From Magnetococcales bacterium (GTDB lineage Bacteria > Pseudomonadota > Magnetococcia > Magnetococcales > Magnetaquicoccaceae): DNA of 64,000 nt. The DNA is taken from contig JADGAR010000001.1 of NCBI GenBank assembly GCA_015231915.1, positions 55,284-119,283 of the forward strand. The letters run 5' to 3'. The position numbers and the translations under genes were made by a program. This document shows positions 1 to 64,000 of this stretch, piece by piece; position 1 is the first letter of the stretch; the number at the start of each line of letters is the position of its first letter. Under the pieces are notes generated by a model, which saw nothing but the letters and a program-made list of their open reading frames with translations, did no database searches and was not told the origin of the DNA.

Positions 1-108
1 GTGCCGGCGTGGGTGCCGGCGTGGGTGCCGGCGTGGGTGCCGGCGTGGGTGCCGGCGTGGGTGCCGGTGTGGGTGCCGGTGTCGGTGCCGGCGTAGGTGC
101 CGGCGTGG
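1..108. repeat. 12-bp tandem repeat inside ftsK linker
   Basis: Nine consecutive 12-base units of the form GTGCCGGCGTGG (plus strand), with single-base variants in the units at 61, 73 and 85, are interrupted only by the window edge. On the minus strand they encode Pro-Ala-Pro-Thr repeats in the FtsK linker. Twelve is a multiple of three, so copy-number change would alter linker length without breaking the frame. Confidence 0.95.
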
Positions 109-1141
109 GTGCCGGGACCTCAGGAGGAATCGTCGCTTCTTCCGGTTCGGAAATCGATTCCGGTTCCGGAGGCGCGCTCTTTGCCAAAACGACGCGCGGG
201 GCCGGGGTGGGGATCGGCTCCGACTCCGACTCTGGCGGATCCACCACGGGCGGGAGGGTCGCGACGGGCCGTGACGGCAGGTCGATGGAGGGTTCCAGGC
301 GATCATCCAGGCCGGCGATATACGGCTCGGCCTCGGTCGGCGACTCCGGGACCGGATGGGACTTGACACGACGGCGCTCGAACCACGCTTGCAACGCGGC
401 AAAGCCAGCGACCATCAGACCCGCCAATCCCGCCAGGACCGTGCCCACCCCTGCCGCCAGGGAGAGCACCTTTTCCCACAACGGGCGCCTGGGCACAGAG
501 GCCCCTGCTTCCGGTGCGGCTGCGGCCTTGGAGGGGCGCGCGCTTTCCAGCATGCCGGGAAGCTGCTCCGCAATCCCGGACCACGAGAAACGCACCAGGA
601 TCATCAGGGCCAGCAGGATCAAGGGCAACAACAGCAGCAGCGTCCCCCAGAAACCGAAGGCCCGCTGCATCACCTCGGCCAGCAGACTCCCCACCACCCC
701 GCCCGGCCCGGTCGGCGGAAAGGCGTCGGGTGCCGGGGTCCCCCGCGACAGCAGGGAGACGAGCGTGGTGACCACCAACGCCAATACGGGCAGGGCGATG
801 ATCCGGTCCAGATAGAACTCCGTGACCGTGGATTTGCGCATCAGGCGCACCCCAGGCACCACCAGAAACACCACCAGCCAGACGGAACCGTACCCCAGCG
901 CCTGGATCAGGGCATCGGCCAGGTAGGCGCCCGTCTTGCCCGCCATGTTGTGGATCACCTGGCTGCCGCTCGCGTAGTTGAACGACGGATCCTCCGTGTG
1001 ATAGGAGAGCAGGGTCACCACCAGAAAGGCGGCCAGAGAAAGCAGGATCGTGCCGACGGCCTCGCGCACCAGCAGTCGCCGGCGCAGGATGGCTTCCTGG
1101 GCTTGCAGCAGGGAAGGAAGACGACGCTTGGAGGTGGCCAT
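1..1141 (-). CDS. ftsK: DNA translocase FtsK, N-terminal part (cut by the window edge)
   Basis: FtsK anchors at the division septum and pumps chromosome ends apart. Only the first ~380 residues are in the window; the motor and gamma domains would lie beyond base 1. The protein starts MATSKRRLPSLLQAQ and shows about four hydrophobic segments in its first ~190 residues, including LLSLAAFLVVTLLSYHTEDP and SVWLVVFLVVPGVRLM, the layout of the FtsK 4TM domain. A fifth hydrophobic stretch lies near residue 230. A Pro/Glu/Ser-rich linker follows and passes into a pure Pro-Ala-Pro-Thr repeat still running at the edge. The ATG lies 3 bases beyond the rnj stop, so it is probably the last gene of tatABC-rnj-ftsK. 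The family call rests on the membrane domain, the linker and the rnj neighbour, since the ATPase is not visible. Confidence 0.8.
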   Translation of the reverse strand, partial: MATSKRRLPSLLQAQEAILRRRLLVREAVGTILLSLAAFLVVTLLSYHTEDPSFNYASGSQVIHNMAGKTGAYLADALIQALGYGSVWLVVFLVVPGVRLMRKSTVTEFYLDRIIALPVLALVVTTLVSLLSRGTPAPDAFPPTGPGGVVGSLLAEVMQRAFGFWGTLLLLLPLILLALMILVRFSWSGIAEQLPGMLESARPSKAAAAPEAGASVPRRPLWEKVLSLAAGVGTVLAGLAGLMVAGFAALQAWFERRRVKSHPVPESPTEAEPYIAGLDDRLEPSIDLPSRPVATLPPVVDPPESESEPIPTPAPRVVLAKSAPPEPESISEPEEATIPPEVPAPTPAPTPAPTPAPTPAPTPAPTPAPTPAPTPAPTPA

Positions 1142-1144
1142 GGG

Positions 1145-2827
1145 CTACATCTCCATGACCAGGGGAAAGACAGCCGGGCGTCGTCCCAGGCGCTTCTTGA
1201 AGAAACGCCGCAGGGCGCGCTGTGCCAGTTCCGGAGCGCCGACCGCCTCCTCCTCGGCAAAGTCCATCCCCCGGGCGCCAATGCGCAGGGCATCCTCCAC
1301 GGCGTCCTTGGCATCCTCCAGCAGGGCCTGGCTGGCATCGGCATACACCACCCCGCGGGTGAGCAGTTCCGGTCGCTGCAACACATTGCCGGTGGCCTTC
1401 TCCACGATCAGCACCACCACCACCATCCCGTCTTCGGAGAGGTGTTTGCGGTCCCGCAGCACGATATCCCCCACGTCGCCGACCCCCTTGCCGTCCACGA
1501 AGACCCGGCCACTGGGGATGATGCCCTCCTGGCGCAGGGAGTCGCGTTCCAGAACGGCCCGTTCGCCGTTCTCCAGCACCAGGGCGTTCCCGGGGGCCAC
1601 TCCCATGCTCACGGCGAGATCCCGGTGACTGTGCAGATGCCGCCGCTCCCCGTGAATGGGAATGAAGAAGCGGGGTTTGGTCATGGCCAGCATCAGTTTC
1701 AGGTCTTCCAGAGGAGCATGACCGGAGACGTGGATCTCCGGCATGTTCTTTTCGTGGATCACCTCGGCCCCCTTCTTGAACAAAATATTGATCAAGGTCC
1801 AGATGGTGCGTTCGTTGCCGGGAATGAACCGGGAGGAGAAGATCACCATGTCGCCGGGCAGGATGTCGATCTCCTGGTGCTCCCCGGAGGCGATGCGCAC
1901 CAGCGAGGAGTTCGGCTCCCCCTGGCTGCCGGTGGAGATCACCAGCAGACGGTTGCGCGGATATTTGTCGAAATGACGGATATCGACGAGGATATCATTC
2001 GGGATGTCGATATACCCCAACGCCCTGGCCACCTGGACATTGGCGATCATGGAGCGACCGTTCAGGATCACCTTGCGCCCGACGACGGCGGCGGCGCGCA
2101 TGGCCTGCTGGATGCGCTGGATGTTGGAGGCGAAGGTGGCCACCACCAGCAACCCGGCGGCCCGGGAAAAGATCTTGTCGAAGACGGCGCTGATGCCCTG
2201 TTCCGAAATGGTCGCCCCGACGCGATTGATGTTGGTGGAGTCGGACAAAAGCGCCAGGACCCCCTTCTCCCCCAGGCTGGTGAAGGTGTGGAGATCGGTG
2301 GGGCGCTCGTTGACCGGGGTGTGGTCGATCTTGAAATCCCCGGTATGCACCACCGTGCCCAGCGGGGTGCGGATGGCCAGGGCCGACGAATCGACGATGG
2401 AGTGGGTCACATGGATGAAGGTGAGGTTGAACGGTCCCGCCTGGAACGACTGGCGATGCTTGACCTCGATCATTTCCGCCTGGCCGAGCAGACCGTGTTC
2501 CCGGAACTTGCCCTCCAGGAGTCCCAGGGTCATGGCCGTGGCGTAGATGGGTCCCTCGATCATCGGCCAGATGTAGGGCATGGCGCCGATATGGTCCTCG
2601 TGGCCATGGGTGAGGACGAACCCCACCACCCTCTCGCGGTTTTCCACCAGGAACTGGACATCCGGGATGATGAAATCCACCCCGGGGGTTTCCGGCGACG
2701 GGAAGGTCAGGCCGCAATCCACCACCAGCAACTTGTCGTCGTAGCCGTAGACCATGAGATTCATGCCGATCTCGCCCAGGCCGCCCAGGGGGATGATCTC
2801 GAAGGGGGTGAGATGGGTGCGGCTCAT
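1145..2827 (-). CDS. rnj: Ribonuclease J (metallo-beta-lactamase/beta-CASP RNase)
   Basis: A 560-residue RNase of the RNase J family, which has 5'-to-3' exonuclease and endonuclease activity in mRNA decay and rRNA processing. The metal-binding motif HGHEDH is at residues 74-79, after a typical amino end (IIPLGGLGEIGMN). A beta-CASP region follows, then FIPIHGERRHL, which carries the late histidine of the family, and a C-terminal domain ending near residue 560. Length agrees with bacterial RNase J. The start ATG overlaps the tatC stop by 4 bases (ATGA) and ftsK begins just after its stop, so it sits inside a tightly packed minus-strand operon. Confidence 0.93.
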   Translation of the reverse strand: MSRTHLTPFEIIPLGGLGEIGMNLMVYGYDDKLLVVDCGLTFPSPETPGVDFIIPDVQFLVENRERVVGFVLTHGHEDHIGAMPYIWPMIEGPIYATAMTLGLLEGKFREHGLLGQAEMIEVKHRQSFQAGPFNLTFIHVTHSIVDSSALAIRTPLGTVVHTGDFKIDHTPVNERPTDLHTFTSLGEKGVLALLSDSTNINRVGATISEQGISAVFDKIFSRAAGLLVVATFASNIQRIQQAMRAAAVVGRKVILNGRSMIANVQVARALGYIDIPNDILVDIRHFDKYPRNRLLVISTGSQGEPNSSLVRIASGEHQEIDILPGDMVIFSSRFIPGNERTIWTLINILFKKGAEVIHEKNMPEIHVSGHAPLEDLKLMLAMTKPRFFIPIHGERRHLHSHRDLAVSMGVAPGNALVLENGERAVLERDSLRQEGIIPSGRVFVDGKGVGDVGDIVLRDRKHLSEDGMVVVVLIVEKATGNVLQRPELLTRGVVYADASQALLEDAKDAVEDALRIGARGMDFAEEEAVGAPELAQRALRRFFKKRLGRRPAVFPLVMEM

Positions 2828-3588
2828 GATTCACCCGCTCCCATGGCAGTCGCCGCATCCCGACGGCGTTCGATGCCGCGACCCAGGAAAATGGCGATTT
2901 CGTACATGATGCACATCGGCACGGCCATCATGATCTGGGAGATGGGGTCCGGCGGGGTGATGATCCCGGCGACCACAAAGGAAAAAACGATGTTGTATCT
3001 GCGCTTGTCCACCAGCCAGGCGGTGCTCAACGCCCCGGTCTTGATGAGCAACACCAGCCCGACGGGGATCTCGAACACCATACCGAAGGCGAGCATCAGG
3101 GTCATGATCAGTCCAAGGTACTCGGAGACCGAGGGCATGGCCGCGATATCCGGGGTGGAAAAGCTCAGGAAATACTTGAATGCCAATGGAAAAACAAATA
3201 AATATGCCAGGGAGGCCCCCAGAAAGAACAAAGCCGGCGTCAGCAACAGAAATGGCAAAAAAGAGCGCTTTTCCGACTCGTAGAGGCCCGGGGCCACAAA
3301 CAGCCAGAATTGCGTCAGGATCACCGGCAGGGCCAGGACCAGACCGGAAAAGGCCGAAACCTTGAGATAGGTGAAAAAGGCCTCGTGCAGCCCGGTATAG
3401 ATCATCTTGTCCTGTGGCCCCATGATCTCGCGCAACGGTCTGGTGAGAAAGGCGAAGATCTGCTCGGAAAAGCCCCAGCAGAGCAGAAAGCCGACCAGGA
3501 CGGCCAGCACGGAGATCATCAGGCGGGTGCGCAGCTCGATCAGGTGGCTCAGAAGCGGTGCCGTGTCGTCGGGTCCCATGGTGGTCAT
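2824..3588 (-). CDS. tatC: Twin-arginine translocase subunit TatC
   Basis: A 254-residue polytopic membrane protein, the signal-peptide receptor of the Tat pathway that exports folded proteins. The N-terminal SHLIELRTRL motif is the TatC signature involved in twin-arginine recognition. About six hydrophobic segments follow, including SVLAVLVGFLLCWGF and ALPVILTQFWLFVAPGLY (the FW..PGLY block is typical). The start overlaps the tatB stop and the stop overlaps the rnj start, 4 bases each. A Tat substrate candidate in the window is the FecR lipoprotein at 45327, which carries an RRDFLQ motif. Confidence 0.95.
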   Translation of the reverse strand: MTTMGPDDTAPLLSHLIELRTRLMISVLAVLVGFLLCWGFSEQIFAFLTRPLREIMGPQDKMIYTGLHEAFFTYLKVSAFSGLVLALPVILTQFWLFVAPGLYESEKRSFLPFLLLTPALFFLGASLAYLFVFPLAFKYFLSFSTPDIAAMPSVSEYLGLIMTLMLAFGMVFEIPVGLVLLIKTGALSTAWLVDKRRYNIVFSFVVAGIITPPDPISQIMMAVPMCIMYEIAIFLGRGIERRRDAATAMGAGES

Positions 3589-3914
3589 GATCGGTTCGGA
3601 TCGTTCGGGTTGAGGATGGGCGCAACGGCGGTCGATTGGGGGTCCGCGCGCGTCCCGTCGCCGGACGCGACCGGATCCTTGCGAGGCGCGACCGGGTCCT
3701 TGCGGGCGTCGGGCGGCGTGTAATGGGAGCTTTCCCGCATCCTGGACTCGAACTCCTCCAGATTGACGCTCTCCCGGACATCGTGGACGATCCGCTGGAT
3801 TTGCCGGATCAGCCGGGCAAAGCCCCGCGCCACTTCCGGCAATTTGTCAGGCCCGATGACCAACAAGGCGACAACCAGAATGATGAAAATTTCGATCCAG
3901 CTCATGCCAAACAT
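3585..3914 (-). CDS. tatB: Sec-independent protein translocase TatB
   Basis: A 109-residue protein with one N-terminal membrane helix (IEIFIILVVALLVIGPDKLP), followed by an amphipathic helix (EVARGFARLIRQIQ) and a polar tail. This is the TatA/B fold, and the GPDKLPE hinge and longer polar tail suit TatB. It sits between tatA and tatC and overlaps tatC by 4 bases. TatB with TatC forms the receptor for twin-arginine signal peptides. Confidence 0.93.
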   Translation of the reverse strand: MFGMSWIEIFIILVVALLVIGPDKLPEVARGFARLIRQIQRIVHDVRESVNLEEFESRMRESSHYTPPDARKDPVAPRKDPVASGDGTRADPQSTAVAPILNPNDPNRS

Positions 3915-3942
3915 GGCAAAATGGCTCCCCCGGCATCGCCGT

Positions 3943-4173
3943 TCAGGTGGCGTCCCTCTTGACCTGACCTTCCAGGGTGGGCGGGCTGGCCACTTTTTCG
4001 TCGGGCTTGGGCAGGTCCTCGGGAGGGTCCTTGTCGTTGTTGCCGCTCATGGCATCCTTGAAGCTCTTGACCCCCTGACCCAGGTCACGCATGACCCCCG
4101 GCAGCTTGCCGGCCCCGAACACGACCAGCACGATCACCAGGATGATGAGTAGATGCGAGGTGCTCAATCCCAT
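3943..4173 (-). CDS. tatA: Sec-independent protein translocase TatA
   Basis: A 76-residue single-helix protein: [18 protein letters not shown], then an amphipathic helix with [11 protein letters not shown] and an acidic, Pro-rich tail. The FGAGKLP hinge and short length are those of TatA, which oligomerises to form the Tat translocation path. It is the first gene of the minus-strand tatABC-rnj-ftsK run, 28 bases upstream of tatB. Confidence 0.93.
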
Positions 4174-4220
4174 GACAGGTTCTCCCTTGACTCGAATGGA
4201 TGAATACCGACAAATTGTGG

Positions 4221-4226
4221 ATTATA
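4221..4226 (-). promoter_or_regulatory. Possible -10 box for the tatABC operon
   Basis: A perfect TATAAT lies on the minus strand about 50 bases upstream of the tatA start, in the divergent gap to the radical SAM gene. No good -35 hexamer is visible 16-18 bases further upstream, so this is only a candidate. Confidence 0.35.
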
Positions 4227-4283
4227 TCTGAACGGCACGTGGGACTCCAGGAGTCACGGCACTTTTTCGCGGGCGGTTGCGGC

Positions 4284-5747
4284 ATGCAGATCCTTTTTCT
4301 GAATCCTCACTACATGGGACGCTTTTCCCGCGCTTCCCGCAGCCCGGCGGTCGCCAAGGGCGGAACCCTCTATTATCCGCTCTGGCTGGCCTATGCGGAA
4401 GGATGGGCACACAAGAACGGCCACGACACCCGACTGTTCGACGCCCCGGCACGCCAGGCCACCCTGGAAGATCTCGACCGCTACCTGGAGGGGTGGCAGC
4501 CCGACCTGACGGTCGTCGAAACCAGCACGCCCAGCATCCACCACGACAGCGACGTGGCGGTTCGGATCAAGGAACGCTTTCCGGAAAGTTTCGTCCTGCT
4601 GGTCGGCACCCACCCCTCCGCACTGCCGGAAGAGAGCCTGAGCCGGCATCCCGCAATCGATGCCGTGGCCATCGGCGAGTACGACGCCACGGTGACGGAA
4701 CTGGCCGCAGCGCTGACAAACCGCCAACCGACCGGCGAGGTCCCAGGCTTGGCGATCCGTGACGGCACCACCATCCGGCGGACCATGCCCAGGGAAAAAC
4801 GCCACGATCTCGACGCCATCCCCTTCGTGTCGGAGGTCTATGCCCGCCATCTGAACGTGAACGATTATTTCTTCGCCGCCGCCAACCATCCCATGGTGAT
4901 GATCATCACCGGTCGCGGCTGCCCCCACCAGTGCTTCTTCTGCGTCTATCCCCAGGTGTTCCACTCCCATCGCTACCGGGTGCGCAGCGCCACAAACGTG
5001 GTGGACGAACTGGAATACATTCAACGCCACCTCCCCATGGTCCGCGAGGTGGGCATCGAGGACGACTGCTTCACCGCCTCCCCCAGCCATGTGCGCGGCA
5101 TCTGCGAAGAGATCCTGCGGCGCGGCATCGAGATCCAGTGGTATTGCAACGTGCGGGGGGATGTCAAAAAGGATCTGCTCGCCCTCATGAAACAGGCCGG
5201 ATGCCGCCTGGTCACCGTGGGCTTCGAAAGCGGGGATCAGGCGCTCCTCGACAGCATGAAAAAAGGTATAAAATTAGAAAAATATCACCAGTTTGTCCGC
5301 GATGTCAAGGAGGCCGGCATCCTGGTCCACGGCTGCATCATGGCCGGCAATCCGGGAGAGACGCGCAAAAGCCTGGAGGCCAGCTACCGGTTCGCGGTGG
5401 AGGTCAACTGCGACAGCATGCAGTTCTACCCGCTCTACCTCTACCCCGGCACCGAGGCCTACGACTGGGCGGAAAAGAACGGTTATCTCTCCACCACCGA
5501 TTTCTCCCAGTGGCTGGATGGCGAAGGACAGCACAACTGCGTGCTGAATACCCCGGAACTCTCCTCGCGCGAATTGGTGGCGCTGTGCAATGAATACATG
5601 CGTCGTTACCACCTGCGGCCCCGCTATCTCCTGATGAAGGCCTGGCAAGCGTTGCGTTATCCCCGGGAAGGATATCGCAGCCTGGTGTCCGCCAAACAGT
5701 TCTTCGGCAACATGCTCCTGAAGGGAATCCGGGAGCGGCTGACATGA
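4284..5747 (+). CDS. B12-binding-type radical SAM protein
   Basis: A ~488-residue protein. The N-terminal half resembles the cobalamin-binding Rossmann domain of the BchE/HpnJ-like group (LLVGTHPSALPEE). The SAM domain carries the iron-sulphur motif GCPHQCFFC (CxxxCxxC). Later segments such as VTVGFESGDQALLDSMKKGI are typical of this family. The frame is open back to 4200, but I chose the ATG at 4284 because MQILFLNPHYMG is the usual family start; the 28 extra residues look unlike protein. The stop overlaps the glycosyltransferase start by 4 bases (ATGA), suggesting joint modification of a lipid or glycan. The substrate cannot be told from sequence. Confidence 0.82.
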   Translation: MQILFLNPHYMGRFSRASRSPAVAKGGTLYYPLWLAYAEGWAHKNGHDTRLFDAPARQATLEDLDRYLEGWQPDLTVVETSTPSIHHDSDVAVRIKERFPESFVLLVGTHPSALPEESLSRHPAIDAVAIGEYDATVTELAAALTNRQPTGEVPGLAIRDGTTIRRTMPREKRHDLDAIPFVSEVYARHLNVNDYFFAAANHPMVMIITGRGCPHQCFFCVYPQVFHSHRYRVRSATNVVDELEYIQRHLPMVREVGIEDDCFTASPSHVRGICEEILRRGIEIQWYCNVRGDVKKDLLALMKQAGCRLVTVGFESGDQALLDSMKKGIKLEKYHQFVRDVKEAGILVHGCIMAGNPGETRKSLEASYRFAVEVNCDSMQFYPLYLYPGTEAYDWAEKNGYLSTTDFSQWLDGEGQHNCVLNTPELSSRELVALCNEYMRRYHLRPRYLLMKAWQALRYPREGYRSLVSAKQFFGNMLLKGIRERLT

Positions 5748-6736
5748 TCGATGTCTCGGTAGTGGTGGTCTGCCTCAACGAGGAACGCCATATCTTCCCC
5801 TGCCTGGAGTCCCTGCTCGCCCAGCGCTATACCTTGGGAGAATACGAAATCGTCGTGGTGGACGGCGGCTCGCACGACCGCACCGCCGAGATCGTGCGGG
5901 CCTACACCGCCATGCACCCGCATGTGCGACTGGTGATCGAACTGCGCAAGGGCACGGCCATCGGACGCAACGCAGGCGTGACCGCAGCGCGCCATGCCAA
6001 TGTCGCCTTCATCGACGCCGACTGCGAAGCCCCGCCGGAGTGGCTGGAACGCCTCGCCGGGGCCTTTCGGCACCATCGCGACAAGGATCGAAACGTGGTG
6101 GCCGCAGGGGGGGGCAACGTCCCACCGAAGGATGGACCCCCCTTCATGCAGGCGGTGGGGGTGGCCATGGACTCCTTCGCCGGGAGCTTCAACAGCGCCC
6201 AGGGACGCCGCTTTGCCGAGGCCCGCCAGGTCCCCAGCCTGGCCACCCTCAACGTGATCTACGCCAAGGCCGCGATCCAGGCGGCAGGAGGCTTCGACGC
6301 CACCCTGGGCAGCGAGGCGGAGGACGCGGACCTCAACCATCGTCTCACCCGCCACGGGGCGCGTCTGATCTACATTCCCGACCTTCCGGTCATCCACAAG
6401 TTCCGCCCCACCCCGCGCATCTGGTACCGCAACATGGTCCGCTACGGTCGGGGCCGGGCGCGCCTGCTCAAACGCTACCCGGAAATGCGCACCTGGCAAT
6501 ACGCCCTGCCGCCGGTGTTTCTGCTCGGCATGGCCACCCTGCTCCTGGCGCCGTTGCATCCGATCTTCTGGGCCGCCGCGCTCTATTTTCCGGCCATTCT
6601 GCTGCACGCGACCCTGCTCTGCCTGAAAACAGACCGGATCGCCCTCGCCTTGCATGTGACCGTGGTCTTCGTTGTGCAACACTTCGGCTATGCCATCGGC
6701 GAGGTGACCGGCTGGCTGGATTCCAAGGTCCGCTGA
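5744..6736 (+). CDS. Family 2 glycosyltransferase with C-terminal membrane helices
   Basis: A 330-residue GT-A enzyme transferring a sugar from a nucleotide donor. It starts IDVSVVVVCLNEERHI, has the nucleotide-binding VVVDGGSHDRT and the acidic metal motif FIDADCEAPPEW, and an ED-containing acceptor motif GSEAEDADLNHRL. Two or three hydrophobic segments at the C-terminus (from about residue 245) anchor it in the inner membrane. It is translationally coupled to the radical SAM gene. Its last 49 bases overlap the end of the convergent methyltransferase gene, so the two stop regions are antisense to each other. Confidence 0.87.
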   Translation: MIDVSVVVVCLNEERHIFPCLESLLAQRYTLGEYEIVVVDGGSHDRTAEIVRAYTAMHPHVRLVIELRKGTAIGRNAGVTAARHANVAFIDADCEAPPEWLERLAGAFRHHRDKDRNVVAAGGGNVPPKDGPPFMQAVGVAMDSFAGSFNSAQGRRFAEARQVPSLATLNVIYAKAAIQAAGGFDATLGSEAEDADLNHRLTRHGARLIYIPDLPVIHKFRPTPRIWYRNMVRYGRGRARLLKRYPEMRTWQYALPPVFLLGMATLLLAPLHPIFWAAALYFPAILLHATLLCLKTDRIALALHVTVVFVVQHFGYAIGEVTGWLDSKVR

Positions 6737-7329
6737 AACAACAAAATCCGGAATACGTCGAAAAACACCGGAATGCTCTCCTGAAGGGCAAAGCCGTGCT
6801 TTTGAAACACCTCGACGAAATCCCGCATGCGATAGTTGTATTCGAACACGATCTCGTCGCCGCGCAACAGTTCCGCCAGGTACGGCAGGGTCTTGCCGAC
6901 CAGCGAGCCGTGGTTGGGCTGGATGATCAGCACGTGCCTGCGGCTGAGCCGCATCAGGTGCTCGGCCATGGGTTCGAAATGGAGGAAATGTTCCAGCATG
7001 CCGTCGCTGGAGACCAGGTCATACCCCCCGGTCTCCTCCTCCACGGCGCGCAGGGCGACCGTCAAGCCCTTGTTATGACAGACGGCGACGGCAGTGGGAG
7101 AGATGTCGATCCCCTGACACGGCCACCCCTCCCGCTGATAGATCGCCAGGATATGCCCCAGGCCACAGCCGACCTCCATGACGCTGCCGGAAGGGATGCG
7201 CCGCAACAGGTCCACCATCGCCCGCTCCTTGGCGCGAAACATCAGCCGTCCCAGCAGGGTCAACCGCTCCTTGACATCCGATCCCTGCCAGCGCCGTTCC
7301 CAGATGACCCGGTCATCGCTCATGGCCAT
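6688..7329 (-). CDS. Class I SAM-dependent methyltransferase
   Basis: A 213-residue methyltransferase. Motif I is VMEVGCGLGHIL, followed by GIDISPTAV (motif II) and YDLVSSDGMLEHFLHF (post-I/IV region), the pattern of small-molecule or glycolipid methyltransferases (Methyltransf_11/23 type). It is the last gene of the minus-strand run mutL, glycosyltransferase, DUF2304, methyltransferase, and overlaps the DUF2304 gene by 17 bases. The context suggests modification of a glycan or a lipid-linked sugar; the substrate is unknown. Confidence 0.82.
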   Translation of the reverse strand: MAMSDDRVIWERRWQGSDVKERLTLLGRLMFRAKERAMVDLLRRIPSGSVMEVGCGLGHILAIYQREGWPCQGIDISPTAVAVCHNKGLTVALRAVEEETGGYDLVSSDGMLEHFLHFEPMAEHLMRLSRRHVLIIQPNHGSLVGKTLPYLAELLRGDEIVFEYNYRMRDFVEVFQKHGFALQESIPVFFDVFRILLFQRTLESSQPVTSPMA

Positions 7330-7708
7330 TCTCCCCGGAACAAGAATCCGATTTTGCCAGCAACTGTTCCAGGTCCGCGACCCGCGCCTCCAGCAGGGCC
7401 ACCTGCTGGGCGATCTCGTTGCGCTGCCGATGCGACCTGGTCAAAGAGAGGGTGAACTGCAACGCCAGCAGAAACAGGGTCAGGATGGCAAAAAAGGTCA
7501 GGATCGAAATCGGATTGACGATACCGAACCATGACCCGATCGCCACGTACTCGTCCAGCAGAAACGGGACGGAAAACAACAGCACCGACATGCCGATCCA
7601 CAGCAGACTGTATTGCTCCCGAATATGACGCTGGCGCACCAGTTGCACGAGACCGGCCAGGAACAACAGACTCAATACAATGAGGAACAAGGATTGTTTG
7701 AGTGTCAT
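7313..7708 (-). CDS. DUF2304 family membrane protein
   Basis: A 131-residue protein with three hydrophobic segments (QSLFLIVLSLLFLAGLVQLV, YSLLWIGMSVLLFSVPFLL, LTFFAILTLFLLALQFTL) and a C-terminal coiled-coil-like stretch (NEIAQQVALLEARVADLEQL). Size and pattern are those of DUF2304, commonly encoded beside GT2 enzymes of polyprenyl-phosphate glycosyltransferase type, as here. The start overlaps the glycosyltransferase stop by 4 bases. The frame extends much further upstream, but that part is antiparallel reading of the neighbour. It is probably a membrane partner of that enzyme. Confidence 0.75.
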   Translation of the reverse strand: MTLKQSLFLIVLSLLFLAGLVQLVRQRHIREQYSLLWIGMSVLLFSVPFLLDEYVAIGSWFGIVNPISILTFFAILTLFLLALQFTLSLTRSHRQRNEIAQQVALLEARVADLEQLLAKSDSCSGENGHER

Positions 7709-8421
7709 TTGCGGTGTTCCGTCGGCAGTTTGAGCAACAGGGCGATGAAGAACGACAAGGTCATCCGGATCATGTAATACATGGGCCGCAACAGGCCGGA
7801 GTGCATGGAACCGGTCTGGCTGGCATGCATGCGCACCGGGACCTCCCGCACCCGGAAACCCTGTCTGTGCAACAACAGGAGAATATTGGCGTCCGGGAAG
7901 TCGTTGGGATAAAGAGGCGTGCAGTAAAAACGCATCACATCCGCCGTCAGCGCCTGAAACCCACTCGTAGGATCGGTGAACCGCCAACCGGTGAACAGGC
8001 GCAGCAACAGGATGAAATAGTTCTGTCCCAGGCGCCGCATGCCGGAAACCCGGTAGCTTTGGGCATGCAGGAAACGGCTGCCGAGCACGAGATCGCACTC
8101 CCCCGTCCGCAGGGCGTGCAACAACGCCACCGCCCCCTCCGGGTCGTGCTGTCCGTCCCCGTCGAGTTGCACCACGTCCTGGTAACCGTTGAGCAGGGCA
8201 TAATGGTAGCCGGTTTGCAGACTGCTCCCGTACCCCAGATTGGTCGGGTGACGCAACACCACCGCGCCCGCCTGCCGGGCCACCCTGCCGGTCTGATCCC
8301 TGGAGCAGTCATCCACCACCACCACCCGAAACCCCAGGACTCGTGCCTTGGCCACCACCCCGCCAATGGCCTTCTCTTCGTTGTAGGCTGGAATGATAAT
8401 CAACGACTTCTGATCACGCAT
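7705..8421 (-). CDS. Glycosyltransferase family 2, dolichyl/polyprenyl-phosphate type
   Basis: A 238-residue GT2 enzyme with SLIIIPAYNEEKAI, VVVVDDCSRDQT and the catalytic-site motif QLDGDGQHDPEG. This pattern is typical of transferases that put a sugar on polyprenyl phosphate. It lacks a membrane domain except a weak C-terminal hydrophobic stretch (TLSFFIALLLKL), which may be supplied by the coupled DUF2304 protein. It starts 8 bases after the mutL stop on the same strand and is probably co-transcribed with it, although there is no functional link to mismatch repair. Confidence 0.85.
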   Translation of the reverse strand: MRDQKSLIIIPAYNEEKAIGGVVAKARVLGFRVVVVDDCSRDQTGRVARQAGAVVLRHPTNLGYGSSLQTGYHYALLNGYQDVVQLDGDGQHDPEGAVALLHALRTGECDLVLGSRFLHAQSYRVSGMRRLGQNYFILLLRLFTGWRFTDPTSGFQALTADVMRFYCTPLYPNDFPDANILLLLHRQGFRVREVPVRMHASQTGSMHSGLLRPMYYMIRMTLSFFIALLLKLPTEHRK

Positions 8422-8429
8422 CGCGCACT

Positions 8430-10268
8430 CTATTTTCTTCCAAAGCGTTTTTCCAGTTCATCGAGGCCGATCTCCACGTAAGTGGGCCGGCCATGTCCGC
8501 ATTGTCCGGCGAACGTGGTGGATTCGATGCGCCGCAGCAAGGCGTTCATTTCGTCCAGGGTCATGCGCCGTCCGGCGCGCACGGAGCCGTGACACGCCAT
8601 GGTGGTCAGGAGATCTTCCAGCCGCGCGTTCAGTGCGCTGCTGGCACCGAAGCGCTCCACCTCCATGGCCAGATCCAGCACCAGGGAGCGCGCGGAGACA
8701 TCGGCCAGCATGGACGGGAGTTCACGCACGGCAAACGCGTTGCCGCCAAAGGGTTCCACCACCACCCCCAGCCGTTCCAGGGTCTCCAGATGCGCGCTCA
8801 CCACGCGCGCTTCCACGGCAGAATAACTCAATACCTCGGGCATCAAAAGGATTTGCCGCGCGATCCGGCGACTGGCGAAATCTTTTTTCAAGGCTTCAAA
8901 GACGATTCTTTCGTGGGCGGCGTGCTGATCCACCACCACCAGCCCCGCCTGGGTCTGGGCCAGGATATAGGTCCCATGGATCTGCCCCACGGCCTCGCCA
9001 AGACGAACCGTGGTCTCCGGCAGGGTGGGCATGGGCGGGGCAACGACCGGTTCCTGCCGGCGCGGGACTTCGGAGACTTTGCACGAGGTGGTAGGCTCCG
9101 GCGGGGCGGTCCAGGCGACCGGACGGGAGACCGCCTCCGGGAGACGGACCCGTTCCGGAATCACCTCGTCGGCGGAGCCGTCGTCCAGCGGATGCTCCTG
9201 GCCTTCGCGCGGGATCGCGGCGGGGAAAAGGGTGGTCCGGGTGGCGGTGGCCCCCATGGAGGCCAGGGCGTCGGCCACGGAGCGCCGGATCCAGGAGTAG
9301 ACGAAATCCTGTTGTCCGAAGCGGACCTCCTCCTTGGTGGGGTGGACATTGACATCCAGGTCACCGGGGGGGAGTTCCAGAAACAGGGCCACCGCCGGCC
9401 AGGTTTCCTTGGGCAGCAGGCCGCGATAGGCCTCCCGCAGGGCATGGTTGACCAGTTTGTCCCGCACCCAGCGACCGTTGACGAACAGATGCATGGCCGC
9501 GCCGTTGGCGCGATGCAGGCCCGGCAGACCCAGCCAGCCGGAAAGCCCGGCCCGTTCGTGCTCCACGTCCAGGCGGATGCAGTTGGCCACGAAATCCCCG
9601 CCGAACACGGCGGTCAGCCTGGCCTCGGTCTGGCGTTCCTCCTCCCCGGCGCGCAGGTCGAGGGTTTCGGTGCCGTTGATCACCAGTCGGAAGCCGACAT
9701 CCGGGCGGACCAGGGCCATCCGTTGCACCAGGGCGGTGACGTGGCCGGTCTCGGTGCGATCCGAGCGGAGGAACTTCAGACGGGCCGGGGTATTGAAAAA
9801 GAGATTGCGCACCGTGATCCGGGTGCCGGGGGGAGTGGCGACGCGGTTTTCCTGGAGATCCTTGCCCCCCGCCAGACGCAGGCGTATTCCGTCCGGCTCG
9901 TCGGCCACGCGGCTTTCCATTTCCAGGTGGGAGACCGAGGCGATGGCGGCCAGGGCCTCGCCGCGAAATCCCAGGGTGCGGATGGCGAACAGGTCGCGCA
10001 GATTTTGGATCTTGGAGGTGGCATGACGCGCCAGGCTCAGTTTGGCCTGTTCGGCCACCATGCCGCAGCCGTTGTCCCCGACATGGATCAACTGACGCCC
10101 CCCCCCGTCGATGCGGACCTCGATGCGGGTGGCCTGGGCGTCGAGGCTGTTTTCCAACAACTCCTTGACCACCGACGCGGGGCGCTCCACCACCTCGCCG
10201 GCGGCGATCTGGTTGATCAGCACCTCGGGCAGCAGACGGATGACGGGAGTGGATGACGGATCGGACAT
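8430..10268 (-). CDS. mutL: DNA mismatch repair protein MutL (with endonuclease motif)
   Basis: A 612-residue MutL. The GHKL ATPase domain carries INQIAAGEVVERPASVVKEL, ENSLDA, DNGCGM and GFRGEAL. A Pro/Glu-rich linker (~360-430) leads to the C-terminal dimerisation domain. The latter has DQHAAHERIVFE, which fits the metal-binding endonuclease motif DQHA(x)2E(x)4E found in MutL of organisms lacking MutH, and ends with CGHGRPTYVEI. It therefore probably nicks the daughter strand itself. It heads a minus-strand run with the glycosyltransferase genes. Confidence 0.96.
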   Translation of the reverse strand: MSDPSSTPVIRLLPEVLINQIAAGEVVERPASVVKELLENSLDAQATRIEVRIDGGGRQLIHVGDNGCGMVAEQAKLSLARHATSKIQNLRDLFAIRTLGFRGEALAAIASVSHLEMESRVADEPDGIRLRLAGGKDLQENRVATPPGTRITVRNLFFNTPARLKFLRSDRTETGHVTALVQRMALVRPDVGFRLVINGTETLDLRAGEEERQTEARLTAVFGGDFVANCIRLDVEHERAGLSGWLGLPGLHRANGAAMHLFVNGRWVRDKLVNHALREAYRGLLPKETWPAVALFLELPPGDLDVNVHPTKEEVRFGQQDFVYSWIRRSVADALASMGATATRTTLFPAAIPREGQEHPLDDGSADEVIPERVRLPEAVSRPVAWTAPPEPTTSCKVSEVPRRQEPVVAPPMPTLPETTVRLGEAVGQIHGTYILAQTQAGLVVVDQHAAHERIVFEALKKDFASRRIARQILLMPEVLSYSAVEARVVSAHLETLERLGVVVEPFGGNAFAVRELPSMLADVSARSLVLDLAMEVERFGASSALNARLEDLLTTMACHGSVRAGRRMTLDEMNALLRRIESTTFAGQCGHGRPTYVEIGLDELEKRFGRK

Positions 10269-10304
10269 GCGCTGCGACTCATCGTGTCGGGAGCAGGGTG
10301 CTTC

Positions 10305-10333
10305 ATAATGCCTCGCGCTCGCAAAAACCGCAA
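10305..10333 (-). promoter_or_regulatory. Candidate sigma-70 promoter of mutL
   Basis: On the minus strand, TTGCGG and CATTAT are separated by 17 bases. The expected start point is about 30 bases upstream of the mutL ATG. Matches are moderate. Confidence 0.4.
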
Positions 10334-10365
10334 CGATTTTTCAGGGATGAGAGGTTGTCGCGTGC

Positions 10366-10392
10366 TTGACACGACTTTTTTTTTGCTAACAT
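10366..10392 (+). promoter_or_regulatory. Possible promoter of AAA module 1
   Basis: A perfect TTGACA is followed, after a short 15-base spacer containing a run of nine T, by TAACAT. The spacing is suboptimal. It lies ~40 bases before the ATPase start, which has its own GGAGA ribosome binding site at 10418-10422. Confidence 0.3.
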
Positions 10393-10429
10393 CAACCTGT
10401 TGACTACATATTTTTATGGAGAATCGGTC

Positions 10430-11641
10430 ATGCAACAGTCCGGACGCCCTGTGGCGCCCCGCATCGAACGTGTGACGGTCAAGAATTATCGCGCCCTGCA
10501 GGATGTCACTTTGCGGAATCTGTCCGCCGTGGCCGTATTGCTGGGAGCGAACGGCAGTGGCAAATCCACGGTGTTCGATGTATTCGCTTTCCTTTCCGAA
10601 TGCTTCCAGGAGGGCGGACTGCGCCGGGCATGGGAAAAGCGTGGCAGGTTCAAGGAACTGCGCAGCCGAGACCAGGAGGGCAACATCCTGATCGAACTGG
10701 CCTATCGGGAGCAGGCTGACGCGCCGGGAACGGCTTCCCCATTGATTACCTACCACCTTGAAATCCGCGAAGAAAAAGCACGCCCGGTGGTGGCATGCGA
10801 GTGGATGCGCTGGAAACGGCAACATCCTGGCGCGCCCTTCCATTTTTTGGAATTCAGGGATGGCAGCGGATCGGTGATCACTGGGAAACAACCTGAGGCG
10901 AAAGACCAACGCATCAGGCAGACCCTCGTCTCCCCCGACATCCTGGCGGTCGGCACGCTGGGCAATCTGGCGGAAAATCCCAGGGTGAAGGCGCTCAAGG
11001 AGTTCATTACCGGATGGTATCTCTCCTACCTGTCTGCCAATAATACCCGCAGCCTTCCCGAAGCAGGGCCACTGGAAAAATTGTCCCAAACCGGGGACAA
11101 TCTGGCCAATGTCATTCAGTACCTCAAGGAACAACATCCGGACAGAATGGATCGCGTCACGCGGACATTGTGTCGTCGTGTTCCCCGACTGGAGGGGGTG
11201 GATGCGGACATGCTCGCATCCGGGCATCTTCTGCTCAAGGTGAAGGATGCCCCCTTTTCCAGCGGCGTGCAGGCCAAATACATCTCCGATGGTACGCTCA
11301 AACTGCTTGCCTATCTGGTACTTCTCAATGATCCGTACCCGTCGCCTCTTATCGGGCTGGAGGAACCGGAAAACCACCTCCACCCCAAATTGCTCATCGA
11401 ACTGGCCGAAGAGTGCAACCAGACGGCAGGAGAGTCCCAGATGCTGGTGACGACCCATTCCCCGTTTTTTGTCAATGGCATGCAACCAGAGCAGGTATGG
11501 GCTTTGGGCCGGAGGGAGGATGGTTATACCCTGGCCAGACGTACCGCCGACATGCCAGGCATCCGGGAGATGATGCAGGCGGGCGCCAGGCTGGGCGACC
11601 TGTGGATGGAAGGTTATTTCGATATCGGCGACCCACGGTAG
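10430..11641 (+). CDS. AAA family ATPase of a DUF4276-type module (module 1)
   Basis: A ~403-residue SMC/RecF-like ATPase of the AAA_15/AAA_21 (OLD-like) group. Walker A is GANGSGKST (residues 39-47). Walker B with catalytic glutamate is [14 protein letters not shown], preceded by [11 protein letters not shown], and the H-loop is [10 protein letters not shown]. The start was chosen at ATG 10430, which follows a GGAGA site. It is clearly related to the ATPase of module 3 (43586); both end with a G..LG.LW..G.F pattern. In such pairs the ATPase is thought to control a TOPRIM-like partner, but here the partner is truncated (11642-11932). A defence role is inference. Confidence 0.82.
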
Positions 11642-11932
11642 AGCAACGGATGCGCGTCATTTACTTTGGATATCTCCGCACTCCGAGGGGCCTATCCACG
11701 CATCCCGGAGACCTTGGAGCAGCAACGGGGCTACCGGGATCCTGACGCGATACGTGGCGGGACCTGGGAGGCCCTGCATCGGGAATTGCAAAGACGGAAC
11801 TATTGCAACGATGTATTTCCAAAGATAGAAGTGGCCAGGAATATCGCCCGATCCATGAATCCGAACCACAACCGCTCCACCAGCTTCGCGGCCTTTCGAA
11901 GCGGCCTCGAAGCACTCCTCTCCCAGCCTTGA
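11642..11932 (+). pseudogene. Remnant of a DUF4276 gene (N-terminal half missing)
   Basis: This reading frame is open directly after the ATPase stop codon. From 11654 it reads ASFTLDISALRGAY and ends RSTSFAAFRSGLEALL. These match the C-terminal half of the intact partner of module 3, where ESFYLGDLTAV and RSVSFNALITGIRSL stand at the same places, with the Y.K..A..IA block between them present in both. The first ~90 residues, including the acidic TOPRIM-like motifs, are absent, and only a TTG at 11666 could start the piece. It is best read as a deletion product that may still be translated. Confidence 0.7.
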
Positions 11933-12098
11933 CCTCACGACAATCTGCGGGATCTCCTCTCGCGAATCTTTGCGCAGCTTGATTGACGATCCTTTTTGCC
12001 AATGCGCCATGCAGCACGATAAATTTTGGCACATTTATTTCATACAACATTCTCTGTATCTGAAATTGCACATCTTTCCCGTCAATGGACTTGAGCAA

Positions 12099-14474
12099 GT
12101 GGCCACCACGACTTTAAGCAAGAAGATCCAAGCTTCCGGGACGCGCACCGCCCAGCGCGCGGGGCAGGCTGCGGCCACCTTGCGGCGTGCCTGGGAAATC
12201 GCGGCCAGGGGGATGTTCAAGGAAGCGGTCCTGCTGTGGGAACATGCCCAGCGACTGGGCAGCGAGACCGCCCCCCCGCCGGAACTTCTGCTGACGTGGA
12301 TGATCAATGCCCGGCAGTACAACAAGGGGATCCATTTCTTCCTGGACAACGAGGCGGCCATCCGCTACGCACAGCCACGCGTCTGGACCACGGCGCGCGA
12401 GGTGTTCGCGGTCGTCGCTTTGACCAACGCTTCCGACAGTCACCCCCTGCCCCCCTGGAACCTGCCGCCGTGGAACCAGGCCGTCAACGCGCAAGGGGCG
12501 CTGCAGGCTTACTGCCGCAACGAACCACGCACCCTGCGCACCTGCCTGGTCCCCATCGATGCCACCTCCCCGTTCCGACCCCTGCGGGCGATCCTGGAAA
12601 GCCTGCTCCTGCCGGCAAGCGAAAAAGAGCGCATCGACGCCCTGCTGCACGACATCCCCGACCACTCCCCGTTCGCCCCGCTGCGGGTGATCGCCCAGGC
12701 GCGCACCCTCGACCCCATGGAACTGGCCCAGACCCTGCGCCGCATGCCCCCCATGGACCGTATCCCGACGGCCTTGCTGTGCGGCGTGGAGGAAAAACGG
12801 CTCAAGCTGTTGATCAAACTCAACGAGACCAGTCACCCGTGCCAGCAACTGGCCCTGATGCTCGGCCATGCCGATCTGCTGCCGTCCGCTGCGCTGCGCG
12901 CCGCCCTTTGGCCCATGCTCCCCGACTGCATGGAAGAGCGCGGTCGATTCGAAAAAAAATTCGGTCCCATACCGGAATTCGACCGCGAACGGCTCTTCGC
13001 CCTCCATCATGAGCGCCAGCAATCCAACTCGCGGGCCATCCACTACTGGCGCAAATGCATTTTGTTGCTGGAAAACGCCGCAGACGGGGACGAAACCCGC
13101 ATCCGGCTCTCCCTGCTGTATCATCGCCTGGCCACCATCGAACAGCGATACGCCAACCCCTCGACCCCCCAGATCGTCGAATTGCTGGAAAAAAGTCTGG
13201 GCTACGATCCCGGCAATCAGGCCATCTGGCTGGAGCTTTTGCACTGGAGAAACCGTCTCAAGCGCGACCGGCAGGGATTCTACCGCAGCGCGGATCAGGC
13301 GGCGCGACGCTTTCCCGGCAGCGTGGCCGTTCTGAGCATCGCCATGTCGGCGGCCATGGAAAAGGGGGCCTTCAAAAAGGCCTCGGGCCTGGCCAGACGG
13401 ATACAGAAGTCCAACGCCGCGCCGGATGATCTGCAGGAGACCCGTTTGACGGCCCTGGCCAATCATGCGCGCAAGCGGATCCTGGACGGTCATTTCGACC
13501 TGGCGCGCCGGGAGTTGACACGCGCCACCCGGATCCGTCCGGAAAAAAACTGGCGGTTGTGTCTGCTGGAGGCGATGCTGCATTTTCTGGAGGGCAATCC
13601 GCAACAGGCCGAATCCAGCCTGGAGGAGAGCCGCGCCAGCGCCGGTCCCCGGCAGGTCATGCATGCGGTGCGCGCCTTTCTGGAGGCGGTGGGATTGCAT
13701 TTGTCCCCCTTGCTGCTGGACCGTTTCCGGCACGCACTGGTCCGCTGCGATGCCCTGCCACCGGTGCGGGAGGAGGTGATCGGCATTGCCGACCTCATTG
13801 CCGGGATGCATCCCGGACAGCCGGGCGTCAGCGTGGAGATCATGGCGTTGCTGTCGGGATATTTCCGCAAGGCGGCGGTACTGGTCTACGACCAGGAGGA
13901 GATGCGCAAGGTGTGCCGCACCCTGGCCATGACCAAACGGTATCCCCTGTTGGCCCTGTACGGCAGGCTGGCCGAGACCCGCTGGCCGACGGAAGCGGTT
14001 TTCACCTATTTCCGCGCCTGCGGCCAGTGCGAGGGGGATGCCTGGCGTCTGAGCGACCGGGATTTCCATCTCCTGTTGCAGGCCGGGGAAGACCTGCTGG
14101 AGCAGGATCCGGAGGGTGCCGCCATGATCAACGGCCTGCTGGCCATTCCCGCCTCGCAGCGCCCGAGCGGACCATGGCACTCCATCCCGCTGTCGCCGGC
14201 CAAGATCCCCCGGCCCCTGGAACACAAGCTGTTGCGGGAGCTGCGCGCCCGGGTGCAGGAGGCCATGCGGGCCTATCCGGACGAGGCCGACACCCCGGCA
14301 TTCCGCAAACGGATGATCGATGTCCTGCTCCCCACCCCCTTCGGGCAGCGGGGACCGCTGGTGCTGGGCTATCTGATCGATCGCGTCTGCAAAGGCAACA
14401 ACCGGGAGACCCTCCGTCCGGCCCCACCCCCTGGCCCCCATCGCCAACTGGAACTGGATCTGTCACTGGAATGA
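12099..14474 (+). CDS. Large helical-repeat (TPR-like) protein of unknown function
   Basis: A ~790-residue soluble protein with no signal peptide and no catalytic motif I recognise. Helix-turn-helix units such as GMFKEAVLLWEHAQRL, GHFDLARRELTRATRIRP and LHFLEGNPQQAESSLEES look like degenerate TPRs. The start is uncertain: the frame is open from 11970, but the first ~43 residues look non-coding, so I chose the GTG at 12099; codon bias favours coding from there. The stop overlaps the start of a 72-residue gene by 4 bases. A near-full-length open frame on the opposite strand (12114-14447) is a by-product of G+C-rich codons. Confidence 0.65.
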   Translation: MATTTLSKKIQASGTRTAQRAGQAAATLRRAWEIAARGMFKEAVLLWEHAQRLGSETAPPPELLLTWMINARQYNKGIHFFLDNEAAIRYAQPRVWTTAREVFAVVALTNASDSHPLPPWNLPPWNQAVNAQGALQAYCRNEPRTLRTCLVPIDATSPFRPLRAILESLLLPASEKERIDALLHDIPDHSPFAPLRVIAQARTLDPMELAQTLRRMPPMDRIPTALLCGVEEKRLKLLIKLNETSHPCQQLALMLGHADLLPSAALRAALWPMLPDCMEERGRFEKKFGPIPEFDRERLFALHHERQQSNSRAIHYWRKCILLLENAADGDETRIRLSLLYHRLATIEQRYANPSTPQIVELLEKSLGYDPGNQAIWLELLHWRNRLKRDRQGFYRSADQAARRFPGSVAVLSIAMSAAMEKGAFKKASGLARRIQKSNAAPDDLQETRLTALANHARKRILDGHFDLARRELTRATRIRPEKNWRLCLLEAMLHFLEGNPQQAESSLEESRASAGPRQVMHAVRAFLEAVGLHLSPLLLDRFRHALVRCDALPPVREEVIGIADLIAGMHPGQPGVSVEIMALLSGYFRKAAVLVYDQEEMRKVCRTLAMTKRYPLLALYGRLAETRWPTEAVFTYFRACGQCEGDAWRLSDRDFHLLLQAGEDLLEQDPEGAAMINGLLAIPASQRPSGPWHSIPLSPAKIPRPLEHKLLRELRARVQEAMRAYPDEADTPAFRKRMIDVLLPTPFGQRGPLVLGYLIDRVCKGNNRETLRPAPPPGPHRQLELDLSLE

Positions 14475-14689
14475 AGACCCCGCCATCCCCCCCCGCCCAG
14501 GAACACGACGACCCCCTGCAACCCCTGCGGGAACGGTTGGCGCGTCAGCTTTTCGAGACCGAAACAATCGATTTGACCCCGCTGGTGGCCCATGGCCTCC
14601 TGAGCGCCCCGCCCACCATCCCCACGCCCGACCAGTTGTTGAAATCTTTGCAGAATGGGCTGAAGCCGTTTCAAATCGACCAGCCTTGA
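14471..14689 (+). CDS. Small hypothetical protein coupled to the TPR-like gene
   Basis: A 72-residue polar protein beginning MKTPPSPPAQEHDD and ending QNGLKPFQIDQP. Its ATG overlaps the stop of the upstream gene (ATGA), which implies translational coupling and a shared role. The middle (LQPLRERLARQLFETE) should be helical. No family recognised. Confidence 0.55.
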   Translation: MKTPPSPPAQEHDDPLQPLRERLARQLFETETIDLTPLVAHGLLSAPPTIPTPDQLLKSLQNGLKPFQIDQP

Positions 14690-14714
14690 CCGGATAAAAA
14701 TTCCATCAAAACGG

Positions 14715-14743
14715 TTGCGTTATTGATATCCATTCCGTATAAT
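14715..14743 (+). promoter_or_regulatory. Candidate sigma-70 promoter of the adhesin/secretion operon
   Basis: TTGCGT and a perfect TATAAT are separated by 17 bases, in an A+T-rich gap ahead of the giant adhesin gene. The expected start is near 14750, giving a leader of about 50 bases. Confidence 0.5.
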
Positions 14744-14801
14744 CAACACATCACCAAAAAAAAATCAGCGTATTTGTCAATACGGAAATTTCAGTCATTG
14801 A

Positions 14802-17800
14802 ATGGGTGCCATGAATATGTCTGTTCGGCCTTGGCAAACCCCTGCTTCCAGCCACGCCGTGGAACTTCCCGACGAGAATTTTCTCTTGCGCGGGGAGTTC
14901 ACCAGGCTTGGAGAGGACCTGATCGTCACCAGCCCGACCGGCGAACGGATCGTGATCGGCGGCTATTTCAGCAGCGACCCGCCCCCCGGCCTGACCACGG
15001 CCAACGGGTCGATCCTGTTGCCGGATACCGTCTCCCTGCTGCTGGCGCCCGATCCGACCCCGCAGGTGATGGTCGCCGGACCCACGCCGATTCCGGGGGC
15101 CAAGCCGATCGGCACGGTCAAATCCCTGGTCGGCAAGGTCACGGTCAAGGGAAGCGATGGCACGGATCGCACCCTGAACGAAGGAGAACCGGTCTACGCC
15201 CTCGATCACATCCGAACCGGCGAGGACGGACTGCTCCTGCTGACCTTTCTCGATGGCACCGAATTCCAGGTCGGACAGTCGGGCAGGATCACCCTGGACG
15301 CCTACCAGTTCGATCCGCAGGCCAAACAGGGAGCGTTCGCGGCCACGGTCGTACAGGGGGTGTTCCGTTACGCCAGCGGCGACATCGCCCATCTGCGGCC
15401 CGGCACCCACTCCGTGATCCGTACCCCGAGCGCCGAGATCGGCATCCGCGGCTCGGAACTCTCCGGCGAGGTGACCGGCAACGGCTCTACCACGGTGGTG
15501 CATACCCATGGGGTACTGGTGATCTCCGATCTCCAGGGCAAGGGTGCGGTGACTTTGCTCAATCCGGGCACGGCCACCGCCGTCTCGTTCGGCGGGGGCG
15601 CGCCGGAACCGGTGTTCCAGGCCCCGCGTCACCTCATGGAACGATTCAATGCCCAGTTGGACATCCAGGCGGTCAAGCAGCAGCGGGAATCCGCCACGGA
15701 CAAACCACCCGCCACCGAGGAGAACAAGCCTCAGGAACCTCAAAATGCGCCGCCCGCGCCTGAAGATGCCAATCCGCCCGCCGAAAACAACGCAGCACCA
15801 CCCCCCGCCGCCAACCCGGACCAGCCGGCCCAGGACACGCAACCCACCGGCGACCCCCCTGGCCAGGCAACAAGCAATCCGCTCCAGGACCTGGTGCTTT
15901 CGCAACCCTCCCCACCGGTCGATCCCTCCCCCGCCAGGACGGTCGCCCCGGATCCCCCAGCCGCGCCTTCCCCCCCCGTGCTTCCCCAGGTGCAGACCAC
16001 GCCACCCGCCATCGTCCCTCCGGTGGTGGTGATTCCACCGGTCAGCGCGGTCGCCACGCCCCAGCCGACACCACCCGCCACGACCACGACGGAACCGGTC
16101 TTCACCCCGACCACGACCACCACGACCACGGCAGAGGTCCCGACAACAACGACGACAACCACGACGACAACGACGACGACAACCACCACCCCCGTCACAG
16201 TCACCGTCACCACCAATGCCGCGCCCGCCGCCACCAATACCAGCACGGCGGAAAGCTTCACCGAGGATGCCGCCTCCGTGGCGCTGACCGACATCGTGAT
16301 CACCGACGCCGACAGTGCCAGCGTCACCGCCACCCTGACCCTCTCCAACACGCAAGCCGGCACCTTGACCACCGCCACCTCCGGGGCCGTGACCTCCACC
16401 TTCGCCGCCGGCGTCTGGAGCGCCAGCGGCGCGCTGGCCGATGTCAACACCTTGCTGGCCGGGGTGGCCTTCGTGCCGGCGGCCAACCATGATCAATCCT
16501 TCACCATCGCCACCTCGATGAGCGACGGAACGAGCAGCGTGACCGGCAACAAGGTCATCACCGTCACCCCGGTGGACGACCTGCCCACCGCAACCAGCCT
16601 GAACGTCGCGGAAAGCTTCACCGAAGACGCCGCAGCCGTTGCCCTGACCGACATCGTGGTCACGGAGTACGACAGCGCCGATGTCGTCACCGCCACCCTG
16701 ACGCTCTCCAACACGCAAGCGGGCACCCTGACCACCGCCACCTCCGGGGCCGTCACCTCCACCTTCAACGCCGGGCTGTGGAGGGCCAGCGGGGCGCGGG
16801 CCGATGTCAACACCCTGCTGGCCGGGGTGGCCTTCGTGCCGGCGGCCAACCATGATCAATCCTTCACCATCGCCACCGCGGTGGGCGACGGCATCACCTC
16901 CCTGACGGGCAGCAAAAGCATCACCGTCACCCCGGTCAACGACGCGCCTGCAGCAACCAACCTGAATACGGCACAAAGCCTCGACGAGGACGCCGCATCC
17001 GTCGATCTCGCGGACATCTGGGTCTCCGACGTGGACAACGCCACCGTCACCGTCACCCTGACACTCTCCGACACGACTGCCGGCACCTTGACCACCGCCA
17101 CCTCCGGGGCCGTGACCTCCACCTTCGCCGCCGGCGTCTGGAGCGCCAGTGGCGCGCTGGCCGATGTCAACACCTTGCTGACCGGGGTGGCCTTCGTGCC
17201 GGCGGCCAACCATGATCAATCCTTCACCATCGCCACCTCAGTCAACGACGGGATCACCGCCGTAACGGGCAGCAAAAGCGTCACCGTCACCCCGGTCAAC
17301 GACGCCCCCGCCGCCACCAACCTGAACGCGGCGCAAAACTACACCGAAGACACCCCCCTCCTGCTCACCCCCATCGTGATCACGGATGTGGACAGCGCCA
17401 ACGTCACCGCCATCCTGGCCTTCGCCTCGCCAGGGATCGGCACCCTCTCCACCGGAACCGTCAACGGCATCACCGCCACCTTCGACGGCACCACCTGGAC
17501 GGCCAGCGGCCCCAAGGCCGATGTCACGCAACTGCTCGCCGCAGTCACCTTCACGCCCACGGCGGATCATGCAGCCGATTTCTCCCTGTTGACCAAAATC
17601 GAGGACAACGCCACCGCATCAGTCACCGGCAGCAAGAACATCACCGCCATCCCGGTGAACGACGCCCCAGTCGCCTCCGCATCCTCCTCCAGCCTGGAGT
17701 ATCTGCAAGGGGATGCGGCAACCGTGGTGGACGGGGCATTGACCCTCTCCGACATCGACTCGACCCATCTGGCGGGCGCCACGATCACCATCAGCGGCTA

Positions 17801-20800
17801 CGTCGCCGACGAGGATCACCTGGCATACGGCGCCACCAACGATATCAACGGGGTGTTGACCCTCTCCAGCACGGACACCATCGAAAATTATCAGGCCGCC
17901 CTGCGCACCATCACCTATTACAATTCGAACCCGTCGGCCACACCCTCCGCTCGCTCCATCCAGTTTACGGTCACCGACAGCGGCAGCGCGAACAGCACCC
18001 CGGTGACACGCACCTTGAACATCACGCAGGCCATCCAATGGGGTGGCGGAACCGGCGACTGGTCCGTTGCCACCAACTGGACCCCGAACAGCGTGCCGGG
18101 CAGCGGACAACGCGCGGTGATCCCGTCGGGAGCGGTGACCCACTCCGCCGGCACCACCTCGCTCTCCTCCGTGGGCATCAACGGCGGCAGCCTCACCCTG
18201 AGCGGCGGCACCCTGTCGCTCTCCTCGGCCTCCACCCTGGCCTCCGGGGCCTCCATGACCCTCAGTGGCGGCACCCTCGCCGGCAGCGGCTCCCTGACGG
18301 TCGCGGGCGCCTTGACCTGGAACAACACCTCGCCCGTCTCCATTGCCCGGGTGCAGATCAACAGCGGCGGCTCCCTGACCCTCCCCGCCGCCACCACCCT
18401 GGCCGCCGGGACAACCCTGGCCCTGAACACCGCCGTCAGCCTGACCAACCTGACGGTCAACGGCACCCTGGAATACAACGTCCCCACCACCCTGACCGCC
18501 ACCAGTCTGGCCGGAACCGGAAGCTGGGTATTCCAGAACGCCACCTCCCTGCGCAATTCCTCCACGGTCGCCCCGGCGGTGACCGTGCAATCCGGTGCCA
18601 CCTTGACCCTCGATGCCAATACCGCAGCAGGCACCAATGCCACACCAACCTTCAACGCCGATTTCACCAACGCCGGGACCCTGATTCTCGCCAGCGACGC
18701 CTACAGCGCCATCCTCACCATGGGCAGCGGCAAGACCCTGACCAACACCGGCACCATCACCCTGTCCGGCAACACCAACGGCACCGACACCATCGCCGGC
18801 GCGATCCTCAACACCGGCACCATCGCCGTCACGGTGGACGATCTGAGCGTGACCAACACCGGCGTCACCTTCAACACCGAAAACGGCACCCTCGACGTGG
18901 CCTCCGGTCGCACCCTGACCATCGCCAACGGCACCACCCGTTTCGGGGCGAACACGACCCTTTCCGGCACCGGGACCGTCAACCTCACCGGCACGCATAC
19001 CCTGGATATCGGCGCCGGGTACACCCACGTCACCAATGACACGTCGCTCCGCTTCGACGGCAGCGTCACGGTCACCGGAACCGGTTCCTTCACCAATACC
19101 GGCACCCTGGTGCTGCGCGGCGGCGGTGACGCTTTCAACGTCCCCTTCGTCAATGCCGCCGGGGCTTACCTGATCCTCAACGCCAATACGGCTACCGCGA
19201 CCAACACCACCCCGACCTTCAATGGTGACATCACCAACGCCGGCACCCTGACCCTGGAGAGCGACGCTTACGTCTCCATCCTGACCCTGGGCAGCGGCAA
19301 GACCCTGATCAATTCCGGCGTCATCGACCTGGCCGGCAACACCAACGGCATCGACACCATCGACGGCTCGGTCACCAATACCGGCACCATCGATGTCACA
19401 GCGGACGATCTGAACATCACCAACACCGCCACCACCTTCAACTCTGCCGACGGGACCCTCAACGTCGCCTCCGGTCGTACCCTGACCATCGCCAACGGCA
19501 CCACCCGTTTCGGAGCGGGAACCACCCTGACCGGGACCGGCACCATCAACCTCACCGGCACCCACACCCTGGATATCGGCACCGGCTACACCCACGACAC
19601 CAACGACACGACGCTCCGCTTCGACGGCAGCGTCACGGTCACCGGGACCGGTTCCTTCACCAATACCGGCACCCTGGTGCTGCGCGGCACCGGCGACGCT
19701 TTCAACGTCCCGGTCGTCAATGCCGTCGGGGCCTCCTTGAGCCTCAACGCCAATACGGCTACCGGGACCAACACCACCCCAACCTTCAATGGCGACATCA
19801 CCAACGCCGGCACCCTGACCCTCGAAAGCGATGCCTACACCTCCATTCTGACCCTGGGCACCGGCAAGACTCTGACCAACACCGGCACCCTCAACATGGC
19901 CGGCAACACCAACGGCACCGACTCCATCGACGGCTCGGTCACCAACACCGGCACCATCGATGTCACGGCGGACGACTTGAGCATCACCAACACCGGCACC
20001 ACCTTCAACTCGGTCGGCGGGACCCTCAACGTCGCCTCCGGTCTTACCCTGACCATCGCCAACGGCACCACCCGTTTCGGAGCGGGAACCACCCTGACCG
20101 GGACCGGGACCATCAACCTCACCGGCACCCACACCCTGGATATCGGCACCGGCTACACCCACGCCACCAACGACACGACGCTCCGCTTCGACGGCAACAT
20201 CACCGTGAGCGGGAGCGGTTCCTTCACCAATACCGGCACCCTGGTACTGCGCGGCACCGGCGACGCTTTCAACGTCCCGGTCGTCAATGCCGCCGGTGCC
20301 TCCTTGAGCCTCAACGCCAATACGGCTACCGCGACCAACACCACCCCAACCTTCAATGGCGACATCACCAACGCCGGCACCCTGACCATCGAAAGCGATG
20401 CCTACACCTCCATTCTGACCCTGGGCACCGGCAAGACTCTGACCAACACCGGCACCCTCAACATGGCCGGCAACACCAACGGCACCGACTCCATCGACGG
20501 CTCGGTCACCAACACCGGCACCATCGATGTCACGGCGGACGACTTGAGCATCACCAACACCGGCACCACCTTCAACTCGGTCGGCGGGACCCTCAACGTC
20601 GCCTCCGGTCGTACCCTGACCATCGCCAACGGCACCACCCGTTTCGGAGCGGGCACCACCCTGACCGGTACCGGGACCGTCAACCTCACCGGCACCCACA
20701 CCCTGGATATCGGCACCGGCTACACCCACGCCACCAACGACACGACGCTCCGCTTCGACGGCAACATCACCGTGACCGGGACCGGTTCCTTCACCAATAC

Positions 20801-22871
20801 CGGCACCCTGGTGCTGCGCGGCACCGGCGACACCTTCAACGTCCCGGTCGTCAATGCCGCCGGTGCCTCCTTGAGCCTCAACGCCAATGCGGCTACCGCG
20901 AACCACACCACCCCGACCTTCAATGGCGACATCTCCAACGCCGGCACCTTGACCCTGGAGAGCGACAGTTATGCCTCCATGCTGACCCTGGGCAGCGGCA
21001 AGACCCTTACCAACACCGGCACCATCCGCATGGGCGGCAACACCAACGGCACGGACGTCATCACTGGCACCCTTGTCAACAGCGGTTCGCTGCTGGTCGA
21101 TCTCGACAGCCTGAACCTCGACGGCACGGTCACCTCCAGCGGCATCATCGAGATCGCCTCAGGCCAAACCCTGGCCCTGACCGGCACCAGCAAAGACCTG
21201 ACCATCCAGTCCGTCGGCACCCTGCGCGGCTCGGGAACCATGACCGTGGCCAACAACAGCGGCTCCAGCATCGATGGCACGATCCTGCCCGGCACCGATG
21301 GCACCGCCGGCACCTTGTCCATCACCCACAACAGTTCCACGCTCACCTTCGCACCCACCACAAACCTCAAAATCGACCTGGGCGGCACCACCGCCGGCAC
21401 CCAATACGACCAGCTCGCCATCACCGGAACCGTGGTCCTGGATGGCACCATCCAGCTCAATCCGATCAACGGGTTCACCCCCGCCAATGGCAACACCTTC
21501 ACGGTGCTCTCCTACAACGCCACCTCATCCGGCTCGGTGGACCGGATCGACGGCCTGCTGGCCAGCGCCGACATCGCCCTGGATCCGCTCTTTTCGACCA
21601 CCAGCCTGACCCTCACCGCGCATACCGTCGATACCCAGGGAGATACGGGCAACAATACCTTGAGCGGAACCACCGGCCAGGAGGTCATGCGGGGCGACGC
21701 GGGGAACGACATGCTCACCGCCAGCGGCACCGACCTGCTCTTCGGCGAGGACGGGGACGACACGTTCATCATCTCCGACACGAACTTCAAGGTCATCCAG
21801 GGCGGCGCGGGATCCGATACCCTGCAGGCGCAAAGCCTCAACCTGAATCTCACCACCTTGCCGAGCTATCGCCTGGGCGATCTGGAGATCATCGACCTGA
21901 GCGGCGGCAGCAACAACACCCTGACCCTCAAACTCGCCCAGGTCAGGGCCATCACCGATGGCAACGACACCTTGCTGGTCAAAGGAGGCGCCGGCGATGC
22001 GGTCGCCATGGAAACGGCATGGAGCGGCAACGGCGCGGTCACCATCGACGGCACACTCTACAACCAATGGCTGCAAGGAGGTGCCACCCTCAACATCCAG
22101 AACGGCATGACCGTGACCCAATCCGGCGATCCCATCATCATCGACCTCAACGGCGACGGCATCCATCTGGTCACGCCGCCCGCCGCCATCCCGTTCGCGA
22201 TGACCCCGGACGGCGCGTTCCAGCCCCTGGCCTGGGCGAGCGCCGAAGACGGCTTCCTGGTCATGGACAAGAACGAAAACGCCTTGATCGACGACATCAC
22301 CGAGCTGTTTTCCGAATACTTCCAGGCAGGCGCCTCCTCCGGGATCGAGGCGCTGGCCACCCTGGATGTCAACGGAGACGGCCAGGTGGACAACAACGAT
22401 ACCGATTACGCCCGCCTGGCCGTCTGGCAGGATGCCGATCTCGACGGGACCTCCAACTCCGGAGAGATCCGACCCCTGGTGGAGTGGGGCATCACGGCGC
22501 TGGATCTGGTCATCCAGCCCCTTGACACCCCCCTGGAAGGCGGAACCCTTGTGGCTGGCGGCAATCTGCAGGGCGATCCCGGGGCACCGACCGGTTACGG
22601 AGAGGTCGAAATCCAGGTCCAGCCGACGGCCACCTCTCCCGCCCCGGATGCCGCACCCGTGTTCGAAGCGGCGCTGGAGGATCTGCAGGCACTGGGTGAA
22701 TGCGTGCTGGAACTGACCGGCGTCGCGCCAATCTCCGGGCAGACGTTGGCAGAAGAGGAAGACGCCACACCCACCGATGCGATCCCGCCGGCCCCCCTGC
22801 CTCTCCTCGGCCTCATGGAACCGCCCACCGGCATGATCGAATCCGATCCCCTCCAACCGGTGGCCGGATGA
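14802..22871 (+). CDS. Giant repeat adhesin with FecR-like N-terminal domain, RTX-type C-terminus
   Basis: A 2689-residue protein, predicted cell-surface or secreted. Order: N-terminal module (1-100); FecR-like domain (~105-260) with GTVKSLVGKVTVKG and the diagnostic AEIGIRGSEL; a Pro/Ala-rich linker (~285-440); a Thr run (~441-466); four ~120-residue cadherin-like repeats (~470-950); a region with QWGGGTGDWSVATNW (~1070); about four 189-residue Ser/Thr/Gly-rich repeats (~1265-2100); an RTX-like stretch (GDAGNDML, GEDGDDTF, ~2280-2330); and a C-terminal part with Ca-binding loops DLNGDGIHL, DVNGDGQVDNND and DADLDGTS. The exporter and TolC genes follow with 4-base overlaps, so type I secretion is very likely. 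A nearby alternative start is ATG 14811. Confidence 0.85.
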   Translation: MGAMNMSVRPWQTPASSHAVELPDENFLLRGEFTRLGEDLIVTSPTGERIVIGGYFSSDPPPGLTTANGSILLPDTVSLLLAPDPTPQVMVAGPTPIPGAKPIGTVKSLVGKVTVKGSDGTDRTLNEGEPVYALDHIRTGEDGLLLLTFLDGTEFQVGQSGRITLDAYQFDPQAKQGAFAATVVQGVFRYASGDIAHLRPGTHSVIRTPSAEIGIRGSELSGEVTGNGSTTVVHTHGVLVISDLQGKGAVTLLNPGTATAVSFGGGAPEPVFQAPRHLMERFNAQLDIQAVKQQRESATDKPPATEENKPQEPQNAPPAPEDANPPAENNAAPPPAANPDQPAQDTQPTGDPPGQATSNPLQDLVLSQPSPPVDPSPARTVAPDPPAAPSPPVLPQVQTTPPAIVPPVVVIPPVSAVATPQPTPPATTTTEPVFTPTTTTTTTAEVPTTTTTTTTTTTTTTTTPVTVTVTTNAAPAATNTSTAESFTEDAASVALTDIVITDADSASVTATLTLSNTQAGTLTTATSGAVTSTFAAGVWSASGALADVNTLLAGVAFVPAANHDQSFTIATSMSDGTSSVTGNKVITVTPVDDLPTATSLNVAESFTEDAAAVALTDIVVTEYDSADVVTATLTLSNTQAGTLTTATSGAVTSTFNAGLWRASGARADVNTLLAGVAFVPAANHDQSFTIATAVGDGITSLTGSKSITVTPVNDAPAATNLNTAQSLDEDAASVDLADIWVSDVDNATVTVTLTLSDTTAGTLTTATSGAVTSTFAAGVWSASGALADVNTLLTGVAFVPAANHDQSFTIATSVNDGITAVTGSKSVTVTPVNDAPAATNLNAAQNYTEDTPLLLTPIVITDVDSANVTAILAFASPGIGTLSTGTVNGITATFDGTTWTASGPKADVTQLLAAVTFTPTADHAADFSLLTKIEDNATASVTGSKNITAIPVNDAPVASASSSSLEYLQGDAATVVDGALTLSDIDSTHLAGATITISGYVADEDHLAYGATNDINGVLTLSSTDTIENYQAALRTITYYNSNPSATPSARSIQFTVTDSGSANSTPVTRTLNITQAIQWGGGTGDWSVATNWTPNSVPGSGQRAVIPSGAVTHSAGTTSLSSVGINGGSLTLSGGTLSLSSASTLASGASMTLSGGTLAGSGSLTVAGALTWNNTSPVSIARVQINSGGSLTLPAATTLAAGTTLALNTAVSLTNLTVNGTLEYNVPTTLTATSLAGTGSWVFQNATSLRNSSTVAPAVTVQSGATLTLDANTAAGTNATPTFNADFTNAGTLILASDAYSAILTMGSGKTLTNTGTITLSGNTNGTDTIAGAILNTGTIAVTVDDLSVTNTGVTFNTENGTLDVASGRTLTIANGTTRFGANTTLSGTGTVNLTGTHTLDIGAGYTHVTNDTSLRFDGSVTVTGTGSFTNTGTLVLRGGGDAFNVPFVNAAGAYLILNANTATATNTTPTFNGDITNAGTLTLESDAYVSILTLGSGKTLINSGVIDLAGNTNGIDTIDGSVTNTGTIDVTADDLNITNTATTFNSADGTLNVASGRTLTIANGTTRFGAGTTLTGTGTINLTGTHTLDIGTGYTHDTNDTTLRFDGSVTVTGTGSFTNTGTLVLRGTGDAFNVPVVNAVGASLSLNANTATGTNTTPTFNGDITNAGTLTLESDAYTSILTLGTGKTLTNTGTLNMAGNTNGTDSIDGSVTNTGTIDVTADDLSITNTGTTFNSVGGTLNVASGLTLTIANGTTRFGAGTTLTGTGTINLTGTHTLDIGTGYTHATNDTTLRFDGNITVSGSGSFTNTGTLVLRGTGDAFNVPVVNAAGASLSLNANTATATNTTPTFNGDITNAGTLTIESDAYTSILTLGTGKTLTNTGTLNMAGNTNGTDSIDGSVTNTGTIDVTADDLSITNTGTTFNSVGGTLNVASGRTLTIANGTTRFGAGTTLTGTGTVNLTGTHTLDIGTGYTHATNDTTLRFDGNITVTGTGSFTNTGTLVLRGTGDTFNVPVVNAAGASLSLNANAATANHTTPTFNGDISNAGTLTLESDSYASMLTLGSGKTLTNTGTIRMGGNTNGTDVITGTLVNSGSLLVDLDSLNLDGTVTSSGIIEIASGQTLALTGTSKDLTIQSVGTLRGSGTMTVANNSGSSIDGTILPGTDGTAGTLSITHNSSTLTFAPTTNLKIDLGGTTAGTQYDQLAITGTVVLDGTIQLNPINGFTPANGNTFTVLSYNATSSGSVDRIDGLLASADIALDPLFSTTSLTLTAHTVDTQGDTGNNTLSGTTGQEVMRGDAGNDMLTASGTDLLFGEDGDDTFIISDTNFKVIQGGAGSDTLQAQSLNLNLTTLPSYRLGDLEIIDLSGGSNNTLTLKLAQVRAITDGNDTLLVKGGAGDAVAMETAWSGNGAVTIDGTLYNQWLQGGATLNIQNGMTVTQSGDPIIIDLNGDGIHLVTPPAAIPFAMTPDGAFQPLAWASAEDGFLVMDKNENALIDDITELFSEYFQAGASSGIEALATLDVNGDGQVDNNDTDYARLAVWQDADLDGTSNSGEIRPLVEWGITALDLVIQPLDTPLEGGTLVAGGNLQGDPGAPTGYGEVEIQVQPTATSPAPDAAPVFEAALEDLQALGECVLELTGVAPISGQTLAEEEDATPTDAIPPAPLPLLGLMEPPTGMIESDPLQPVAG
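16213..17660 (+). repeat. ~360-bp tandem repeats encoding cadherin-like units
   Basis: Three close copies and one diverged copy of a ~120-residue unit with the motifs ESFTEDA, TLSNTQAGTLTTATSGAV, AFVPAANHDQSFTIAT and ITVTPV(D/N)D. The AAYCATGATCAAT segment recurs at ~16487, ~16850 and ~17210, 360-363 bases apart. Confidence 0.9.
18601..21110 (+). repeat. 567-bp near-identical tandem repeats in the adhesin
   Basis: The segment TTCAATGGCGACATC recurs about every 567 bases (~19218, ~19785, ~20352, ~20919), with a diverged earlier copy near 18650. Each unit encodes 189 residues with TLDIG.GYTH, SFTNTGTLVLRG and TPTFNGDI. The copies at 19.7-20.9 kb are nearly identical at DNA level, which points to recent duplication and makes assembly error or copy-number change possible. 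Confidence 0.92.
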
Positions 22872-25800
22872 ACACCAGGGAGTCCCCGCGTTCCGCCGCG
22901 CTCCCGATCCCCGGCCTGCTCGAGCGGTTGCTGAAGCGGCCACAACTGGCCGGGCAGATCCTGATGGCGACCCTGGTGATCAATCTGCTGGGCCTCGGCT
23001 CGTCGCTCTATGTCACGCAGGTCTACAACCGCTTCATGGCACACGGGATCGACGGCACCCTGATCACCCTCTCCACCGGCATGCTCCTGGCGATGGTCAT
23101 GGAATTCCTGATGCGCAGAATGCGTCACCGCCTCGCCGAGGCCGTGACCATCCGTCCGGAACGGGAGTTGAAGGAGGCGATCTTCGCACGCCTGACCCGC
23201 GTCCGTTCCTCCGCGCTGCAGGGCTTGCCGGACGGTCATCATTTGGAGCTTCTGCGCGGCGTGGATGCCCTGCAGACGGCCCATGCGCCGGGCAATCTGC
23301 TCATTGCGCTGGATCTGCCGTTCGCGCTGCTGTTTCTGGGCGCGGTGCATCTCTTTCATCCCGCCCTGGGCCTGGCCACCCTGGTGATCCTGCTGATCGC
23401 CCTGCTGGCCACGATCATCGGCGGGGCGCGGGTACGCCTCGCCACCCGCGCCGTGACCCTCGCCCAGGCCAGACAGGGATCCCTTTCCGCCACCCTCGGG
23501 GATGCGGACACCGTCCGCGTCTGCAACATGGCCCCGTTGCTGCTGAACCGCTGGCGCAGCCAGAGCCGGGAAACCCGGCGCTTCCGCTACGACGCGGAAC
23601 GGGGCCAGATGACCTCGCAAAGCTGGATGCATGCCCTCAACGCCGCCATGACGTTGACCGTCACCGCCCTGGGCGCCAGGCTGGTGGTCACCGGCACCCT
23701 GGACATCGGCACCCTGTTCGGGGCCAACATCCTGGCCACACGGGCGCTGGTGCTGATCTCCCGCTTCGCGCAACTCGGTCCTGTTCTGGCCCAGGCCAGA
23801 CAGGCCAGGCAGTTGCTGGAGCCATTCGCGCGCCTGCCGCAAGAACCGGTCGCCGGGACCATGCCCCCCGCCTTTTCGGGACGCATCGAATTCAAGGATG
23901 TGGCCTTCCAGTATCCCGGCGCCCCGACCCCCTTGTTCGAGTCCCTCTCCTTCACCCTGGAACCAGGGTCCATCCTGATGGTCACCGGGGACAACGGCAC
24001 GGGGAAGAGCACCCTGGCCCGCCTGTGCGCCGGGCTGCTCGAACCGACGCGGGGTCTCGTGCTGGCCGATGGCATGGACATTCGCCAGTTCCATCCCGAA
24101 TGGTGGCGCAGACAGCTGGTCTATCAACCCCAGGAGGCCACCCTGATTCCCGGCACCCTGCGGGACAATCTCGCCGTGCTGGCGCCAGGGGTCACGGACG
24201 CGGTGTTGCGCGACGTGTTGGAACGGGTCGGCCTGGCCCGATTCCGCGACGAAAGCCCACAGGGATTGGATCGGCTGCTGGCAGGCAGGGACGGCCATCT
24301 GGCCCCCGGCATCCGCCGGCGTCTTTCCCTGGCGCGCGCCATGCTCACCGATGGTCCCCTCGTTCTGCTCGACGAACCCCTGGAGGGCATGGATCACGCC
24401 GGCAGGGAACTGGTCACCCGGCTGATGCGGGAGTGGAACGCCCAGGGACGCACGGTGATTCTTCTTTCCAGTGGCGGGACGCTCAAGGCCGATGGCGCCA
24501 CCCTGGATCTCAACAGCAAGCCGGTCCCGACGCTGACCGCCGTTGGCGCACCGCGCCCGATCTCCGCGCCGCATCGTCCGCGTCCCTTTGGCGATCAAAA
24601 CGTTGCCGCTGCTCCTGGCGATGGCTTGGAACCAGGCGAGTCGATCCCCGGCGTCACCCATCTGTTTTGGCTGTTGTCCATCGTCTTGTTGGCCGGTTTC
24701 GGCCTGTGGGCCAATTTCAGCATGCTGGATGTGGTGAGCATCGCCAGCGGCGAGGTGGTGCCGGCAGGGAGGGTCCAGCAGGTGCAGCATCTCGAAGGGG
24801 GCATGGTGCGCGAGATCCTGGTCAAGGAGGGGGATCGCGTGAACAGGGATCAACCCCTGGTCACCCTCGACGCGATTGCCAACCAGTCCGACGTGGAGAC
24901 CATGCGCATGAAAATCCGCGCGCTGCGGGTGGACCTGCACCGGTTGCACGCCGAGGCGGAAGGGCGGGAAAACGTGGATTTCGAGGCGTTGCGCGCCTCA
25001 GCGACCGCCGAAACGGATGCCGACGGCTGGGAGCGGCTGTTGCAACAGGCGCGCGAACTGTTCGAGGCGCGGCGCAAAAGTCTGGCGGTAGAGTTGCGCT
25101 CACAGCGCGAGCAGATCGATCAGCGGGTCCACGAAATCGCCGAAATCGAACAACGGGTCAAGGCCACGCAATCCAGACTGACGTTGTTGAACGAACAGAT
25201 CGCCATCAGCGCCAAGTTGCTGGCATCCGAAAACACCAGCCGCTACGAGCACCTGAATCTGTTGAAGGAGCAAGGCGCCTTGCGCGGCAGCCTGGAAGGG
25301 GACGAGACCGCCATCAAGCGGGGCAGGGCCGCCTTGAAACAGGCGGAAGAGGGTGTCAACGTCCTCCTCAACCGGCACCGGCAGGAGGTGCGGACCCAGC
25401 TGGTGGAAGCGCAACGCACCCTGGACGAGATGACGTTGCGGCTGCGCAAATTGGCCGACAGCGCCCAGCGAACCGTGTTGCGCGCCCCGGTCAACGGGAC
25501 GGTCAAGACCTTGCGGGTGACCGGCGCCGGCGGGGTGGTCCCGCCGGGGGGCACGGTGCTGGAGATCGTCCCCGGCGAGGATCGGCTGATCGTGGAGGCC
25601 AGGCTGCCCCCCCAGGATGTGGGACATGTCCGGCTGGAGCAGCCTGCCGTGATCCGGCTGGCGGCCCGTGACGGGGACCGCTTCGGCAAGCTCGATGGCC
25701 AGGTGCGTCACATCAGTCCCGACACCCTGATCACCCGGGAGGGCGCGCCTTATTATCTGGTGCGGGTGGTCACGCCACGAACCTTTTTTGCCAACGGCCC

Positions 25801-25927
25801 TGACCGTTACGAGCTGGTGCCTGGGGTTGTGGTCACCATCGGAATTGTGACCGGGAAACGATCCGTGCTAGAATATCTACTGGAACCCCTGTTGCACGGA
25901 ATGCGTTTTGCCATGAGCGAGCGATGA
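22868..25927 (+). CDS. Type I secretion ABC exporter fused to its HlyD-family adaptor
   Basis: A 1019-residue single polypeptide joining two normally separate proteins. Residues 1-330 are a PrtD/LapB-like membrane domain (LVINLLGLGSSLYVTQVYNR) without a C39 domain. Residues ~340-545 are the ATPase: Walker A GDNGTGKST (~374), Q-loop YQPQEATLIPG and Walker B LVLLDEP (~496). The signature is degenerate (LAPGIRRRLSLARAM instead of LSGGQ), and the H-loop histidine is replaced (TVILLSSGG). After a linker comes a new membrane helix (~600-620) and a HlyD adaptor: HLEGGMVREILVKEGD, a long coiled coil (~680-860) and LRAPVNGTVKTL. It overlaps the adhesin and TolC genes by 4 bases each. Confidence 0.9.
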   Translation: MNTRESPRSAALPIPGLLERLLKRPQLAGQILMATLVINLLGLGSSLYVTQVYNRFMAHGIDGTLITLSTGMLLAMVMEFLMRRMRHRLAEAVTIRPERELKEAIFARLTRVRSSALQGLPDGHHLELLRGVDALQTAHAPGNLLIALDLPFALLFLGAVHLFHPALGLATLVILLIALLATIIGGARVRLATRAVTLAQARQGSLSATLGDADTVRVCNMAPLLLNRWRSQSRETRRFRYDAERGQMTSQSWMHALNAAMTLTVTALGARLVVTGTLDIGTLFGANILATRALVLISRFAQLGPVLAQARQARQLLEPFARLPQEPVAGTMPPAFSGRIEFKDVAFQYPGAPTPLFESLSFTLEPGSILMVTGDNGTGKSTLARLCAGLLEPTRGLVLADGMDIRQFHPEWWRRQLVYQPQEATLIPGTLRDNLAVLAPGVTDAVLRDVLERVGLARFRDESPQGLDRLLAGRDGHLAPGIRRRLSLARAMLTDGPLVLLDEPLEGMDHAGRELVTRLMREWNAQGRTVILLSSGGTLKADGATLDLNSKPVPTLTAVGAPRPISAPHRPRPFGDQNVAAAPGDGLEPGESIPGVTHLFWLLSIVLLAGFGLWANFSMLDVVSIASGEVVPAGRVQQVQHLEGGMVREILVKEGDRVNRDQPLVTLDAIANQSDVETMRMKIRALRVDLHRLHAEAEGRENVDFEALRASATAETDADGWERLLQQARELFEARRKSLAVELRSQREQIDQRVHEIAEIEQRVKATQSRLTLLNEQIAISAKLLASENTSRYEHLNLLKEQGALRGSLEGDETAIKRGRAALKQAEEGVNVLLNRHRQEVRTQLVEAQRTLDEMTLRLRKLADSAQRTVLRAPVNGTVKTLRVTGAGGVVPPGGTVLEIVPGEDRLIVEARLPPQDVGHVRLEQPAVIRLAARDGDRFGKLDGQVRHISPDTLITREGAPYYLVRVVTPRTFFANGPDRYELVPGVVVTIGIVTGKRSVLEYLLEPLLHGMRFAMSER

Positions 25928-27246
25928 GTCACATTATATTCAAGCGTATCACAAAATACCTTCTGCTCCTGACGGTCATGGGGATACCGGATGGCCAGGC
26001 GCAGACCCTGAGCGAAGCGGTGAAAATGGCGCTGCAATCCAACCCGGAGTTGCTGGCAGCGGTCGACAACCTGCGCGCGGTCGAGGCGCAGGTCACGCAA
26101 GCCCGTGCCGGCGATTTGCCGGTGCTGGACCTGAACGCGGGTTATGGCCGGGAAAGAAGCGACAATGCCACCACCCGCGCGGTGACCGACAGGCCGGGAC
26201 ACGCCCTGAGTCTGAACCGGTCGGAAGCGAACCTCACCTTGACCCAGAACCTGTTCAACGGTTTTGCCACCCGCAACCGGGTGGCCAGGGCGGACGCTGC
26301 CTCCAGGGCCGCGGGATTCGGCATGGAACGGGTGGCGGAAACCGTGGCCATGAGCGTCGTGGAGGCCTATGTGGAAACCGTGAAGCGCCGCGAACAGTTG
26401 GAGTTGACCCGCGACAACCTCCTTTTGCATCAGCGCGTGCTGGAAAAGATGCGTGCGCGTCACGAAGCGGGTGGCGGCGAGAGCAAGGCCGACGTGCAAC
26501 AGACCGAAAGCCGTCTGGCCCTGGCCTCGGCCAATCACGCCGCCAATCAAGGGGCGGAAAAGAACGCGCGATCGCTCTTCTTGCGTGTCATCGGCCAGGC
26601 GCCGGAAAACACGACCCGCCCGGAGCTGTCGGCCAGCGCACTCCCGGAGTCGCGGGAGAAGGCGGTGGAAAGGGCCTTGGCCGGGCATCCCGCCATGCTG
26701 GCGGCCCAGGCGGAACTGGAGATGGCGCAAAAGGAGCTGGAGGAGAGCAAGGCGGCCTTTGCCCCGCAAATCTCCCTGGAGTTGACCTACGGCCAAAGCG
26801 ATGACGTGGGGGGCAGCGCGGGCCATGGCAACAGCGCCGCCGCCATGGTGCGCATGAAACAGAATCTCTACCGTGGCCAGGCCGACAGCGCCCGCAGCAA
26901 GGAACTGAACGAACGGGTCTCCCAGCGCCGGAATCAGTTGGAGCAAACCCGCCGCACGATTCAAGAAGGGGTGGAAGCGACCTGGGACCAATGGCAGGCC
27001 ACCCGCGACCGGGTGACCTACCTCAAGCAGCATACGGCCATCAGCAAGGAGGTCACCGAATCCTATCATACCCAGTTCAAAATGGGCAAACGCACCTGGC
27101 TGGACGTACTGAACGCGGAAAACGAACTGTTCGTCGCCAAAAGCTCCCTGGTGGGCGAGGAGTTGAACGAGATCAAAATCCTCTGTCAACTCCTGGCCAA
27201 CATGGGTCTGCTGCGGCCCTTTCTGACCGCAACCGGTGCGCCATGA
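25924..27246 (+). CDS. TolC-family outer membrane secretion channel
   Basis: A 440-residue outer-membrane efflux protein with an N-terminal signal peptide (YLLLLTVMGIPDGQAQ). It has the two-fold repeat of the family: TLSEAVKMALQSNPELLAA near the start and a matching PALINDROMIC-like helical second half with HPAMLAAQAELEMAQKELE. NLFNGFATRNRV is typical of AggA/LapE-type TolC proteins partnering RTX exporters. It starts within the exporter stop (ATGA), completing a three-gene type I secretion operon. The gene ends 27 bases before the convergent glycosylase gene. Confidence 0.9.
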   Translation: MSHIIFKRITKYLLLLTVMGIPDGQAQTLSEAVKMALQSNPELLAAVDNLRAVEAQVTQARAGDLPVLDLNAGYGRERSDNATTRAVTDRPGHALSLNRSEANLTLTQNLFNGFATRNRVARADAASRAAGFGMERVAETVAMSVVEAYVETVKRREQLELTRDNLLLHQRVLEKMRARHEAGGGESKADVQQTESRLALASANHAANQGAEKNARSLFLRVIGQAPENTTRPELSASALPESREKAVERALAGHPAMLAAQAELEMAQKELEESKAAFAPQISLELTYGQSDDVGGSAGHGNSAAAMVRMKQNLYRGQADSARSKELNERVSQRRNQLEQTRRTIQEGVEATWDQWQATRDRVTYLKQHTAISKEVTESYHTQFKMGKRTWLDVLNAENELFVAKSSLVGEELNEIKILCQLLANMGLLRPFLTATGAP

Positions 27247-27273
27247 GCCAGCAAAACGCGCTTCTTCCCCCCG

Positions 27274-27939
27274 TCACACGGCCACCCCGACCGGACAAAA
27301 CCCCACCGGACAACCGTCGCAACGGGGCTTGACCCGGCAGTGCTCCTTGGCATGCCGGACCAGCAGGGCATGCAACTCCCCCAAAAGATGGGCGTCACGG
27401 GGGAGATGGGCGTGAATCAACGCCTGCATCTCGTCATAGCCGGCCTTGGGACCCACCCAGCCCAAACGGGAGAAAATCCGCCGGGTGTAGGCGTCCACCA
27501 CGAAAACCGGACGCCCGGCGGCATAACAGACAATCGAATCCGCCGTCTCCTTGCCCACCCCGGCCACCGTCAACAGTGCCCGGCGCAAGGCGGCGGTCTC
27601 CAACCGGAACAGCCGCTCGTGCTCCCCGCCATGGGAGACCATGAAGGCTGCCAACGCCTTCAAACGCACGGTCTTGACCCGGAAATAGCCGGCGGGACGC
27701 ACCAACTCCCAGACCTGCTCGTCCGGGGCAGCCAACAAACGCGACCAGGAGTCCAGCAAACCCGCCTCCCGCAACCGCTCCACCGCCCGCGCAGCCCCGG
27801 TCCAGGCGGTGTTTTGCACCAGCATCGCCCCTGCCATCATTGCCGGAACCGTCGGTGCAGGCCACCAGTGCTGCGGGCCATGCGCCCCGAACAGCGCCTC
27901 GTACAAGGCCATTGGGCCGCCGCGCACAAACACCGTCAA
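27274..27939 (-). CDS. Endonuclease III-superfamily DNA glycosylase (MagIII-like)
   Basis: A 221-residue HhH-GPD protein. The hairpin is VAGVGKETADSIVCYA and the catalytic aspartate lies in FVVDAYTRRIF. The lysine that gives endonuclease III its lyase activity (GVGRKTA) is replaced by glutamate (GVGKETA), as in the 3-methyladenine glycosylase MagIII of Helicobacter pylori, so a monofunctional alkyl-purine glycosylase is likely. A C-terminal cysteine cluster (HCRVKPRCDGCPVGFC) could hold a 4Fe-4S centre. It overlaps the OmpA-type gene by 4 bases and is the last gene of that minus-strand run. Confidence 0.82.
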   Translation of the reverse strand: MTVFVRGGPMALYEALFGAHGPQHWWPAPTVPAMMAGAMLVQNTAWTGAARAVERLREAGLLDSWSRLLAAPDEQVWELVRPAGYFRVKTVRLKALAAFMVSHGGEHERLFRLETAALRRALLTVAGVGKETADSIVCYAAGRPVFVVDAYTRRIFSRLGWVGPKAGYDEMQALIHAHLPRDAHLLGELHALLVRHAKEHCRVKPRCDGCPVGFCPVGVAV

Positions 27940-28820
27940 CGCTGACGCAACTCCACCCGGTTGTTGGCGGCCAGCCCCCCAGGGGTCTCATTGTCGCCGA
28001 GGGGCTTGTCCGCCCCATACCCGGTCACCAGCAACATGTTCGGCGCAACCCCGCGATACACCAGATAATTGGCCACCATCTGCGCCCGACGCCGATCCAG
28101 ACCGGTAAAATAGGCATCCATCATCCGATTGTCCGTATGCCCGGCCAACTCCAGCTTGAAGGGTCTTTGCTTCATCTGTTCGGCCACTGCGTCCAACTCC
28201 GCGTAATAGGCCGGCTTCAACTCCGACAACCCAGGCTCGAACAGGATCACCAGATGCAACGCCCAGCAGCCATGCTCGTCCACCTTCACATGGATCGGCG
28301 AATGGGGACAATCGTCCAGATAATCCGGCACCCCATCCCCGTCCTGATCCACCGGGCAACCGAAATGATCCACCTTCACCCCACCCGGGGTGTCGGGACA
28401 ACGATCCAGATAGTCCGGCACCCCGTCCCCGTCCAGATCCATGGGACAACCGCTCCCGTTGACATCGACGCCCGCCGGGGTGCCGGGGCACTCGTCCTTG
28501 TCGTCCGTCACGCCGTCATGGTCCGCATCCGCCGGACAACCATCCTTGGACACCTTGCTCCAGGCCGGGGTCTTCGGGCAGTAATCCTTGTAATCCGGCA
28601 CGCCATCGCCATCGGTATCGATGCAATAATAATGGTTCAGATTGACCCCGCCCGGTGCACCGATACACAGATCGAAAAATTTCAACAGAACGTCATTCCC
28701 CCAGTAACGGGTCCAAACATGGTCATCCAGCCTGTCCGGCTTGCCTGGCTCGCCTGCCATCGGCAACCCGGGCAGCAGCATGCCGCACACCACTGCCACG
28801 ACCCATCCGGTCCATTTCAT
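27936..28820 (-). CDS. OmpA-family protein with thrombospondin type 3 Ca-binding repeats
   Basis: A ~294-residue exported protein. The signal peptide is MKWTGWVVAVVCGMLLPG..MA. Four to five TSP3-like repeats of the form DxDGDGVPDYxDxCP (~60-180) bind calcium. The C-terminal OmpA domain (~190-294) has LELAGHTDN and NRVELRQR for peptidoglycan binding. I chose ATG 28820 because a G-rich ribosome site precedes it; the frame is open 21 bases further. It probably links the outer membrane to the cell wall. It shares a 4-base overlap with the DNA glycosylase gene. Confidence 0.87.
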   Translation of the reverse strand: MKWTGWVVAVVCGMLLPGLPMAGEPGKPDRLDDHVWTRYWGNDVLLKFFDLCIGAPGGVNLNHYYCIDTDGDGVPDYKDYCPKTPAWSKVSKDGCPADADHDGVTDDKDECPGTPAGVDVNGSGCPMDLDGDGVPDYLDRCPDTPGGVKVDHFGCPVDQDGDGVPDYLDDCPHSPIHVKVDEHGCWALHLVILFEPGLSELKPAYYAELDAVAEQMKQRPFKLELAGHTDNRMMDAYFTGLDRRRAQMVANYLVYRGVAPNMLLVTGYGADKPLGDNETPGGLAANNRVELRQR

Positions 28821-28850
28821 GCCGTCACCCCCAGAGTGCATTCCTCGCCA

Positions 28851-29582
28851 TCACGCGCCACGTCGCCCGGAAACCGCTTCCAACAACTGCGCCACCTCGC
28901 TCCTGGTCAGAAATCGCCACGCCCCGGCAGGGGTCTCCCCCAGCAACACGCCTCCATAGGCCACGCGAATCAACCGCGCCACTTCCATGTCGAGGGAAGC
29001 GAAAATCCGTCTGACCATACGGTTGCGCCCCTCCCGCAACGTCAACATCACCCAACTGTTGGCCCCCACCACCCGATCCAGCTTCGCATCCAGCGGGCCG
29101 GTAGGACCATCCTCCAGGAGCACCCCGGCACGCAACCGCTCCATGACCCCCTCGGAGACCCGGCCATGCACCCGTACCCGGTAACTCCGGGGCACGCCGT
29201 AACGGGGATGCGTCAAACGGTTGGCCAATGCCCCATCGTTGGTGAACAGCAACAGCCCTTCCGAGTTGTAGTCCAGGCGCCCCACCCCCACCAGCCGCGG
29301 CCCCGCCCCCTCGACCAGGGAGTAGACCGAAGGCCGTCCCTGCGGATCATGCCGCGAACAGATCACCCCCACCGGCTTGTGCAGGGCCAGAACCACCCGG
29401 CCCTGCCCGACCTCCGGGGTCACGGGACGACCATCCACCGTCACCACCGACCCCTCCTCCAGCCGCACCCCCTGGCGGGTCACCACCTGGCCGTCCACGC
29501 TCACCCGGCCATCGGCAATCCAGCGTTCCCCCTCGCGCCGGGAACAAAGACCGGCCTCCGCCAACCATTTTTGCAGCCGCAT
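28851..29582 (-). CDS. rluB: Pseudouridine synthase, RsuA/RluB family
   Basis: A 243-residue rRNA pseudouridine synthase. The N-terminal S4 domain begins MRLQKWLAEAGLCSRREGE. The catalytic aspartate is in VGRLDYNSEGLLLFTNDG, and LREGRNRMVRRIF is the typical late motif. This layout is shared by RluB, RluE and RsuA; the N-terminal S4 and the EGRNRMVRRI motif favour RluB (23S rRNA), but the exact site is not certain. The frame is open far upstream of ATG 29582, but that part is antisense to trpS. It starts 5 bases after the trpS stop. Confidence 0.85.
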   Translation of the reverse strand: MRLQKWLAEAGLCSRREGERWIADGRVSVDGQVVTRQGVRLEEGSVVTVDGRPVTPEVGQGRVVLALHKPVGVICSRHDPQGRPSVYSLVEGAGPRLVGVGRLDYNSEGLLLFTNDGALANRLTHPRYGVPRSYRVRVHGRVSEGVMERLRAGVLLEDGPTGPLDAKLDRVVGANSWVMLTLREGRNRMVRRIFASLDMEVARLIRVAYGGVLLGETPAGAWRFLTRSEVAQLLEAVSGRRGA

Positions 29583-29587
29583 GCCGG

Positions 29588-30628
29588 TCACTGGTCGGAC
29601 AATCCCGTGGCAAAACGCCGCCGGTTCAAGGGCATGCCCAGGGCATCCATCACCTTGCGCATGGTCCTTTCCGCCCGCTCCCCGGCCAGCATCCCCCCCT
29701 GTTCGAGGACCGCATCCAACGCCCCGGCGTCGGCGCGCCACTCCCGAAACCTGAGCCGCACCGGTTCGAGCAGCTCGATCACCGCCTCGGCGGTCTCCAC
29801 CTTCAGCCGTCCGTATTGATTGTGCGCAAAATGAGCCAACGCCTCCTCCATGGTGGCCCCGCGGGCCGCGCGCCAAATGTTGAGCAGATTCACCACCCCA
29901 GGCTGATTGGCCTCGTCATCGCGCACCACCCCCAGCGAGTCGGTCACCGCCTTCTTGAATTTTTTCAAAATCGCCTCCGGCTCGTCCAGGATCATCACCT
30001 TGGCCAAATCCGCTTCCGCGCTCTTGGACATCTTCTTGGCCGGGTCCTGCAAATCCTTGATGCGCGCCGCGCCACCGCCGGTCACCAACGGCTCCGGCAC
30101 CACAAACAGCGGACCATGAATCCCATTGAAACGCATCGCCACGTCCCGCGCCAGCTCCAGGTGCTGCTTCTGATCCTCCCCCACCGGAACCTTGTTGGTG
30201 CCATACAGCAGGATGTCCGCCGCCATCAGCACCGGATAGGTGAACAACCCCGCATTGACATTGTTGACATGCCGATGCGCCTTGTCCTTGAACTGGGTCA
30301 TTCGTTCCAGTTCGCCCATCATGGTGAAGGTGGAGAGCAGCCAGGCCAACTCCGCATGGGCAGTGACATGGCTCTGGATGAAGATCACGCTGCGCTGCGG
30401 ATCGATGCCGCAGGCCAGATACAGGGCCGCCAGATCCAGCACCCGCTCCCGGAATTCGACCGGATCCTGACGCACGGTCAAGGCATGCAGATCCACCACG
30501 CAAAACAGGCAGTCGTGCGCCTCCTGAAGCCGGGTCCACGGCAACAGCGCCCCGAGATAATTGCCAAGGGTCAACTGTCCGGTGGGCTGAGCCGCGCTGA
30601 AGACGATGGGACGGTGCAAGGCAGACAT
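29588..30628 (-). CDS. trpS: Tryptophanyl-tRNA synthetase
   Basis: A 346-residue class I aminoacyl-tRNA synthetase that charges tRNA-Trp. It starts PIVFSAAQPTGQLTLGNYLG, where TLGN is the HIGH equivalent, and has KKMSKSAEA (KMSKS loop), VGEDQKQHLELARDVA, and YPVLMAADILLYG. Length is usual for bacterial TrpRS. It lies between the M50 protease and pseudouridine synthase genes on the minus strand. No leader peptide or attenuator is visible. Confidence 0.95.
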   Translation of the reverse strand: MSALHRPIVFSAAQPTGQLTLGNYLGALLPWTRLQEAHDCLFCVVDLHALTVRQDPVEFRERVLDLAALYLACGIDPQRSVIFIQSHVTAHAELAWLLSTFTMMGELERMTQFKDKAHRHVNNVNAGLFTYPVLMAADILLYGTNKVPVGEDQKQHLELARDVAMRFNGIHGPLFVVPEPLVTGGGAARIKDLQDPAKKMSKSAEADLAKVMILDEPEAILKKFKKAVTDSLGVVRDDEANQPGVVNLLNIWRAARGATMEEALAHFAHNQYGRLKVETAEAVIELLEPVRLRFREWRADAGALDAVLEQGGMLAGERAERTMRKVMDALGMPLNRRRFATGLSDQ

Positions 30629-30649
30629 GCAGGGGAACTCCTGACGGCG

Positions 30650-31321
30650 TCAAGTCAAACCTGCCAAACGCAGGTAGATATGGTTCAAAAAGGTCATGGC
30701 CGGCACCAACAGATGCCCGAGCATCCCGGTTGCCGCCAGCACCAACACGAGTGGCAGGCCAAAGCGCTCCAAACCGGCCAGATGCCGGTCCAACGGGTAC
30801 GGCAGCAACGCGCCCAGCATCCGTCCGCCATCCAGGGGCGGAACCGGCAGCAGATTGAAGATCGCCAGCAACACATTCATCTGGATGGCCGCCACCAGCA
30901 TGTTGGCCAACGGAATCATGAAATAGTCCGGCAGCAACATCACCGCGCGAAACACCACGGCACAAGCCAACGCCAGCAAAAGATTCAGGAACGGACCCGC
31001 CGCCGCCACCCAGAACATCGCCTGCCGCATCGAGGCGCCCGGACGGGAAAAATTGCCGGGATCGATGGGAACCGGCTTGGCCCCGCCAAAGACGAACGGC
31101 GTTCCCGTGGTCATCAGGGATCCCAGCAGCATGACGCCAGGAATGATGATCGTCCAGACCAGATCCACATGGGGGAGGGGATTCAGGGTCAAACGCCCCA
31201 TGAGCGCCGGCGTGGGATCGCCAAAATAGGTCGCCATCCGACCGTGCGCCCACTCGTGCATGGTGATGGCGAACAGGATTCCGGGCGCCCAGATGATGAT
31301 CCCCTGCAGCAACTCCATCAC
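30650..31321 (-). CDS. Site-2-protease-like M50 family membrane metalloprotease
   Basis: A 223-residue polytopic protein with the zinc site HEWAH (ITMHEWAHGRMA) and the second motif NLLPVPPLDGGR. There are about five hydrophobic segments. This is the short bacterial M50B group without a PDZ domain. Substrate unknown. The start overlaps the lolD stop by 4 bases and trpS follows ~20 bases downstream. Confidence 0.85.
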   Translation of the reverse strand: MMELLQGIIIWAPGILFAITMHEWAHGRMATYFGDPTPALMGRLTLNPLPHVDLVWTIIIPGVMLLGSLMTTGTPFVFGGAKPVPIDPGNFSRPGASMRQAMFWVAAAGPFLNLLLALACAVVFRAVMLLPDYFMIPLANMLVAAIQMNVLLAIFNLLPVPPLDGGRMLGALLPYPLDRHLAGLERFGLPLVLVLAATGMLGHLLVPAMTFLNHIYLRLAGLT

Positions 31322-32016
31322 GCCCCCATCCCCTCTTCCATGAGGAGACCCTCCTCCAAATGCAAGCGGCGATCCAAATCGGTGGCCAACTCCGGATTGT
31401 GAGTCACCATCAGACAGGCCAAACCCCGCTTGCGGTTCAACTCCCGCAACAGATGAAACACCTCCAGCGCGGTCTTGCGGTCGAGATTGCCGGTGGGTTC
31501 GTCGGCCAGCAACAGGTCCGGCCCCATCACCAGGGCGCGGGCAATGGCCACCCGCTGCTGCTCCCCCCCGGAGAGCTTCCCTGGACGATGCGCAAGCCGA
31601 TGCCCCAACCCCACCTCTTCCAGCAGGGCCTCAGCCACCCCCCTGGCCTCCCTGCCGGAGCGGCGGGCAATCAGCAGCGGCATCATGACATTCTCCAGGG
31701 CAGTGAATTCCGACAACAACCGGTGCGACTGATAAACGAAGCCGATGCGCCGGTTGCGAAACTCGGAGGCCCGCCCGGAGGACATGGCATACAGATCCTC
31801 GCCATCCACCAGAACCGTACCGCTGCTGGGATGATCCAACCCCCCCATGATCTGCAGCAGGGTGCTCTTGCCGGACCCCGAAACCCCCAGCAGGGCGGCC
31901 ATCTCCCCCTGACGCAGCAGGAGATCCACCCCCTTGAGCACCTCCACCTGCCCGGATCCCCCACCGAACCGCTTGCTCACGCCCCTCGCCTCCAGGAGGA
32001 TGGCTGCGTCATTCAT
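31318..32016 (-). CDS. lolD: Lipoprotein-releasing ABC transporter ATPase LolD
   Basis: A 232-residue ABC ATPase with Walker [13 protein letters not shown], signature [15 protein letters not shown] and Walker [13 protein letters not shown]. The MacB/LolD type is supported by the [11 protein letters not shown] spacing and by lolC lying immediately upstream with an 8-base overlap. Together they extract lipoproteins from the inner membrane for delivery to LolA. Confidence 0.93.
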
Positions 32017-33253
32017 AGCGCAAGGCCTCCACCGGATCGACGCGCGACGCCCTCCAGGCCGGATAGAGCGTGGCGGACAAGGTGATGAGCAGACTCAACC
32101 CCGTGACCCATGCCACGTCGGAGGTCAACACCGTGGCAGGGACGTGGTCGATGTAATAGACCTCGCCGGAAATGAGCTGAATGCCGAACAGCTTCTCGAT
32201 GCCCCGCAAGGTCTGCTCCAGATTCAAGGAGAGCAGCAGCCCCAGCGCGGCCCCCATCAGGGTCCCCACCACGCCGATCACCCCGCCGTTGATGATGAAG
32301 ATCGCCATGATCCCCGACGACCTGGCCCCCATGGTCTTGAGGATGGCGATCTCCCGCCCCTTTTCCATCACCACCATGATGAGACTGGAAATGATGTTGA
32401 ACGCCGCCACCAGCACCACCAGCAGCAGGATGATGAACATCACCGCCTTCTCCATTTTCAGGGCGCGAAAGAAATTGCTGTTCATCTCCATCCAGTCCTG
32501 GATCCAGTAATTCTCACCCAAAATCCCCTTCAGCCGTTTGTTCACCTCGAAGGCGGTGTCCGGGGTGGTGGTCATCACCTCCAGGCCGGTGACGACCTCC
32601 TCCAGCCGCAACAGGCGCTGGGCATCCTCGAAATGGATATAGGCCAACGAATTATCGTATTCATACATGCCGGAATCGAAAATCCCCACCACCTTGAACC
32701 GCTTCATGCGCGGCAGGGTGCCCACTGCGGTCACGGAGCCTACCGCCACCGTGACGGTCACCGAGTCGTTCAATTGCACATAGAGATGTTGCGCCAACCG
32801 CTTGCCCAGGACGATACCGAAGCCCGGCAGCCGTTCGAGACTCCCCAGCTTGAGATTCTTGCCCAGGGAGGAGACCTTCACTTCTCCTTCCGGATCGATC
32901 CCCCGCAACAGCGCCCCGGCAGAGCGCCCCATGAAGGAGACCATCGCCTGATTGGTGATGTAGGGCGAAACAGCGGTCACCCCCGGCGTCTCCCCGGTTC
33001 TGCGCATCACCTCCCGCCAATCCTGGAGGTTCCCCGCAGAGGCCCGCACCGTGACGTAGCTGGTCACGCCCAGGATCTGCCTTTGCAACTCCTCGCGAAA
33101 CCCGGTCATCACCGCCAGGACCGTGATCAAGGCCGCCACCCCGAGCGCCACGCCACCCATGGACAGAAAGGTGATGACGCTGATGAAGAACTCGGAACGT
33201 TTGGCCCGCAAATAACGGATCCCGATCAGCCATTCGTAGCGCTCACCCAACAT
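32009..33253 (-). CDS. lolC: Lipoprotein-releasing ABC transporter permease LolC/E
   Basis: A 414-residue permease with the N-terminal YEWLIGIRYLRAKR, one helix (ISVITFLSMGGVALGVAALI), a large periplasmic domain and three C-terminal helices (MFIILLLVVLVAAFNIISSL and others). It ends [17 protein letters not shown], the FtsX/LolC terminus. Only one permease gene is present, so it may act as a homodimer (LolF-like). It heads lolC-lolD-M50-trpS-rluB-ompA-glycosylase on the minus strand, 145 bases after lysS; those 145 bases show no gene. Confidence 0.92.
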   Translation of the reverse strand: MLGERYEWLIGIRYLRAKRSEFFISVITFLSMGGVALGVAALITVLAVMTGFREELQRQILGVTSYVTVRASAGNLQDWREVMRRTGETPGVTAVSPYITNQAMVSFMGRSAGALLRGIDPEGEVKVSSLGKNLKLGSLERLPGFGIVLGKRLAQHLYVQLNDSVTVTVAVGSVTAVGTLPRMKRFKVVGIFDSGMYEYDNSLAYIHFEDAQRLLRLEEVVTGLEVMTTTPDTAFEVNKRLKGILGENYWIQDWMEMNSNFFRALKMEKAVMFIILLLVVLVAAFNIISSLIMVVMEKGREIAILKTMGARSSGIMAIFIINGGVIGVVGTLMGAALGLLLSLNLEQTLRGIEKLFGIQLISGEVYYIDHVPATVLTSDVAWVTGLSLLITLSATLYPAWRASRVDPVEALRYE

Positions 33254-33398
33254 GCGATATGCCTTTCAATGAAAATTCACCCATTCCGGTCGATGGACCA
33301 GAAACGATCGCGCCACATGAAAAGAATGACTGGCAAAGCATTTTAGAACAACATCGTTTGGTTCGTCCATCGATCACACACACCATCCTGCGGCCCGC

Positions 33399-34877
<1,479 letters not shown>

Positions 34878-34897
34878 CGACTGCTCCTTGTGAATGG

Positions 34898-36008
34898 TCA
34901 GGCGGATCCCTCGCCGATCCGTTGCGACAGGGCCGCCTTGATGAAATCGTCCAGGTCGCCATCCAGCACGGCATCGGCGGCGCCTTTCTCCACGCCGGTG
35001 CGCAGGTCCTTCACCATGCGGTAGGGGTGGAGGACATAGGAGCGGATCTGGCGCCCCCAGCCGATTTCGCTCTTGGCCTCGTTGACCGCCCTGACCTCCT
35101 CGGCGCGCTTGTCCAATTCGAGTTGATAGAGACGGGCCTTGAGCATGCCCATGGCATCGTCCTTGTTGCGGTGCTGGGAGCGCCCGTTCTGGCACTGCAC
35201 GACGATGCCGGTGGGGAAATGGGTGATGCGCACGGCGGAGCTGGTTTTGTTGACGTGCTGTCCTCCTGCGCCGGAGGCGCGGTAGGTATCGATGCGCAGG
35301 TCCTTTTCGTCGATGGCCACCTGGATGCTTTCGTCCACTTCCGGATAGACGAAGACCGAAGAGAAGGAGGTGTGTCGCCGGGCCGAGGCGTCGAAGGGGC
35401 TGATGCGCACCAGGCGATGGACCCCGCTTTCGGTTTTCAGGCGACCGTAGGCGTAAGCCCCCTCCACCCGGACGGTGACCGATTTGCAACCGGCCTCGTC
35501 GCCGGGCTGGTAGTCGTTCATTTCGGCCTTGAGGCCGTGGGATTCGCACCAGCGCAGGTACATGCGCAGCAGCATCTCGGCCCAGTCCTGGGATTCGGTG
35601 CCGCCGGCCCCGGGATGGATTTCCAGGAAGGCGTTGTTTATGTCCGCCTCGCCGGAGAGCATGCGTTGCAGTTCCAGGGCATCGACGCGGGCCAGCATGG
35701 CGACGGCCTGACGGGCGGTTTCGTCCAGCATGGCCTGTTCCTGCTCGTCGCAGGCCATCTGGTGGAGTTCCCGCGCGTCCCGGAGTTCCTGGTCGAGGTG
35801 GTCCCATTCGCCGATGGTGTTTTCCAGGCTGCTTTTTTCCCGCATCACTGCCCTGGCGCGGTCGGGCTGGTTCCAGAGGGCCGGATCCTCGGAGAGGGCG
35901 GTAAGCTCTTCCAGCCGTTTTTTGCCGTGATCGTAGTTAAAGATGCCCCCTCAGGAGAACCAGCTTCTCCTGGATGGCGTCGAAATTTTTTTGAATGTTC
36001 TCATCCAT
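34898..36008 (-). CDS. prfB: Peptide chain release factor 2, needs programmed +1 frameshift
   Basis: RF2 terminates translation at UGA and UAA. Frame 0 starts at ATG 36008 and encodes 23 residues ending KLVLLRGHL before a stop at 35937-35939. The +1 frame then continues NYDHGKKRLEEL and encodes the remaining ~346 residues, total ~369, normal for RF2. The specificity tripeptide SPF is in VRISPFDAS and the catalytic GGQ in GAGGQHVNK. The unusual point is that the in-frame stop is TAA rather than the TGA normally found. lysS follows 20 bases downstream. Confidence 0.93.
35937..35951 (-). promoter_or_regulatory. RF2 programmed frameshift site with UAA stop
   Basis: The minus strand reads AGG GGG CAT CTT TAA, followed by C. 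The anti-Shine-Dalgarno-binding AGGGGG, its 3-base distance to the CTT slip codon, and the C after the stop all match the E. coli site, where the stop is TGA. Ribosomes slip from CUU to UUU and resume in the +1 frame. Confidence 0.9.
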
Positions 36009-36048
36009 GGCGCAAACCGATAGAGACTGTATGAAACGGGAAAAATGG

Positions 36049-36077
36049 ATTATAACATCCTCGTGACCGCACGTCAC
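36049..36077 (-). promoter_or_regulatory. Candidate prfB promoter with an adjacent palindrome
   Basis: A perfect minus-strand TATAAT at 36049-36054 lies ~40 bases upstream of the prfB ATG. The -35 zone overlaps the palindrome GTGAC-CGCAC-GTCAC (36063-36077), which could be an operator. The half sites resemble CRP/FNR half sites, but the centre spacing is one base off the CRP consensus (GTGA-N7-TCAC). Confidence 0.4.
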
Positions 36078-36114
36078 CGTTCGATGCAACCCTATTGCGC
36101 ACAGGTTGAAAAGC

Positions 36115-36567
36115 ATGCCGCAAATTGACGAGCCATCCCGGGAAGAAATTTTGCAAAAAATTGACAACATGGAATTTTTCGCAAAATTTTCCCCCTACGA
36201 AAAAAAGCGGATCTGTGGTCATCACGCCTCGTTCGAGAGCTATCCCCCCGGGGGACGGATCATTATCGCCGGAAGTCGGGACACTTCGTTTTTCATCATC
36301 ATTTCCGGTTCGGTGAGCGTGGAGAAGCAGCGTGTAGGGATCATCGTGCTGACCGCCGGGGAATTTTTCGGCGAGATGGCCTTTCTGACCAACACCCCGC
36401 GCACCACGGACGTGGTGGCGATGGAGAAGACGCTGTTGTTGAAAATCAGCCAGGAGTTGCTGGACAATCTGAGTTCCGAGATCCGGGAGAAGATCAAGGA
36501 CCGCATCATCAAGGTGCTGGTGGAGCGGCTCAACAAGTCCACGGAGCGGTTGCGGGTGCGGATGTGA
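36115..36567 (+). CDS. Cyclic nucleotide-binding domain protein
   Basis: A ~150-residue protein consisting of one cNMP-binding beta-barrel: FSPYEKKRICGHHASFESYPPG, IIAGSRDTSFFIIISGSVSV, then GEFFGEMAFLTNTPRTTDVVA, which matches the phosphate-binding cassette GE.a.l...pR.a.v. There is no C-terminal helix-turn-helix, so it is not a CRP-type regulator by itself; the tail (EKIKDRIIKVLVERLNKST) should be helical. The start is ATG 36115; a TTG at 36106 is possible. It is divergent from prfB across a 106-base gap. Confidence 0.8.
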   Translation: MPQIDEPSREEILQKIDNMEFFAKFSPYEKKRICGHHASFESYPPGGRIIIAGSRDTSFFIIISGSVSVEKQRVGIIVLTAGEFFGEMAFLTNTPRTTDVVAMEKTLLLKISQELLDNLSSEIREKIKDRIIKVLVERLNKSTERLRVRM

Positions 36568-36619
36568 TCGGGCGGGAATTACGATCCGGGGGCCAACAAG
36601 ACAGCGAAAAGGTCCAACC

Positions 36620-37702
36620 ATGACGATTGAATCATTTGAAATCAATGACAACGGATGGATATTGAACAGGACATCCTTTGGACCCCTGTCGCTGCTGGTT
36701 GGCGTTTCGGGTGTCGGAAAGACAAAAATAATCAAGGCGATCGAAAAAATCTGCAAGGCTGCCGTTAATGGCGCCGATCATGCCGCCGGATGCTCATGGA
36801 AAATTAGTTTGCAGATTGATGGGCATGAATATTATTGGGAGGGGGTGCTGGATGATTTTGGAGATCATTTTGAATCCGAAAAAATAATATTAGATGGTTA
36901 CAGGCTGGTCAATAGAAACTATATAACAGGCGAATTTCTATACAAGGACAACAAACTCCCAAAACTCAAATGGACAGAAAGTGCCATCAGTTTATTGAGA
37001 GACGAGGCGGATATAGCACCTTTAACACAATCATTAAATCAAATCATTATCAGCGATAATAATTTTTATTTTATCAATACAATTGATAATTCATATTTTT
37101 ATCTTGACAATATGACATCTCTAGACGATTTGCAGAAAGCGCCCCACATGCATCTATTAGTAAAAATTTGGACCTTGCAAGAGAAATTCAAAAACGATTT
37201 TGAAAATATAAAGCTTAAATTTAAAGAAATATTTCCTTTTACGGAAAATATCAAAATAAGAGCGTTCAAAGGAAATTCAACGCAATCAGGAATTTCTTAT
37301 ATTCTTTTCATAACAGAAAAAGAGACAAAAAAGGAAATACCAGGCCCCAATCTCTCTACAGGAATGTTGAAAACTTTAAAAATATTATTTGAACTGTCCC
37401 TGGCTCCAAAAGGAACGCTCTTTCTGATTGACGAATTCGAAAACAGCCTGGGAATCAATTGTCTGCCACAAATTGCCGAGACGATCAACGAGAGACAGGG
37501 AGACATCCAGTTCATCCTGACCAGCCACCACCCTTACGTAATTAATAATATCAACTGGAAGAACTGGAAACTGGTCACCAGGCACGGCAGCACGGTAACA
37601 GTTCACGATGCCTCCGACATCCCCGCATTAAATACCGCATCCACCATCGACCGTTTCGAGTTGCTGGTGAATTCCCCGGAATACGAGGACGGCATCGCAT
37701 GA
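36620..37702 (+). CDS. AAA family ATPase of a DUF4276-like module (module 2)
   Basis: A 360-residue OLD-like AAA ATPase. Walker A is GVSGVGKT (residues 28-35), Walker B is LFLIDEFENSLG, preceded by STGMLKTLKILFEL, and the H-loop is LTSHHPYVIN. The middle (~36840-37400) is strikingly A+T-rich and uses codons such as ATA and AAT that the neighbours avoid, a sign of horizontal transfer. It is only distantly similar to the ATPases of modules 1 and 3. The stop overlaps the next gene by 4 bases. Control of a nuclease-like partner is inferred from the arrangement. Confidence 0.8.
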   Translation: MTIESFEINDNGWILNRTSFGPLSLLVGVSGVGKTKIIKAIEKICKAAVNGADHAAGCSWKISLQIDGHEYYWEGVLDDFGDHFESEKIILDGYRLVNRNYITGEFLYKDNKLPKLKWTESAISLLRDEADIAPLTQSLNQIIISDNNFYFINTIDNSYFYLDNMTSLDDLQKAPHMHLLVKIWTLQEKFKNDFENIKLKFKEIFPFTENIKIRAFKGNSTQSGISYILFITEKETKKEIPGPNLSTGMLKTLKILFELSLAPKGTLFLIDEFENSLGINCLPQIAETINERQGDIQFILTSHHPYVINNINWKNWKLVTRHGSTVTVHDASDIPALNTASTIDRFELLVNSPEYEDGIA

Positions 37703-38403
37703 ATTTCTATCTCCTGGTCGAAGGGGACAGGACCGAAAAAAAATTATACCCCGCATGGCTATCCCTGACATTCGCCACAATGCGACAGGTATGGCGCATC
37801 GAAGATCTTCAGGGCGATCATTTTGTTGTTTTTGCCTTCAAGGGCCAGCCATTGACCCCAGACAAACTGACAAGACATGTCGAGGATGTCGTCTCCCTTG
37901 GACGCATCGACCATTTCTTCGTGATGGTCGATGCGGAAGAGGAAAGCTCTGCCGTGCGCCAACAAAGCATTGATCGGATCATCCGCAAAATCCCCGGCCA
38001 CGACACCATCCACTACTCCATCATCGTGCAAAATCGCTGCATCGAAACCTGGTTTCTCGGCAATCGCCGCTTCATGAAACGCAATCCACAAAGCGAGGAA
38101 CTGCGCGCCTATCAAAATCATTATCCCGTACACGAGCAGGACCCGGAACTGATGCCAAAAATGGCAAATTTCACGGGCACCCATGCCGGTTGGCACAAAA
38201 AATATCTTGAAGCAATATTTAAAGAACAAAACCTGACATACAACAAAGAACCCTATGAAGTTAATAAACCAAGTTATTTTTATCAGTTATATGAACGCGT
38301 CACGTCCACCCCCCACCTCCCGTCCCTCAAGCGGCTTCTCGATCAATGGCACGGCCTGGGCGGAACCCTGCCGGGTTACCCCGCGCCTTCTTCTCCGGCA
38401 TGA
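37699..38403 (+). CDS. DUF4276-like (TOPRIM-type) partner protein of module 2
   Basis: A 234-residue protein beginning MNFYLLVEGDRTEKKLYPAW, with the conserved glutamate (E8) of the EG.tE motif typical of TOPRIM-like proteins. The second acidic motif is FFVMVDAEEES (D78, E80), followed by NRCIETWFLGNRRF, the equivalent of the conserved R.lE.wyLGD segment. These acidic positions would bind metal, so nuclease activity is plausible but unproven. It starts in the ATPase stop (ATGA). The C-terminus becomes G+C-rich near 38300. It is longer and more diverged than the module 3 partner. Confidence 0.7.
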   Translation: MNFYLLVEGDRTEKKLYPAWLSLTFATMRQVWRIEDLQGDHFVVFAFKGQPLTPDKLTRHVEDVVSLGRIDHFFVMVDAEEESSAVRQQSIDRIIRKIPGHDTIHYSIIVQNRCIETWFLGNRRFMKRNPQSEELRAYQNHYPVHEQDPELMPKMANFTGTHAGWHKKYLEAIFKEQNLTYNKEPYEVNKPSYFYQLYERVTSTPHLPSLKRLLDQWHGLGGTLPGYPAPSSPA

Positions 38404-38546
38404 GATCCACCCCTCGATGACGCACGCCGCGAAAAAATCGAAATCACGCCTTTACTCGGAGACGCATTTAAGGGAAAATGAGTGGTTCAGCCAGCCGAAA
38501 CCAAACGGCGGCGACCGGCATCCCGAGTCAAACAGGAGAGATGACC

Positions 38547-39653
38547 ATGGCGTGGAACGACAATAGCGGGGGACAAGGCCCCTGGGGAAACATGGGAGGC
38601 ACTCCCCCACAGCCACCGGACATCGAGCAGATCATCCGGTTGCTCAAGGACCGCATCGGCCCCCATCGGCCTGCAAACCAGAAAATCTGGCCGATCCTGA
38701 TCGCCATCGCCCTGGCCGTCTGGATGGCCACCGGCATCTACGTGGTGGGACCGGACGAAAACGGCGTGGTGGTCCGCTTCGGTCGCCATGTGGAAACCAC
38801 AGAACCCGGCCCCCACTGGCGCCTGCCCTACCCCATCGCCCAGGTCTTCAACCCGAAGGTCACCAAGGTGGAACGCATCGAACTCGGCTACCGCACCCGC
38901 AGCCGTTCCGAGGGACGCGCCAGCGCCGAGGAGATCGACGTGCCAGGGGAATCCCTCATGCTCACCGGTGACGAAAACATCATCGACATCGACATGAGCG
39001 TCCAGTACCGCATCAAGGAAGGCGGCGCGGCCAATTATCTCTTCAATCTGCGCAACCCCCCCTCCGACCGCCACAAGGCGGTTCGCGATGCCTCGGAGTC
39101 GGCGATCCGCCAGGTGATCGGCAGCAACGCCATCGACAGCGCCCTCACCGCAGGCAAGGAAAAAATCCAGTCCGATGCCAAACTGACCATCCAGAAAATC
39201 CTCGACAGCTACAACGGCGGCATCCTGATCCTGACGGTTCAACTCCAGAAAGTCTCCCCGCCGCCGGAAGTGGTGCATGCCTTCAAGGACGTGGCCAGCG
39301 CCCGCGAGGACCGGGAACGGGCCATCAACGAGGCGCAGGGATACGCCAACGACATCCTCCCCAAGGCCAAGGGCGAAGCCGCCAAGCAGATCCAGGAGGC
39401 CGAAGCCTACCGTACCGCCAAGGTGACCCGCGCCGAGGGTGACACCCATCGCTTCCTGGCACTGCTGAAAGAGTACGACAAGGCCAAGGAGATCACCGAA
39501 TCCCGACTCTACCTGGAGGCCATGGAGAACGTCATGGGCGGTGTCAACAAGGTGATCGTCAATCCCCAGGCAGGCCGCAACATTCTGCCCTACCTGCCGT
39601 TGGCCGGGCCGCAGCCCCATCCCGCCAAAAGCCCCAAGGGAGATCCCCAATGA
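38547..39653 (+). CDS. hflK: HflK, FtsH protease modulator subunit
   Basis: A ~368-residue SPFH-domain membrane protein. It starts MAWNDNSGGQGPWG (family-typical), has one helix (PILIAIALAVWMATGIYVVG), then the SPFH/band 7 domain (ENGVVVRFGRHVETTEPGPH) and a long helical region (EDRERAINEAQGYANDILPKA). With HflC it forms the complex around FtsH that controls membrane protein quality control. I chose ATG 38547 since AGGAG stands 8 bases before it. It overlaps hflC by 4 bases. The 143-base gap upstream shows no gene. Confidence 0.94.
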   Translation: MAWNDNSGGQGPWGNMGGTPPQPPDIEQIIRLLKDRIGPHRPANQKIWPILIAIALAVWMATGIYVVGPDENGVVVRFGRHVETTEPGPHWRLPYPIAQVFNPKVTKVERIELGYRTRSRSEGRASAEEIDVPGESLMLTGDENIIDIDMSVQYRIKEGGAANYLFNLRNPPSDRHKAVRDASESAIRQVIGSNAIDSALTAGKEKIQSDAKLTIQKILDSYNGGILILTVQLQKVSPPPEVVHAFKDVASAREDRERAINEAQGYANDILPKAKGEAAKQIQEAEAYRTAKVTRAEGDTHRFLALLKEYDKAKEITESRLYLEAMENVMGGVNKVIVNPQAGRNILPYLPLAGPQPHPAKSPKGDPQ

Positions 39654-40528
39654 ACGTCAATCTCGCCAAGGGAATCGGCTTTCTCGTGGTGGCCGTCCTG
39701 GTACTCCTCTCCCAGTCGGCCTATACCCTCCCCCAGTGGCGGCAGGCCCTGGTCGTGCAACTGGGCAAACCGGTCAAGCCGGCCATCACCGATCCCGGTC
39801 TCCACTTCAAGATCCCGTTCCTGCAGGATGTCCATTTCTTCGACAAACGGATGCTCGAATTCGACCAGGAACCCCAGGAGATCCTCTCCGCCGACAAAAA
39901 GAACCTCAAGGTGGACAGCTACTCCCGCTGGCGGATCACGGATCCTTTGAAGTTCTATCAGACCGTGCGGGACGAAAACGGCGCCACCGACCGTCTCAAC
40001 GACATCATCTACTCCAATCTGCGCGAGGTGCTCGGCCAGTTCAAGATGATGGAGATCGTCTCCGGATCCCGCTCCGATCTGACCCAGCGGATTCGCGAAC
40101 AGGCCAATGAGCAGGCCGTCAAGTACGGCATCGAGATCGTGGACGTGCGCATCAAGCGAACCGACCTGCCGGCGGAGAACTCCAAGGCGGTCTACAAACG
40201 GATGCAGACCGAACGGGAACGCCAGGCCAAGCAGTACCGGGCCGAAGGCGAAGAGGAGGCGGTCAAGATCCGCTCCAAGGCCGCCAAGGAACGGGAGATC
40301 CTGCTCGCCGAGGCCTACCGCTCCGCCCAGGAGGTCCGGGGCGACGGGGATGCGGAATCGGCCAGGATCTATGCGGACGCCTATCGGCAGGATCCACGCT
40401 TCTACGAATTCACGCGCACCCTGGAGGTCTATGCCAAGACCCTTGGACAAGAGACCACCACCCTGGTCTTGGAGCCGTCGGGCTTTTTCCGTTACCTGCA
40501 ACAGGGGGCGGGACCGATCGGTCGCTGA
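39650..40528 (+). CDS. hflC: HflC, FtsH protease modulator subunit
   Basis: A 292-residue SPFH-domain protein with an N-terminal membrane helix (GFLVVAVLVLLSQSAYTLPQ), then HFKIPFLQDVHFFDKRML, RWRITDPLKFYQTV and a C-terminal helix with RQAKQYRAEGEEEAVKIRSK. It starts in the hflK stop (ATGA). Both are needed for the HflKC assembly. Confidence 0.95.
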   Translation: MNVNLAKGIGFLVVAVLVLLSQSAYTLPQWRQALVVQLGKPVKPAITDPGLHFKIPFLQDVHFFDKRMLEFDQEPQEILSADKKNLKVDSYSRWRITDPLKFYQTVRDENGATDRLNDIIYSNLREVLGQFKMMEIVSGSRSDLTQRIREQANEQAVKYGIEIVDVRIKRTDLPAENSKAVYKRMQTERERQAKQYRAEGEEEAVKIRSKAAKEREILLAEAYRSAQEVRGDGDAESARIYADAYRQDPRFYEFTRTLEVYAKTLGQETTTLVLEPSGFFRYLQQGAGPIGR

Positions 40529-40540
40529 GAGACGGACGCC

Positions 40541-40726
40541 ATGAAAGCGTTTCTGAGCGCATTCGGCCTGATGCTGATCATGGAAGGGATGCCCTATTTC
40601 GTGGCGCCCGAACGCATGCGGCTGTGGGTGATCAAGATCGTCGAACTGCCGGATGCGATCTTGCGACGCACGGGTTTCGCGCTCATGGCCATCGGCTTGT
40701 TGGTGATCTGGCTGGCGAGAGGTTGA
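40541..40726 (+). CDS. DUF2065 family small membrane protein
   Basis: A 61-residue protein with two hydrophobic segments (AFLSAFGLMLIMEGMPYF and GFALMAIGLLVIWLARG). The small size, the EGMPYFVAPERM motif and the position right after hflC fit DUF2065 (YjeT-type). Probably an accessory inner-membrane protein; function unknown. Confidence 0.85.
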   Translation: MKAFLSAFGLMLIMEGMPYFVAPERMRLWVIKIVELPDAILRRTGFALMAIGLLVIWLARG

Positions 40727-40731
40727 CGACC

Positions 40732-41352
40732 ATGGATACCGGCTATCCCCTGGATTTCACCGACCCGTTCCACTCCCTGACGCGCGGCTTTCGCGGGGAG
40801 GAGCCGCGGGATCTGAGCGGCGTGATTCTGGAACTGGCCACCCTGGCCCACCGTTCGACCCCCTGGACCGCCCACGGCATTTTTCCGTCCGGCACCCTCC
40901 GGGAACTGGGAGGAGCCGGCACGGTGGACGGACCGGTGGAGTTGCATGTGCTGGCCACGCCGATCATTCGGGAGGACAGACCCCGCGTCCGGGTGTTGGG
41001 CCGGGGCTGGTGCCGGATCCGGCTGGCCTGCTCACGCTGTCTGACGGAATTCCCTCTCGACCTGGAGGCGACCATCGACGCCTGCTTCGCCGCTGGCAAG
41101 GACCCGGCGATGAAGAACAAGCGGTGGCAGATCGAGGAAGATGTGGTCTTTCTGCCGGATGGCGTCCTGAGGATGAAACATCTCGTGGAGGAGGAGCTGC
41201 TGCTCACCCTGCCCATGAATCCCCTGTGCATGGAAACGTGCGCCGGGTTGTGCGCCGGTTGCGGCGCGGATTTGAACCACACCCCCTGTGCTTGTCGCAA
41301 GGCGAAACCGTCCGGTCCATTCGCCGTGCTGAGCCAATTTCACAAAATGTAA
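40732..41352 (+). CDS. yceD: YceD/DUF177 family protein (23S rRNA accumulation)
   Basis: A 206-residue protein with the family pattern: an N-terminal beta region (PVELHVLATPIIRED), the CSRCL motif followed by acidic sequence (ACSRCLTEFPLDLEATID), and a C-terminal cysteine cluster (CAGLCAGCGADLNHTPCAC) that could bind zinc. DUF177 genes typically precede rpmF, as here, 10 bases away. It is linked to 23S rRNA and ribosome synthesis in E. coli. The ATG at 40732 is 5 bases after the DUF2065 stop. Confidence 0.88.
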   Translation: MDTGYPLDFTDPFHSLTRGFRGEEPRDLSGVILELATLAHRSTPWTAHGIFPSGTLRELGGAGTVDGPVELHVLATPIIREDRPRVRVLGRGWCRIRLACSRCLTEFPLDLEATIDACFAAGKDPAMKNKRWQIEEDVVFLPDGVLRMKHLVEEELLLTLPMNPLCMETCAGLCAGCGADLNHTPCACRKAKPSGPFAVLSQFHKM

Positions 41353-41362
41353 GGAGCGAACC

Positions 41363-41548
41363 ATGGCAGTTCCAAAGAAGAAATCCTCGTCCTCCCGTGG
41401 CGGTCACCGGCGTTCCCACAATGCCCTGAAGGCACCTGCCCTCTCATTGTGCCCCAACTGTCAGGAGCATCGTCCCCCGCATCGGGTCTGCCCGCACTGC
41501 GGCTGGTACAAGGGCAAGGAAGTGATGACGGTCAAGGGTAACGCCTGA
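41363..41548 (+). CDS. rpmF: 50S ribosomal protein L32
   Basis: A 61-residue protein: MAVPKKKSSSSRGGHRRSH and a four-cysteine zinc ribbon (CPNC..HRVCPHCGWYKG). Length and motif are those of bL32. An AAGGAGCG ribosome site precedes the ATG. It sits between yceD and plsX, a common arrangement coupling ribosome and fatty acid synthesis genes. Confidence 0.96.
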   Translation: MAVPKKKSSSSRGGHRRSHNALKAPALSLCPNCQEHRPPHRVCPHCGWYKGKEVMTVKGNA

Positions 41549-41573
41549 GACCCCCAGCGTCTGGCCCGCCGCC

Positions 41574-42599
41574 ATGCCCGTCCGTATCGCCCTGGATGCC
41601 ATGGGGGGTGACAACGCCCCCGGCGCGCCGGTGGAAGGGGCGATCCTTGCCGCGCGCGAACACCCGGAGGTCGAGTTCATTCTGGTCGGCAGGTCGGATG
41701 CCATCGCAACCGAACTGGCCCGTCACGACGGCGGGAAGCAGCGGCTGCGGATCCATCCGGCCAGCGAGGTGGTGGGGATGGCGGAAAAGCCTTCCGTGGC
41801 CCTGCGCACCAAGAAGGACTCTTCCATGCGGGTGGGGGCCAACCTGGTCAAGGCCGGGGAGGCGGAAGCCTTCGTCTCCGCCGGGAATACCGGCGCCCTG
41901 ATGGCCACGGCCCGTTATGTCCTCAAGACCCTGCCCGGCGTGGACCGTCCTGCCATCGCCGGGATGCTCCCTTCCATCAAGGGGCAGACCCTGATGCTGG
42001 ACGTGGGCGCAAACGTGGATTGCACCGCAGAGCATCTCGGCCAGTTCGCCATGATGGGCAAGGTGTATGCCACGGCGGTGTTGGGGTTGCCGCGTCCCAG
42101 GATCGGCCTGCTCAACATCGGCGAGGAGGAGATCAAGGGCAACGAGGTGGTCAAGGAGGCGTCCGAGATCCTCCGCAGCCGTCTCGGGGAGCGGTTCGTG
42201 GGCAACGTGGAGGCGTCGGACATCTTCATGGGCGATGTGGATGTGGTGGTGTGCGACGGCTTCGTGGGCAACGTGAGTCTCAAGACCACGGAGGGGTTGG
42301 CGCGCCTGCTGACCCATTTCCTGCGTGAGTCGTTCGGTGCCTCCTTGTGGACGAAGCTCGGTTATCTGGCGGCGCGTCCCGCCCTGCGAACCTTCCGTGA
42401 TCGGGTGGACCCGCGCAAGTACAACGGCGCCATCCTGTTGGGGCTTAACGGAATCGTGGTCAAGAGTCACGGTTCCGCCGACCCGTTTGCGTTCAGCCGG
42501 GCCATTGGCAAGGCCGTGGGTCTGGTGGAGAACCGTGTCAACGAAAAGATCCGGCGAGAGGCCCAGGCGCTCGTCGCGGACGAGGGGAACGCAGCATGA
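41574..42599 (+). CDS. plsX: Phosphate acyltransferase PlsX
   Basis: A 341-residue enzyme converting acyl-ACP to acyl-phosphate in phospholipid synthesis. It starts [20 protein letters not shown], has [17 protein letters not shown] and ALLLD-like [16 protein letters not shown], and ends with [15 protein letters not shown]. It overlaps fabH by 4 bases, a classic plsX-fabH unit. Confidence 0.96.
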
Positions 42600-43564
42600 C
42601 GATGCCCAGGGCAAGGATCACGGGAACCGGATCCTATCTGCCGGAAAAAAGGGTGACCAATCACGATCTGGCGCGGATGGTGGATACCTCCGACGAGTGG
42701 ATTCGGGAGCGGACCGGGATCATCGAACGGCGCATGGCTGCTGAAGGCGAGACCACCTCGGATCTTGCGACGCAGGCGGCCAGGAAGGCCCTGGAGGCGG
42801 CGGATTTGCAGGTGGGGGATCTGGATCTCATCCTGACGGCCACCACCACGCCGGATCTGATCTTCCCGTCCACTGCCGCCATTGTGCAGCACAAGCTGGG
42901 CGGGAGCGCGAGCCGCATGCCTGCCTTCGACATTCAGGCGGTCTGTTCCGGGTTCATCTATGCGTTGTCGATCGCGGATCAGTTCATTCGCACCCGTGCC
43001 TGTCAGCGGGTTCTGGTGATCGGGGCCGAGACCCTCTCCCGCATCCTGGACTGGAACGACCGGGGGACTTGCATTCTGTTCGGCGACGGGGCCGGGGCCG
43101 TGGTCCTGGAGGCGGACAAGGATGGCAAGCGCGGGATCCTTTCCACCCATCTGCACGCCGACGGCTCCCAGGCGGATCTCCTGTACACCAGCGGCGGGGT
43201 CTCCAAGGGCAACCTGGGGGCGATCCGCATGCTGGGCAACGAGGTGTTCAAGCAGGCGGTCAGGGCACTGGAAGGCAGCGTTGACGAATGTCTGGAGGCC
43301 AACGGCCTCACCAAGGAGCAGATCGACTGGCTGGTGCCGCATCAGGCCAACATCCGGATCATCCAGAACACGGCCAAACGGCTGGGCATGCCCATGGAGC
43401 GGGTGGCGGTGACCGTGGAGCGCCACGGCAACACCTCGGCGGCGAGCGTGCCTTTGGCCCTGGACGAGGTGGTGCGCGCCGGGCGCATTCAACCCGGCCA
43501 CCGGGTCCTGATGGTGGCCTTCGGCGGCGGCTTCACCTGGGGGTCGGCGCTGGTGCGGTGGTAA
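42596..43564 (+). CDS. fabH: 3-oxoacyl-ACP synthase III (FabH)
   Basis: A 322-residue thiolase-fold enzyme that starts fatty acid synthesis by condensing acetyl-CoA with malonyl-ACP. The catalytic cysteine is in [14 protein letters not shown], the histidine in VPHQANIRI and the asparagine in [10 protein letters not shown]. The start ATG lies in the plsX stop; a second ATG two codons on is possible. It ends the plus-strand operon that began at hflK. Confidence 0.96.
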
Positions 43565-43585
43565 AAGAATCCATGAGGCACAAAG

Positions 43586-44782
43586 ATGAAAATAGAATCA
43601 ATACGCCTCAAAAATTATAAGCTATTTAATGAAATTGAATTAAATCACTTGCCAAAATTTTGTCTGCTGATCGGAGCCAACGGCACCGGCAAGACCACTC
43701 TGTTTGATGTATTTGGTTTTCTAAAGGATTGCCTGACTTATAATGCAACCAAGGCAATACAAAACCGAGGCGGTTTTGACGAGATGATCAGTCGAGGCGC
43801 ACGGGAACCGGTCATTCAGATCGAAATCAAATACCGGATGCGTATCACTGGAAAAGAGCGCTTGATAACCTATTTTCTCGCCATTACCCGTGAAGAGCGA
43901 CAAATCATTATCGAGAGGGAGATTCTCCGTTACAAACGGGGCAGATACGGAATGCCATTCCATTTTCTGGATTTTTCCCGTGGCGAAGGATGGGCCATCG
44001 TCAACGAAGAAGATTTCGACAAGACGGAAGAGGAACTGACTCGCGAAAATCAGTCGCTGGGCAAGGCGGACATCCTGGCTGTCAAAGGCGTGGGACAATT
44101 TGCGCGCTTCAAGGCTGCCAACGCCTTGCGCCAACTCATCGAAAATTGGCACATATCCGACTTTCACATCAAATTGGCACGCGGCAGCAAGGACATTTCC
44201 GGCGATGCCGATCACCTCTCGGTGACCGGGGATAATCTGCAACTGGTGGCCAATCGGATGTTCGAAAATGATACCCAAGATGGAACATTCAGTAAAATCA
44301 TTGAACAGATGAAACGACGCGTCCCAGGCATTGAATCCATTGAACCGGAACAGACGCGGGATGGTCGTCTGCTCCTGAAGTTCAAGGATGGGGCTTTTCA
44401 GGATCCGTTCATCGACAAGTACGTCTCGGACGGGACAATCAAAATGTTCGCCTACCTGATTTTGCTCCACGATCCGCAACCACATCCGTTATTGTGTATT
44501 GAAGAACCGGAAAATCAACTCTATCCGAAACTGTTGTGGGAACTGGCAGAAGAGTTCCGTGCCTATGCGCAGCGAGGCGGACAGGTATTCGTCTCGACCC
44601 ACTCCCCTGCCCTTCTCAATGCTGCCCGTGTGGAGGAGGTTTTCTGGCTGGTCAAAAAAAACGGCTACACGCAAGTCAAATGTGCCCAGGACGACCCCCA
44701 GATCTCTGCCTACATGGCGCAGGGCGATCAGATGGGGGCGTTGTGGGAGCAGGGCTTTTTCACGGATGCGGATCCGCCATGA
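43586..44782 (+). CDS. AAA family ATPase of a DUF4276 module (module 3)
   Basis: A 398-residue AAA_15/AAA_21-type ATPase. Walker A is GANGTGKTT (residues 30-38), Walker B is LLCIEEPENQLYPK after SDGTIKMFAYL, and the H-loop is STHSPALLNA. It resembles the module 1 ATPase across its length (for instance PFHFLDFSRG versus [10 protein letters not shown]). It starts 21 bases after fabH and overlaps its DUF4276 partner by 4 bases. The 5' part is more A+T-rich than fabH. The role is inferred: an ATP-controlled effector pair. Confidence 0.83.
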   Translation: MKIESIRLKNYKLFNEIELNHLPKFCLLIGANGTGKTTLFDVFGFLKDCLTYNATKAIQNRGGFDEMISRGAREPVIQIEIKYRMRITGKERLITYFLAITREERQIIIEREILRYKRGRYGMPFHFLDFSRGEGWAIVNEEDFDKTEEELTRENQSLGKADILAVKGVGQFARFKAANALRQLIENWHISDFHIKLARGSKDISGDADHLSVTGDNLQLVANRMFENDTQDGTFSKIIEQMKRRVPGIESIEPEQTRDGRLLLKFKDGAFQDPFIDKYVSDGTIKMFAYLILLHDPQPHPLLCIEEPENQLYPKLLWELAEEFRAYAQRGGQVFVSTHSPALLNAARVEEVFWLVKKNGYTQVKCAQDDPQISAYMAQGDQMGALWEQGFFTDADPP

Positions 44783-45330
44783 CCATGCTGGTATTCCTGC
44801 TGGAAGAGCCTTCCGCCCGCGAGATGTTGCAGGCCACTCTGCCCAGGCTGTTGCCGGAGACTGCGTTCCAGTGCATCGTGTTCAAGGGCAAACAGGATCT
44901 GGAAAAACAGCTGCTCCCCAAACTGCGCGGCTGGCTTACCCCGGATTCCCGTTTCATCGTCCTCAGAGATCAGGACTCCGGCGATTGCGTGCGGATCAAG
45001 GCCCATCTGCGCAGCCTTTGCCAGCAGGCTGGCCGCCACGATGTCCTGATCCGGATCGCCTGCCGGGAACTGGAAAGCTTTTATCTGGGCGACTTGACGG
45101 CGGTGGAAAAAGGATTGGGGCTGACCGGTCTGGCGCGTCATCAGAATACGGCCAGATTTCGCGATCCCGACCACTTGGCGAATCCTGCCTTGGAATTGGC
45201 GACCCTGACCAGGGAACGCTATCAAAAAGTCTTGGGATCCCGTGCCATTGCCCCACATCTCGCTCTTGACACCAACCGATCCGTCAGTTTCAACGCCCTC
45301 ATCACCGGCATCAGGTCCCTGCATCCATGA
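44779..45330 (+). CDS. DUF4276 family protein (TOPRIM-like effector candidate)
   Basis: A 183-residue protein with the full DUF4276 pattern: LLEEPSAREML (acidic), CIVFKGKQDLEKQLLPKLRG, FIVLRDQDSGDC (D64, D66), IRIACRELESFYLGDLTAVE and RSVSFNALITGIRSL. The glutamate and DxD positions resemble the metal-binding residues of TOPRIM nucleases. It starts in the ATPase stop codon (ATGA) and its own stop overlaps the next gene (FecR lipoprotein) by 4 bases. It serves here as the intact reference for the truncated copy at 11642. Confidence 0.83.
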   Translation: MTMLVFLLEEPSAREMLQATLPRLLPETAFQCIVFKGKQDLEKQLLPKLRGWLTPDSRFIVLRDQDSGDCVRIKAHLRSLCQQAGRHDVLIRIACRELESFYLGDLTAVEKGLGLTGLARHQNTARFRDPDHLANPALELATLTRERYQKVLGSRAIAPHLALDTNRSVSFNALITGIRSLHP

Positions 45331-45995
45331 AACCTGTCAGATCACCAGAACCCATGCACCGCCGCGACTTCCTGCAAAGAGGCGTCCTGTTTGGCCTGAC
45401 CTTATGCGGGGGGGCCGGAGGGTGCGCGACAAAACCCATGCGCCAGGAGATTCATCAACTGGAGGGAAGTCTCACCGTCGATGGACGACCGGCTGGACCG
45501 GATACCCTCATCCGTCCGGGACAGACCGTCGCCACCTCCGGGCAGGGCCGACTGACCCTCGTGATGGGTGAGGACGCCTTCCTGCTTGGCCCCAGTACCC
45601 GTGTCGCGTTCCAGCCCGCCGATTCCCGCCAGCCCATGACGAGCACCGGATTCACCCTGCAGGCCGGTCGCATCCTGTCGGTGTTCGGCCCTGGCCCCCG
45701 CGGCATCAAAACCCCCACGGCCACCATCGGCATTCGCGGCACGGGACTTTTTCTCCAGGCCGAACCGGAGCGGGACTATCTGTGCCTCTGTTATGGCCGG
45801 ATCGAAATCCGCATGCACGCCAAGCCGGAGCAGGTCATCCCCCTGGAGTCCCGTTATCACGCCTCCCGCTATCTCTCCGGTGCCTCGGCGCCCAGCAAGG
45901 CCCCCATGCACAACCATACCGACGAAGAACTTTTTCTGCTGGAATCCCTGGTCAATCGCCGCCCCCTGCTGGATGATGGCGCCACCGGGTATTGA
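45327..45995 (+). CDS. FecR-domain lipoprotein with a Tat-type signal
   Basis: A 222-residue protein. The N-terminus contains RRDFLQRGVLFGLTLCGGAGGC: twin arginines, a hydrophobic stretch and a lipobox-like GGC, so it is likely a Tat-exported lipoprotein. A FecR-like domain follows (LEGSLTVDG, PGQTVATSGQGRLTLVM) with the diagnostic TATIGIRGTGLFLQ. FecR domains also occur in the giant adhesin at 14802. It starts within the DUF4276 stop codon; the real start may be ATG 45354. The coupling to a candidate defence pair is unexpected and could be accidental. Confidence 0.75.
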   Translation: MKPVRSPEPMHRRDFLQRGVLFGLTLCGGAGGCATKPMRQEIHQLEGSLTVDGRPAGPDTLIRPGQTVATSGQGRLTLVMGEDAFLLGPSTRVAFQPADSRQPMTSTGFTLQAGRILSVFGPGPRGIKTPTATIGIRGTGLFLQAEPERDYLCLCYGRIEIRMHAKPEQVIPLESRYHASRYLSGASAPSKAPMHNHTDEELFLLESLVNRRPLLDDGATGY

Positions 45996-46006
45996 AAGGA
46001 TCCCTC

Positions 46007-46861
46007 ATGCAACCAGACCCCTCCAACATCGTCTTTCTGTGCCACTCCCCGGATCGTGTCGGTCTGGTGGCGCGCATCACCAATTTCTTCGCCAACGAGA
46101 ATTTCAACATCCTCGATCTGGCGCAACATACCGAACATGGGCGCTTCTTCATGCGCATCGTGGGCAGGGAGGAGTCGGCCAGGCAGGAGATCCGCACCTG
46201 GCAGGCGAAATTCCGCCCCGTGGCTGCCGAACTCGACATGGAGTACGCTTTCCACGACCCCATGGAACGCCCCGGCGTGGTGATGTTCTGCTCCAAGACG
46301 CTCCCCTGCCCCATGGAGATCATCTCCCGCCATCTGAGCAACGACCTCAACATCTCCCTGCTGGCCATCATCAGCAACCATCTGGAGATCGCCCCCATCG
46401 CCGAGCAGTTGGAGATCCCCTTTCACCACATCCCCACCGTGGGCGACACCCACGCGTTCGAAAACCGCCAACTGGAGCTCCTGCAACTCCTGCAACCCGA
46501 CCTGGTGGTGCTGGCCCGCTACATGAAGATCCTCTCCGAGGAGTTCCTGCGCCGGATTTCCGCGCCGATCATCAACATCCACCACTCCTTTCTCCCCTCC
46601 TTCATCGGCAACGACCCCTATGAACAGGCCTATCGCCGGGGCGTCAAGCTGATCGGGGCCACCGCCCACTTCGTCACCAGGGAACTGGACGAAGGACCGA
46701 TCATCATCCAGGACGTGACGCGGGTCAACCACCGCTTTTCGATCGCGGACATGAAGCAACTCGGCGCGGATATCGAAAAACAGGTCCTGGCCTCGGCGGT
46801 GCGCAAATTCACCGAGCACAAGGTCATGCAGTGGCAGGGCCGCACCATCGTCTTCCACTGA
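46007..46861 (+). CDS. purU: Formyltetrahydrofolate deformylase
   Basis: A 284-residue enzyme hydrolysing 10-formyl-THF to THF and formate. It has an N-terminal ACT domain (FLCHSPDRVGLVARITNFFA) and a C-terminal formyltransferase domain with ISNHLEI, LARYMKIL and the catalytic HHSFLPSFIG, and ends GATAHFVTRELDEGPIIIQD. The start ATG 46007 has an AAGGATC site; a TTG at 45992 is less likely. Confidence 0.95.
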   Translation: MQPDPSNIVFLCHSPDRVGLVARITNFFANENFNILDLAQHTEHGRFFMRIVGREESARQEIRTWQAKFRPVAAELDMEYAFHDPMERPGVVMFCSKTLPCPMEIISRHLSNDLNISLLAIISNHLEIAPIAEQLEIPFHHIPTVGDTHAFENRQLELLQLLQPDLVVLARYMKILSEEFLRRISAPIINIHHSFLPSFIGNDPYEQAYRRGVKLIGATAHFVTRELDEGPIIIQDVTRVNHRFSIADMKQLGADIEKQVLASAVRKFTEHKVMQWQGRTIVFH

Positions 46862-46922
46862 CCCGCTGTGCCTGCATTTTGACGCTTCCCATAACCTGCC
46901 CCCGCTCCTGGCTGCGCCATGC

Positions 46923-46970
46923 GCGGTTAAACAAAGCTGGCACATATCCTGCTTGCTTTCGTTTAACCGC
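46923..46970. repeat. Perfect 10-bp inverted repeat bracketing a sigma-54-type promoter
   Basis: GCGGTTAAAC (46923-46932) is exactly complementary, in reverse, to GTTTAACCGC (46961-46970), 28 bases apart. The sigma-54-type -24/-12 elements lie between them. It could be a regulator site pair or a stem at the expected transcription start. Confidence 0.8.
46938..46952 (+). promoter_or_regulatory. Sigma-54-type promoter upstream of the 128-residue gene
   Basis: TGGCACATATCCTGC has GG and GC separated by exactly 10 bases, matching the consensus TGGCACN5TTGC well. The expected start is near 46964, ~38 bases before ATG 47002. Confidence 0.75.
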
Positions 46971-47001
46971 TGCTCTTTTTCCACACCAGGAGGTCAACGC
47001 C

Positions 47002-47388
47002 ATGCAACTCTCATCCAAAAGCCACCCGCGGACTTCTTCCCTCGCGCCCCGGCCCATCACCCGCGTGGCACAACCGGAATGCCACACCATGGACGACGAC
47101 AGCGCCAAAAAGCTCTGGGCCGCCGTCATGGAAAGGGCCATCCTGGATCTGCAAGAAACCCGCACCCGCGCAGCCGCCGTCGAATGGATCACCTCCAAGC
47201 GCTCCGGTGTCGGCTCCTTTATCTGGGTGTGCCACCAGCTGGACATGGCCCCGGATTCCGTGCGTCGCGCCCTTCTGGGACACTCCGTCTCCCTGCGCCT
47301 CCTCCAGCACCACTCCCTGCCGCCCGCGCCGCCTCGCAAGCAGAATTTGCCGCCTGCCCACCCGGTGGCCCAGCTGTCAAACGCCTGA
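47002..47388 (+). CDS. Small hypothetical protein, sigma-54-driven
   Basis: A 128-residue protein with an AGGAGGT ribosome site 8-9 bases before its ATG. The core WAAVMERAILDLQETRTRAAAVEWI and FIWVCHQLDMAPDSVRRALLG resemble a small family in which a helical region ends in a helix-turn-helix-like FEWVCxxLxLxPxxVRxxL pattern; I do not know a function. The C-terminus is Pro-rich. It lies alone between purU and a 73-residue gene, with a sigma-54-type promoter in front. Confidence 0.65.
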   Translation: MQLSSKSHPRTSSLAPRPITRVAQPECHTMDDDSAKKLWAAVMERAILDLQETRTRAAAVEWITSKRSGVGSFIWVCHQLDMAPDSVRRALLGHSVSLRLLQHHSLPPAPPRKQNLPPAHPVAQLSNA

Positions 47389-47422
47389 CGACAGCCACAT
47401 TTCGCCCGACCACCGTTCATCC

Positions 47423-47437
47423 TGGAGCGATTCTTGC
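47423..47437 (+). promoter_or_regulatory. Sigma-54-type promoter upstream of the 73-residue gene
   Basis: TGGAGCGATTCTTGC has GG and GC with 10 bases between them and the TTGC of the -12 element. The -24 element differs from TGGCAC at two positions. The expected start is near 47449, ~50 bases before the ATG at 47500. Confidence 0.6.
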
Positions 47438-47499
47438 TTGGGGGTTCCTGCAAGGACCTACAACCTGAATCCACTCTTGCACCAAGAAGGATCGCTCCG

Positions 47500-47721
47500 A
47501 TGAACAACGTCACCAGCCTCATGTCCGACGTCTACAGCATGAACTCCGTGCGTGCCAGCCAAGCCACCAAACAGATCGTCCAAAAGACCCACAACATCTC
47601 TGGAACCACCCTGCATGAGATCAATCAACAGAATTCCCTGCCCAATTTCATATCTGCCAAGGCCTATTCGGTGAACATCTCCACCGCAGCCCTGCAGAAA
47701 AGCAACATGCAACCGGCATGA
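47500..47721 (+). CDS. Small hypothetical protein, sigma-54-driven
   Basis: A 73-residue, polar Ser/Asn/Gln-rich protein (MNNVTSLMSDVYSMNSVR ... YSVNISTAALQKSNM). An AAGAAGGA site lies ~9 bases before the ATG. No signal peptide or membrane segment is seen. The N-terminal VYSMNSVRASQATKQIVQK could be helical. Its own sigma-54-type promoter suggests real expression. I do not recognise a family. Confidence 0.55.
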   Translation: MNNVTSLMSDVYSMNSVRASQATKQIVQKTHNISGTTLHEINQQNSLPNFISAKAYSVNISTAALQKSNMQPA

Positions 47722-47725
47722 CTTG

Positions 47726-47769
47726 GCAAACGGACCCGTTTGCGGGATGATGGGAGGCACCCCGCAAAC
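47726..47769 (+). promoter_or_regulatory. Two mutually exclusive hairpins upstream of the CoA-transferase gene
   Basis: GCAAACGG (47726-47733) can pair with CCGTTTGC (47736-47743). The overlapping GTTTGCGGG (47738-47746) can instead pair with CCCGCAAAC (47761-47769). The two structures compete for the same strand, like an attenuator, and lie between the small gene stop and ATG 47799. Confidence 0.4.
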
Positions 47770-47798
47770 CCCGACCTGCCTGTCCGGCAAGGAGCGAC

Positions 47799-49661
47799 AT
47801 GTCCGCCTTCACCATGCCCCCGAAACTCACCAGTTGGAAGAAATACCTCAAATCCGGCGACCGGGTATTCATCGGCTCCAACGCGGCCTGTCCCCATGCC
47901 CTGACCGAGGATTTGGTCCGCAATGCCGCCGCCTTCCGGGATCTGGAGATGATCCACATCCTCATCCTGGGACCGCACCCGTGGACCGACGCCAGGTACG
48001 GACGCAATTTCAACGTCAACTCCCTGTTTCTCGGTCCCGGCACGCGCAACGCGGTGGCGGCGGGCATCGCCGATTACACCCCCTGCTTCCTCTCCGAGAT
48101 TCCCGGCCTCTTCACCAACGGCGTCCTCCCCCTGGACGTGGCCCTGATCCAGGTCACCCCCCCGGATCGCTACGGCTACTGCTCCCTGGGGCCATCGGTG
48201 GACATCGTCTCGGCGGCCTGGAGGTCGGCGCGCTGCGTGATCGCCCAGTTCAATCCCTCGGCACCCCGCACCTACGGGCAGAGCTTCATCCATGTCAGTT
48301 CGATCCACGCCGCCATCGAGGCCGATATCCCCATGCCGGTCCTCACCCCGCCGGAACTGGACGAGACCACCCTGCGGATCGGTCGCTACGTCGCCTCCCT
48401 GATCGAGGATGGCTGCACCCTGCAAATGGGCATCGGTCGCATCCCTGACGCCGTGCTCCGCAGCCTCGCCCGCCACAAAAATCTCGGCATTCACACCGAA
48501 ATGTTCTCCGACGGGGTGATCGACCTGTTCCGTTCCGGGGTGATCAACAACGCCCACAAGAGCCTCCACCCCGGCAAGATCATCTCCTCCTTCTGCATGG
48601 GAACCCAGAAGCTCTACGACTTCGTACACGAAAACCCGCACGTGGAGTTTCATCCCTCCGAGTATGTCAACAGCCCGACGAATATCGCCCGCAATCAGAA
48701 CATGGTCGCCATCAACAGCGCCATAGAGGTGGATCTGAGCGGCCAGGTGGTCTCCGATTCGGTGGGCAGGCGCTTCTACAGCGGCATCGGCGGGCAGGTG
48801 GACTTCATCCGGGGGGCGGCCATGAGCCAGGGGGGGCGCCCCATCATCGCCCTCCCCTCCACCGCCAAAAACGGCACCATTTCCAAAATCGTCCCCTTCC
48901 TCACCGAAGGCTCCGGGGTGGTGACCTCCCGCGGGGATGTCCACTACGTGGTGACCGAGTACGGCATCGCCACCCTGCGCGGCAAGAGCATCCGGGAACG
49001 CGCCCTGGAACTGATCCAGGTGGCCCATCCGGCATTTCGCGATCGCCTTCTTGCGCAAATGCGCACGCAACACTGGGTGCCGGAATACCTCGTCAACCCT
49101 CCCAGCCGGGTCGAGGAGCTGGGCGATCCCCAGGAAATCCGCCTGAACCTGAAGGGAAACACCTACTTCATGCGTCCGTTGCGCCCCGCTGACGGACGGA
49201 TTTTTCAGGAATTTTTCTACTCCCATGACGAGGAGACCGTGCTGCAACGCTACCGCTACCGTCCGGACGGGATGTCGCGGCAAAAGGCCAGCAACGTCGT
49301 CAACGTGAACCAGAGCCGCGATCTGGCCCTGTGCATCGTGCGGCGCAAGGGGCCGCGGGAGACGATCCTGGCGGTTGGACACTATTATTGGCTGGAACAG
49401 GAGAACATGGGGGAGGCCTCCTTCGTCGTGCGGGAGTCCAGCCGGGCCAAGGGCATGGCCGGCGTGCTGATGACCACCATGATCGACATCGCCCGGCAAC
49501 GCAATCTGGCCGGGATGCTCTGTCTGGTGCGCCTGGACAACAAACCGATACGCAAACTTCTGGAAAAATTCGCCTTCCAGACCCTGCCGGGCGACGAACC
49601 CATGGAACTCAAGATGGTGCTGCCTCTTGGGAATCCTGTGGAGTCATCGTCTCCGGGATGA
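47799..49661 (+). CDS. Acetyl-CoA hydrolase/CoA-transferase fused to a GNAT domain
   Basis: A 620-residue bifunctional protein. Residues ~1-430 are a CoA-transferase of the acetyl-CoA hydrolase/4-hydroxybutyrate CoA-transferase type: GLFTNGVLPLDVALIQVTPP, LQMGIGRIPDAV, the catalytic glutamate region INSAIEVDLSGQV and FYSGIGGQVDFIRGA. Residues ~450-605 form a GNAT acetyltransferase (RPLRPADGRIFQEFFYSHDE, VRESSRAKGMAGVLMTTMI). Such fusions may couple acyl-CoA turnover to protein acetylation. The C-terminal end overlaps the convergent diguanylate cyclase gene by about 53 bases. A GGAG site precedes the ATG. Confidence 0.88.
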   Translation: MSAFTMPPKLTSWKKYLKSGDRVFIGSNAACPHALTEDLVRNAAAFRDLEMIHILILGPHPWTDARYGRNFNVNSLFLGPGTRNAVAAGIADYTPCFLSEIPGLFTNGVLPLDVALIQVTPPDRYGYCSLGPSVDIVSAAWRSARCVIAQFNPSAPRTYGQSFIHVSSIHAAIEADIPMPVLTPPELDETTLRIGRYVASLIEDGCTLQMGIGRIPDAVLRSLARHKNLGIHTEMFSDGVIDLFRSGVINNAHKSLHPGKIISSFCMGTQKLYDFVHENPHVEFHPSEYVNSPTNIARNQNMVAINSAIEVDLSGQVVSDSVGRRFYSGIGGQVDFIRGAAMSQGGRPIIALPSTAKNGTISKIVPFLTEGSGVVTSRGDVHYVVTEYGIATLRGKSIRERALELIQVAHPAFRDRLLAQMRTQHWVPEYLVNPPSRVEELGDPQEIRLNLKGNTYFMRPLRPADGRIFQEFFYSHDEETVLQRYRYRPDGMSRQKASNVVNVNQSRDLALCIVRRKGPRETILAVGHYYWLEQENMGEASFVVRESSRAKGMAGVLMTTMIDIARQRNLAGMLCLVRLDNKPIRKLLEKFAFQTLPGDEPMELKMVLPLGNPVESSSPG

Positions 49662-51375
49662 GGTGGCAAACCCGGTTGCGTCCCCCCTTCTTGGCGGCGT
49701 ACAGCGCCTGATCGGCGGCCTTGACCAGGGCGTCCGCACCGGCGCGTCCCTCATCCGGAAAGATGGCCACACCGATGCTCACGGTCACGTTCAGGCCGTT
49801 GATGACAAGCTTTGCCACGCTCTCGCGCAGCCGTTCCGCAGAGCGCAGCACCCCCGCCACCCCGGTGCTGGGCATGATGACGCAGAACTCCTCGCCGCCG
49901 TATCGGCAGGGGTAGTCCACAGAGCGGAAATGGCTCCGCATGACCCCTGCAATGGCCTGCAGGACCCGGTCCCCCTGGTCGTGCCCATGCTCGTCGTTGA
50001 ACCGCTTGAAATGGTCCACGTCCAGCATGAGCAGGCCCAACACCAGTCCGTAGCGTTCGGCGCGGTCGTACTCTTCCAGCAGCGCGGTGTCGAAACGCCG
50101 GCGATTGAACAGACCGGTCAGTGCGTCGCTGTTGGAGAGCGCCCGCAGTTCCTCTTCCAGGGCCTTTTCGCGGGTCACGTCCCGGATGAGCGCCGCCGAA
50201 CCGATCAGCTCCCCACCTGCGGCCCGAATCGTGGCCGCATGCACCCGCAACATGCGCGCGTTGTAAAAGACCAGGCCCGGCAGTTCGTGCAGGTGATCCT
50301 CCAGGAGCATTTGCAGGTGGTCCGGGTCGTCGAAGAGCGCCAGGAATCCCTGCTCCCGGATCCGGTGCGCGCTCTTGCCCAGCAGTCGTTCCGCAGCGGG
50401 ATTGATCAGGGCCACCGCTCCCGTGCTGTCGGTCACCACGATCCCCTCCCGGCTCCCCAACAGGATCGTGGTGAGTTTGTCCCGTTCCTGACGAAGGCCG
50501 TGCATGGCCGTGCTCAGCTGGCTGGTCATGTGGTTGAAGGCTGCGGCCACCTGCCGGAACTCCTGGCACCCCTCCACCTCCAGGAAACGATCCGGCTGGG
50601 TGACATCCTCCAGGGTGGCGGCCATGCGCTCCAGGGGGGTCACAGCCGAGCGCCGCACCACCAGATGGACCAGCAGCATCACCGCCACCCCGATCAGGGT
50701 GCCCATGCCGAAGATCCACCAGCGCGCGGTGGCGACTTCCGCCTCGGCCTTGGCCAGCGACATGGTCAGCTTGACCACTCCCCGGTGCGTCTCGCCGTGA
50801 CCATGACAGGCCCGGCAAGGCTCCTGCGAGGGAATGGGGGCGATGTAGGTGAGGCGTTTCCCTCCGGTGGCGGCGTCCCGGCCATAGACCGGGATCTCGC
50901 TGCCCTGGGCGAGGGCCTGACGGAGTGCTGCGGCGTCCTTTTCCATCCCCTGTTTGCGCGCCGCATGCTTGCGCAGGGGAAAGCGCTGGCTGCCCAACCG
51001 GCCATTGACGATCTCGATGGTCTCGTTGTCACGGAAGGCCTCGCTGCCATCGGTGCGCAGGATGCGAAAATCGACCATCTCGGGGACGTTCTGGAGATTG
51101 GCGATGAAATCTTCCGCCACTTCCGCGTCGCCGGCCAGCATGATGGTGTTCACGGCCCCGGCGACGCTGCGGGTCACCATCAGGATCGCCCTTTCGTTCT
51201 GGGTGATCACCAGATGTTCGTGGATCCGGGAGACCAGCAGGGAGAGCACCAGCCAACCGAGCAGCAGGGTAACGCCCCCATGAACCAGGACGCGCCCTCC
51301 CAACCGATCCGTCAAGATGCCGAAACGTCTGCCGACCGGGGCAAGCCACTTGCCAAGGATGGTCCGAGAGGTCAT
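49609..51375 (-). CDS. Membrane diguanylate cyclase with periplasmic c-haem motif, HAMP and PAS
   Basis: A ~588-residue c-di-GMP synthase. Order: helix (GGVTLLLGWLVLSLLVSRI), periplasmic domain ending in the haem-attachment motif CRACH, second helix (WWIFGMGTLIGVAVMLLVHL), HAMP (RSAVTPLERMAATLED), PAS (~315-420), then GGDEF. The active site is YGGEEF, and RSVD sits five residues before GGEEF, so the product-inhibition I-site is intact. The haem motif suggests redox, oxygen or NO sensing. I chose ATG 51375 since a TATAAT almost touches the alternative ATG at 51417. It is divergent from the histidine kinase gene. Confidence 0.85.
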   Translation of the reverse strand: MTSRTILGKWLAPVGRRFGILTDRLGGRVLVHGGVTLLLGWLVLSLLVSRIHEHLVITQNERAILMVTRSVAGAVNTIMLAGDAEVAEDFIANLQNVPEMVDFRILRTDGSEAFRDNETIEIVNGRLGSQRFPLRKHAARKQGMEKDAAALRQALAQGSEIPVYGRDAATGGKRLTYIAPIPSQEPCRACHGHGETHRGVVKLTMSLAKAEAEVATARWWIFGMGTLIGVAVMLLVHLVVRRSAVTPLERMAATLEDVTQPDRFLEVEGCQEFRQVAAAFNHMTSQLSTAMHGLRQERDKLTTILLGSREGIVVTDSTGAVALINPAAERLLGKSAHRIREQGFLALFDDPDHLQMLLEDHLHELPGLVFYNARMLRVHAATIRAAGGELIGSAALIRDVTREKALEEELRALSNSDALTGLFNRRRFDTALLEEYDRAERYGLVLGLLMLDVDHFKRFNDEHGHDQGDRVLQAIAGVMRSHFRSVDYPCRYGGEEFCVIMPSTGVAGVLRSAERLRESVAKLVINGLNVTVSIGVAIFPDEGRAGADALVKAADQALYAAKKGGRNRVCHLIPETMTPQDSQEAAPS

Positions 51376-51425
51376 GAGCGAGCGCCGTGCATGCATATCC
51401 GATTGACAACAAACCATATCCGCAT

Positions 51426-51454
51426 ATTATACTAGCACATGCACAATCCTGTCA
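51426..51454 (-). promoter_or_regulatory. Candidate sigma-70 promoter of the diguanylate cyclase gene
   Basis: Minus-strand TGACAG and a perfect TATAAT are separated by 17 bases. The predicted start near 51419 would leave no leader for ATG 51417, supporting the downstream ATG 51375. Confidence 0.5.
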
Positions 51455-51479
51455 CAATGTCCGGGAAGACCGCACCCCC

Positions 51480-54260
51480 ATGAGCCAGCCATCGACCTTG
51501 CCACCCGGCATCGCCATCCCCCTGCGCAAGCGGCTTTCCTGCCGTCAGGCGCGCGCTGCAGTGCTGGTGGGCATGGCGGTGGGATTGCTGCTGGGTATCG
51601 TCGAGGTGATCCACGACCTCTACCGGGAGCGGACGCGCATCCATTCCAACATCGCCCAGGTGCTGGAAGTGGTCCGCGAGGCAGCGGGCCACGCCACCTC
51701 GGAAAACGACCCGCTATTGGCCGACAAGGTCCTCGAGGGGCTGTTCAACTGCCAGTCCATCCACCATGCCCACCTGAACACCGCGACAGGGGGCCTGCTG
51801 CGCCAGAAGGACCGCCCTCACCCGGAAACCGGGATCATCAAATGGATCGCCTCCCAACTGCTCACGGACGTGAACGAGATCACCACGCCGCTGAACTGGA
51901 ACGGACGGCTCGTCGGCCAACTCTCCATTGCCGTGGATCCCTACCTGAGCGCCAGGGATTACCTGTTCCGGGCCAGTTTCACGCTGCTTTCGTCCCTGTT
52001 TGCCGCCTTTCTGCTCGCCGCCCTCCTGACGATCATCTTTCACCACCTTCTGACCCGCCCCATCCTGATGTTGGGCCAGCAACTCGCCCGGCTGGATCCC
52101 GATGCGCCGGCCCGGCAACCCCTCACCCTCCCGACGGGTCACCAGGGGGATGAACTCGACCATCTGACCCACTCCATCAACCAGACCATGGAATCCTTCG
52201 CCAGCGCCCTGCGCGCCCAGCAGGAGACGGCCAGACAGCTGAAACAGACCCAGTTCTCCGTGGACCACGCGGCGGACATGATCTGCTGGATCGGACCCGA
52301 CGGTCGTTTCCTGTACGTCAATCAGGCCATGTGCGAGGCCGCGGGGTACTCCCAGGAAGAGATGAAGGGGATGACCGTCGCCGACATCAACCCGGACCTC
52401 ACCCCGACGGCATGGAGCGCCCACTGGAACGACCTCAAGCAACGCCATCGCAGTCGCATGGAGAGCCAGGTCCGCACCAAGGATGGCCGACTGCTGCCCA
52501 TCGAGATCCACATCACCTTCCTGGAGATCGACGACCAGGAGATCCACTGCAACTTCGCCCGGGACATCAGCCGCCGCAAGGAGGCAGAGGTGGCCATCAA
52601 CCGGGTCAACCGGATCCTTTTGACTCTGAGCCGCGGCAACGAGGCCATGATCAAGGCCACCTCCGAACAGGAATTGCTCAACAGCATCTGCCGCCTGATC
52701 GTCGAGGAGGGGGGATATCGCATGGTCTGGGTGGGGTATCCGACACCAGACGACAGCAAGCGGATCCTGCCGGTCGCCCAGTATGGGTTCGACGACGGTT
52801 ATCTGCAACAACTGGAGATCACCTGGGAAGATAACGAAAAAGGGTGTGGCCCCACCGGAACCGCCTTCCGCACCCGGCAGCCCAGCTGCGCACGCCGGAT
52901 TCGCACCGATGCCAACTTCACCCCCTGGCGCGAGGAGGCCACCCGACGCGGATACGCCTCCTCCATCGCCCTGCCTTTGCCCAACGACAACCTCTTGCCC
53001 CTGGGGACCATCAACATCTACAGCGCCGAAACCGATGCCTTCGACCAGGACGAGCTGCGACTCCTGGAAAATCTCGCCAACAATCTGGCCTTCGGCATTC
53101 TCAAATTCCGCGAGGCCGAGGAGCGCCGCCGCGCCCAGCGGGCCATGGCGCTCTCCGAAGAGAAACTGCGCACCCTGTTCCACCACTCCCCGGACTGCCT
53201 GATGACCCTGGATCGGCAGGGTGCGGTCCAATTCAGCAACCGCCAAGGCCCGAACCACCCCAGGGCGTTGCTCCAGGAGGCGATGATCCCCCATCTGCGG
53301 GAACGGCTGGACACCGTCTTCAAGACCGGTCAGGCCATGGAATACCCCTTCACGGACGGGGAGAAGGCCTGGTGGGAGGCGCGGCTGGCCCCGATCTTCC
53401 AGGACGGCAAGGTGACCGAGGTGTTGGCCGTCTGTCAGGACATCACGGAAAAGCGCACCTTGCAGGCGCAAAACCTCCGCAACGCCCGGCTGGCCTCCCT
53501 GGGGGTGCTGTCGGCCAGCGTGGCCCACGAGATCAACAATCCCAACAATGCCATTCAGTTCAACGTCCCGATCCTGACCGCCATCTGGGAGGACGCCCTG
53601 CCGATTCTGCAAAAGGCCCACGCAGGGTCCGGCGCCTTCTGCCTGGGCGGCATGCCCATGGACGAGGCCATGGAGGTGCTCCCGCAACTGTTGGACGGCA
53701 TCCGCATGAGTTCGCACCGGATCCAGACCATCATCGGCGGTCTGAAACACATGGCCCGCCAGGACAGGGAGCCGCTCACCCAGCGGTTCGACATCCGGGA
53801 ACCGATCCAATCCGCGCTCCTGATCCTCCAGAGTCAGGTGCGGCAGACCACCGACCATTGCCAATTCATTCCCCACCCTTCTCCCCTGATGGTGCGGGGC
53901 AATGCCCAGCAGTTGGAACAGGCATTCATCAACATCATTCAAAACGCCCTGCAATCCCTGCGCAGTCGCGCCAACCGGGTGACCATCTCCACCGCTCCCC
54001 ACGCGGACCACACCCGCGTGCAGGTCATTCTGCGCGACGAAGGGTGCGGCATCGATCCGGAACATCTGGACAAACTGACCAACCCCTTCTTCACCACCCG
54101 GACCGCGACCGGTGGCATGGGACTCGGGCTGTCCATCACCAAGACCATCATCGACAACCACTCCGGCGATCTGTCGTTCCAATCGGTTCCCGATCAGGGG
54201 ACCACGGTTACGGTCAGCCTACCCGCAGTCGTCGAACCCACGCGAGGAGACGCCCCATGA
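51480..54260 (+). CDS. PAS/GAF sensor histidine kinase
   Basis: A 926-residue kinase. Order: helix (~26-45), periplasmic part, second helix (~163-188, LLSSLFAAFLLAALLTIIFH), HAMP-like linker, PAS (~258), GAF (~381-545), second PAS (~559), then the dimerisation and phosphoacceptor region with H683 in SVAHEINNPNNAI, and the ATPase with RDEGCGIDP and GGMGLGLSI. HEINNPNN is typical of NtrB-like kinases. The stop overlaps the start of the NtrC-type regulator by 4 bases, so they form one two-component system. The start was set at ATG 51480; the frame is open from 51387. Confidence 0.9.
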   Translation: MSQPSTLPPGIAIPLRKRLSCRQARAAVLVGMAVGLLLGIVEVIHDLYRERTRIHSNIAQVLEVVREAAGHATSENDPLLADKVLEGLFNCQSIHHAHLNTATGGLLRQKDRPHPETGIIKWIASQLLTDVNEITTPLNWNGRLVGQLSIAVDPYLSARDYLFRASFTLLSSLFAAFLLAALLTIIFHHLLTRPILMLGQQLARLDPDAPARQPLTLPTGHQGDELDHLTHSINQTMESFASALRAQQETARQLKQTQFSVDHAADMICWIGPDGRFLYVNQAMCEAAGYSQEEMKGMTVADINPDLTPTAWSAHWNDLKQRHRSRMESQVRTKDGRLLPIEIHITFLEIDDQEIHCNFARDISRRKEAEVAINRVNRILLTLSRGNEAMIKATSEQELLNSICRLIVEEGGYRMVWVGYPTPDDSKRILPVAQYGFDDGYLQQLEITWEDNEKGCGPTGTAFRTRQPSCARRIRTDANFTPWREEATRRGYASSIALPLPNDNLLPLGTINIYSAETDAFDQDELRLLENLANNLAFGILKFREAEERRRAQRAMALSEEKLRTLFHHSPDCLMTLDRQGAVQFSNRQGPNHPRALLQEAMIPHLRERLDTVFKTGQAMEYPFTDGEKAWWEARLAPIFQDGKVTEVLAVCQDITEKRTLQAQNLRNARLASLGVLSASVAHEINNPNNAIQFNVPILTAIWEDALPILQKAHAGSGAFCLGGMPMDEAMEVLPQLLDGIRMSSHRIQTIIGGLKHMARQDREPLTQRFDIREPIQSALLILQSQVRQTTDHCQFIPHPSPLMVRGNAQQLEQAFINIIQNALQSLRSRANRVTISTAPHADHTRVQVILRDEGCGIDPEHLDKLTNPFFTTRTATGGMGLGLSITKTIIDNHSGDLSFQSVPDQGTTVTVSLPAVVEPTRGDAP

Positions 54261-55711
54261 ACCCCCCCGTCAAGAAGAATCCTCCCATTGTCCTGGTGGA
54301 CGACGAGGAGACCGTGCTGTTCAGCTCCAAGATCCTGCTCAAGACGGCGGATGTCTCCCCGGTGGTCACTTTGACCGATGGCCGCAAACTGATGCCTTTT
54401 CTGGAGGAGAACGGCGCTGCGGTGGTGGTGCTGGACCTGGTCATGCCCCATCTGTCCGGCACGGAGATCCTCCCCAAGATCCGCGAGCGGTTCCCGGAAA
54501 TCCCCGTCATCGTCATGACCGCCACCCAGGAGGTCAATATCGCGGTCCAGTGCATGAAGGACGGCGCCTTCGACTATCTGATCAAGCCTGCGGAGAACAG
54601 CCGTTTCATTTCGTGCGTCCGGCGCGCCATGGAGGTGCGTTCTTTGCAGCGCGAGGTGGGCACCCTGAAGCATTATCTCCTCGAGGACCAGTTGCAACAC
54701 GCCGAGGCCTTTGCCGCCATCATCACCAAGAGCCGCAAGATGCGCGCGGTCTTTCAGTATGTCGAGGCCATCGCCCCCTCCTCCGAGCCGGTGCTGATCA
54801 TCGGCGAGACCGGCGTTGGCAAGGAACTGCTCGCCAATGCCATTCATCTCGTGAGCCACCGCAACGGCCCCCTCGTGGCCCTCAACGTGGCCGGCCTGGA
54901 CGACAACATGTTTTCCGACACCCTGTTCGGCCATCGCAAGGGGGCCTTCACCGGCGCCAACGAAAACCGCGAGGGGCTGATCGCCGCTGCTGCCGGTGGC
55001 TCACTCTTCCTGGACGAGATCGGCGACCTCAAGGAGTCCTCTCAGGTCAAGCTGCTGCGGCTGTTGCAGGAGCGCAAGTACTATCCCCTCGGCGCCGATG
55101 GCTATCTCAAGACCGATGCGCGCATCATCTGCGCCACCAATCGCGATCTCAAGTTCATGATGGCGGAAAAGACCTTTCGTTCCGATCTCTATTTTCGCCT
55201 CTCTTCACATCAGGTGCGCATCCCCCCCTTGCGGGAGCGCAAGGAGGACATCCCGCTCCTGACCGCCCAGTTCCTGGAGGAGTCCGCGCGCATCATGGGC
55301 AAACCCGCGCCCATCCCTCCCCCGGAACTCTTCAATCTTCTGAACGCCTATGATTTTCCTGGCAATGTCCGTGAGTTGCGGGCCATCAGCTTCGATGCCG
55401 TCGCCCGCCATCAATCCGGTGTCCTCTCCCTGGAACGGTTCCGCGACAGCGTTTTTCCCAACGCCGACGAACACAATCCCCAACTCGATGCCGCTGCGGA
55501 GAACCCCTTCAAGCGGATTACCGGTCGTCTGCCCACCCTGCGGGATGCGGAGATTTTTCTCCTCGAGGAGGCCCTGGAACGCGCCCAGGGCAACAAAAGC
55601 CTGGCCGCAACCCTGTTGGGGCTTTCCCGCCAGACTCTCAACTACCGCCTGCAGCAGATCAAAAAGAGCGGCATGCCCCCTGCGGGAACGCGTGCCGGCC
55701 AACCGAAGTGA
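54257..55711 (+). CDS. Sigma-54-dependent response regulator (NtrC family)
   Basis: A 484-residue regulator. The receiver domain has IVLVDDEE and the phosphoacceptor D60 in VVVLDLVMP. The AAA domain has GETGVGKEL (Walker A), GAFTGA (sigma-54 contact loop), LFLDEIGDL (Walker B) and NVRELR. The C-terminus carries a Fis-type helix-turn-helix (NKSLAATLLGLSRQTLNYRL). It is coupled to the kinase gene by a 4-base overlap. Its targets could include the two sigma-54-type promoters at ~46.9 and 47.4 kb; that link is inference. Confidence 0.93.
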   Translation: MNPPVKKNPPIVLVDDEETVLFSSKILLKTADVSPVVTLTDGRKLMPFLEENGAAVVVLDLVMPHLSGTEILPKIRERFPEIPVIVMTATQEVNIAVQCMKDGAFDYLIKPAENSRFISCVRRAMEVRSLQREVGTLKHYLLEDQLQHAEAFAAIITKSRKMRAVFQYVEAIAPSSEPVLIIGETGVGKELLANAIHLVSHRNGPLVALNVAGLDDNMFSDTLFGHRKGAFTGANENREGLIAAAAGGSLFLDEIGDLKESSQVKLLRLLQERKYYPLGADGYLKTDARIICATNRDLKFMMAEKTFRSDLYFRLSSHQVRIPPLRERKEDIPLLTAQFLEESARIMGKPAPIPPPELFNLLNAYDFPGNVRELRAISFDAVARHQSGVLSLERFRDSVFPNADEHNPQLDAAAENPFKRITGRLPTLRDAEIFLLEEALERAQGNKSLAATLLGLSRQTLNYRLQQIKKSGMPPAGTRAGQPK

Positions 55712-56031
55712 GCCGGACAAAATTTTGCACTTCGTTACATTTTGTAAAAAAAATTTTCATCTTTTCATTATGTATTTGAAAATTATAAATAAATTTTGAT
55801 GTATTTTGTTACAATTATCTTTTCGTCCGCCTGAAGTGCTCAAAATTTTGCACCACCCATCCCCGACCACTCCAGAAACATTCCTCTACAATTTATTGAT
55901 TTTGCATATCTTTTTATCTGGCTCACTCATGGCACGATTCCTGATATATATAGATACAAAGGGACTTGAACTTGTCGTGACGAGACAAGGATGTCTCGGT
56001 TGCAAATGGATTCTTGCAATTGGCAACAGAT

Positions 56032-56105
56032 GGGTTGCCCGGCAGTATCAGGGCAACCCGGATCAAGGGCTGGACACCCCCTCCCCGATTCCCAGCCCTT
56101 GATCC
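56032..56105. repeat. Two adjacent perfect hairpins
   Basis: GGGTTGCCC (56032-56040) pairs with GGGCAACCC (56051-56059). Immediately after, GGATCAAGGGCTGG (56060-56073) pairs with CCAGCCCTTGATCC (56092-56105), a perfect 14-bp stem. They may act as a terminator for the regulator gene, although they are ~320 bases past its stop. Confidence 0.75.
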
Positions 56106-56170
56106 CCCTCCCTTGCGGGAGGCACAGGCTGACAACATGAATGGGGCGTCTCTTTTACAAGTGCGCCCCC

Positions 56171-56571
56171 ACCAAGGGTCCGACATCCCCCCCCTCGAGT
56201 CGGCCCTTGGTTTTTCTTGGGATGCTGCCGCAAGGTGCGTCCCAAACCAGGGGCCGACTACCCCCCCCTCAGGTCGGCCCCTGGTTTCCCTTTTAATCCG
56301 AGGCGCCGCCGGTTTGTCCCGTCGCCGTCCGGGTGTCCGACGCCAAAACAAAGACGTCGGACACTTTAATTCATCCAGGCAATGAGACGATGCCGGTTCG
56401 GATCGTCTCAACCAGGGGCCGACTCCCCCCCCTCAGGTCGGCCCCTGGTTTCTCGATCCATCCGCGTGACGGATGTCAGACATTTTTTAGCAATCATCCA
56501 TTTTGAGGCGATGCCGGTTCGGGTCGTCTCCAGCCAGGGGCCGACTCCCCCCCTCAAGTCGGTCCCCTGGT
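56171..56571. repeat. Four copies of a CCAGGGGCCGAC palindrome with C-rich loops
   Basis: Arms: 56171-56184/56199-56211, 56244-56258/56273-56287, 56410-56423/56437-56450 and 56534-56545/56558-56570. Each is CCAGGGGCCGAC, a C-rich loop, then GTCGGCCCCTGG followed by T-rich sequence. Copy 1 has CCAAGGG/CCCTTGG where the others have CCAGGGG/CCCCTGG, a compensated base-pair change. Copies 1 and 4 each have one bulged T. Terminator-like in look, but repeated. Confidence 0.85.
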
Positions 56572-56618
56572 TTTCCGTTTAATCCGAGGCGCCACCGGTT
56601 TGTCCCGTCGGCGTCCGG
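56292..56618. repeat. Further repeat units interleaved with the palindromes
   Basis: Unit X, 41 bases starting TTTAATCCGAGGCGCC, occurs at 56292-56332 and 56578-56618 with 39 identities. Unit Y, GAGACGATGCCGGTTCGG followed by ATCGTCTC, occurs at 56384-56409 and, with changes that keep pairing by G-T wobble, at 56505-56530. A stem GTGTCCGACG/CGTCGGACAC (56333-56364) followed by TTTAATT lies after the first X. The second X codes for the end of rnhB. Confidence 0.8.
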
Positions 56619-57295
56619 TTGTTCGACGCCCCCTGGGGCGTCGAACACTCAAACTCCTTTCCCGCCAAAAGGGCCGCCACCGGCCCGAACGAACGCCGAT
56701 GGACCTCGGTGACCCCCAGGGTACGCAAAGCCGTGAGATGTCTTGATGTGGGATAACCGGCATTCTCTTCCCAGCCATAACCGGGGAAGCGGGACGCCAG
56801 GCGTGTCATGATGCCGTCCCGATGGGTTTTGGCGATGATGGAGGCTGCGGCGATGGAAGCGGAAATGCGGTCGCCCCGCACGACGGCGCGCGCGGGGGCA
56901 GGCAAGGCATCGGGCAGGTCGCGGCCATCGACCAGCACGAAATCGGGGGGCATCGGCAGGGCCGCAACCGCCCTGGACATGGCGAGCAGGGCAGCACGCC
57001 GGATATTGAGGCGATCGATTTCGTCCGGGTCGGCCAAGCCGACCCCAACCGCCATGGCCTCGCGACGGATGGCCTCGGCGAGAAGCTCACGCCGTTGCGG
57101 GGTGAGCCTCTTGGAGTCGTCCAGTCCGGCCAACGCAGGAGCGAGGGGTCCAGGCGCCAGGATGACGGCAGCGGCCACCACCGGCCCGCACAGGGGGCCG
57201 CGACCGGCTTCGTCCACACCACAGACGGCACGACACCCGCTGACGGCGAGTTCCTGTTCCAGGTCGGTCCCGGGCAGGGGGTGGCGTGCTACCAG
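56579..57295 (-). CDS. rnhB: Ribonuclease HII, probably with a CTG start
   Basis: RNase HII removes ribonucleotides and RNA primers from [47 protein letters not shown] and PTSRHLTAL are all present. The only conventional start, GTG 57217, would begin inside the conserved VDEAGRG motif. The upstream frame encodes normal-looking residues ([16 protein letters not shown]) but has no ATG, GTG or TTG before a stop. CTG 57295, with GGAG 8 bases before it and overlapping the rplS stop, is the best candidate. The last ~22 residues ([20 protein letters not shown]) come from a palindromic repeat and are probably recent. Confidence 0.85.
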
Positions 57296-57636
57296 TCCCG
57301 TTTCTCCCGGATACGGGCGCCCTTGCCGGTGCGGTCACGGAGGTAGTAGAGCTTGGCCCTCCGGACATCGCCCTTGCGCAGGACATCGATCTTGTCCAGC
57401 TTTGGGGAGTAGAGGGGGAAGGTGCGCTCCACGCCCTCGCCGAAGGAGACCTTTCGCACCGTGAAGGTGGAGCGGTATCCCGCGTTGCGGCACCCGATGC
57501 AGACCCCTTCGAACACCTGGATCCGCTCACGGGTTCCTTCCACCACCTTGACGTGGACCCGCAGGGTATCCCCGGCCCCGAACTTGGGGGGGGTGATGGT
57601 CACCATGGATTGTTCAAACTGCTGTAATTCGTTCAT
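57289..57636 (-). CDS. rplS: 50S ribosomal protein L19
   Basis: A 115-residue protein: [49 protein letters not shown] and ARIREKRDW. Standard bL19. It overlaps trmD by 4 bases. Candidate start of rnhB overlaps its last codons. Confidence 0.95.
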
Positions 57637-58412
57637 TGTTCGTCTCTTTCCAAATCGTGTTCCATGGCCTCCAGGTCGTTGGCCAATGCCTCGATGACTC
57701 TGCGTTCCTGCTTGCTCCACGCCACCCGTTGCAGGAGTTCCGGGCGGCGGATCAGGGTGCGCAACATGGCCTGTCTGCGGCGCCAAGCGGCCACGGCCCC
57801 GTGGTCACCGGCGAGCAGGATGGCGGGTACGCGCCGTTCTCCCCCCGCAAGCGGATGCCAGACCGCTGGCCGGGTGTAATGGGGGTGATCGAACATCCCT
57901 GCGCCGAAAGAGTCGGTTCCGGCGCTTTCGGCATCGCCCAGCACCCCCGGCAACAGCCTGGCGACGGCATCCAGCACCACCATGGCCGGCAGTTCCCCTC
58001 CGGTCAGGACGAAATCCCCCAGGGAGAGTTCCTCATCCACGGCGTGTTCGGCGAACCGTTCGTCCACCCCCTCGTAGTGACCGCAGACCAGGATCAGATG
58101 GGGGCAGCCGGCCAGCCTCCGGGCATCCGCCTGTTCGAAACGTCCGCCCTGGGGCGTCAGCAGGATCACCCGTCCTTCTTGTTGCGCCCGGACGTGTTGC
58201 AAGGCGCGGTCCAGCACATCCGCCTTCATCACCATGCCCGGCCCGCCTCCAAAGGAGGCATCGTCGGTACGCTGGTGTTTGTCGGGGGCGAAATCCCGGA
58301 TCTGCACCAGATGCGTCTCGATGAATCCCCGCTGCGCAGCCCGTTTCAGGATCGAGCTTCCCAGGATGTTGGTGAACATCTCCGGAAAAAGCGTCAGGAT
58401 GGAAAAACGCAT
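57633..58412 (-). CDS. trmD: tRNA (guanine37-N1)-methyltransferase
   Basis: A 259-residue SPOUT enzyme methylating G37 of tRNAs to prevent frameshifting. [13 protein letters not shown] starts it. [24 protein letters not shown] and [15 protein letters not shown] form the knotted SAM site. ATG 58412 begins the conserved start; an in-frame GTG/ATG further up is not needed. It lies between rimM and rplS. Confidence 0.95.
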
Positions 58413-58432
58413 CCCCGGCCAGCCTCCTCGGC

Positions 58433-59011
58433 TCACAATCCCGGCATCAGCCGGACGCGGATGATCCCTTGCAGGGGATCCACCTGTTCCACGGTCTCGT
58501 GGATGAAGGGGAGCAGTCGTTCGCTGCTATCTGCGGTCGCCACGACCAGGACATCGTTGGAACCGGTGGCCAGGACCTCCCGCACCTCGCCGAGTTCGGC
58601 GACCGATCCGGGATCCGTCACATCCAGCACCCGCAGGCCCAGCAGGCGAAACCAGTAAAAAGAGCCTTCCGGCAACTCCGGGAGGAGGGCATCGGAGAAC
58701 CAGATTCTCATGCCAGCGAGGATTTGCAGATCCTCGCGCAACGGGATTTCCGGCACCCGGACCAGGATCCCGCCTCCGGAAAGGCGACCCTCCGTCCAGC
58801 GCACCTCCCGCTCGCCAGGCGGTTCCCGTCCCAGACGCCAGACCGGGAACTCCAGCAAGCGCGCTTCCGGGAAGCGGAATGGCGGATCCCGACTGGGGAG
58901 CAGTCGGACGACATCCGGGGCCAATGGGATGACCCGCAGATCGCCGCGCACGCCGCTTGGCCCCTTGACGCGACCCAGCGCCACCCAGGTGGCGCCATCC
59001 TCGCTGCGCAC
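58433..59011 (-). CDS. rimM: Ribosome maturation factor RimM
   Basis: A ~192-residue 30S maturation factor. The N-terminal domain has ALGRVKGPSGVRGDLRV, and the PRC-barrel C-terminus has FYWFRLLGLRVLDVTDPG and LPFIHETVEQVD. The start is not clear: GTG 59011, 6 bases after the rpsP stop, leaves a short normal amino end; the frame upstream is open but overlaps rpsP. The spacing fits the rpsP-rimM-trmD-rplS operon. Confidence 0.88.
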   Translation of the reverse strand: MRSEDGATWVALGRVKGPSGVRGDLRVIPLAPDVVRLLPSRDPPFRFPEARLLEFPVWRLGREPPGEREVRWTEGRLSGGGILVRVPEIPLREDLQILAGMRIWFSDALLPELPEGSFYWFRLLGLRVLDVTDPGSVAELGEVREVLATGSNDVLVVATADSSERLLPFIHETVEQVDPLQGIIRVRLMPGL

Positions 59012-59016
59012 GGCGC

Positions 59017-59259
59017 TCAGGCCGGGGCGCCCTGCTGCTTGATCAGCCGCTCCACCGTATCCGAGGGGACCGCCCCGACCCCGATCCAATGGTTGATGCG
59101 TTCCATGTTCAGGCTCGCCCCATCCGTCTTGAGGGGGTCGAACACGCCCAGTTTTTCCAGGAACCGGCCATCCCGGCGCATCCGGGAATCCGCCGCGACC
59201 ACTGCGTAGAATGGCCGCTTCTTGGAACCCCTGCGCTGCATACGAATCCGTACCGACAT
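59017..59259 (-). CDS. rpsP: 30S ribosomal protein S16
   Basis: An 80-residue protein: MSVRIRMQRRGSKKRPFYA, VVAADSRMRRDGRFLEKLG and SDTVERLIKQQG. Standard bS16. First gene of the operon, with a promoter ~70 bases upstream. Confidence 0.95.
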   Translation of the reverse strand: MSVRIRMQRRGSKKRPFYAVVAADSRMRRDGRFLEKLGVFDPLKTDGASLNMERINHWIGVGAVPSDTVERLIKQQGAPA

Positions 59260-59331
59260 TGTTCTTGGCCTCTTTGTGCTTGTTGGTTTCCATCCGTGTC
59301 ACGCCATCTTTGCATCACACGAAAACGTCAT

Positions 59332-59359
59332 ATTCTAGCGATTTTCCCCCGACAGTCAA
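59332..59359 (-). promoter_or_regulatory. Sigma-70 promoter of the rpsP-rimM-trmD-rplS-rnhB operon
   Basis: Minus-strand TTGACT and TAGAAT are separated by 16 bases. Both differ from consensus at one position. The expected start near 59325 leaves a ~65-base leader. The 136-base gap between ffh and rpsP holds nothing else clear. Confidence 0.65.
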
Positions 59360-59395
59360 GCTGCAATCGATACACTTGCAAAAAAGGGGCACACC

Positions 59396-60820
59396 TTACG
59401 ACGGCATCCCCGGCGGTTTGCCGCCACCAAACAGACCCGCCCCAGGAAAACCGCCTCCCCCAAGACCGGGAATCCCGCCTCCCCCAAGACCGGGAATGCC
59501 ACCCCGCAGGAAACTCTTGCCCATCTTGCCGAACCGCTTCATCAGGGTCTGGGTCTGCACGAACTGTTTCAGCAGTTGATTCACCTCCTGCACCGTGGTG
59601 CCGGACCCCATGGCAATGCGCCGCTTGCGCGAGGCGTTGAGAATCTGATGCCTGCGCCGCTCCAGCGGGGTCATCGACAGAATGATCGCCTCCACCCGCT
59701 TCAAGTGCCGCTCCTCCACCTGCATGTCCCGCCCCTTCATCGCCTGCTTGACACCGGGAATCATCGACATCAAATCCCCCAACGGACCCATCTTCTTGAC
59801 CTGCTGCATCTGAGAAAGAAAATCTTCCAGGGTGAAGGCCGACGAGGAGAGCAGCTTCTCCTGCATCTTGGCGGTCTCTTTGAGATCCACCTTCTCCATG
59901 ACGTTTTCGACCAGCGACAGGATGTCCCCCATCCCCAGAATCCGCGAGGCGACCCGGTCGGGATGAAACGGCTCCAGCCCGTCCAGGGTCTCCCCCATCC
60001 CCAGGAACTTGATCGGCTTGCCGGTGACGTGCCGGATGGAAAGCGCCGCCCCACCCCGGGCATCGCCGTCGGTCTTGGTGAGGATCACCCCGGTCAGGGT
60101 CAGCCGGGCATCGAAACTGCGCGCCACATTCACCGCATCCTGACCGGTCATGGAGTCCACCACTAACAGAATCTCCGTCGGTTTGACCAGCGCGGCCACA
60201 TCCACCAACTCGGTCATCAGGGTCTCGTCCACGTGCAACCGACCGGCGGTATCCAGCAGCAACACGTCATGTCCGCCATTGCGCGCCGCCTGCAGCGCCC
60301 GCGTCGCGATGTCGCGCGGGTTCTCCCGAGGATCGGTCGCCAGCACCTTGGCCCCGGCTGCCGTGCCGATGGTGGCCAACTGATCCATGGCCGCAGGCCG
60401 ATAGACATCCAGCGAAGCGAGCAGCGGCTTGCGGCGCTCCTTCTCCAGCAACCGCTTGGCCAGCTTCGCGGTGGTGGTGGTCTTGCCGGAACCCTGCAAA
60501 CCCACCAGCATCACCACCACCGGCGGCTGCGCGGCCAGCCGCAACTGCTCGTTGTGACCCCCCATGACATGCACCAGTTCCTTGTGCACCTCATGGATCA
60601 TCTGCTGGCCCGGGGTCAGGGAACCCATCACCTCCTGCCCCATCGCCTTCTCCCGCACCCGGGCGACGAAGGCCTTGACCACATCCAGATGCACATCCGC
60701 CTCCAGCAGGGCCAGCCGCACCTCGCGCATGGCCTCGCGGACATTCTTCTCGTTCAAGGAGCCATGACCCTTCAGGGTCTTGAATACCGTTTCCAGACGT
60801 TCAGAAAGGGAGTCGAACAT
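59396..60820 (-). CDS. ffh: Signal recognition particle protein Ffh
   Basis: A 474-residue SRP GTPase targeting membrane proteins to the translocon. G1 is GLQGSGKTTTTAK, G3 DTAGRL, and TKTDGDARGGAAL is G4. The M domain is Met-rich. The C-terminus has a Gly/Pro repeat (GGIPGLGGGGIPGLG) from a short direct DNA repeat. It begins 17 bases after the sulfurtransferase stop. Confidence 0.96.
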   Translation of the reverse strand: MFDSLSERLETVFKTLKGHGSLNEKNVREAMREVRLALLEADVHLDVVKAFVARVREKAMGQEVMGSLTPGQQMIHEVHKELVHVMGGHNEQLRLAAQPPVVVMLVGLQGSGKTTTTAKLAKRLLEKERRKPLLASLDVYRPAAMDQLATIGTAAGAKVLATDPRENPRDIATRALQAARNGGHDVLLLDTAGRLHVDETLMTELVDVAALVKPTEILLVVDSMTGQDAVNVARSFDARLTLTGVILTKTDGDARGGAALSIRHVTGKPIKFLGMGETLDGLEPFHPDRVASRILGMGDILSLVENVMEKVDLKETAKMQEKLLSSSAFTLEDFLSQMQQVKKMGPLGDLMSMIPGVKQAMKGRDMQVEERHLKRVEAIILSMTPLERRRHQILNASRKRRIAMGSGTTVQEVNQLLKQFVQTQTLMKRFGKMGKSFLRGGIPGLGGGGIPGLGGGGFPGAGLFGGGKPPGMPS

Positions 60821-60837
60821 GATCGCGCATTCCCGCC

Positions 60838-61668
60838 TTATCGAGGAGTTTCACCCAAAACCACCGGCCCGTCGCTCATCCGCCACTCGGCCATGGATCC
60901 GTCGTACAACCGCACCTTCTCCCACCCCAAATGCCGCAGCACGGTCCAGGTGTGCGAGGCCCGATGGGCGGATTCGCAATAGAGGATCACCTCGCTCCCC
61001 GGATCGTCCAGCCCGATGGCGGCCAAACGGGCGCGCATGGCAGCGGCATCCTGCAACCGGGGATCGTGACGGCCCACCAAAAGATCCATCCAATCCAGGT
61101 GCAGCGCTCCGGGGATGTGGCCACGCGGCATCCGCAACGTCATCCCGACATATTCATTGCGGCTGCGGGTGTCCAGCAAGACCCCGGCCTCCCTCCCTTC
61201 GGCCACCGCCAACACCCGCTCCCGATCCGCCTCCCAGCGGGCATCCGGACGCGGGGTGAAGCCGACCGAGCCGATCCGTGGCAACTCCGCCTCGGTGGGA
61301 TGGCCCTCGTGTACCCAGACGGAGAGTCCCCCGTCCAGAATCGCCAGACCCCCGCGATGACCCATGCTGGCCAGGGTCCAGATCAGACGGGCGGCATCCG
61401 TCCCGCCGGAGACATCATAGGCCAACACCGCCGTCTCCGGCCCGATGCCGAGACGCCCGAACAACGCCGACAAATGCGCCTGGTCCGGACGCATGCCCGG
61501 CACCCCGTCCCGCATCACCGTCAACTCCGCATAGGGCAATAACAGCGCGCCCGGCACATGCATCCGGGCATAATGGCTCTCCCCGCCCACCTGCACCACC
61601 CGCATGCCCGCATCGCCCAGACGCTCCCGCAACCAGGCCGTCCCCACGAACCATCCCGGATCCTCCAT
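60838..61668 (-). CDS. Sulfurtransferase (two rhodanese domains)
   Basis: A 276-residue thiosulfate/3-mercaptopyruvate sulfurtransferase-like enzyme. The N-terminal rhodanese domain lacks a catalytic cysteine (AYDVSGGTDAARL). The C-terminal domain carries the cysteine in LYCESAHRASHTW. LLDTRSRNEYVG and GHIPGALHLDW are typical. The loop CESAHRA differs from the usual CRSGxRA, so the donor cannot be named. It is upstream of ffh on the same strand. Confidence 0.87.
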   Translation of the reverse strand: MEDPGWFVGTAWLRERLGDAGMRVVQVGGESHYARMHVPGALLLPYAELTVMRDGVPGMRPDQAHLSALFGRLGIGPETAVLAYDVSGGTDAARLIWTLASMGHRGGLAILDGGLSVWVHEGHPTEAELPRIGSVGFTPRPDARWEADRERVLAVAEGREAGVLLDTRSRNEYVGMTLRMPRGHIPGALHLDWMDLLVGRHDPRLQDAAAMRARLAAIGLDDPGSEVILYCESAHRASHTWTVLRHLGWEKVRLYDGSMAEWRMSDGPVVLGETPR

Positions 61669-61692
61669 AATCGCCTCCCTTCTCCTCGCTGA

Positions 61693-63246
61693 TCAACCGG
61701 CCTTCCGGTCTTCATAACGGTCCCGGATCGCCAGAAATTCGTCCAGATTGTCCAGAAACAGATCCACCAGCCGGGGATCGAAACGCTTGCCCCGTGCATT
61801 GCGGATGAACTCCAGGGTGCTCTCCAGGGGCCAGGCCTTCTTGTGGGTCCGCTCGTGGGACAAGGCGTCGAACACCTCCACCAGAGACACGATCCGGGCG
61901 AACAGATGGATCTCCTCCCCCTGCAACCCTTGCGGATATCCGGCCCCATCCCACCGCTCGTGATGCTGCGCGGCAATCGTGCCCGCCATGCGCAGGATCC
62001 GGCGATTGGAATCCTTGAGCAACTGGGCGCCCAGGATCGCATGTTCCCGCATCACCGTCCACTCCCCGTTCTCCAGTTGGCCCGGTTTTTTCAGGATCTC
62101 CTCCGGGATGCCGATCTTGCCCAGATCGTGCAACGGCGCGGAGAGCCACAACAGATCCAGTTCGTCCCCCTCGACCCCCGCCAGCCGACCCAGTACGCGG
62201 GCGCTCTCGGCCACCCGCCGCACGTGATTGCCGGTCTCGTTGGAGCGCGCCTCGATCAATTCGCCCAGGGCAAAGGTCAAATCCTGCTGGGTCGCGAAGA
62301 TCTCCCGATGCATGAGCAGATTGTCGAAAGCCAGCCCCACATTGGCGGCAAACAGTCGGATCAACTCCTGATCCCACTCGCCGAGATCCCCCATCCCCTT
62401 GAGATAGAGCAGATTCACCGATCCTTGCATGGTGCGGAAACACCCCACATAGGCGTTGCCGAAAAACAGGCTCTCTTCCCGTTCCAAAGCCTGGCGGACC
62501 TGCCCCAACACCTCCTGGTCCACAGCCTCCTCCAGGGGTAATCCCTCGCACGCGGCAAACCGTCCGGTCCCGGCGTACAGCCGCATAAGGCCCGACTCCC
62601 CGTTGACCGCGAAGCCCGAGGCCTGGGCATAAAGGGCGCTTTCGTCCAGACCCAGAATGGAAACCAGTTGTGTCAACACCCCGGTGGCCAGGGTCTTGAT
62701 GGAACGCACCTCGAACAGACTGCCGGTGGCGTGGATGATCTTCCGGAGACCCTGCCGGCTGTGCTCGATGATCATCAGATCCCGAAACGAACGCAACGAG
62801 GTGATCACCGCCGTGACCAGACGCAGGTCGGTCAGGTCGATTTTTTCTTTATAGTCATTGATGTCATAATCCATGATCACCTGCTGCTGCGGGGCGAAAC
62901 CCGGCTGCCCGGTACGCAGGATGATCCGCACCAGACGGTTGCCCAACGTCTCGCGGATGAAACGCACCACATCCAGCCCGGCCTGATCGGTCTCCATTAC
63001 CACGTCCAGCAACAGGACCGCCGTGTCCGGGTGTTCCTGGATCAGCCGCTGCGCGTCCGACCCGGAGTAGCCTTCGATGAAGCGCAGCGTGCGCCCCTCG
63101 AAGCGGAAATTGCGCAGCACCAGCCTGCTCAAGGCATGCACATCCCGGTCGTCATCGATGATCATGAGTTTCCAGGGATCCGGCTCCCGCTCCGCAACCT
63201 GATCGCCAGCGGAATCCTCGGCAAAGATCAATCGGTCGGATGTCAT
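61693..63246 (-). CDS. Response regulator with DUF3369 and HD-GYP phosphodiesterase domain
   Basis: A 517-residue regulator. The receiver domain (~25-150) has LMIIDDDRDVH and the phosphoacceptor aspartate in LLLDVVMETD. DUF3369 (~160-320) is GAF-like. The HD-GYP domain has HDLGKIGIPEEIL, the later HHERWDGAGYP and a metal-ligand histidine pair, so c-di-GMP hydrolysis is expected. Start ATG 63246 overlaps the stop of the kinase gene by 4 bases (ATGA), so they form a pair. With the diguanylate cyclase it makes two c-di-GMP enzymes in the window. Confidence 0.92.
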   Translation of the reverse strand: MTSDRLIFAEDSAGDQVAEREPDPWKLMIIDDDRDVHALSRLVLRNFRFEGRTLRFIEGYSGSDAQRLIQEHPDTAVLLLDVVMETDQAGLDVVRFIRETLGNRLVRIILRTGQPGFAPQQQVIMDYDINDYKEKIDLTDLRLVTAVITSLRSFRDLMIIEHSRQGLRKIIHATGSLFEVRSIKTLATGVLTQLVSILGLDESALYAQASGFAVNGESGLMRLYAGTGRFAACEGLPLEEAVDQEVLGQVRQALEREESLFFGNAYVGCFRTMQGSVNLLYLKGMGDLGEWDQELIRLFAANVGLAFDNLLMHREIFATQQDLTFALGELIEARSNETGNHVRRVAESARVLGRLAGVEGDELDLLWLSAPLHDLGKIGIPEEILKKPGQLENGEWTVMREHAILGAQLLKDSNRRILRMAGTIAAQHHERWDGAGYPQGLQGEEIHLFARIVSLVEVFDALSHERTHKKAWPLESTLEFIRNARGKRFDPRLVDLFLDNLDEFLAIRDRYEDRKAG

Positions 63247-64000
63247 GGTTGTTCCCCCCCTTGTGCGTGACGGATCGGAAACCGGATCGAGAACAGAACG
63301 CCATGGCCAGGCGTGCTGATGCAATGGATCTCCCCTCCCAGCGTGGCCGTCACCAGATTGAAGACGATATGCATCCCCAGGCCGCTCCCCCCCTTGCCCC
63401 GCGCCGTGGTGAAAAAGGGTTCGAAGATCCTGGACCGTACCTCATCGGTCATGCCGTGACCGTTGTCCGCATAGCGCAACAGCATCTCGTCCTCTCCCAG
63501 TGGGGCGATCTCGATCCGAATCTCGCCGGTCTGGCTGGGGTCGAAACCATGTTGCAGGGAGTTGAGCACCAGATTGGTCACAATCTGGGAGAAAACATCC
63601 GGGCGACCAAAATGATACAATCCTTCCGGACATTGCACCAGGAGTTGATGGCCGGTTTTTTTCAGATGGGGATGAAGGCTGTGCAGGATCTGATGCAACA
63701 GGGTGGCGAAATCGAACCGGCGACTCGCCTCGCTGCTGGTATCCACTGCCACCTGCTTGAAGCTGCGCACCAGATCCGCCGCCCGCTTGAGGTTGGACAG
63801 GATCATGGCGGAAGAATCGAGGGCATCCTGAAAATAGGTCGCCAGGTCCGATTTCGACAGAGTGCCCGCCTGAAAACTGGCGCTGCACTCCCTGGTCTTG
63901 CCCTCCAGATAGGAGGCCGCCGTCACGCCGATGCCCACCGGATTGTTGATCTCATGGGCGATCCCCGCCACCAGCCCCCCCAGGGAGGCCATCTTCTCCG
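63243..64000 (-). CDS. Sensor histidine kinase, C-terminal part (cut by the window edge)
   Basis: About 250 residues of a kinase whose N-terminus lies beyond 64000. The phosphoacceptor is in GLVAGIAHEINNPVGIGVTA. The ATPase has NLVLNSLQHGF (N box), RYADNGHGM (G1) and GKGGSGLGMHIV (G2). An apparent ATG at 63992 is internal since the frame stays open to the edge. It is coupled to the HD-GYP regulator gene. Confidence 0.88.
   Translation of the reverse strand, partial: EKMASLGGLVAGIAHEINNPVGIGVTAASYLEGKTRECSASFQAGTLSKSDLATYFQDALDSSAMILSNLKRAADLVRSFKQVAVDTSSEASRRFDFATLLHQILHSLHPHLKKTGHQLLVQCPEGLYHFGRPDVFSQIVTNLVLNSLQHGFDPSQTGEIRIEIAPLGEDEMLLRYADNGHGMTDEVRSRIFEPFFTTARGKGGSGLGMHIVFNLVTATLGGEIHCISTPGHGVLFSIRFPIRHAQGGEQP

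What the first reader, a model, noticed from the sequence alone, without database searches (positions are those of the whole stretch)
10430..45330. Three separate AAA ATPase/DUF4276 modules inserted between housekeeping operons
Modules at 10430-11932, 36620-38403 and 43586-45330 each consist of an OLD-like AAA ATPase directly followed by a DUF4276 or DUF4276-like gene (in the two intact cases with an ATGA overlap). They lie between mutL and the TPR gene, between a cNMP-binding gene and hflK, and between fabH and a FecR gene. The partners have acidic positions (E and DxD or DxE) resembling TOPRIM nucleases. ATPase plus TOPRIM pairing is known in OLD, Gabija and PARIS-type defence, but DUF4276 pairs are not, to my knowledge, characterised. 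Modules 1 and 3 are paralogous; module 2 is remote.
Basis: partly seen in the sequence, partly recalled or inferred. Interest (0 to 1): 0.8.

Follow-up and report, generated by a model that had tools for sequence, protein, structure and literature searches.

The report
Solo ATPase–nuclease defence gene pairs
Three small two-gene cassettes between housekeeping genes of a bacterium of the order Magnetococcales each pair an ATPase with a probable metal-dependent nuclease (one now broken); they belong to already catalogued candidate anti-virus systems, and their evolution suggests that the nuclease is a toxin held in check by the ATPase.

Summary
The observation largely holds. Modules 1 and 3 are ATPase/DUF4276 pairs; module 1's DUF4276 is an 88-codon remnant; module 2's partner is RloB/AbiLii-like, not Pfam DUF4276. 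Two novelty caveats: PADLOC lists the pair as candidate defence HEC-01, and RloB-type pairs have published toxin–antitoxin evidence. New here: (1) the only DUF4276 columns above 80% in 103 rows (E9, D64, E99, K150) match, in order and partly in spacing, the two-metal ligands and lysine of OLD nucleases; the AlphaFold model's first Foldseek match is an OLD Toprim domain (E 0.01). (2) In one-sided decay DUF4276 is the broken gene in 8 of 9 curated pairs, as expected of a toxin. (3) Module 3 and a FecR-like gene were inserted between fabH and purU, adjacent in 5 of 5 checkable congeners. (4) Between sister genomes, modules 2 and 3 at the same sites have dS 0.48–2.07 against 0.17–0.42 in 11 nearby genes, so alleles were probably swapped in place. 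(5) Close relatives of module 3 lie inside Hma defence operons, but immediate neighbours in its own order show no visible excess of defence families. Best reading: ATPase-gated, OLD-type Toprim abortive-infection effectors. Nothing was assayed; the target (tRNA or DNA) is open.

The parts
10430..11641 (+). Module 1 ATPase (403 aa), frame intact, Walker and ABC motifs present as read by eye; HEC-01 type
   Evidence: PADLOC PDLC04182 504.2 bits
11666..11932 (+). Module 1 DUF4276 remnant, C-terminal part only (profile 110-192 of 192); lacks the region of the conserved E, D and E
   Evidence: PADLOC PDLC04202 99.7 bits over profile 118-202
36620..37702 (+). Module 2 ATPase (360 aa)
   Evidence: PADLOC best AbiLi 64.8 bits
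37699..38403 (+). Module 2 RloB/AbiLii-like partner (234 aa), Toprim-like residues E8, D78xE80, E116; ATGA overlap with the ATPase
43586..44782 (+). Module 3 ATPase (398 aa), HEC-01 type
   Evidence: PADLOC PDLC04144 678.7 bits
44779..45330 (+). Module 3 DUF4276 (183 aa), probable OLD-type Toprim nuclease: E9, D64xD66, E97xE99, K150
   Evidence: PADLOC PDLC04143 271.5 bits
45327..45995 (+). FecR-like gene that lies with module 3 between fabH and purU in this genome and its sister; best matches lie elsewhere in other congeners
   Evidence: Pfam FecR 20.1 bits, below the cut-off 24
42596..43564 (+). fabH, left edge of the module 3 insertion
   Evidence: fabH directly followed by purU in G034, G041, G069, G073, G093
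45992..46861 (+). purU, right edge of the insertion of module 3 plus FecR-like gene

Best explanation
Modules 1 and 3 are chromosomal, solitary copies of the candidate defence pair HEC-01 (module 1 now broken); module 2 is a distantly related RloB/AbiL-type pair. In each, an OLD-like ABC ATPase (sensor and brake) is encoded with a small Toprim nuclease (effector). In the resting cell the ATPase holds the nuclease inactive; an infection cue changes the ATPase and frees the nuclease, which cuts nucleic acid with two metal ions and stops the infection, probably at the cost of the infected cell. Shown here: gene order, co-inheritance, Toprim/OLD-type conserved residues, a compatible predicted fold for module 3's partner, insertion of module 3, high synonymous divergence at a shared site, asymmetric decay, Hma context of relatives. 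Inferred: nuclease activity, the brake, the cue, the target and immunity itself.
For: Family: M3 ATPase 678.7 bits and partner 271.5 bits to HEC-01 models. Active site: in 103 DUF4276 rows the only columns above 80% are E9 (0.87), D64 (0.99), E99 (0.99), K150 (0.88); BpOLD uses E400, D455, E508 and K562 (passages of PMC6755086), with the same 55-residue step from E to D. Fold: Foldseek first hit BpOLD Toprim, E 0.01, prob 0.94; VIA Z 8.9, 8.6, 8.5, 8.1 over 165, 162, 160, 164 of 183 residues for four OLD entries. Pairing: DUF4276 lies downstream of the ATPase in 89 of 89 intact pairs (same strand and under 400 bases apart were conditions of the selection), distance matrices r = 0.94, 0 of 1000 permutations reach it. 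Decay: effector broken, ATPase intact in 8 of 9 curated one-sided cases (p = 0.0008 if breaks follow gene length, 0.02 at even odds). Context: Aeromonas caviae HmaA-HmaB-[pair]-HmaC and Marinicaulis HmaB-[pair]-HmaC; G053 pair, effector broken, before a DUF499 gene; Synechocystis pSYSM pair behind a cysteine desulfurase gene and near a 'DNA phosphorothioation-associated putative methyltransferase'. Precedent: two Toprim_OLD toxins, one RloB-type, neutralised by AAA partners in E. coli (PMC10440598, passages and section 11 part 1). Divergence at shared sites: dS 2.07, 1.10, 1.52, 0.48 in module genes against 0.17-0.42 in 11 nearby genes. Horizontal spread: M3A groups with Planctomycetota and Marinicaulis rows.
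Against: No activity was tested. In PMC10440598 the one AAA-neutralised pair screened against a coliphage collection, of another toxin fold, gave no hit. Immediate neighbours in the order are not visibly richer in PADLOC hits than control genes. The AlphaFold model rests on 4 sequences (mean pLDDT 81); Foldseek had no match at E 0.001 or better, and the OLD match has TM 0.44; on Z the OLD rows are tied with unrelated folds (up to 8.6 over 82-117 residues). The E404 position is Ala in module 3, E in 38 and D in 16 of 103 rows; the step from D to the second E differs (53 in OLD, 35 here). Module 2's model is poor (pLDDT 53) and its fold search inconclusive. One of nine decay cases goes the other way, with RloB-type pairs 2 of 12. 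Few viral relatives were found (no PHROG for the partners).
Confidence: 0.68

Rival explanations
1. The effector is a tRNase, as AriB in PARIS: release of the DUF4276 Toprim cuts specific tRNAs and stops translation.
For: AriB is a two-metal Toprim tRNase activated by an ATPase sensor (passages of PMC12409363); an AAA-neutralised toxin of another fold targeted translation (PMC10440598). The split two-gene arrangement is the same.
Against: No AriB model is among the 12 PADLOC families matched by module 3's partner. The conserved set resembles OLD, whose members cut DNA; but OLD and AriB sites both resemble that of the RNA-cutting enzyme RNase M5, so residues cannot decide.
Confidence: 0.3
2. 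The effector is a DNase that nicks or degrades DNA, as OLD and Gabija do, with the ATPase as nucleotide-sensing gate.
For: Order and partly spacing of E, D, E, K as in BpOLD; first Foldseek match BpOLD; GajA further down at Z 6.9 and 6.8.
Against: No DNA-binding part was identified; the E404 equivalent is not conserved.
Confidence: 0.4
3. The pairs are selfish addiction modules: toxin-antitoxin cassettes that persist by harming cells that lose them, with no immune function.
For: Solitary copies at many different sites, one-sided decay of the effector, no visible excess of defence neighbours in the order.
Against: Relatives inside Hma operons and near phosphorothioation genes; dS above 1 with low dN/dS at shared sites suggests exchange of working alleles.
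Confidence: 0.2
4. The pairs serve the host itself (DNA repair or cell cycle), as claimed for the archaeal OLD protein Cran1.
For: Cran1 is an OLD-family nickase with an essential cell-cycle role (passages of PMC12796447); DUF4276 occurs in 38 of 48 genomes of the order.
Against: Positions differ between genomes, copies decay, congeners lack module 3 at its site, and the ATPase tree mixes phyla.
Confidence: 0.06
5. The divergence of modules 2 and 3 between sister genomes is fast evolution in place, not allele replacement.
For: dS above 1 is near saturation; M3B has only 0.48, close to the highest of the other genes, 0.42; in module 3 identity recovers inside the ATPase gene, not at the module's end.
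Against: Identity falls abruptly at the left border of both modules (from 97-99% to about 65-75% within 200 bases) and, for module 2, recovers at the right one; dN/dS stays 0.10-0.26.
Confidence: 0.2

Closest known systems
HEC-01 (PADLOC-DB 2.0.0; an 'Hma embedded candidate')
   Same: Same ATPase and DUF4276 families, order and adjacency; 504.2 and 678.7 bits for the ATPases of modules 1 and 3, 271.5 bits for module 3's partner; relatives of module 3 lie between HmaB and HmaC
   Different: In the window the pairs stand alone between housekeeping genes; module 1's effector is a remnant
AbiL of Lactococcus / RloA-RloB
   Same: Module 2: ATPase plus RloB-like partner with Toprim-type residues
   Different: RloB score 22.9 bits is under Pfam's cut-off 31.5; AbiLii only 22.5 bits
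OLD class 2 nucleases and Gabija GajA
   Same: Toprim-like fold with further helices in the model, E/D/E/K set, ABC-type ATPase
   Different: ATPase and Toprim on separate genes; no helicase partner of the GajB kind beside the modules in the window; E404 equivalent not conserved
PARIS (AriA-AriB), OLD class 4
   Same: Split ATPase and Toprim genes
   Different: ATPases of modules 1 and 3 score 88 and 100.5 bits to AriA against 504.2 and 678.7 to HEC-01; no AriB among the partner's 12 matched families
AAA-neutralised Toprim_OLD toxin-antitoxin pairs (NetFlax D29 with D44/D60)
   Same: Two-gene ATPase/Toprim logic with the ATPase as antitoxin (PMC10440598)
   Different: I could not test whether DUF4276 is one of these nodes

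Membership tests
HEC-01 (modules 1 and 3) | ATPase of the HEC-01 models | tested here: met
   M1 504.2 bits, M3 678.7 bits
HEC-01 (module 3) | Adjacent intact DUF4276 partner of the HEC-01 models | tested here: met
   271.5 bits; ATGA overlap
HEC-01 (module 1) | Adjacent intact DUF4276 partner | tested here: not met
   only profile 110-192 remains; module 1 is a decayed member, not a working one
HEC-01 | Embedding in an Hma operon (origin of the name) | tested here: not met
   not seen beside the modules in the window; met in Aeromonas caviae L115 and Marinicaulis L050. I take it as the origin of the name, not as a requirement on the proteins
HEC-01 | Anti-phage activity | not testable with these tools
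   a PMC12988326 passage says several HECs incl. HEC-06 are active; the passages seen say nothing on HEC-01
HEC-01 (module 2) | HEC-01 model matches of both genes | tested here: inconclusive
   ATPase 44.6 bits to HEC-01A, 64.8 to AbiLi; partner 21.2 bits to HEC-01B, 22.5 to AbiLii
RloB / AbiL (module 2) | RloB profile over Pfam's gathering score | tested here: not met
   22.9 of 31.5 bits; hence 'RloB-like', not filed as RloB
Toprim superfamily (DUF4276) | Conserved E after strand 1 and D(xD) after strand 3, alternating strand/helix fold | tested here: met
   E9 in 90, D64 in 102, position 66 D in 50 and E in 17 of 103 rows; topology in the predicted model
OLD class 2 | Metal B ligands and lysine (E404, T506xE508, K562) | tested here: inconclusive
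   E99 in 102, K150 in 91, E97 in 79 of 103 rows; position 13 E in 38, D in 16, Ala in module 3; no superposition at residue level was available
OLD classes 1-3 | ATPase and Toprim in one polypeptide | tested here: not met
   separate genes
PARIS | AriB-type partner | tested here: inconclusive
   no AriB among 12 families at E up to 0.1; I did not check that the library holds AriB models (AriA and AriAB it does)
Type II toxin-antitoxin | Effector toxic, ATPase neutralises | not testable with these tools
   only indirect: 8 of 9 one-sided decays hit the effector

The most novel reading that the evidence does not exclude
HEC-01 is a nomadic immunity cassette: a toxin-like OLD-type Toprim plus ATPase brake that inserts, alone and outside islands, into tight housekeeping operons, and whose alleles, or parts of them, are then exchanged in place between species by recombination, so that one chromosomal site becomes a slot for interchangeable defence alleles. 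It would be a further, split class of OLD system with a new partner domain family and its own mode of spread.
Probability: 0.25. Interest if true: 0.65.

Novelty: new member of a known kind. Interest (0 to 1): 0.42.

Why it matters
DUF4276 is a family of unknown function in Pfam. The match of its most conserved columns to the OLD two-metal site gives named residues to mutate, and the decay asymmetry tells which gene to express as toxin and which as antidote. It also shows candidate defence pairs that a search for defence islands could miss, because in this window they stand alone between housekeeping genes.

Tried and rejected
Rejected: 'three DUF4276 modules' (module 2's partner has no DUF4276 hit in Pfam). 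Not supported: a defence-island setting in the own order. Of 162 immediate neighbour frames of 86 intact pairs 132 were scanned (limits of 900 aa and of total residues) and no PADLOC family matched more than 3 of 132 (25 of 73 families shown); of 134 control frames over 4 kb away I scanned 124, dropping 10 by hand (pair genes and their neighbours in L109, three frames at module 2 in L053, one long frame in L059), and no family matched more than 1 of 124 (22 families). Two control frames (L109) are also in the neighbour set, the frame caller is crude, and distinct proteins hit cannot be totalled, so this is a rough test. Rejected: plasmid pSYSA as the home of the Synechocystis homologue; the record is pSYSM.

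Led nowhere: sequence search in solved structures (repeat-driven hits to TAL effectors and others, no reliable match); viral relatives (no match in phages; scans gave 0, 1 and 1 loci); a search by eye for shared ends of a mobile unit (I saw no common flanking sequence among 22 copies, apart from the DUF499 gene start behind L050, L115 and, as a short stretch, L062; no DUF499 match at L062); a PIN-like partner of two other ATPases (Pfam PIN 14.9 bits, under the cut-off, for one; none for the other); fold of module 2's partner (inconclusive); papers on Magnetococcales defence (one off-topic paper). Empty sites for modules 1 and 2 could not be shown: the fetched stretches of congeners showed neither mutL beside the TPR gene nor the cNMP gene beside hflK.

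Counting notes: one search listed 136 clusters (91 both intact). I curated by hand: L102 moved from 'effector broken' to 'both broken', L051 added (about 22 residues of DUF4276 left), L147, L160 and L193 set aside as cut by contig ends. Of 14 clusters with an ATPase counted intact and no DUF4276 found, I looked behind L051, L091 and six others; L127, L137 and L151 show no partner and were not counted. L129, L072 and the two TGA cases could be assembly errors; without L129 and L072 it is 7 of 7. With RloB-type pairs (G053 and G133 effector broken, G002 ATPase broken) it is 10 of 12. The 103 rows are 102 distinct frames recruited by an iterated profile plus the window's own protein, which may be in twice. 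In one search my lysS query had a wrong frame; its rows were not used.
Full report
1. What is there. Module 1: ATPase 10430-11641, then a DUF4276 piece at 11666-11932 that matches only positions 110-192 of the 192-position profile. Module 2: ATPase 36620-37702 and a 234-codon partner at 37699-38403. Module 3: ATPase 43586-44782 and DUF4276 at 44779-45330. The overlaps in modules 2 and 3 are ATGA. Pfam gives RloB, below its cut-off, for module 2's partner and no DUF4276. No Rfam family reaches its gathering score in the window.

2. Where it is. The window is part of a 4.0 Mb, 133-contig assembly. The nearest named record found is a contig of a Magnetococcales metagenome bin, WMHbin3, as long as G097's contig C1 and, like it, 78-79% identical in module 3's ATPase; I treat G097 as the sister genome. 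The own genome holds four DUF4276 genes. DUF4276 was found in 60 of 299 genomes of the phylum sample and in 0 of 14 control genomes; counted by me from that table, in 38 of 48 genomes of the own order (own genome included) and in 22 of 251 others. Matches to module 3's ATPase occur in 35 of 41 relatives, to module 2's partner in 12 of 41.

3. Already catalogued. PADLOC models named HEC-01 match module 3 (678.7 and 271.5 bits) and module 1 (504.2 bits; fragment 99.7 bits). A passage of PMC10855318 expands HEC as 'Hma embedded candidates'; one of PMC12988326 says several HECs, including HEC-06, were active against viruses; one of PMC12724379 lists HEC-01 in Desulfovibrio piger. The primary preprint is not held. 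The word DUF4276 gave 0 papers. PMC12839542 (passages) states that Toprim-linked OLD-ABC operons were described earlier. PMC10440598 (passages and part 1 of section 11) reports Toprim_OLD toxins neutralised by AAA partners and relates RloB to OLD_TOPRIM; its one phage screen of such a pair, with another toxin fold, gave no hit.

4. The partner as a nuclease. In 22 diverse sequences E9, D64 and E99 are invariant. In 103 rows the only columns above 80% are E9, D64, E99 and K150. In BpOLD the metal A ligands are E400, D455 and D457, metal B is held by E508 with E404 and T506, and K562 is catalytic (passages of PMC6755086). Order agrees; spacing agrees for E to D (55 and 55), nearly for the second E to K (54 in OLD, 51 here), not for D to the second E (53 and 35). 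The E404 position is E in 38 and D in 16 of 103 rows and Ala in module 3. The AlphaFold model of module 3's partner (4 sequences, pLDDT 81, pTM 0.76) has BpOLD as first Foldseek hit (E 0.01, probability 0.94, TM 0.44; none at E 0.001 or better). In the second look four OLD entries align over 160-165 of 183 residues at Z 8.1-8.9, beside PH0156 (2p62, Z 9.1, 163 residues); rows of unrelated folds with Z 8 or more reach 8.6 over 82-117 residues, so on Z they are tied and coverage makes the case. Module 2's partner has E8, D78xE80 and E116, but its model is poor.

5. One unit. In 89 of 89 intact pairs DUF4276 lies behind the ATPase (same strand and under 400 bases were conditions of the selection), and the two distance matrices correlate at 0.94, which 0 of 1000 permutations reach.

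6. Decay. Among 136 clusters, 91 have both genes intact. Curated one-sided breaks: effector broken with intact ATPase in 8 (module 1, L051, L069, L070, L129, L163, L175, L179), ATPase broken with intact effector in 1 (L072). If breaks followed gene length the chance is 0.0008; at even odds 0.02. Of RloB-type pairs G053 and G133 have a broken effector, G002 a broken ATPase. Rows are not fully independent and metagenome bins carry errors. In the sister only about 69 residues of module 1's ATPase are found at that site.

7. Insertion and divergence in place. fabH is followed directly by purU in 5 of 5 congeners where this can be seen (G034, G041, G069, G073, G093); in G133 and G149 the contig ends just behind fabH, G177 and G185 were not fetched there. 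In this genome and its sister, module 3 and a FecR-like gene lie between them in overlapping or abutting frames. Yet the sister's module genes differ far more than most others: dS 2.07 and 1.10 (module 2), 1.52 and 0.48 (module 3), against 0.17-0.42 in 11 other genes; dN/dS 0.10-0.26 shows constraint. For module 2 DNA identity drops at both borders (about 36.57 and 38.35 kb). For module 3 it drops at the left border (43.56 kb) and recovers inside the ATPase gene (about 44.6 kb), staying at 78-90% through DUF4276 and the FecR-like gene. I read this as replacement of whole or part alleles by older, divergent ones; saturation makes the exact values uncertain.

8. Spread and context. Twenty loci with module-3-type pairs from the order share hardly any other frame (at most two other loci for any frame); of 132 immediate neighbours 11 fall into 5 shared groups. 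The ATPase tree needs 5 changes between Magnetococcales and others, at least 3 forced by well supported branches; module 3's ATPase groups with Planctomycetota and Marinicaulis rows (97/96 and 100/97, with a warning on long branches near the outgroup). The Pfam families most often met among the neighbours are ordinary ones (Radical SAM in 5, ABC transporter and RlmN in 3 of 132; 25 of 156 families shown), and defence families are not visibly commoner than among control genes. But outside the order the pair lies in defence operons: Aeromonas caviae (a 4.9 Mb record filed under plasmids) HmaA 2208 bits, HmaB 1773, pair, HmaC 1563; Marinicaulis HmaB end, pair, HmaC start. In the order, G053 has the pair, effector broken, before a DUF499 gene. 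In Synechocystis pSYSM it stands near phosphorothioation-associated genes, in Pseudanabaena among others.

9. Verdict. The best reading is an ATPase-gated Toprim effector of the abortive-infection type. Filing: module 3 HEC-01; module 1 a decayed HEC-01; module 2 RloB/AbiL-like, not filed as RloB. The kind is known; the residue match, the decay asymmetry and the divergence in place are, as far as my searches go, not described for it, but the main preprint and subscription papers could not be read.

Noticed in passing
45327-45995: A FecR-like gene lies between fabH and purU together with module 3 in this genome and its sister; in other congeners its best match lies elsewhere.
   Followed up: partly
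L093 5953-6988: In the sister genome about 1 kb separates module 2's partner from hflK, where the window has about 140 bases.
   Followed up: no
L122 after 4588; L194 before 2966 and L196 before 1943 (- strand): ATPases of the same wide family with other partners: an RloB-like frame by eye (no Pfam hit) and two PIN-like frames by eye (PIN 14.9 bits, below cut-off, for one; none for the other).
   Followed up: partly
L175 1739-1983: A DUF4276 gene in G113 is split by about 240 bases of inserted sequence.
   Followed up: no
L091 5282-6523: A further ATPase of the family in the own genome (contig C100) with no DUF4276 found behind it; an MNT-type nucleotidyltransferase-like frame (my own reading) lies about 0.7 kb on, on the other strand.
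   Followed up: no
PDB 2p62 (PH0156): An uncharacterised archaeal structure is the top second-look match to module 3's partner (Z 9.1, 163 aligned) and among the first rows for module 2's poor model (Z 7.7); it may be a Toprim relative.
   Followed up: no
PADLOC PDLC04143 / PDLC04144: Judging by what they match, the A and B labels of these two HEC-01 models are the reverse of the others: here A is the DUF4276 and B the ATPase.
   Followed up: no
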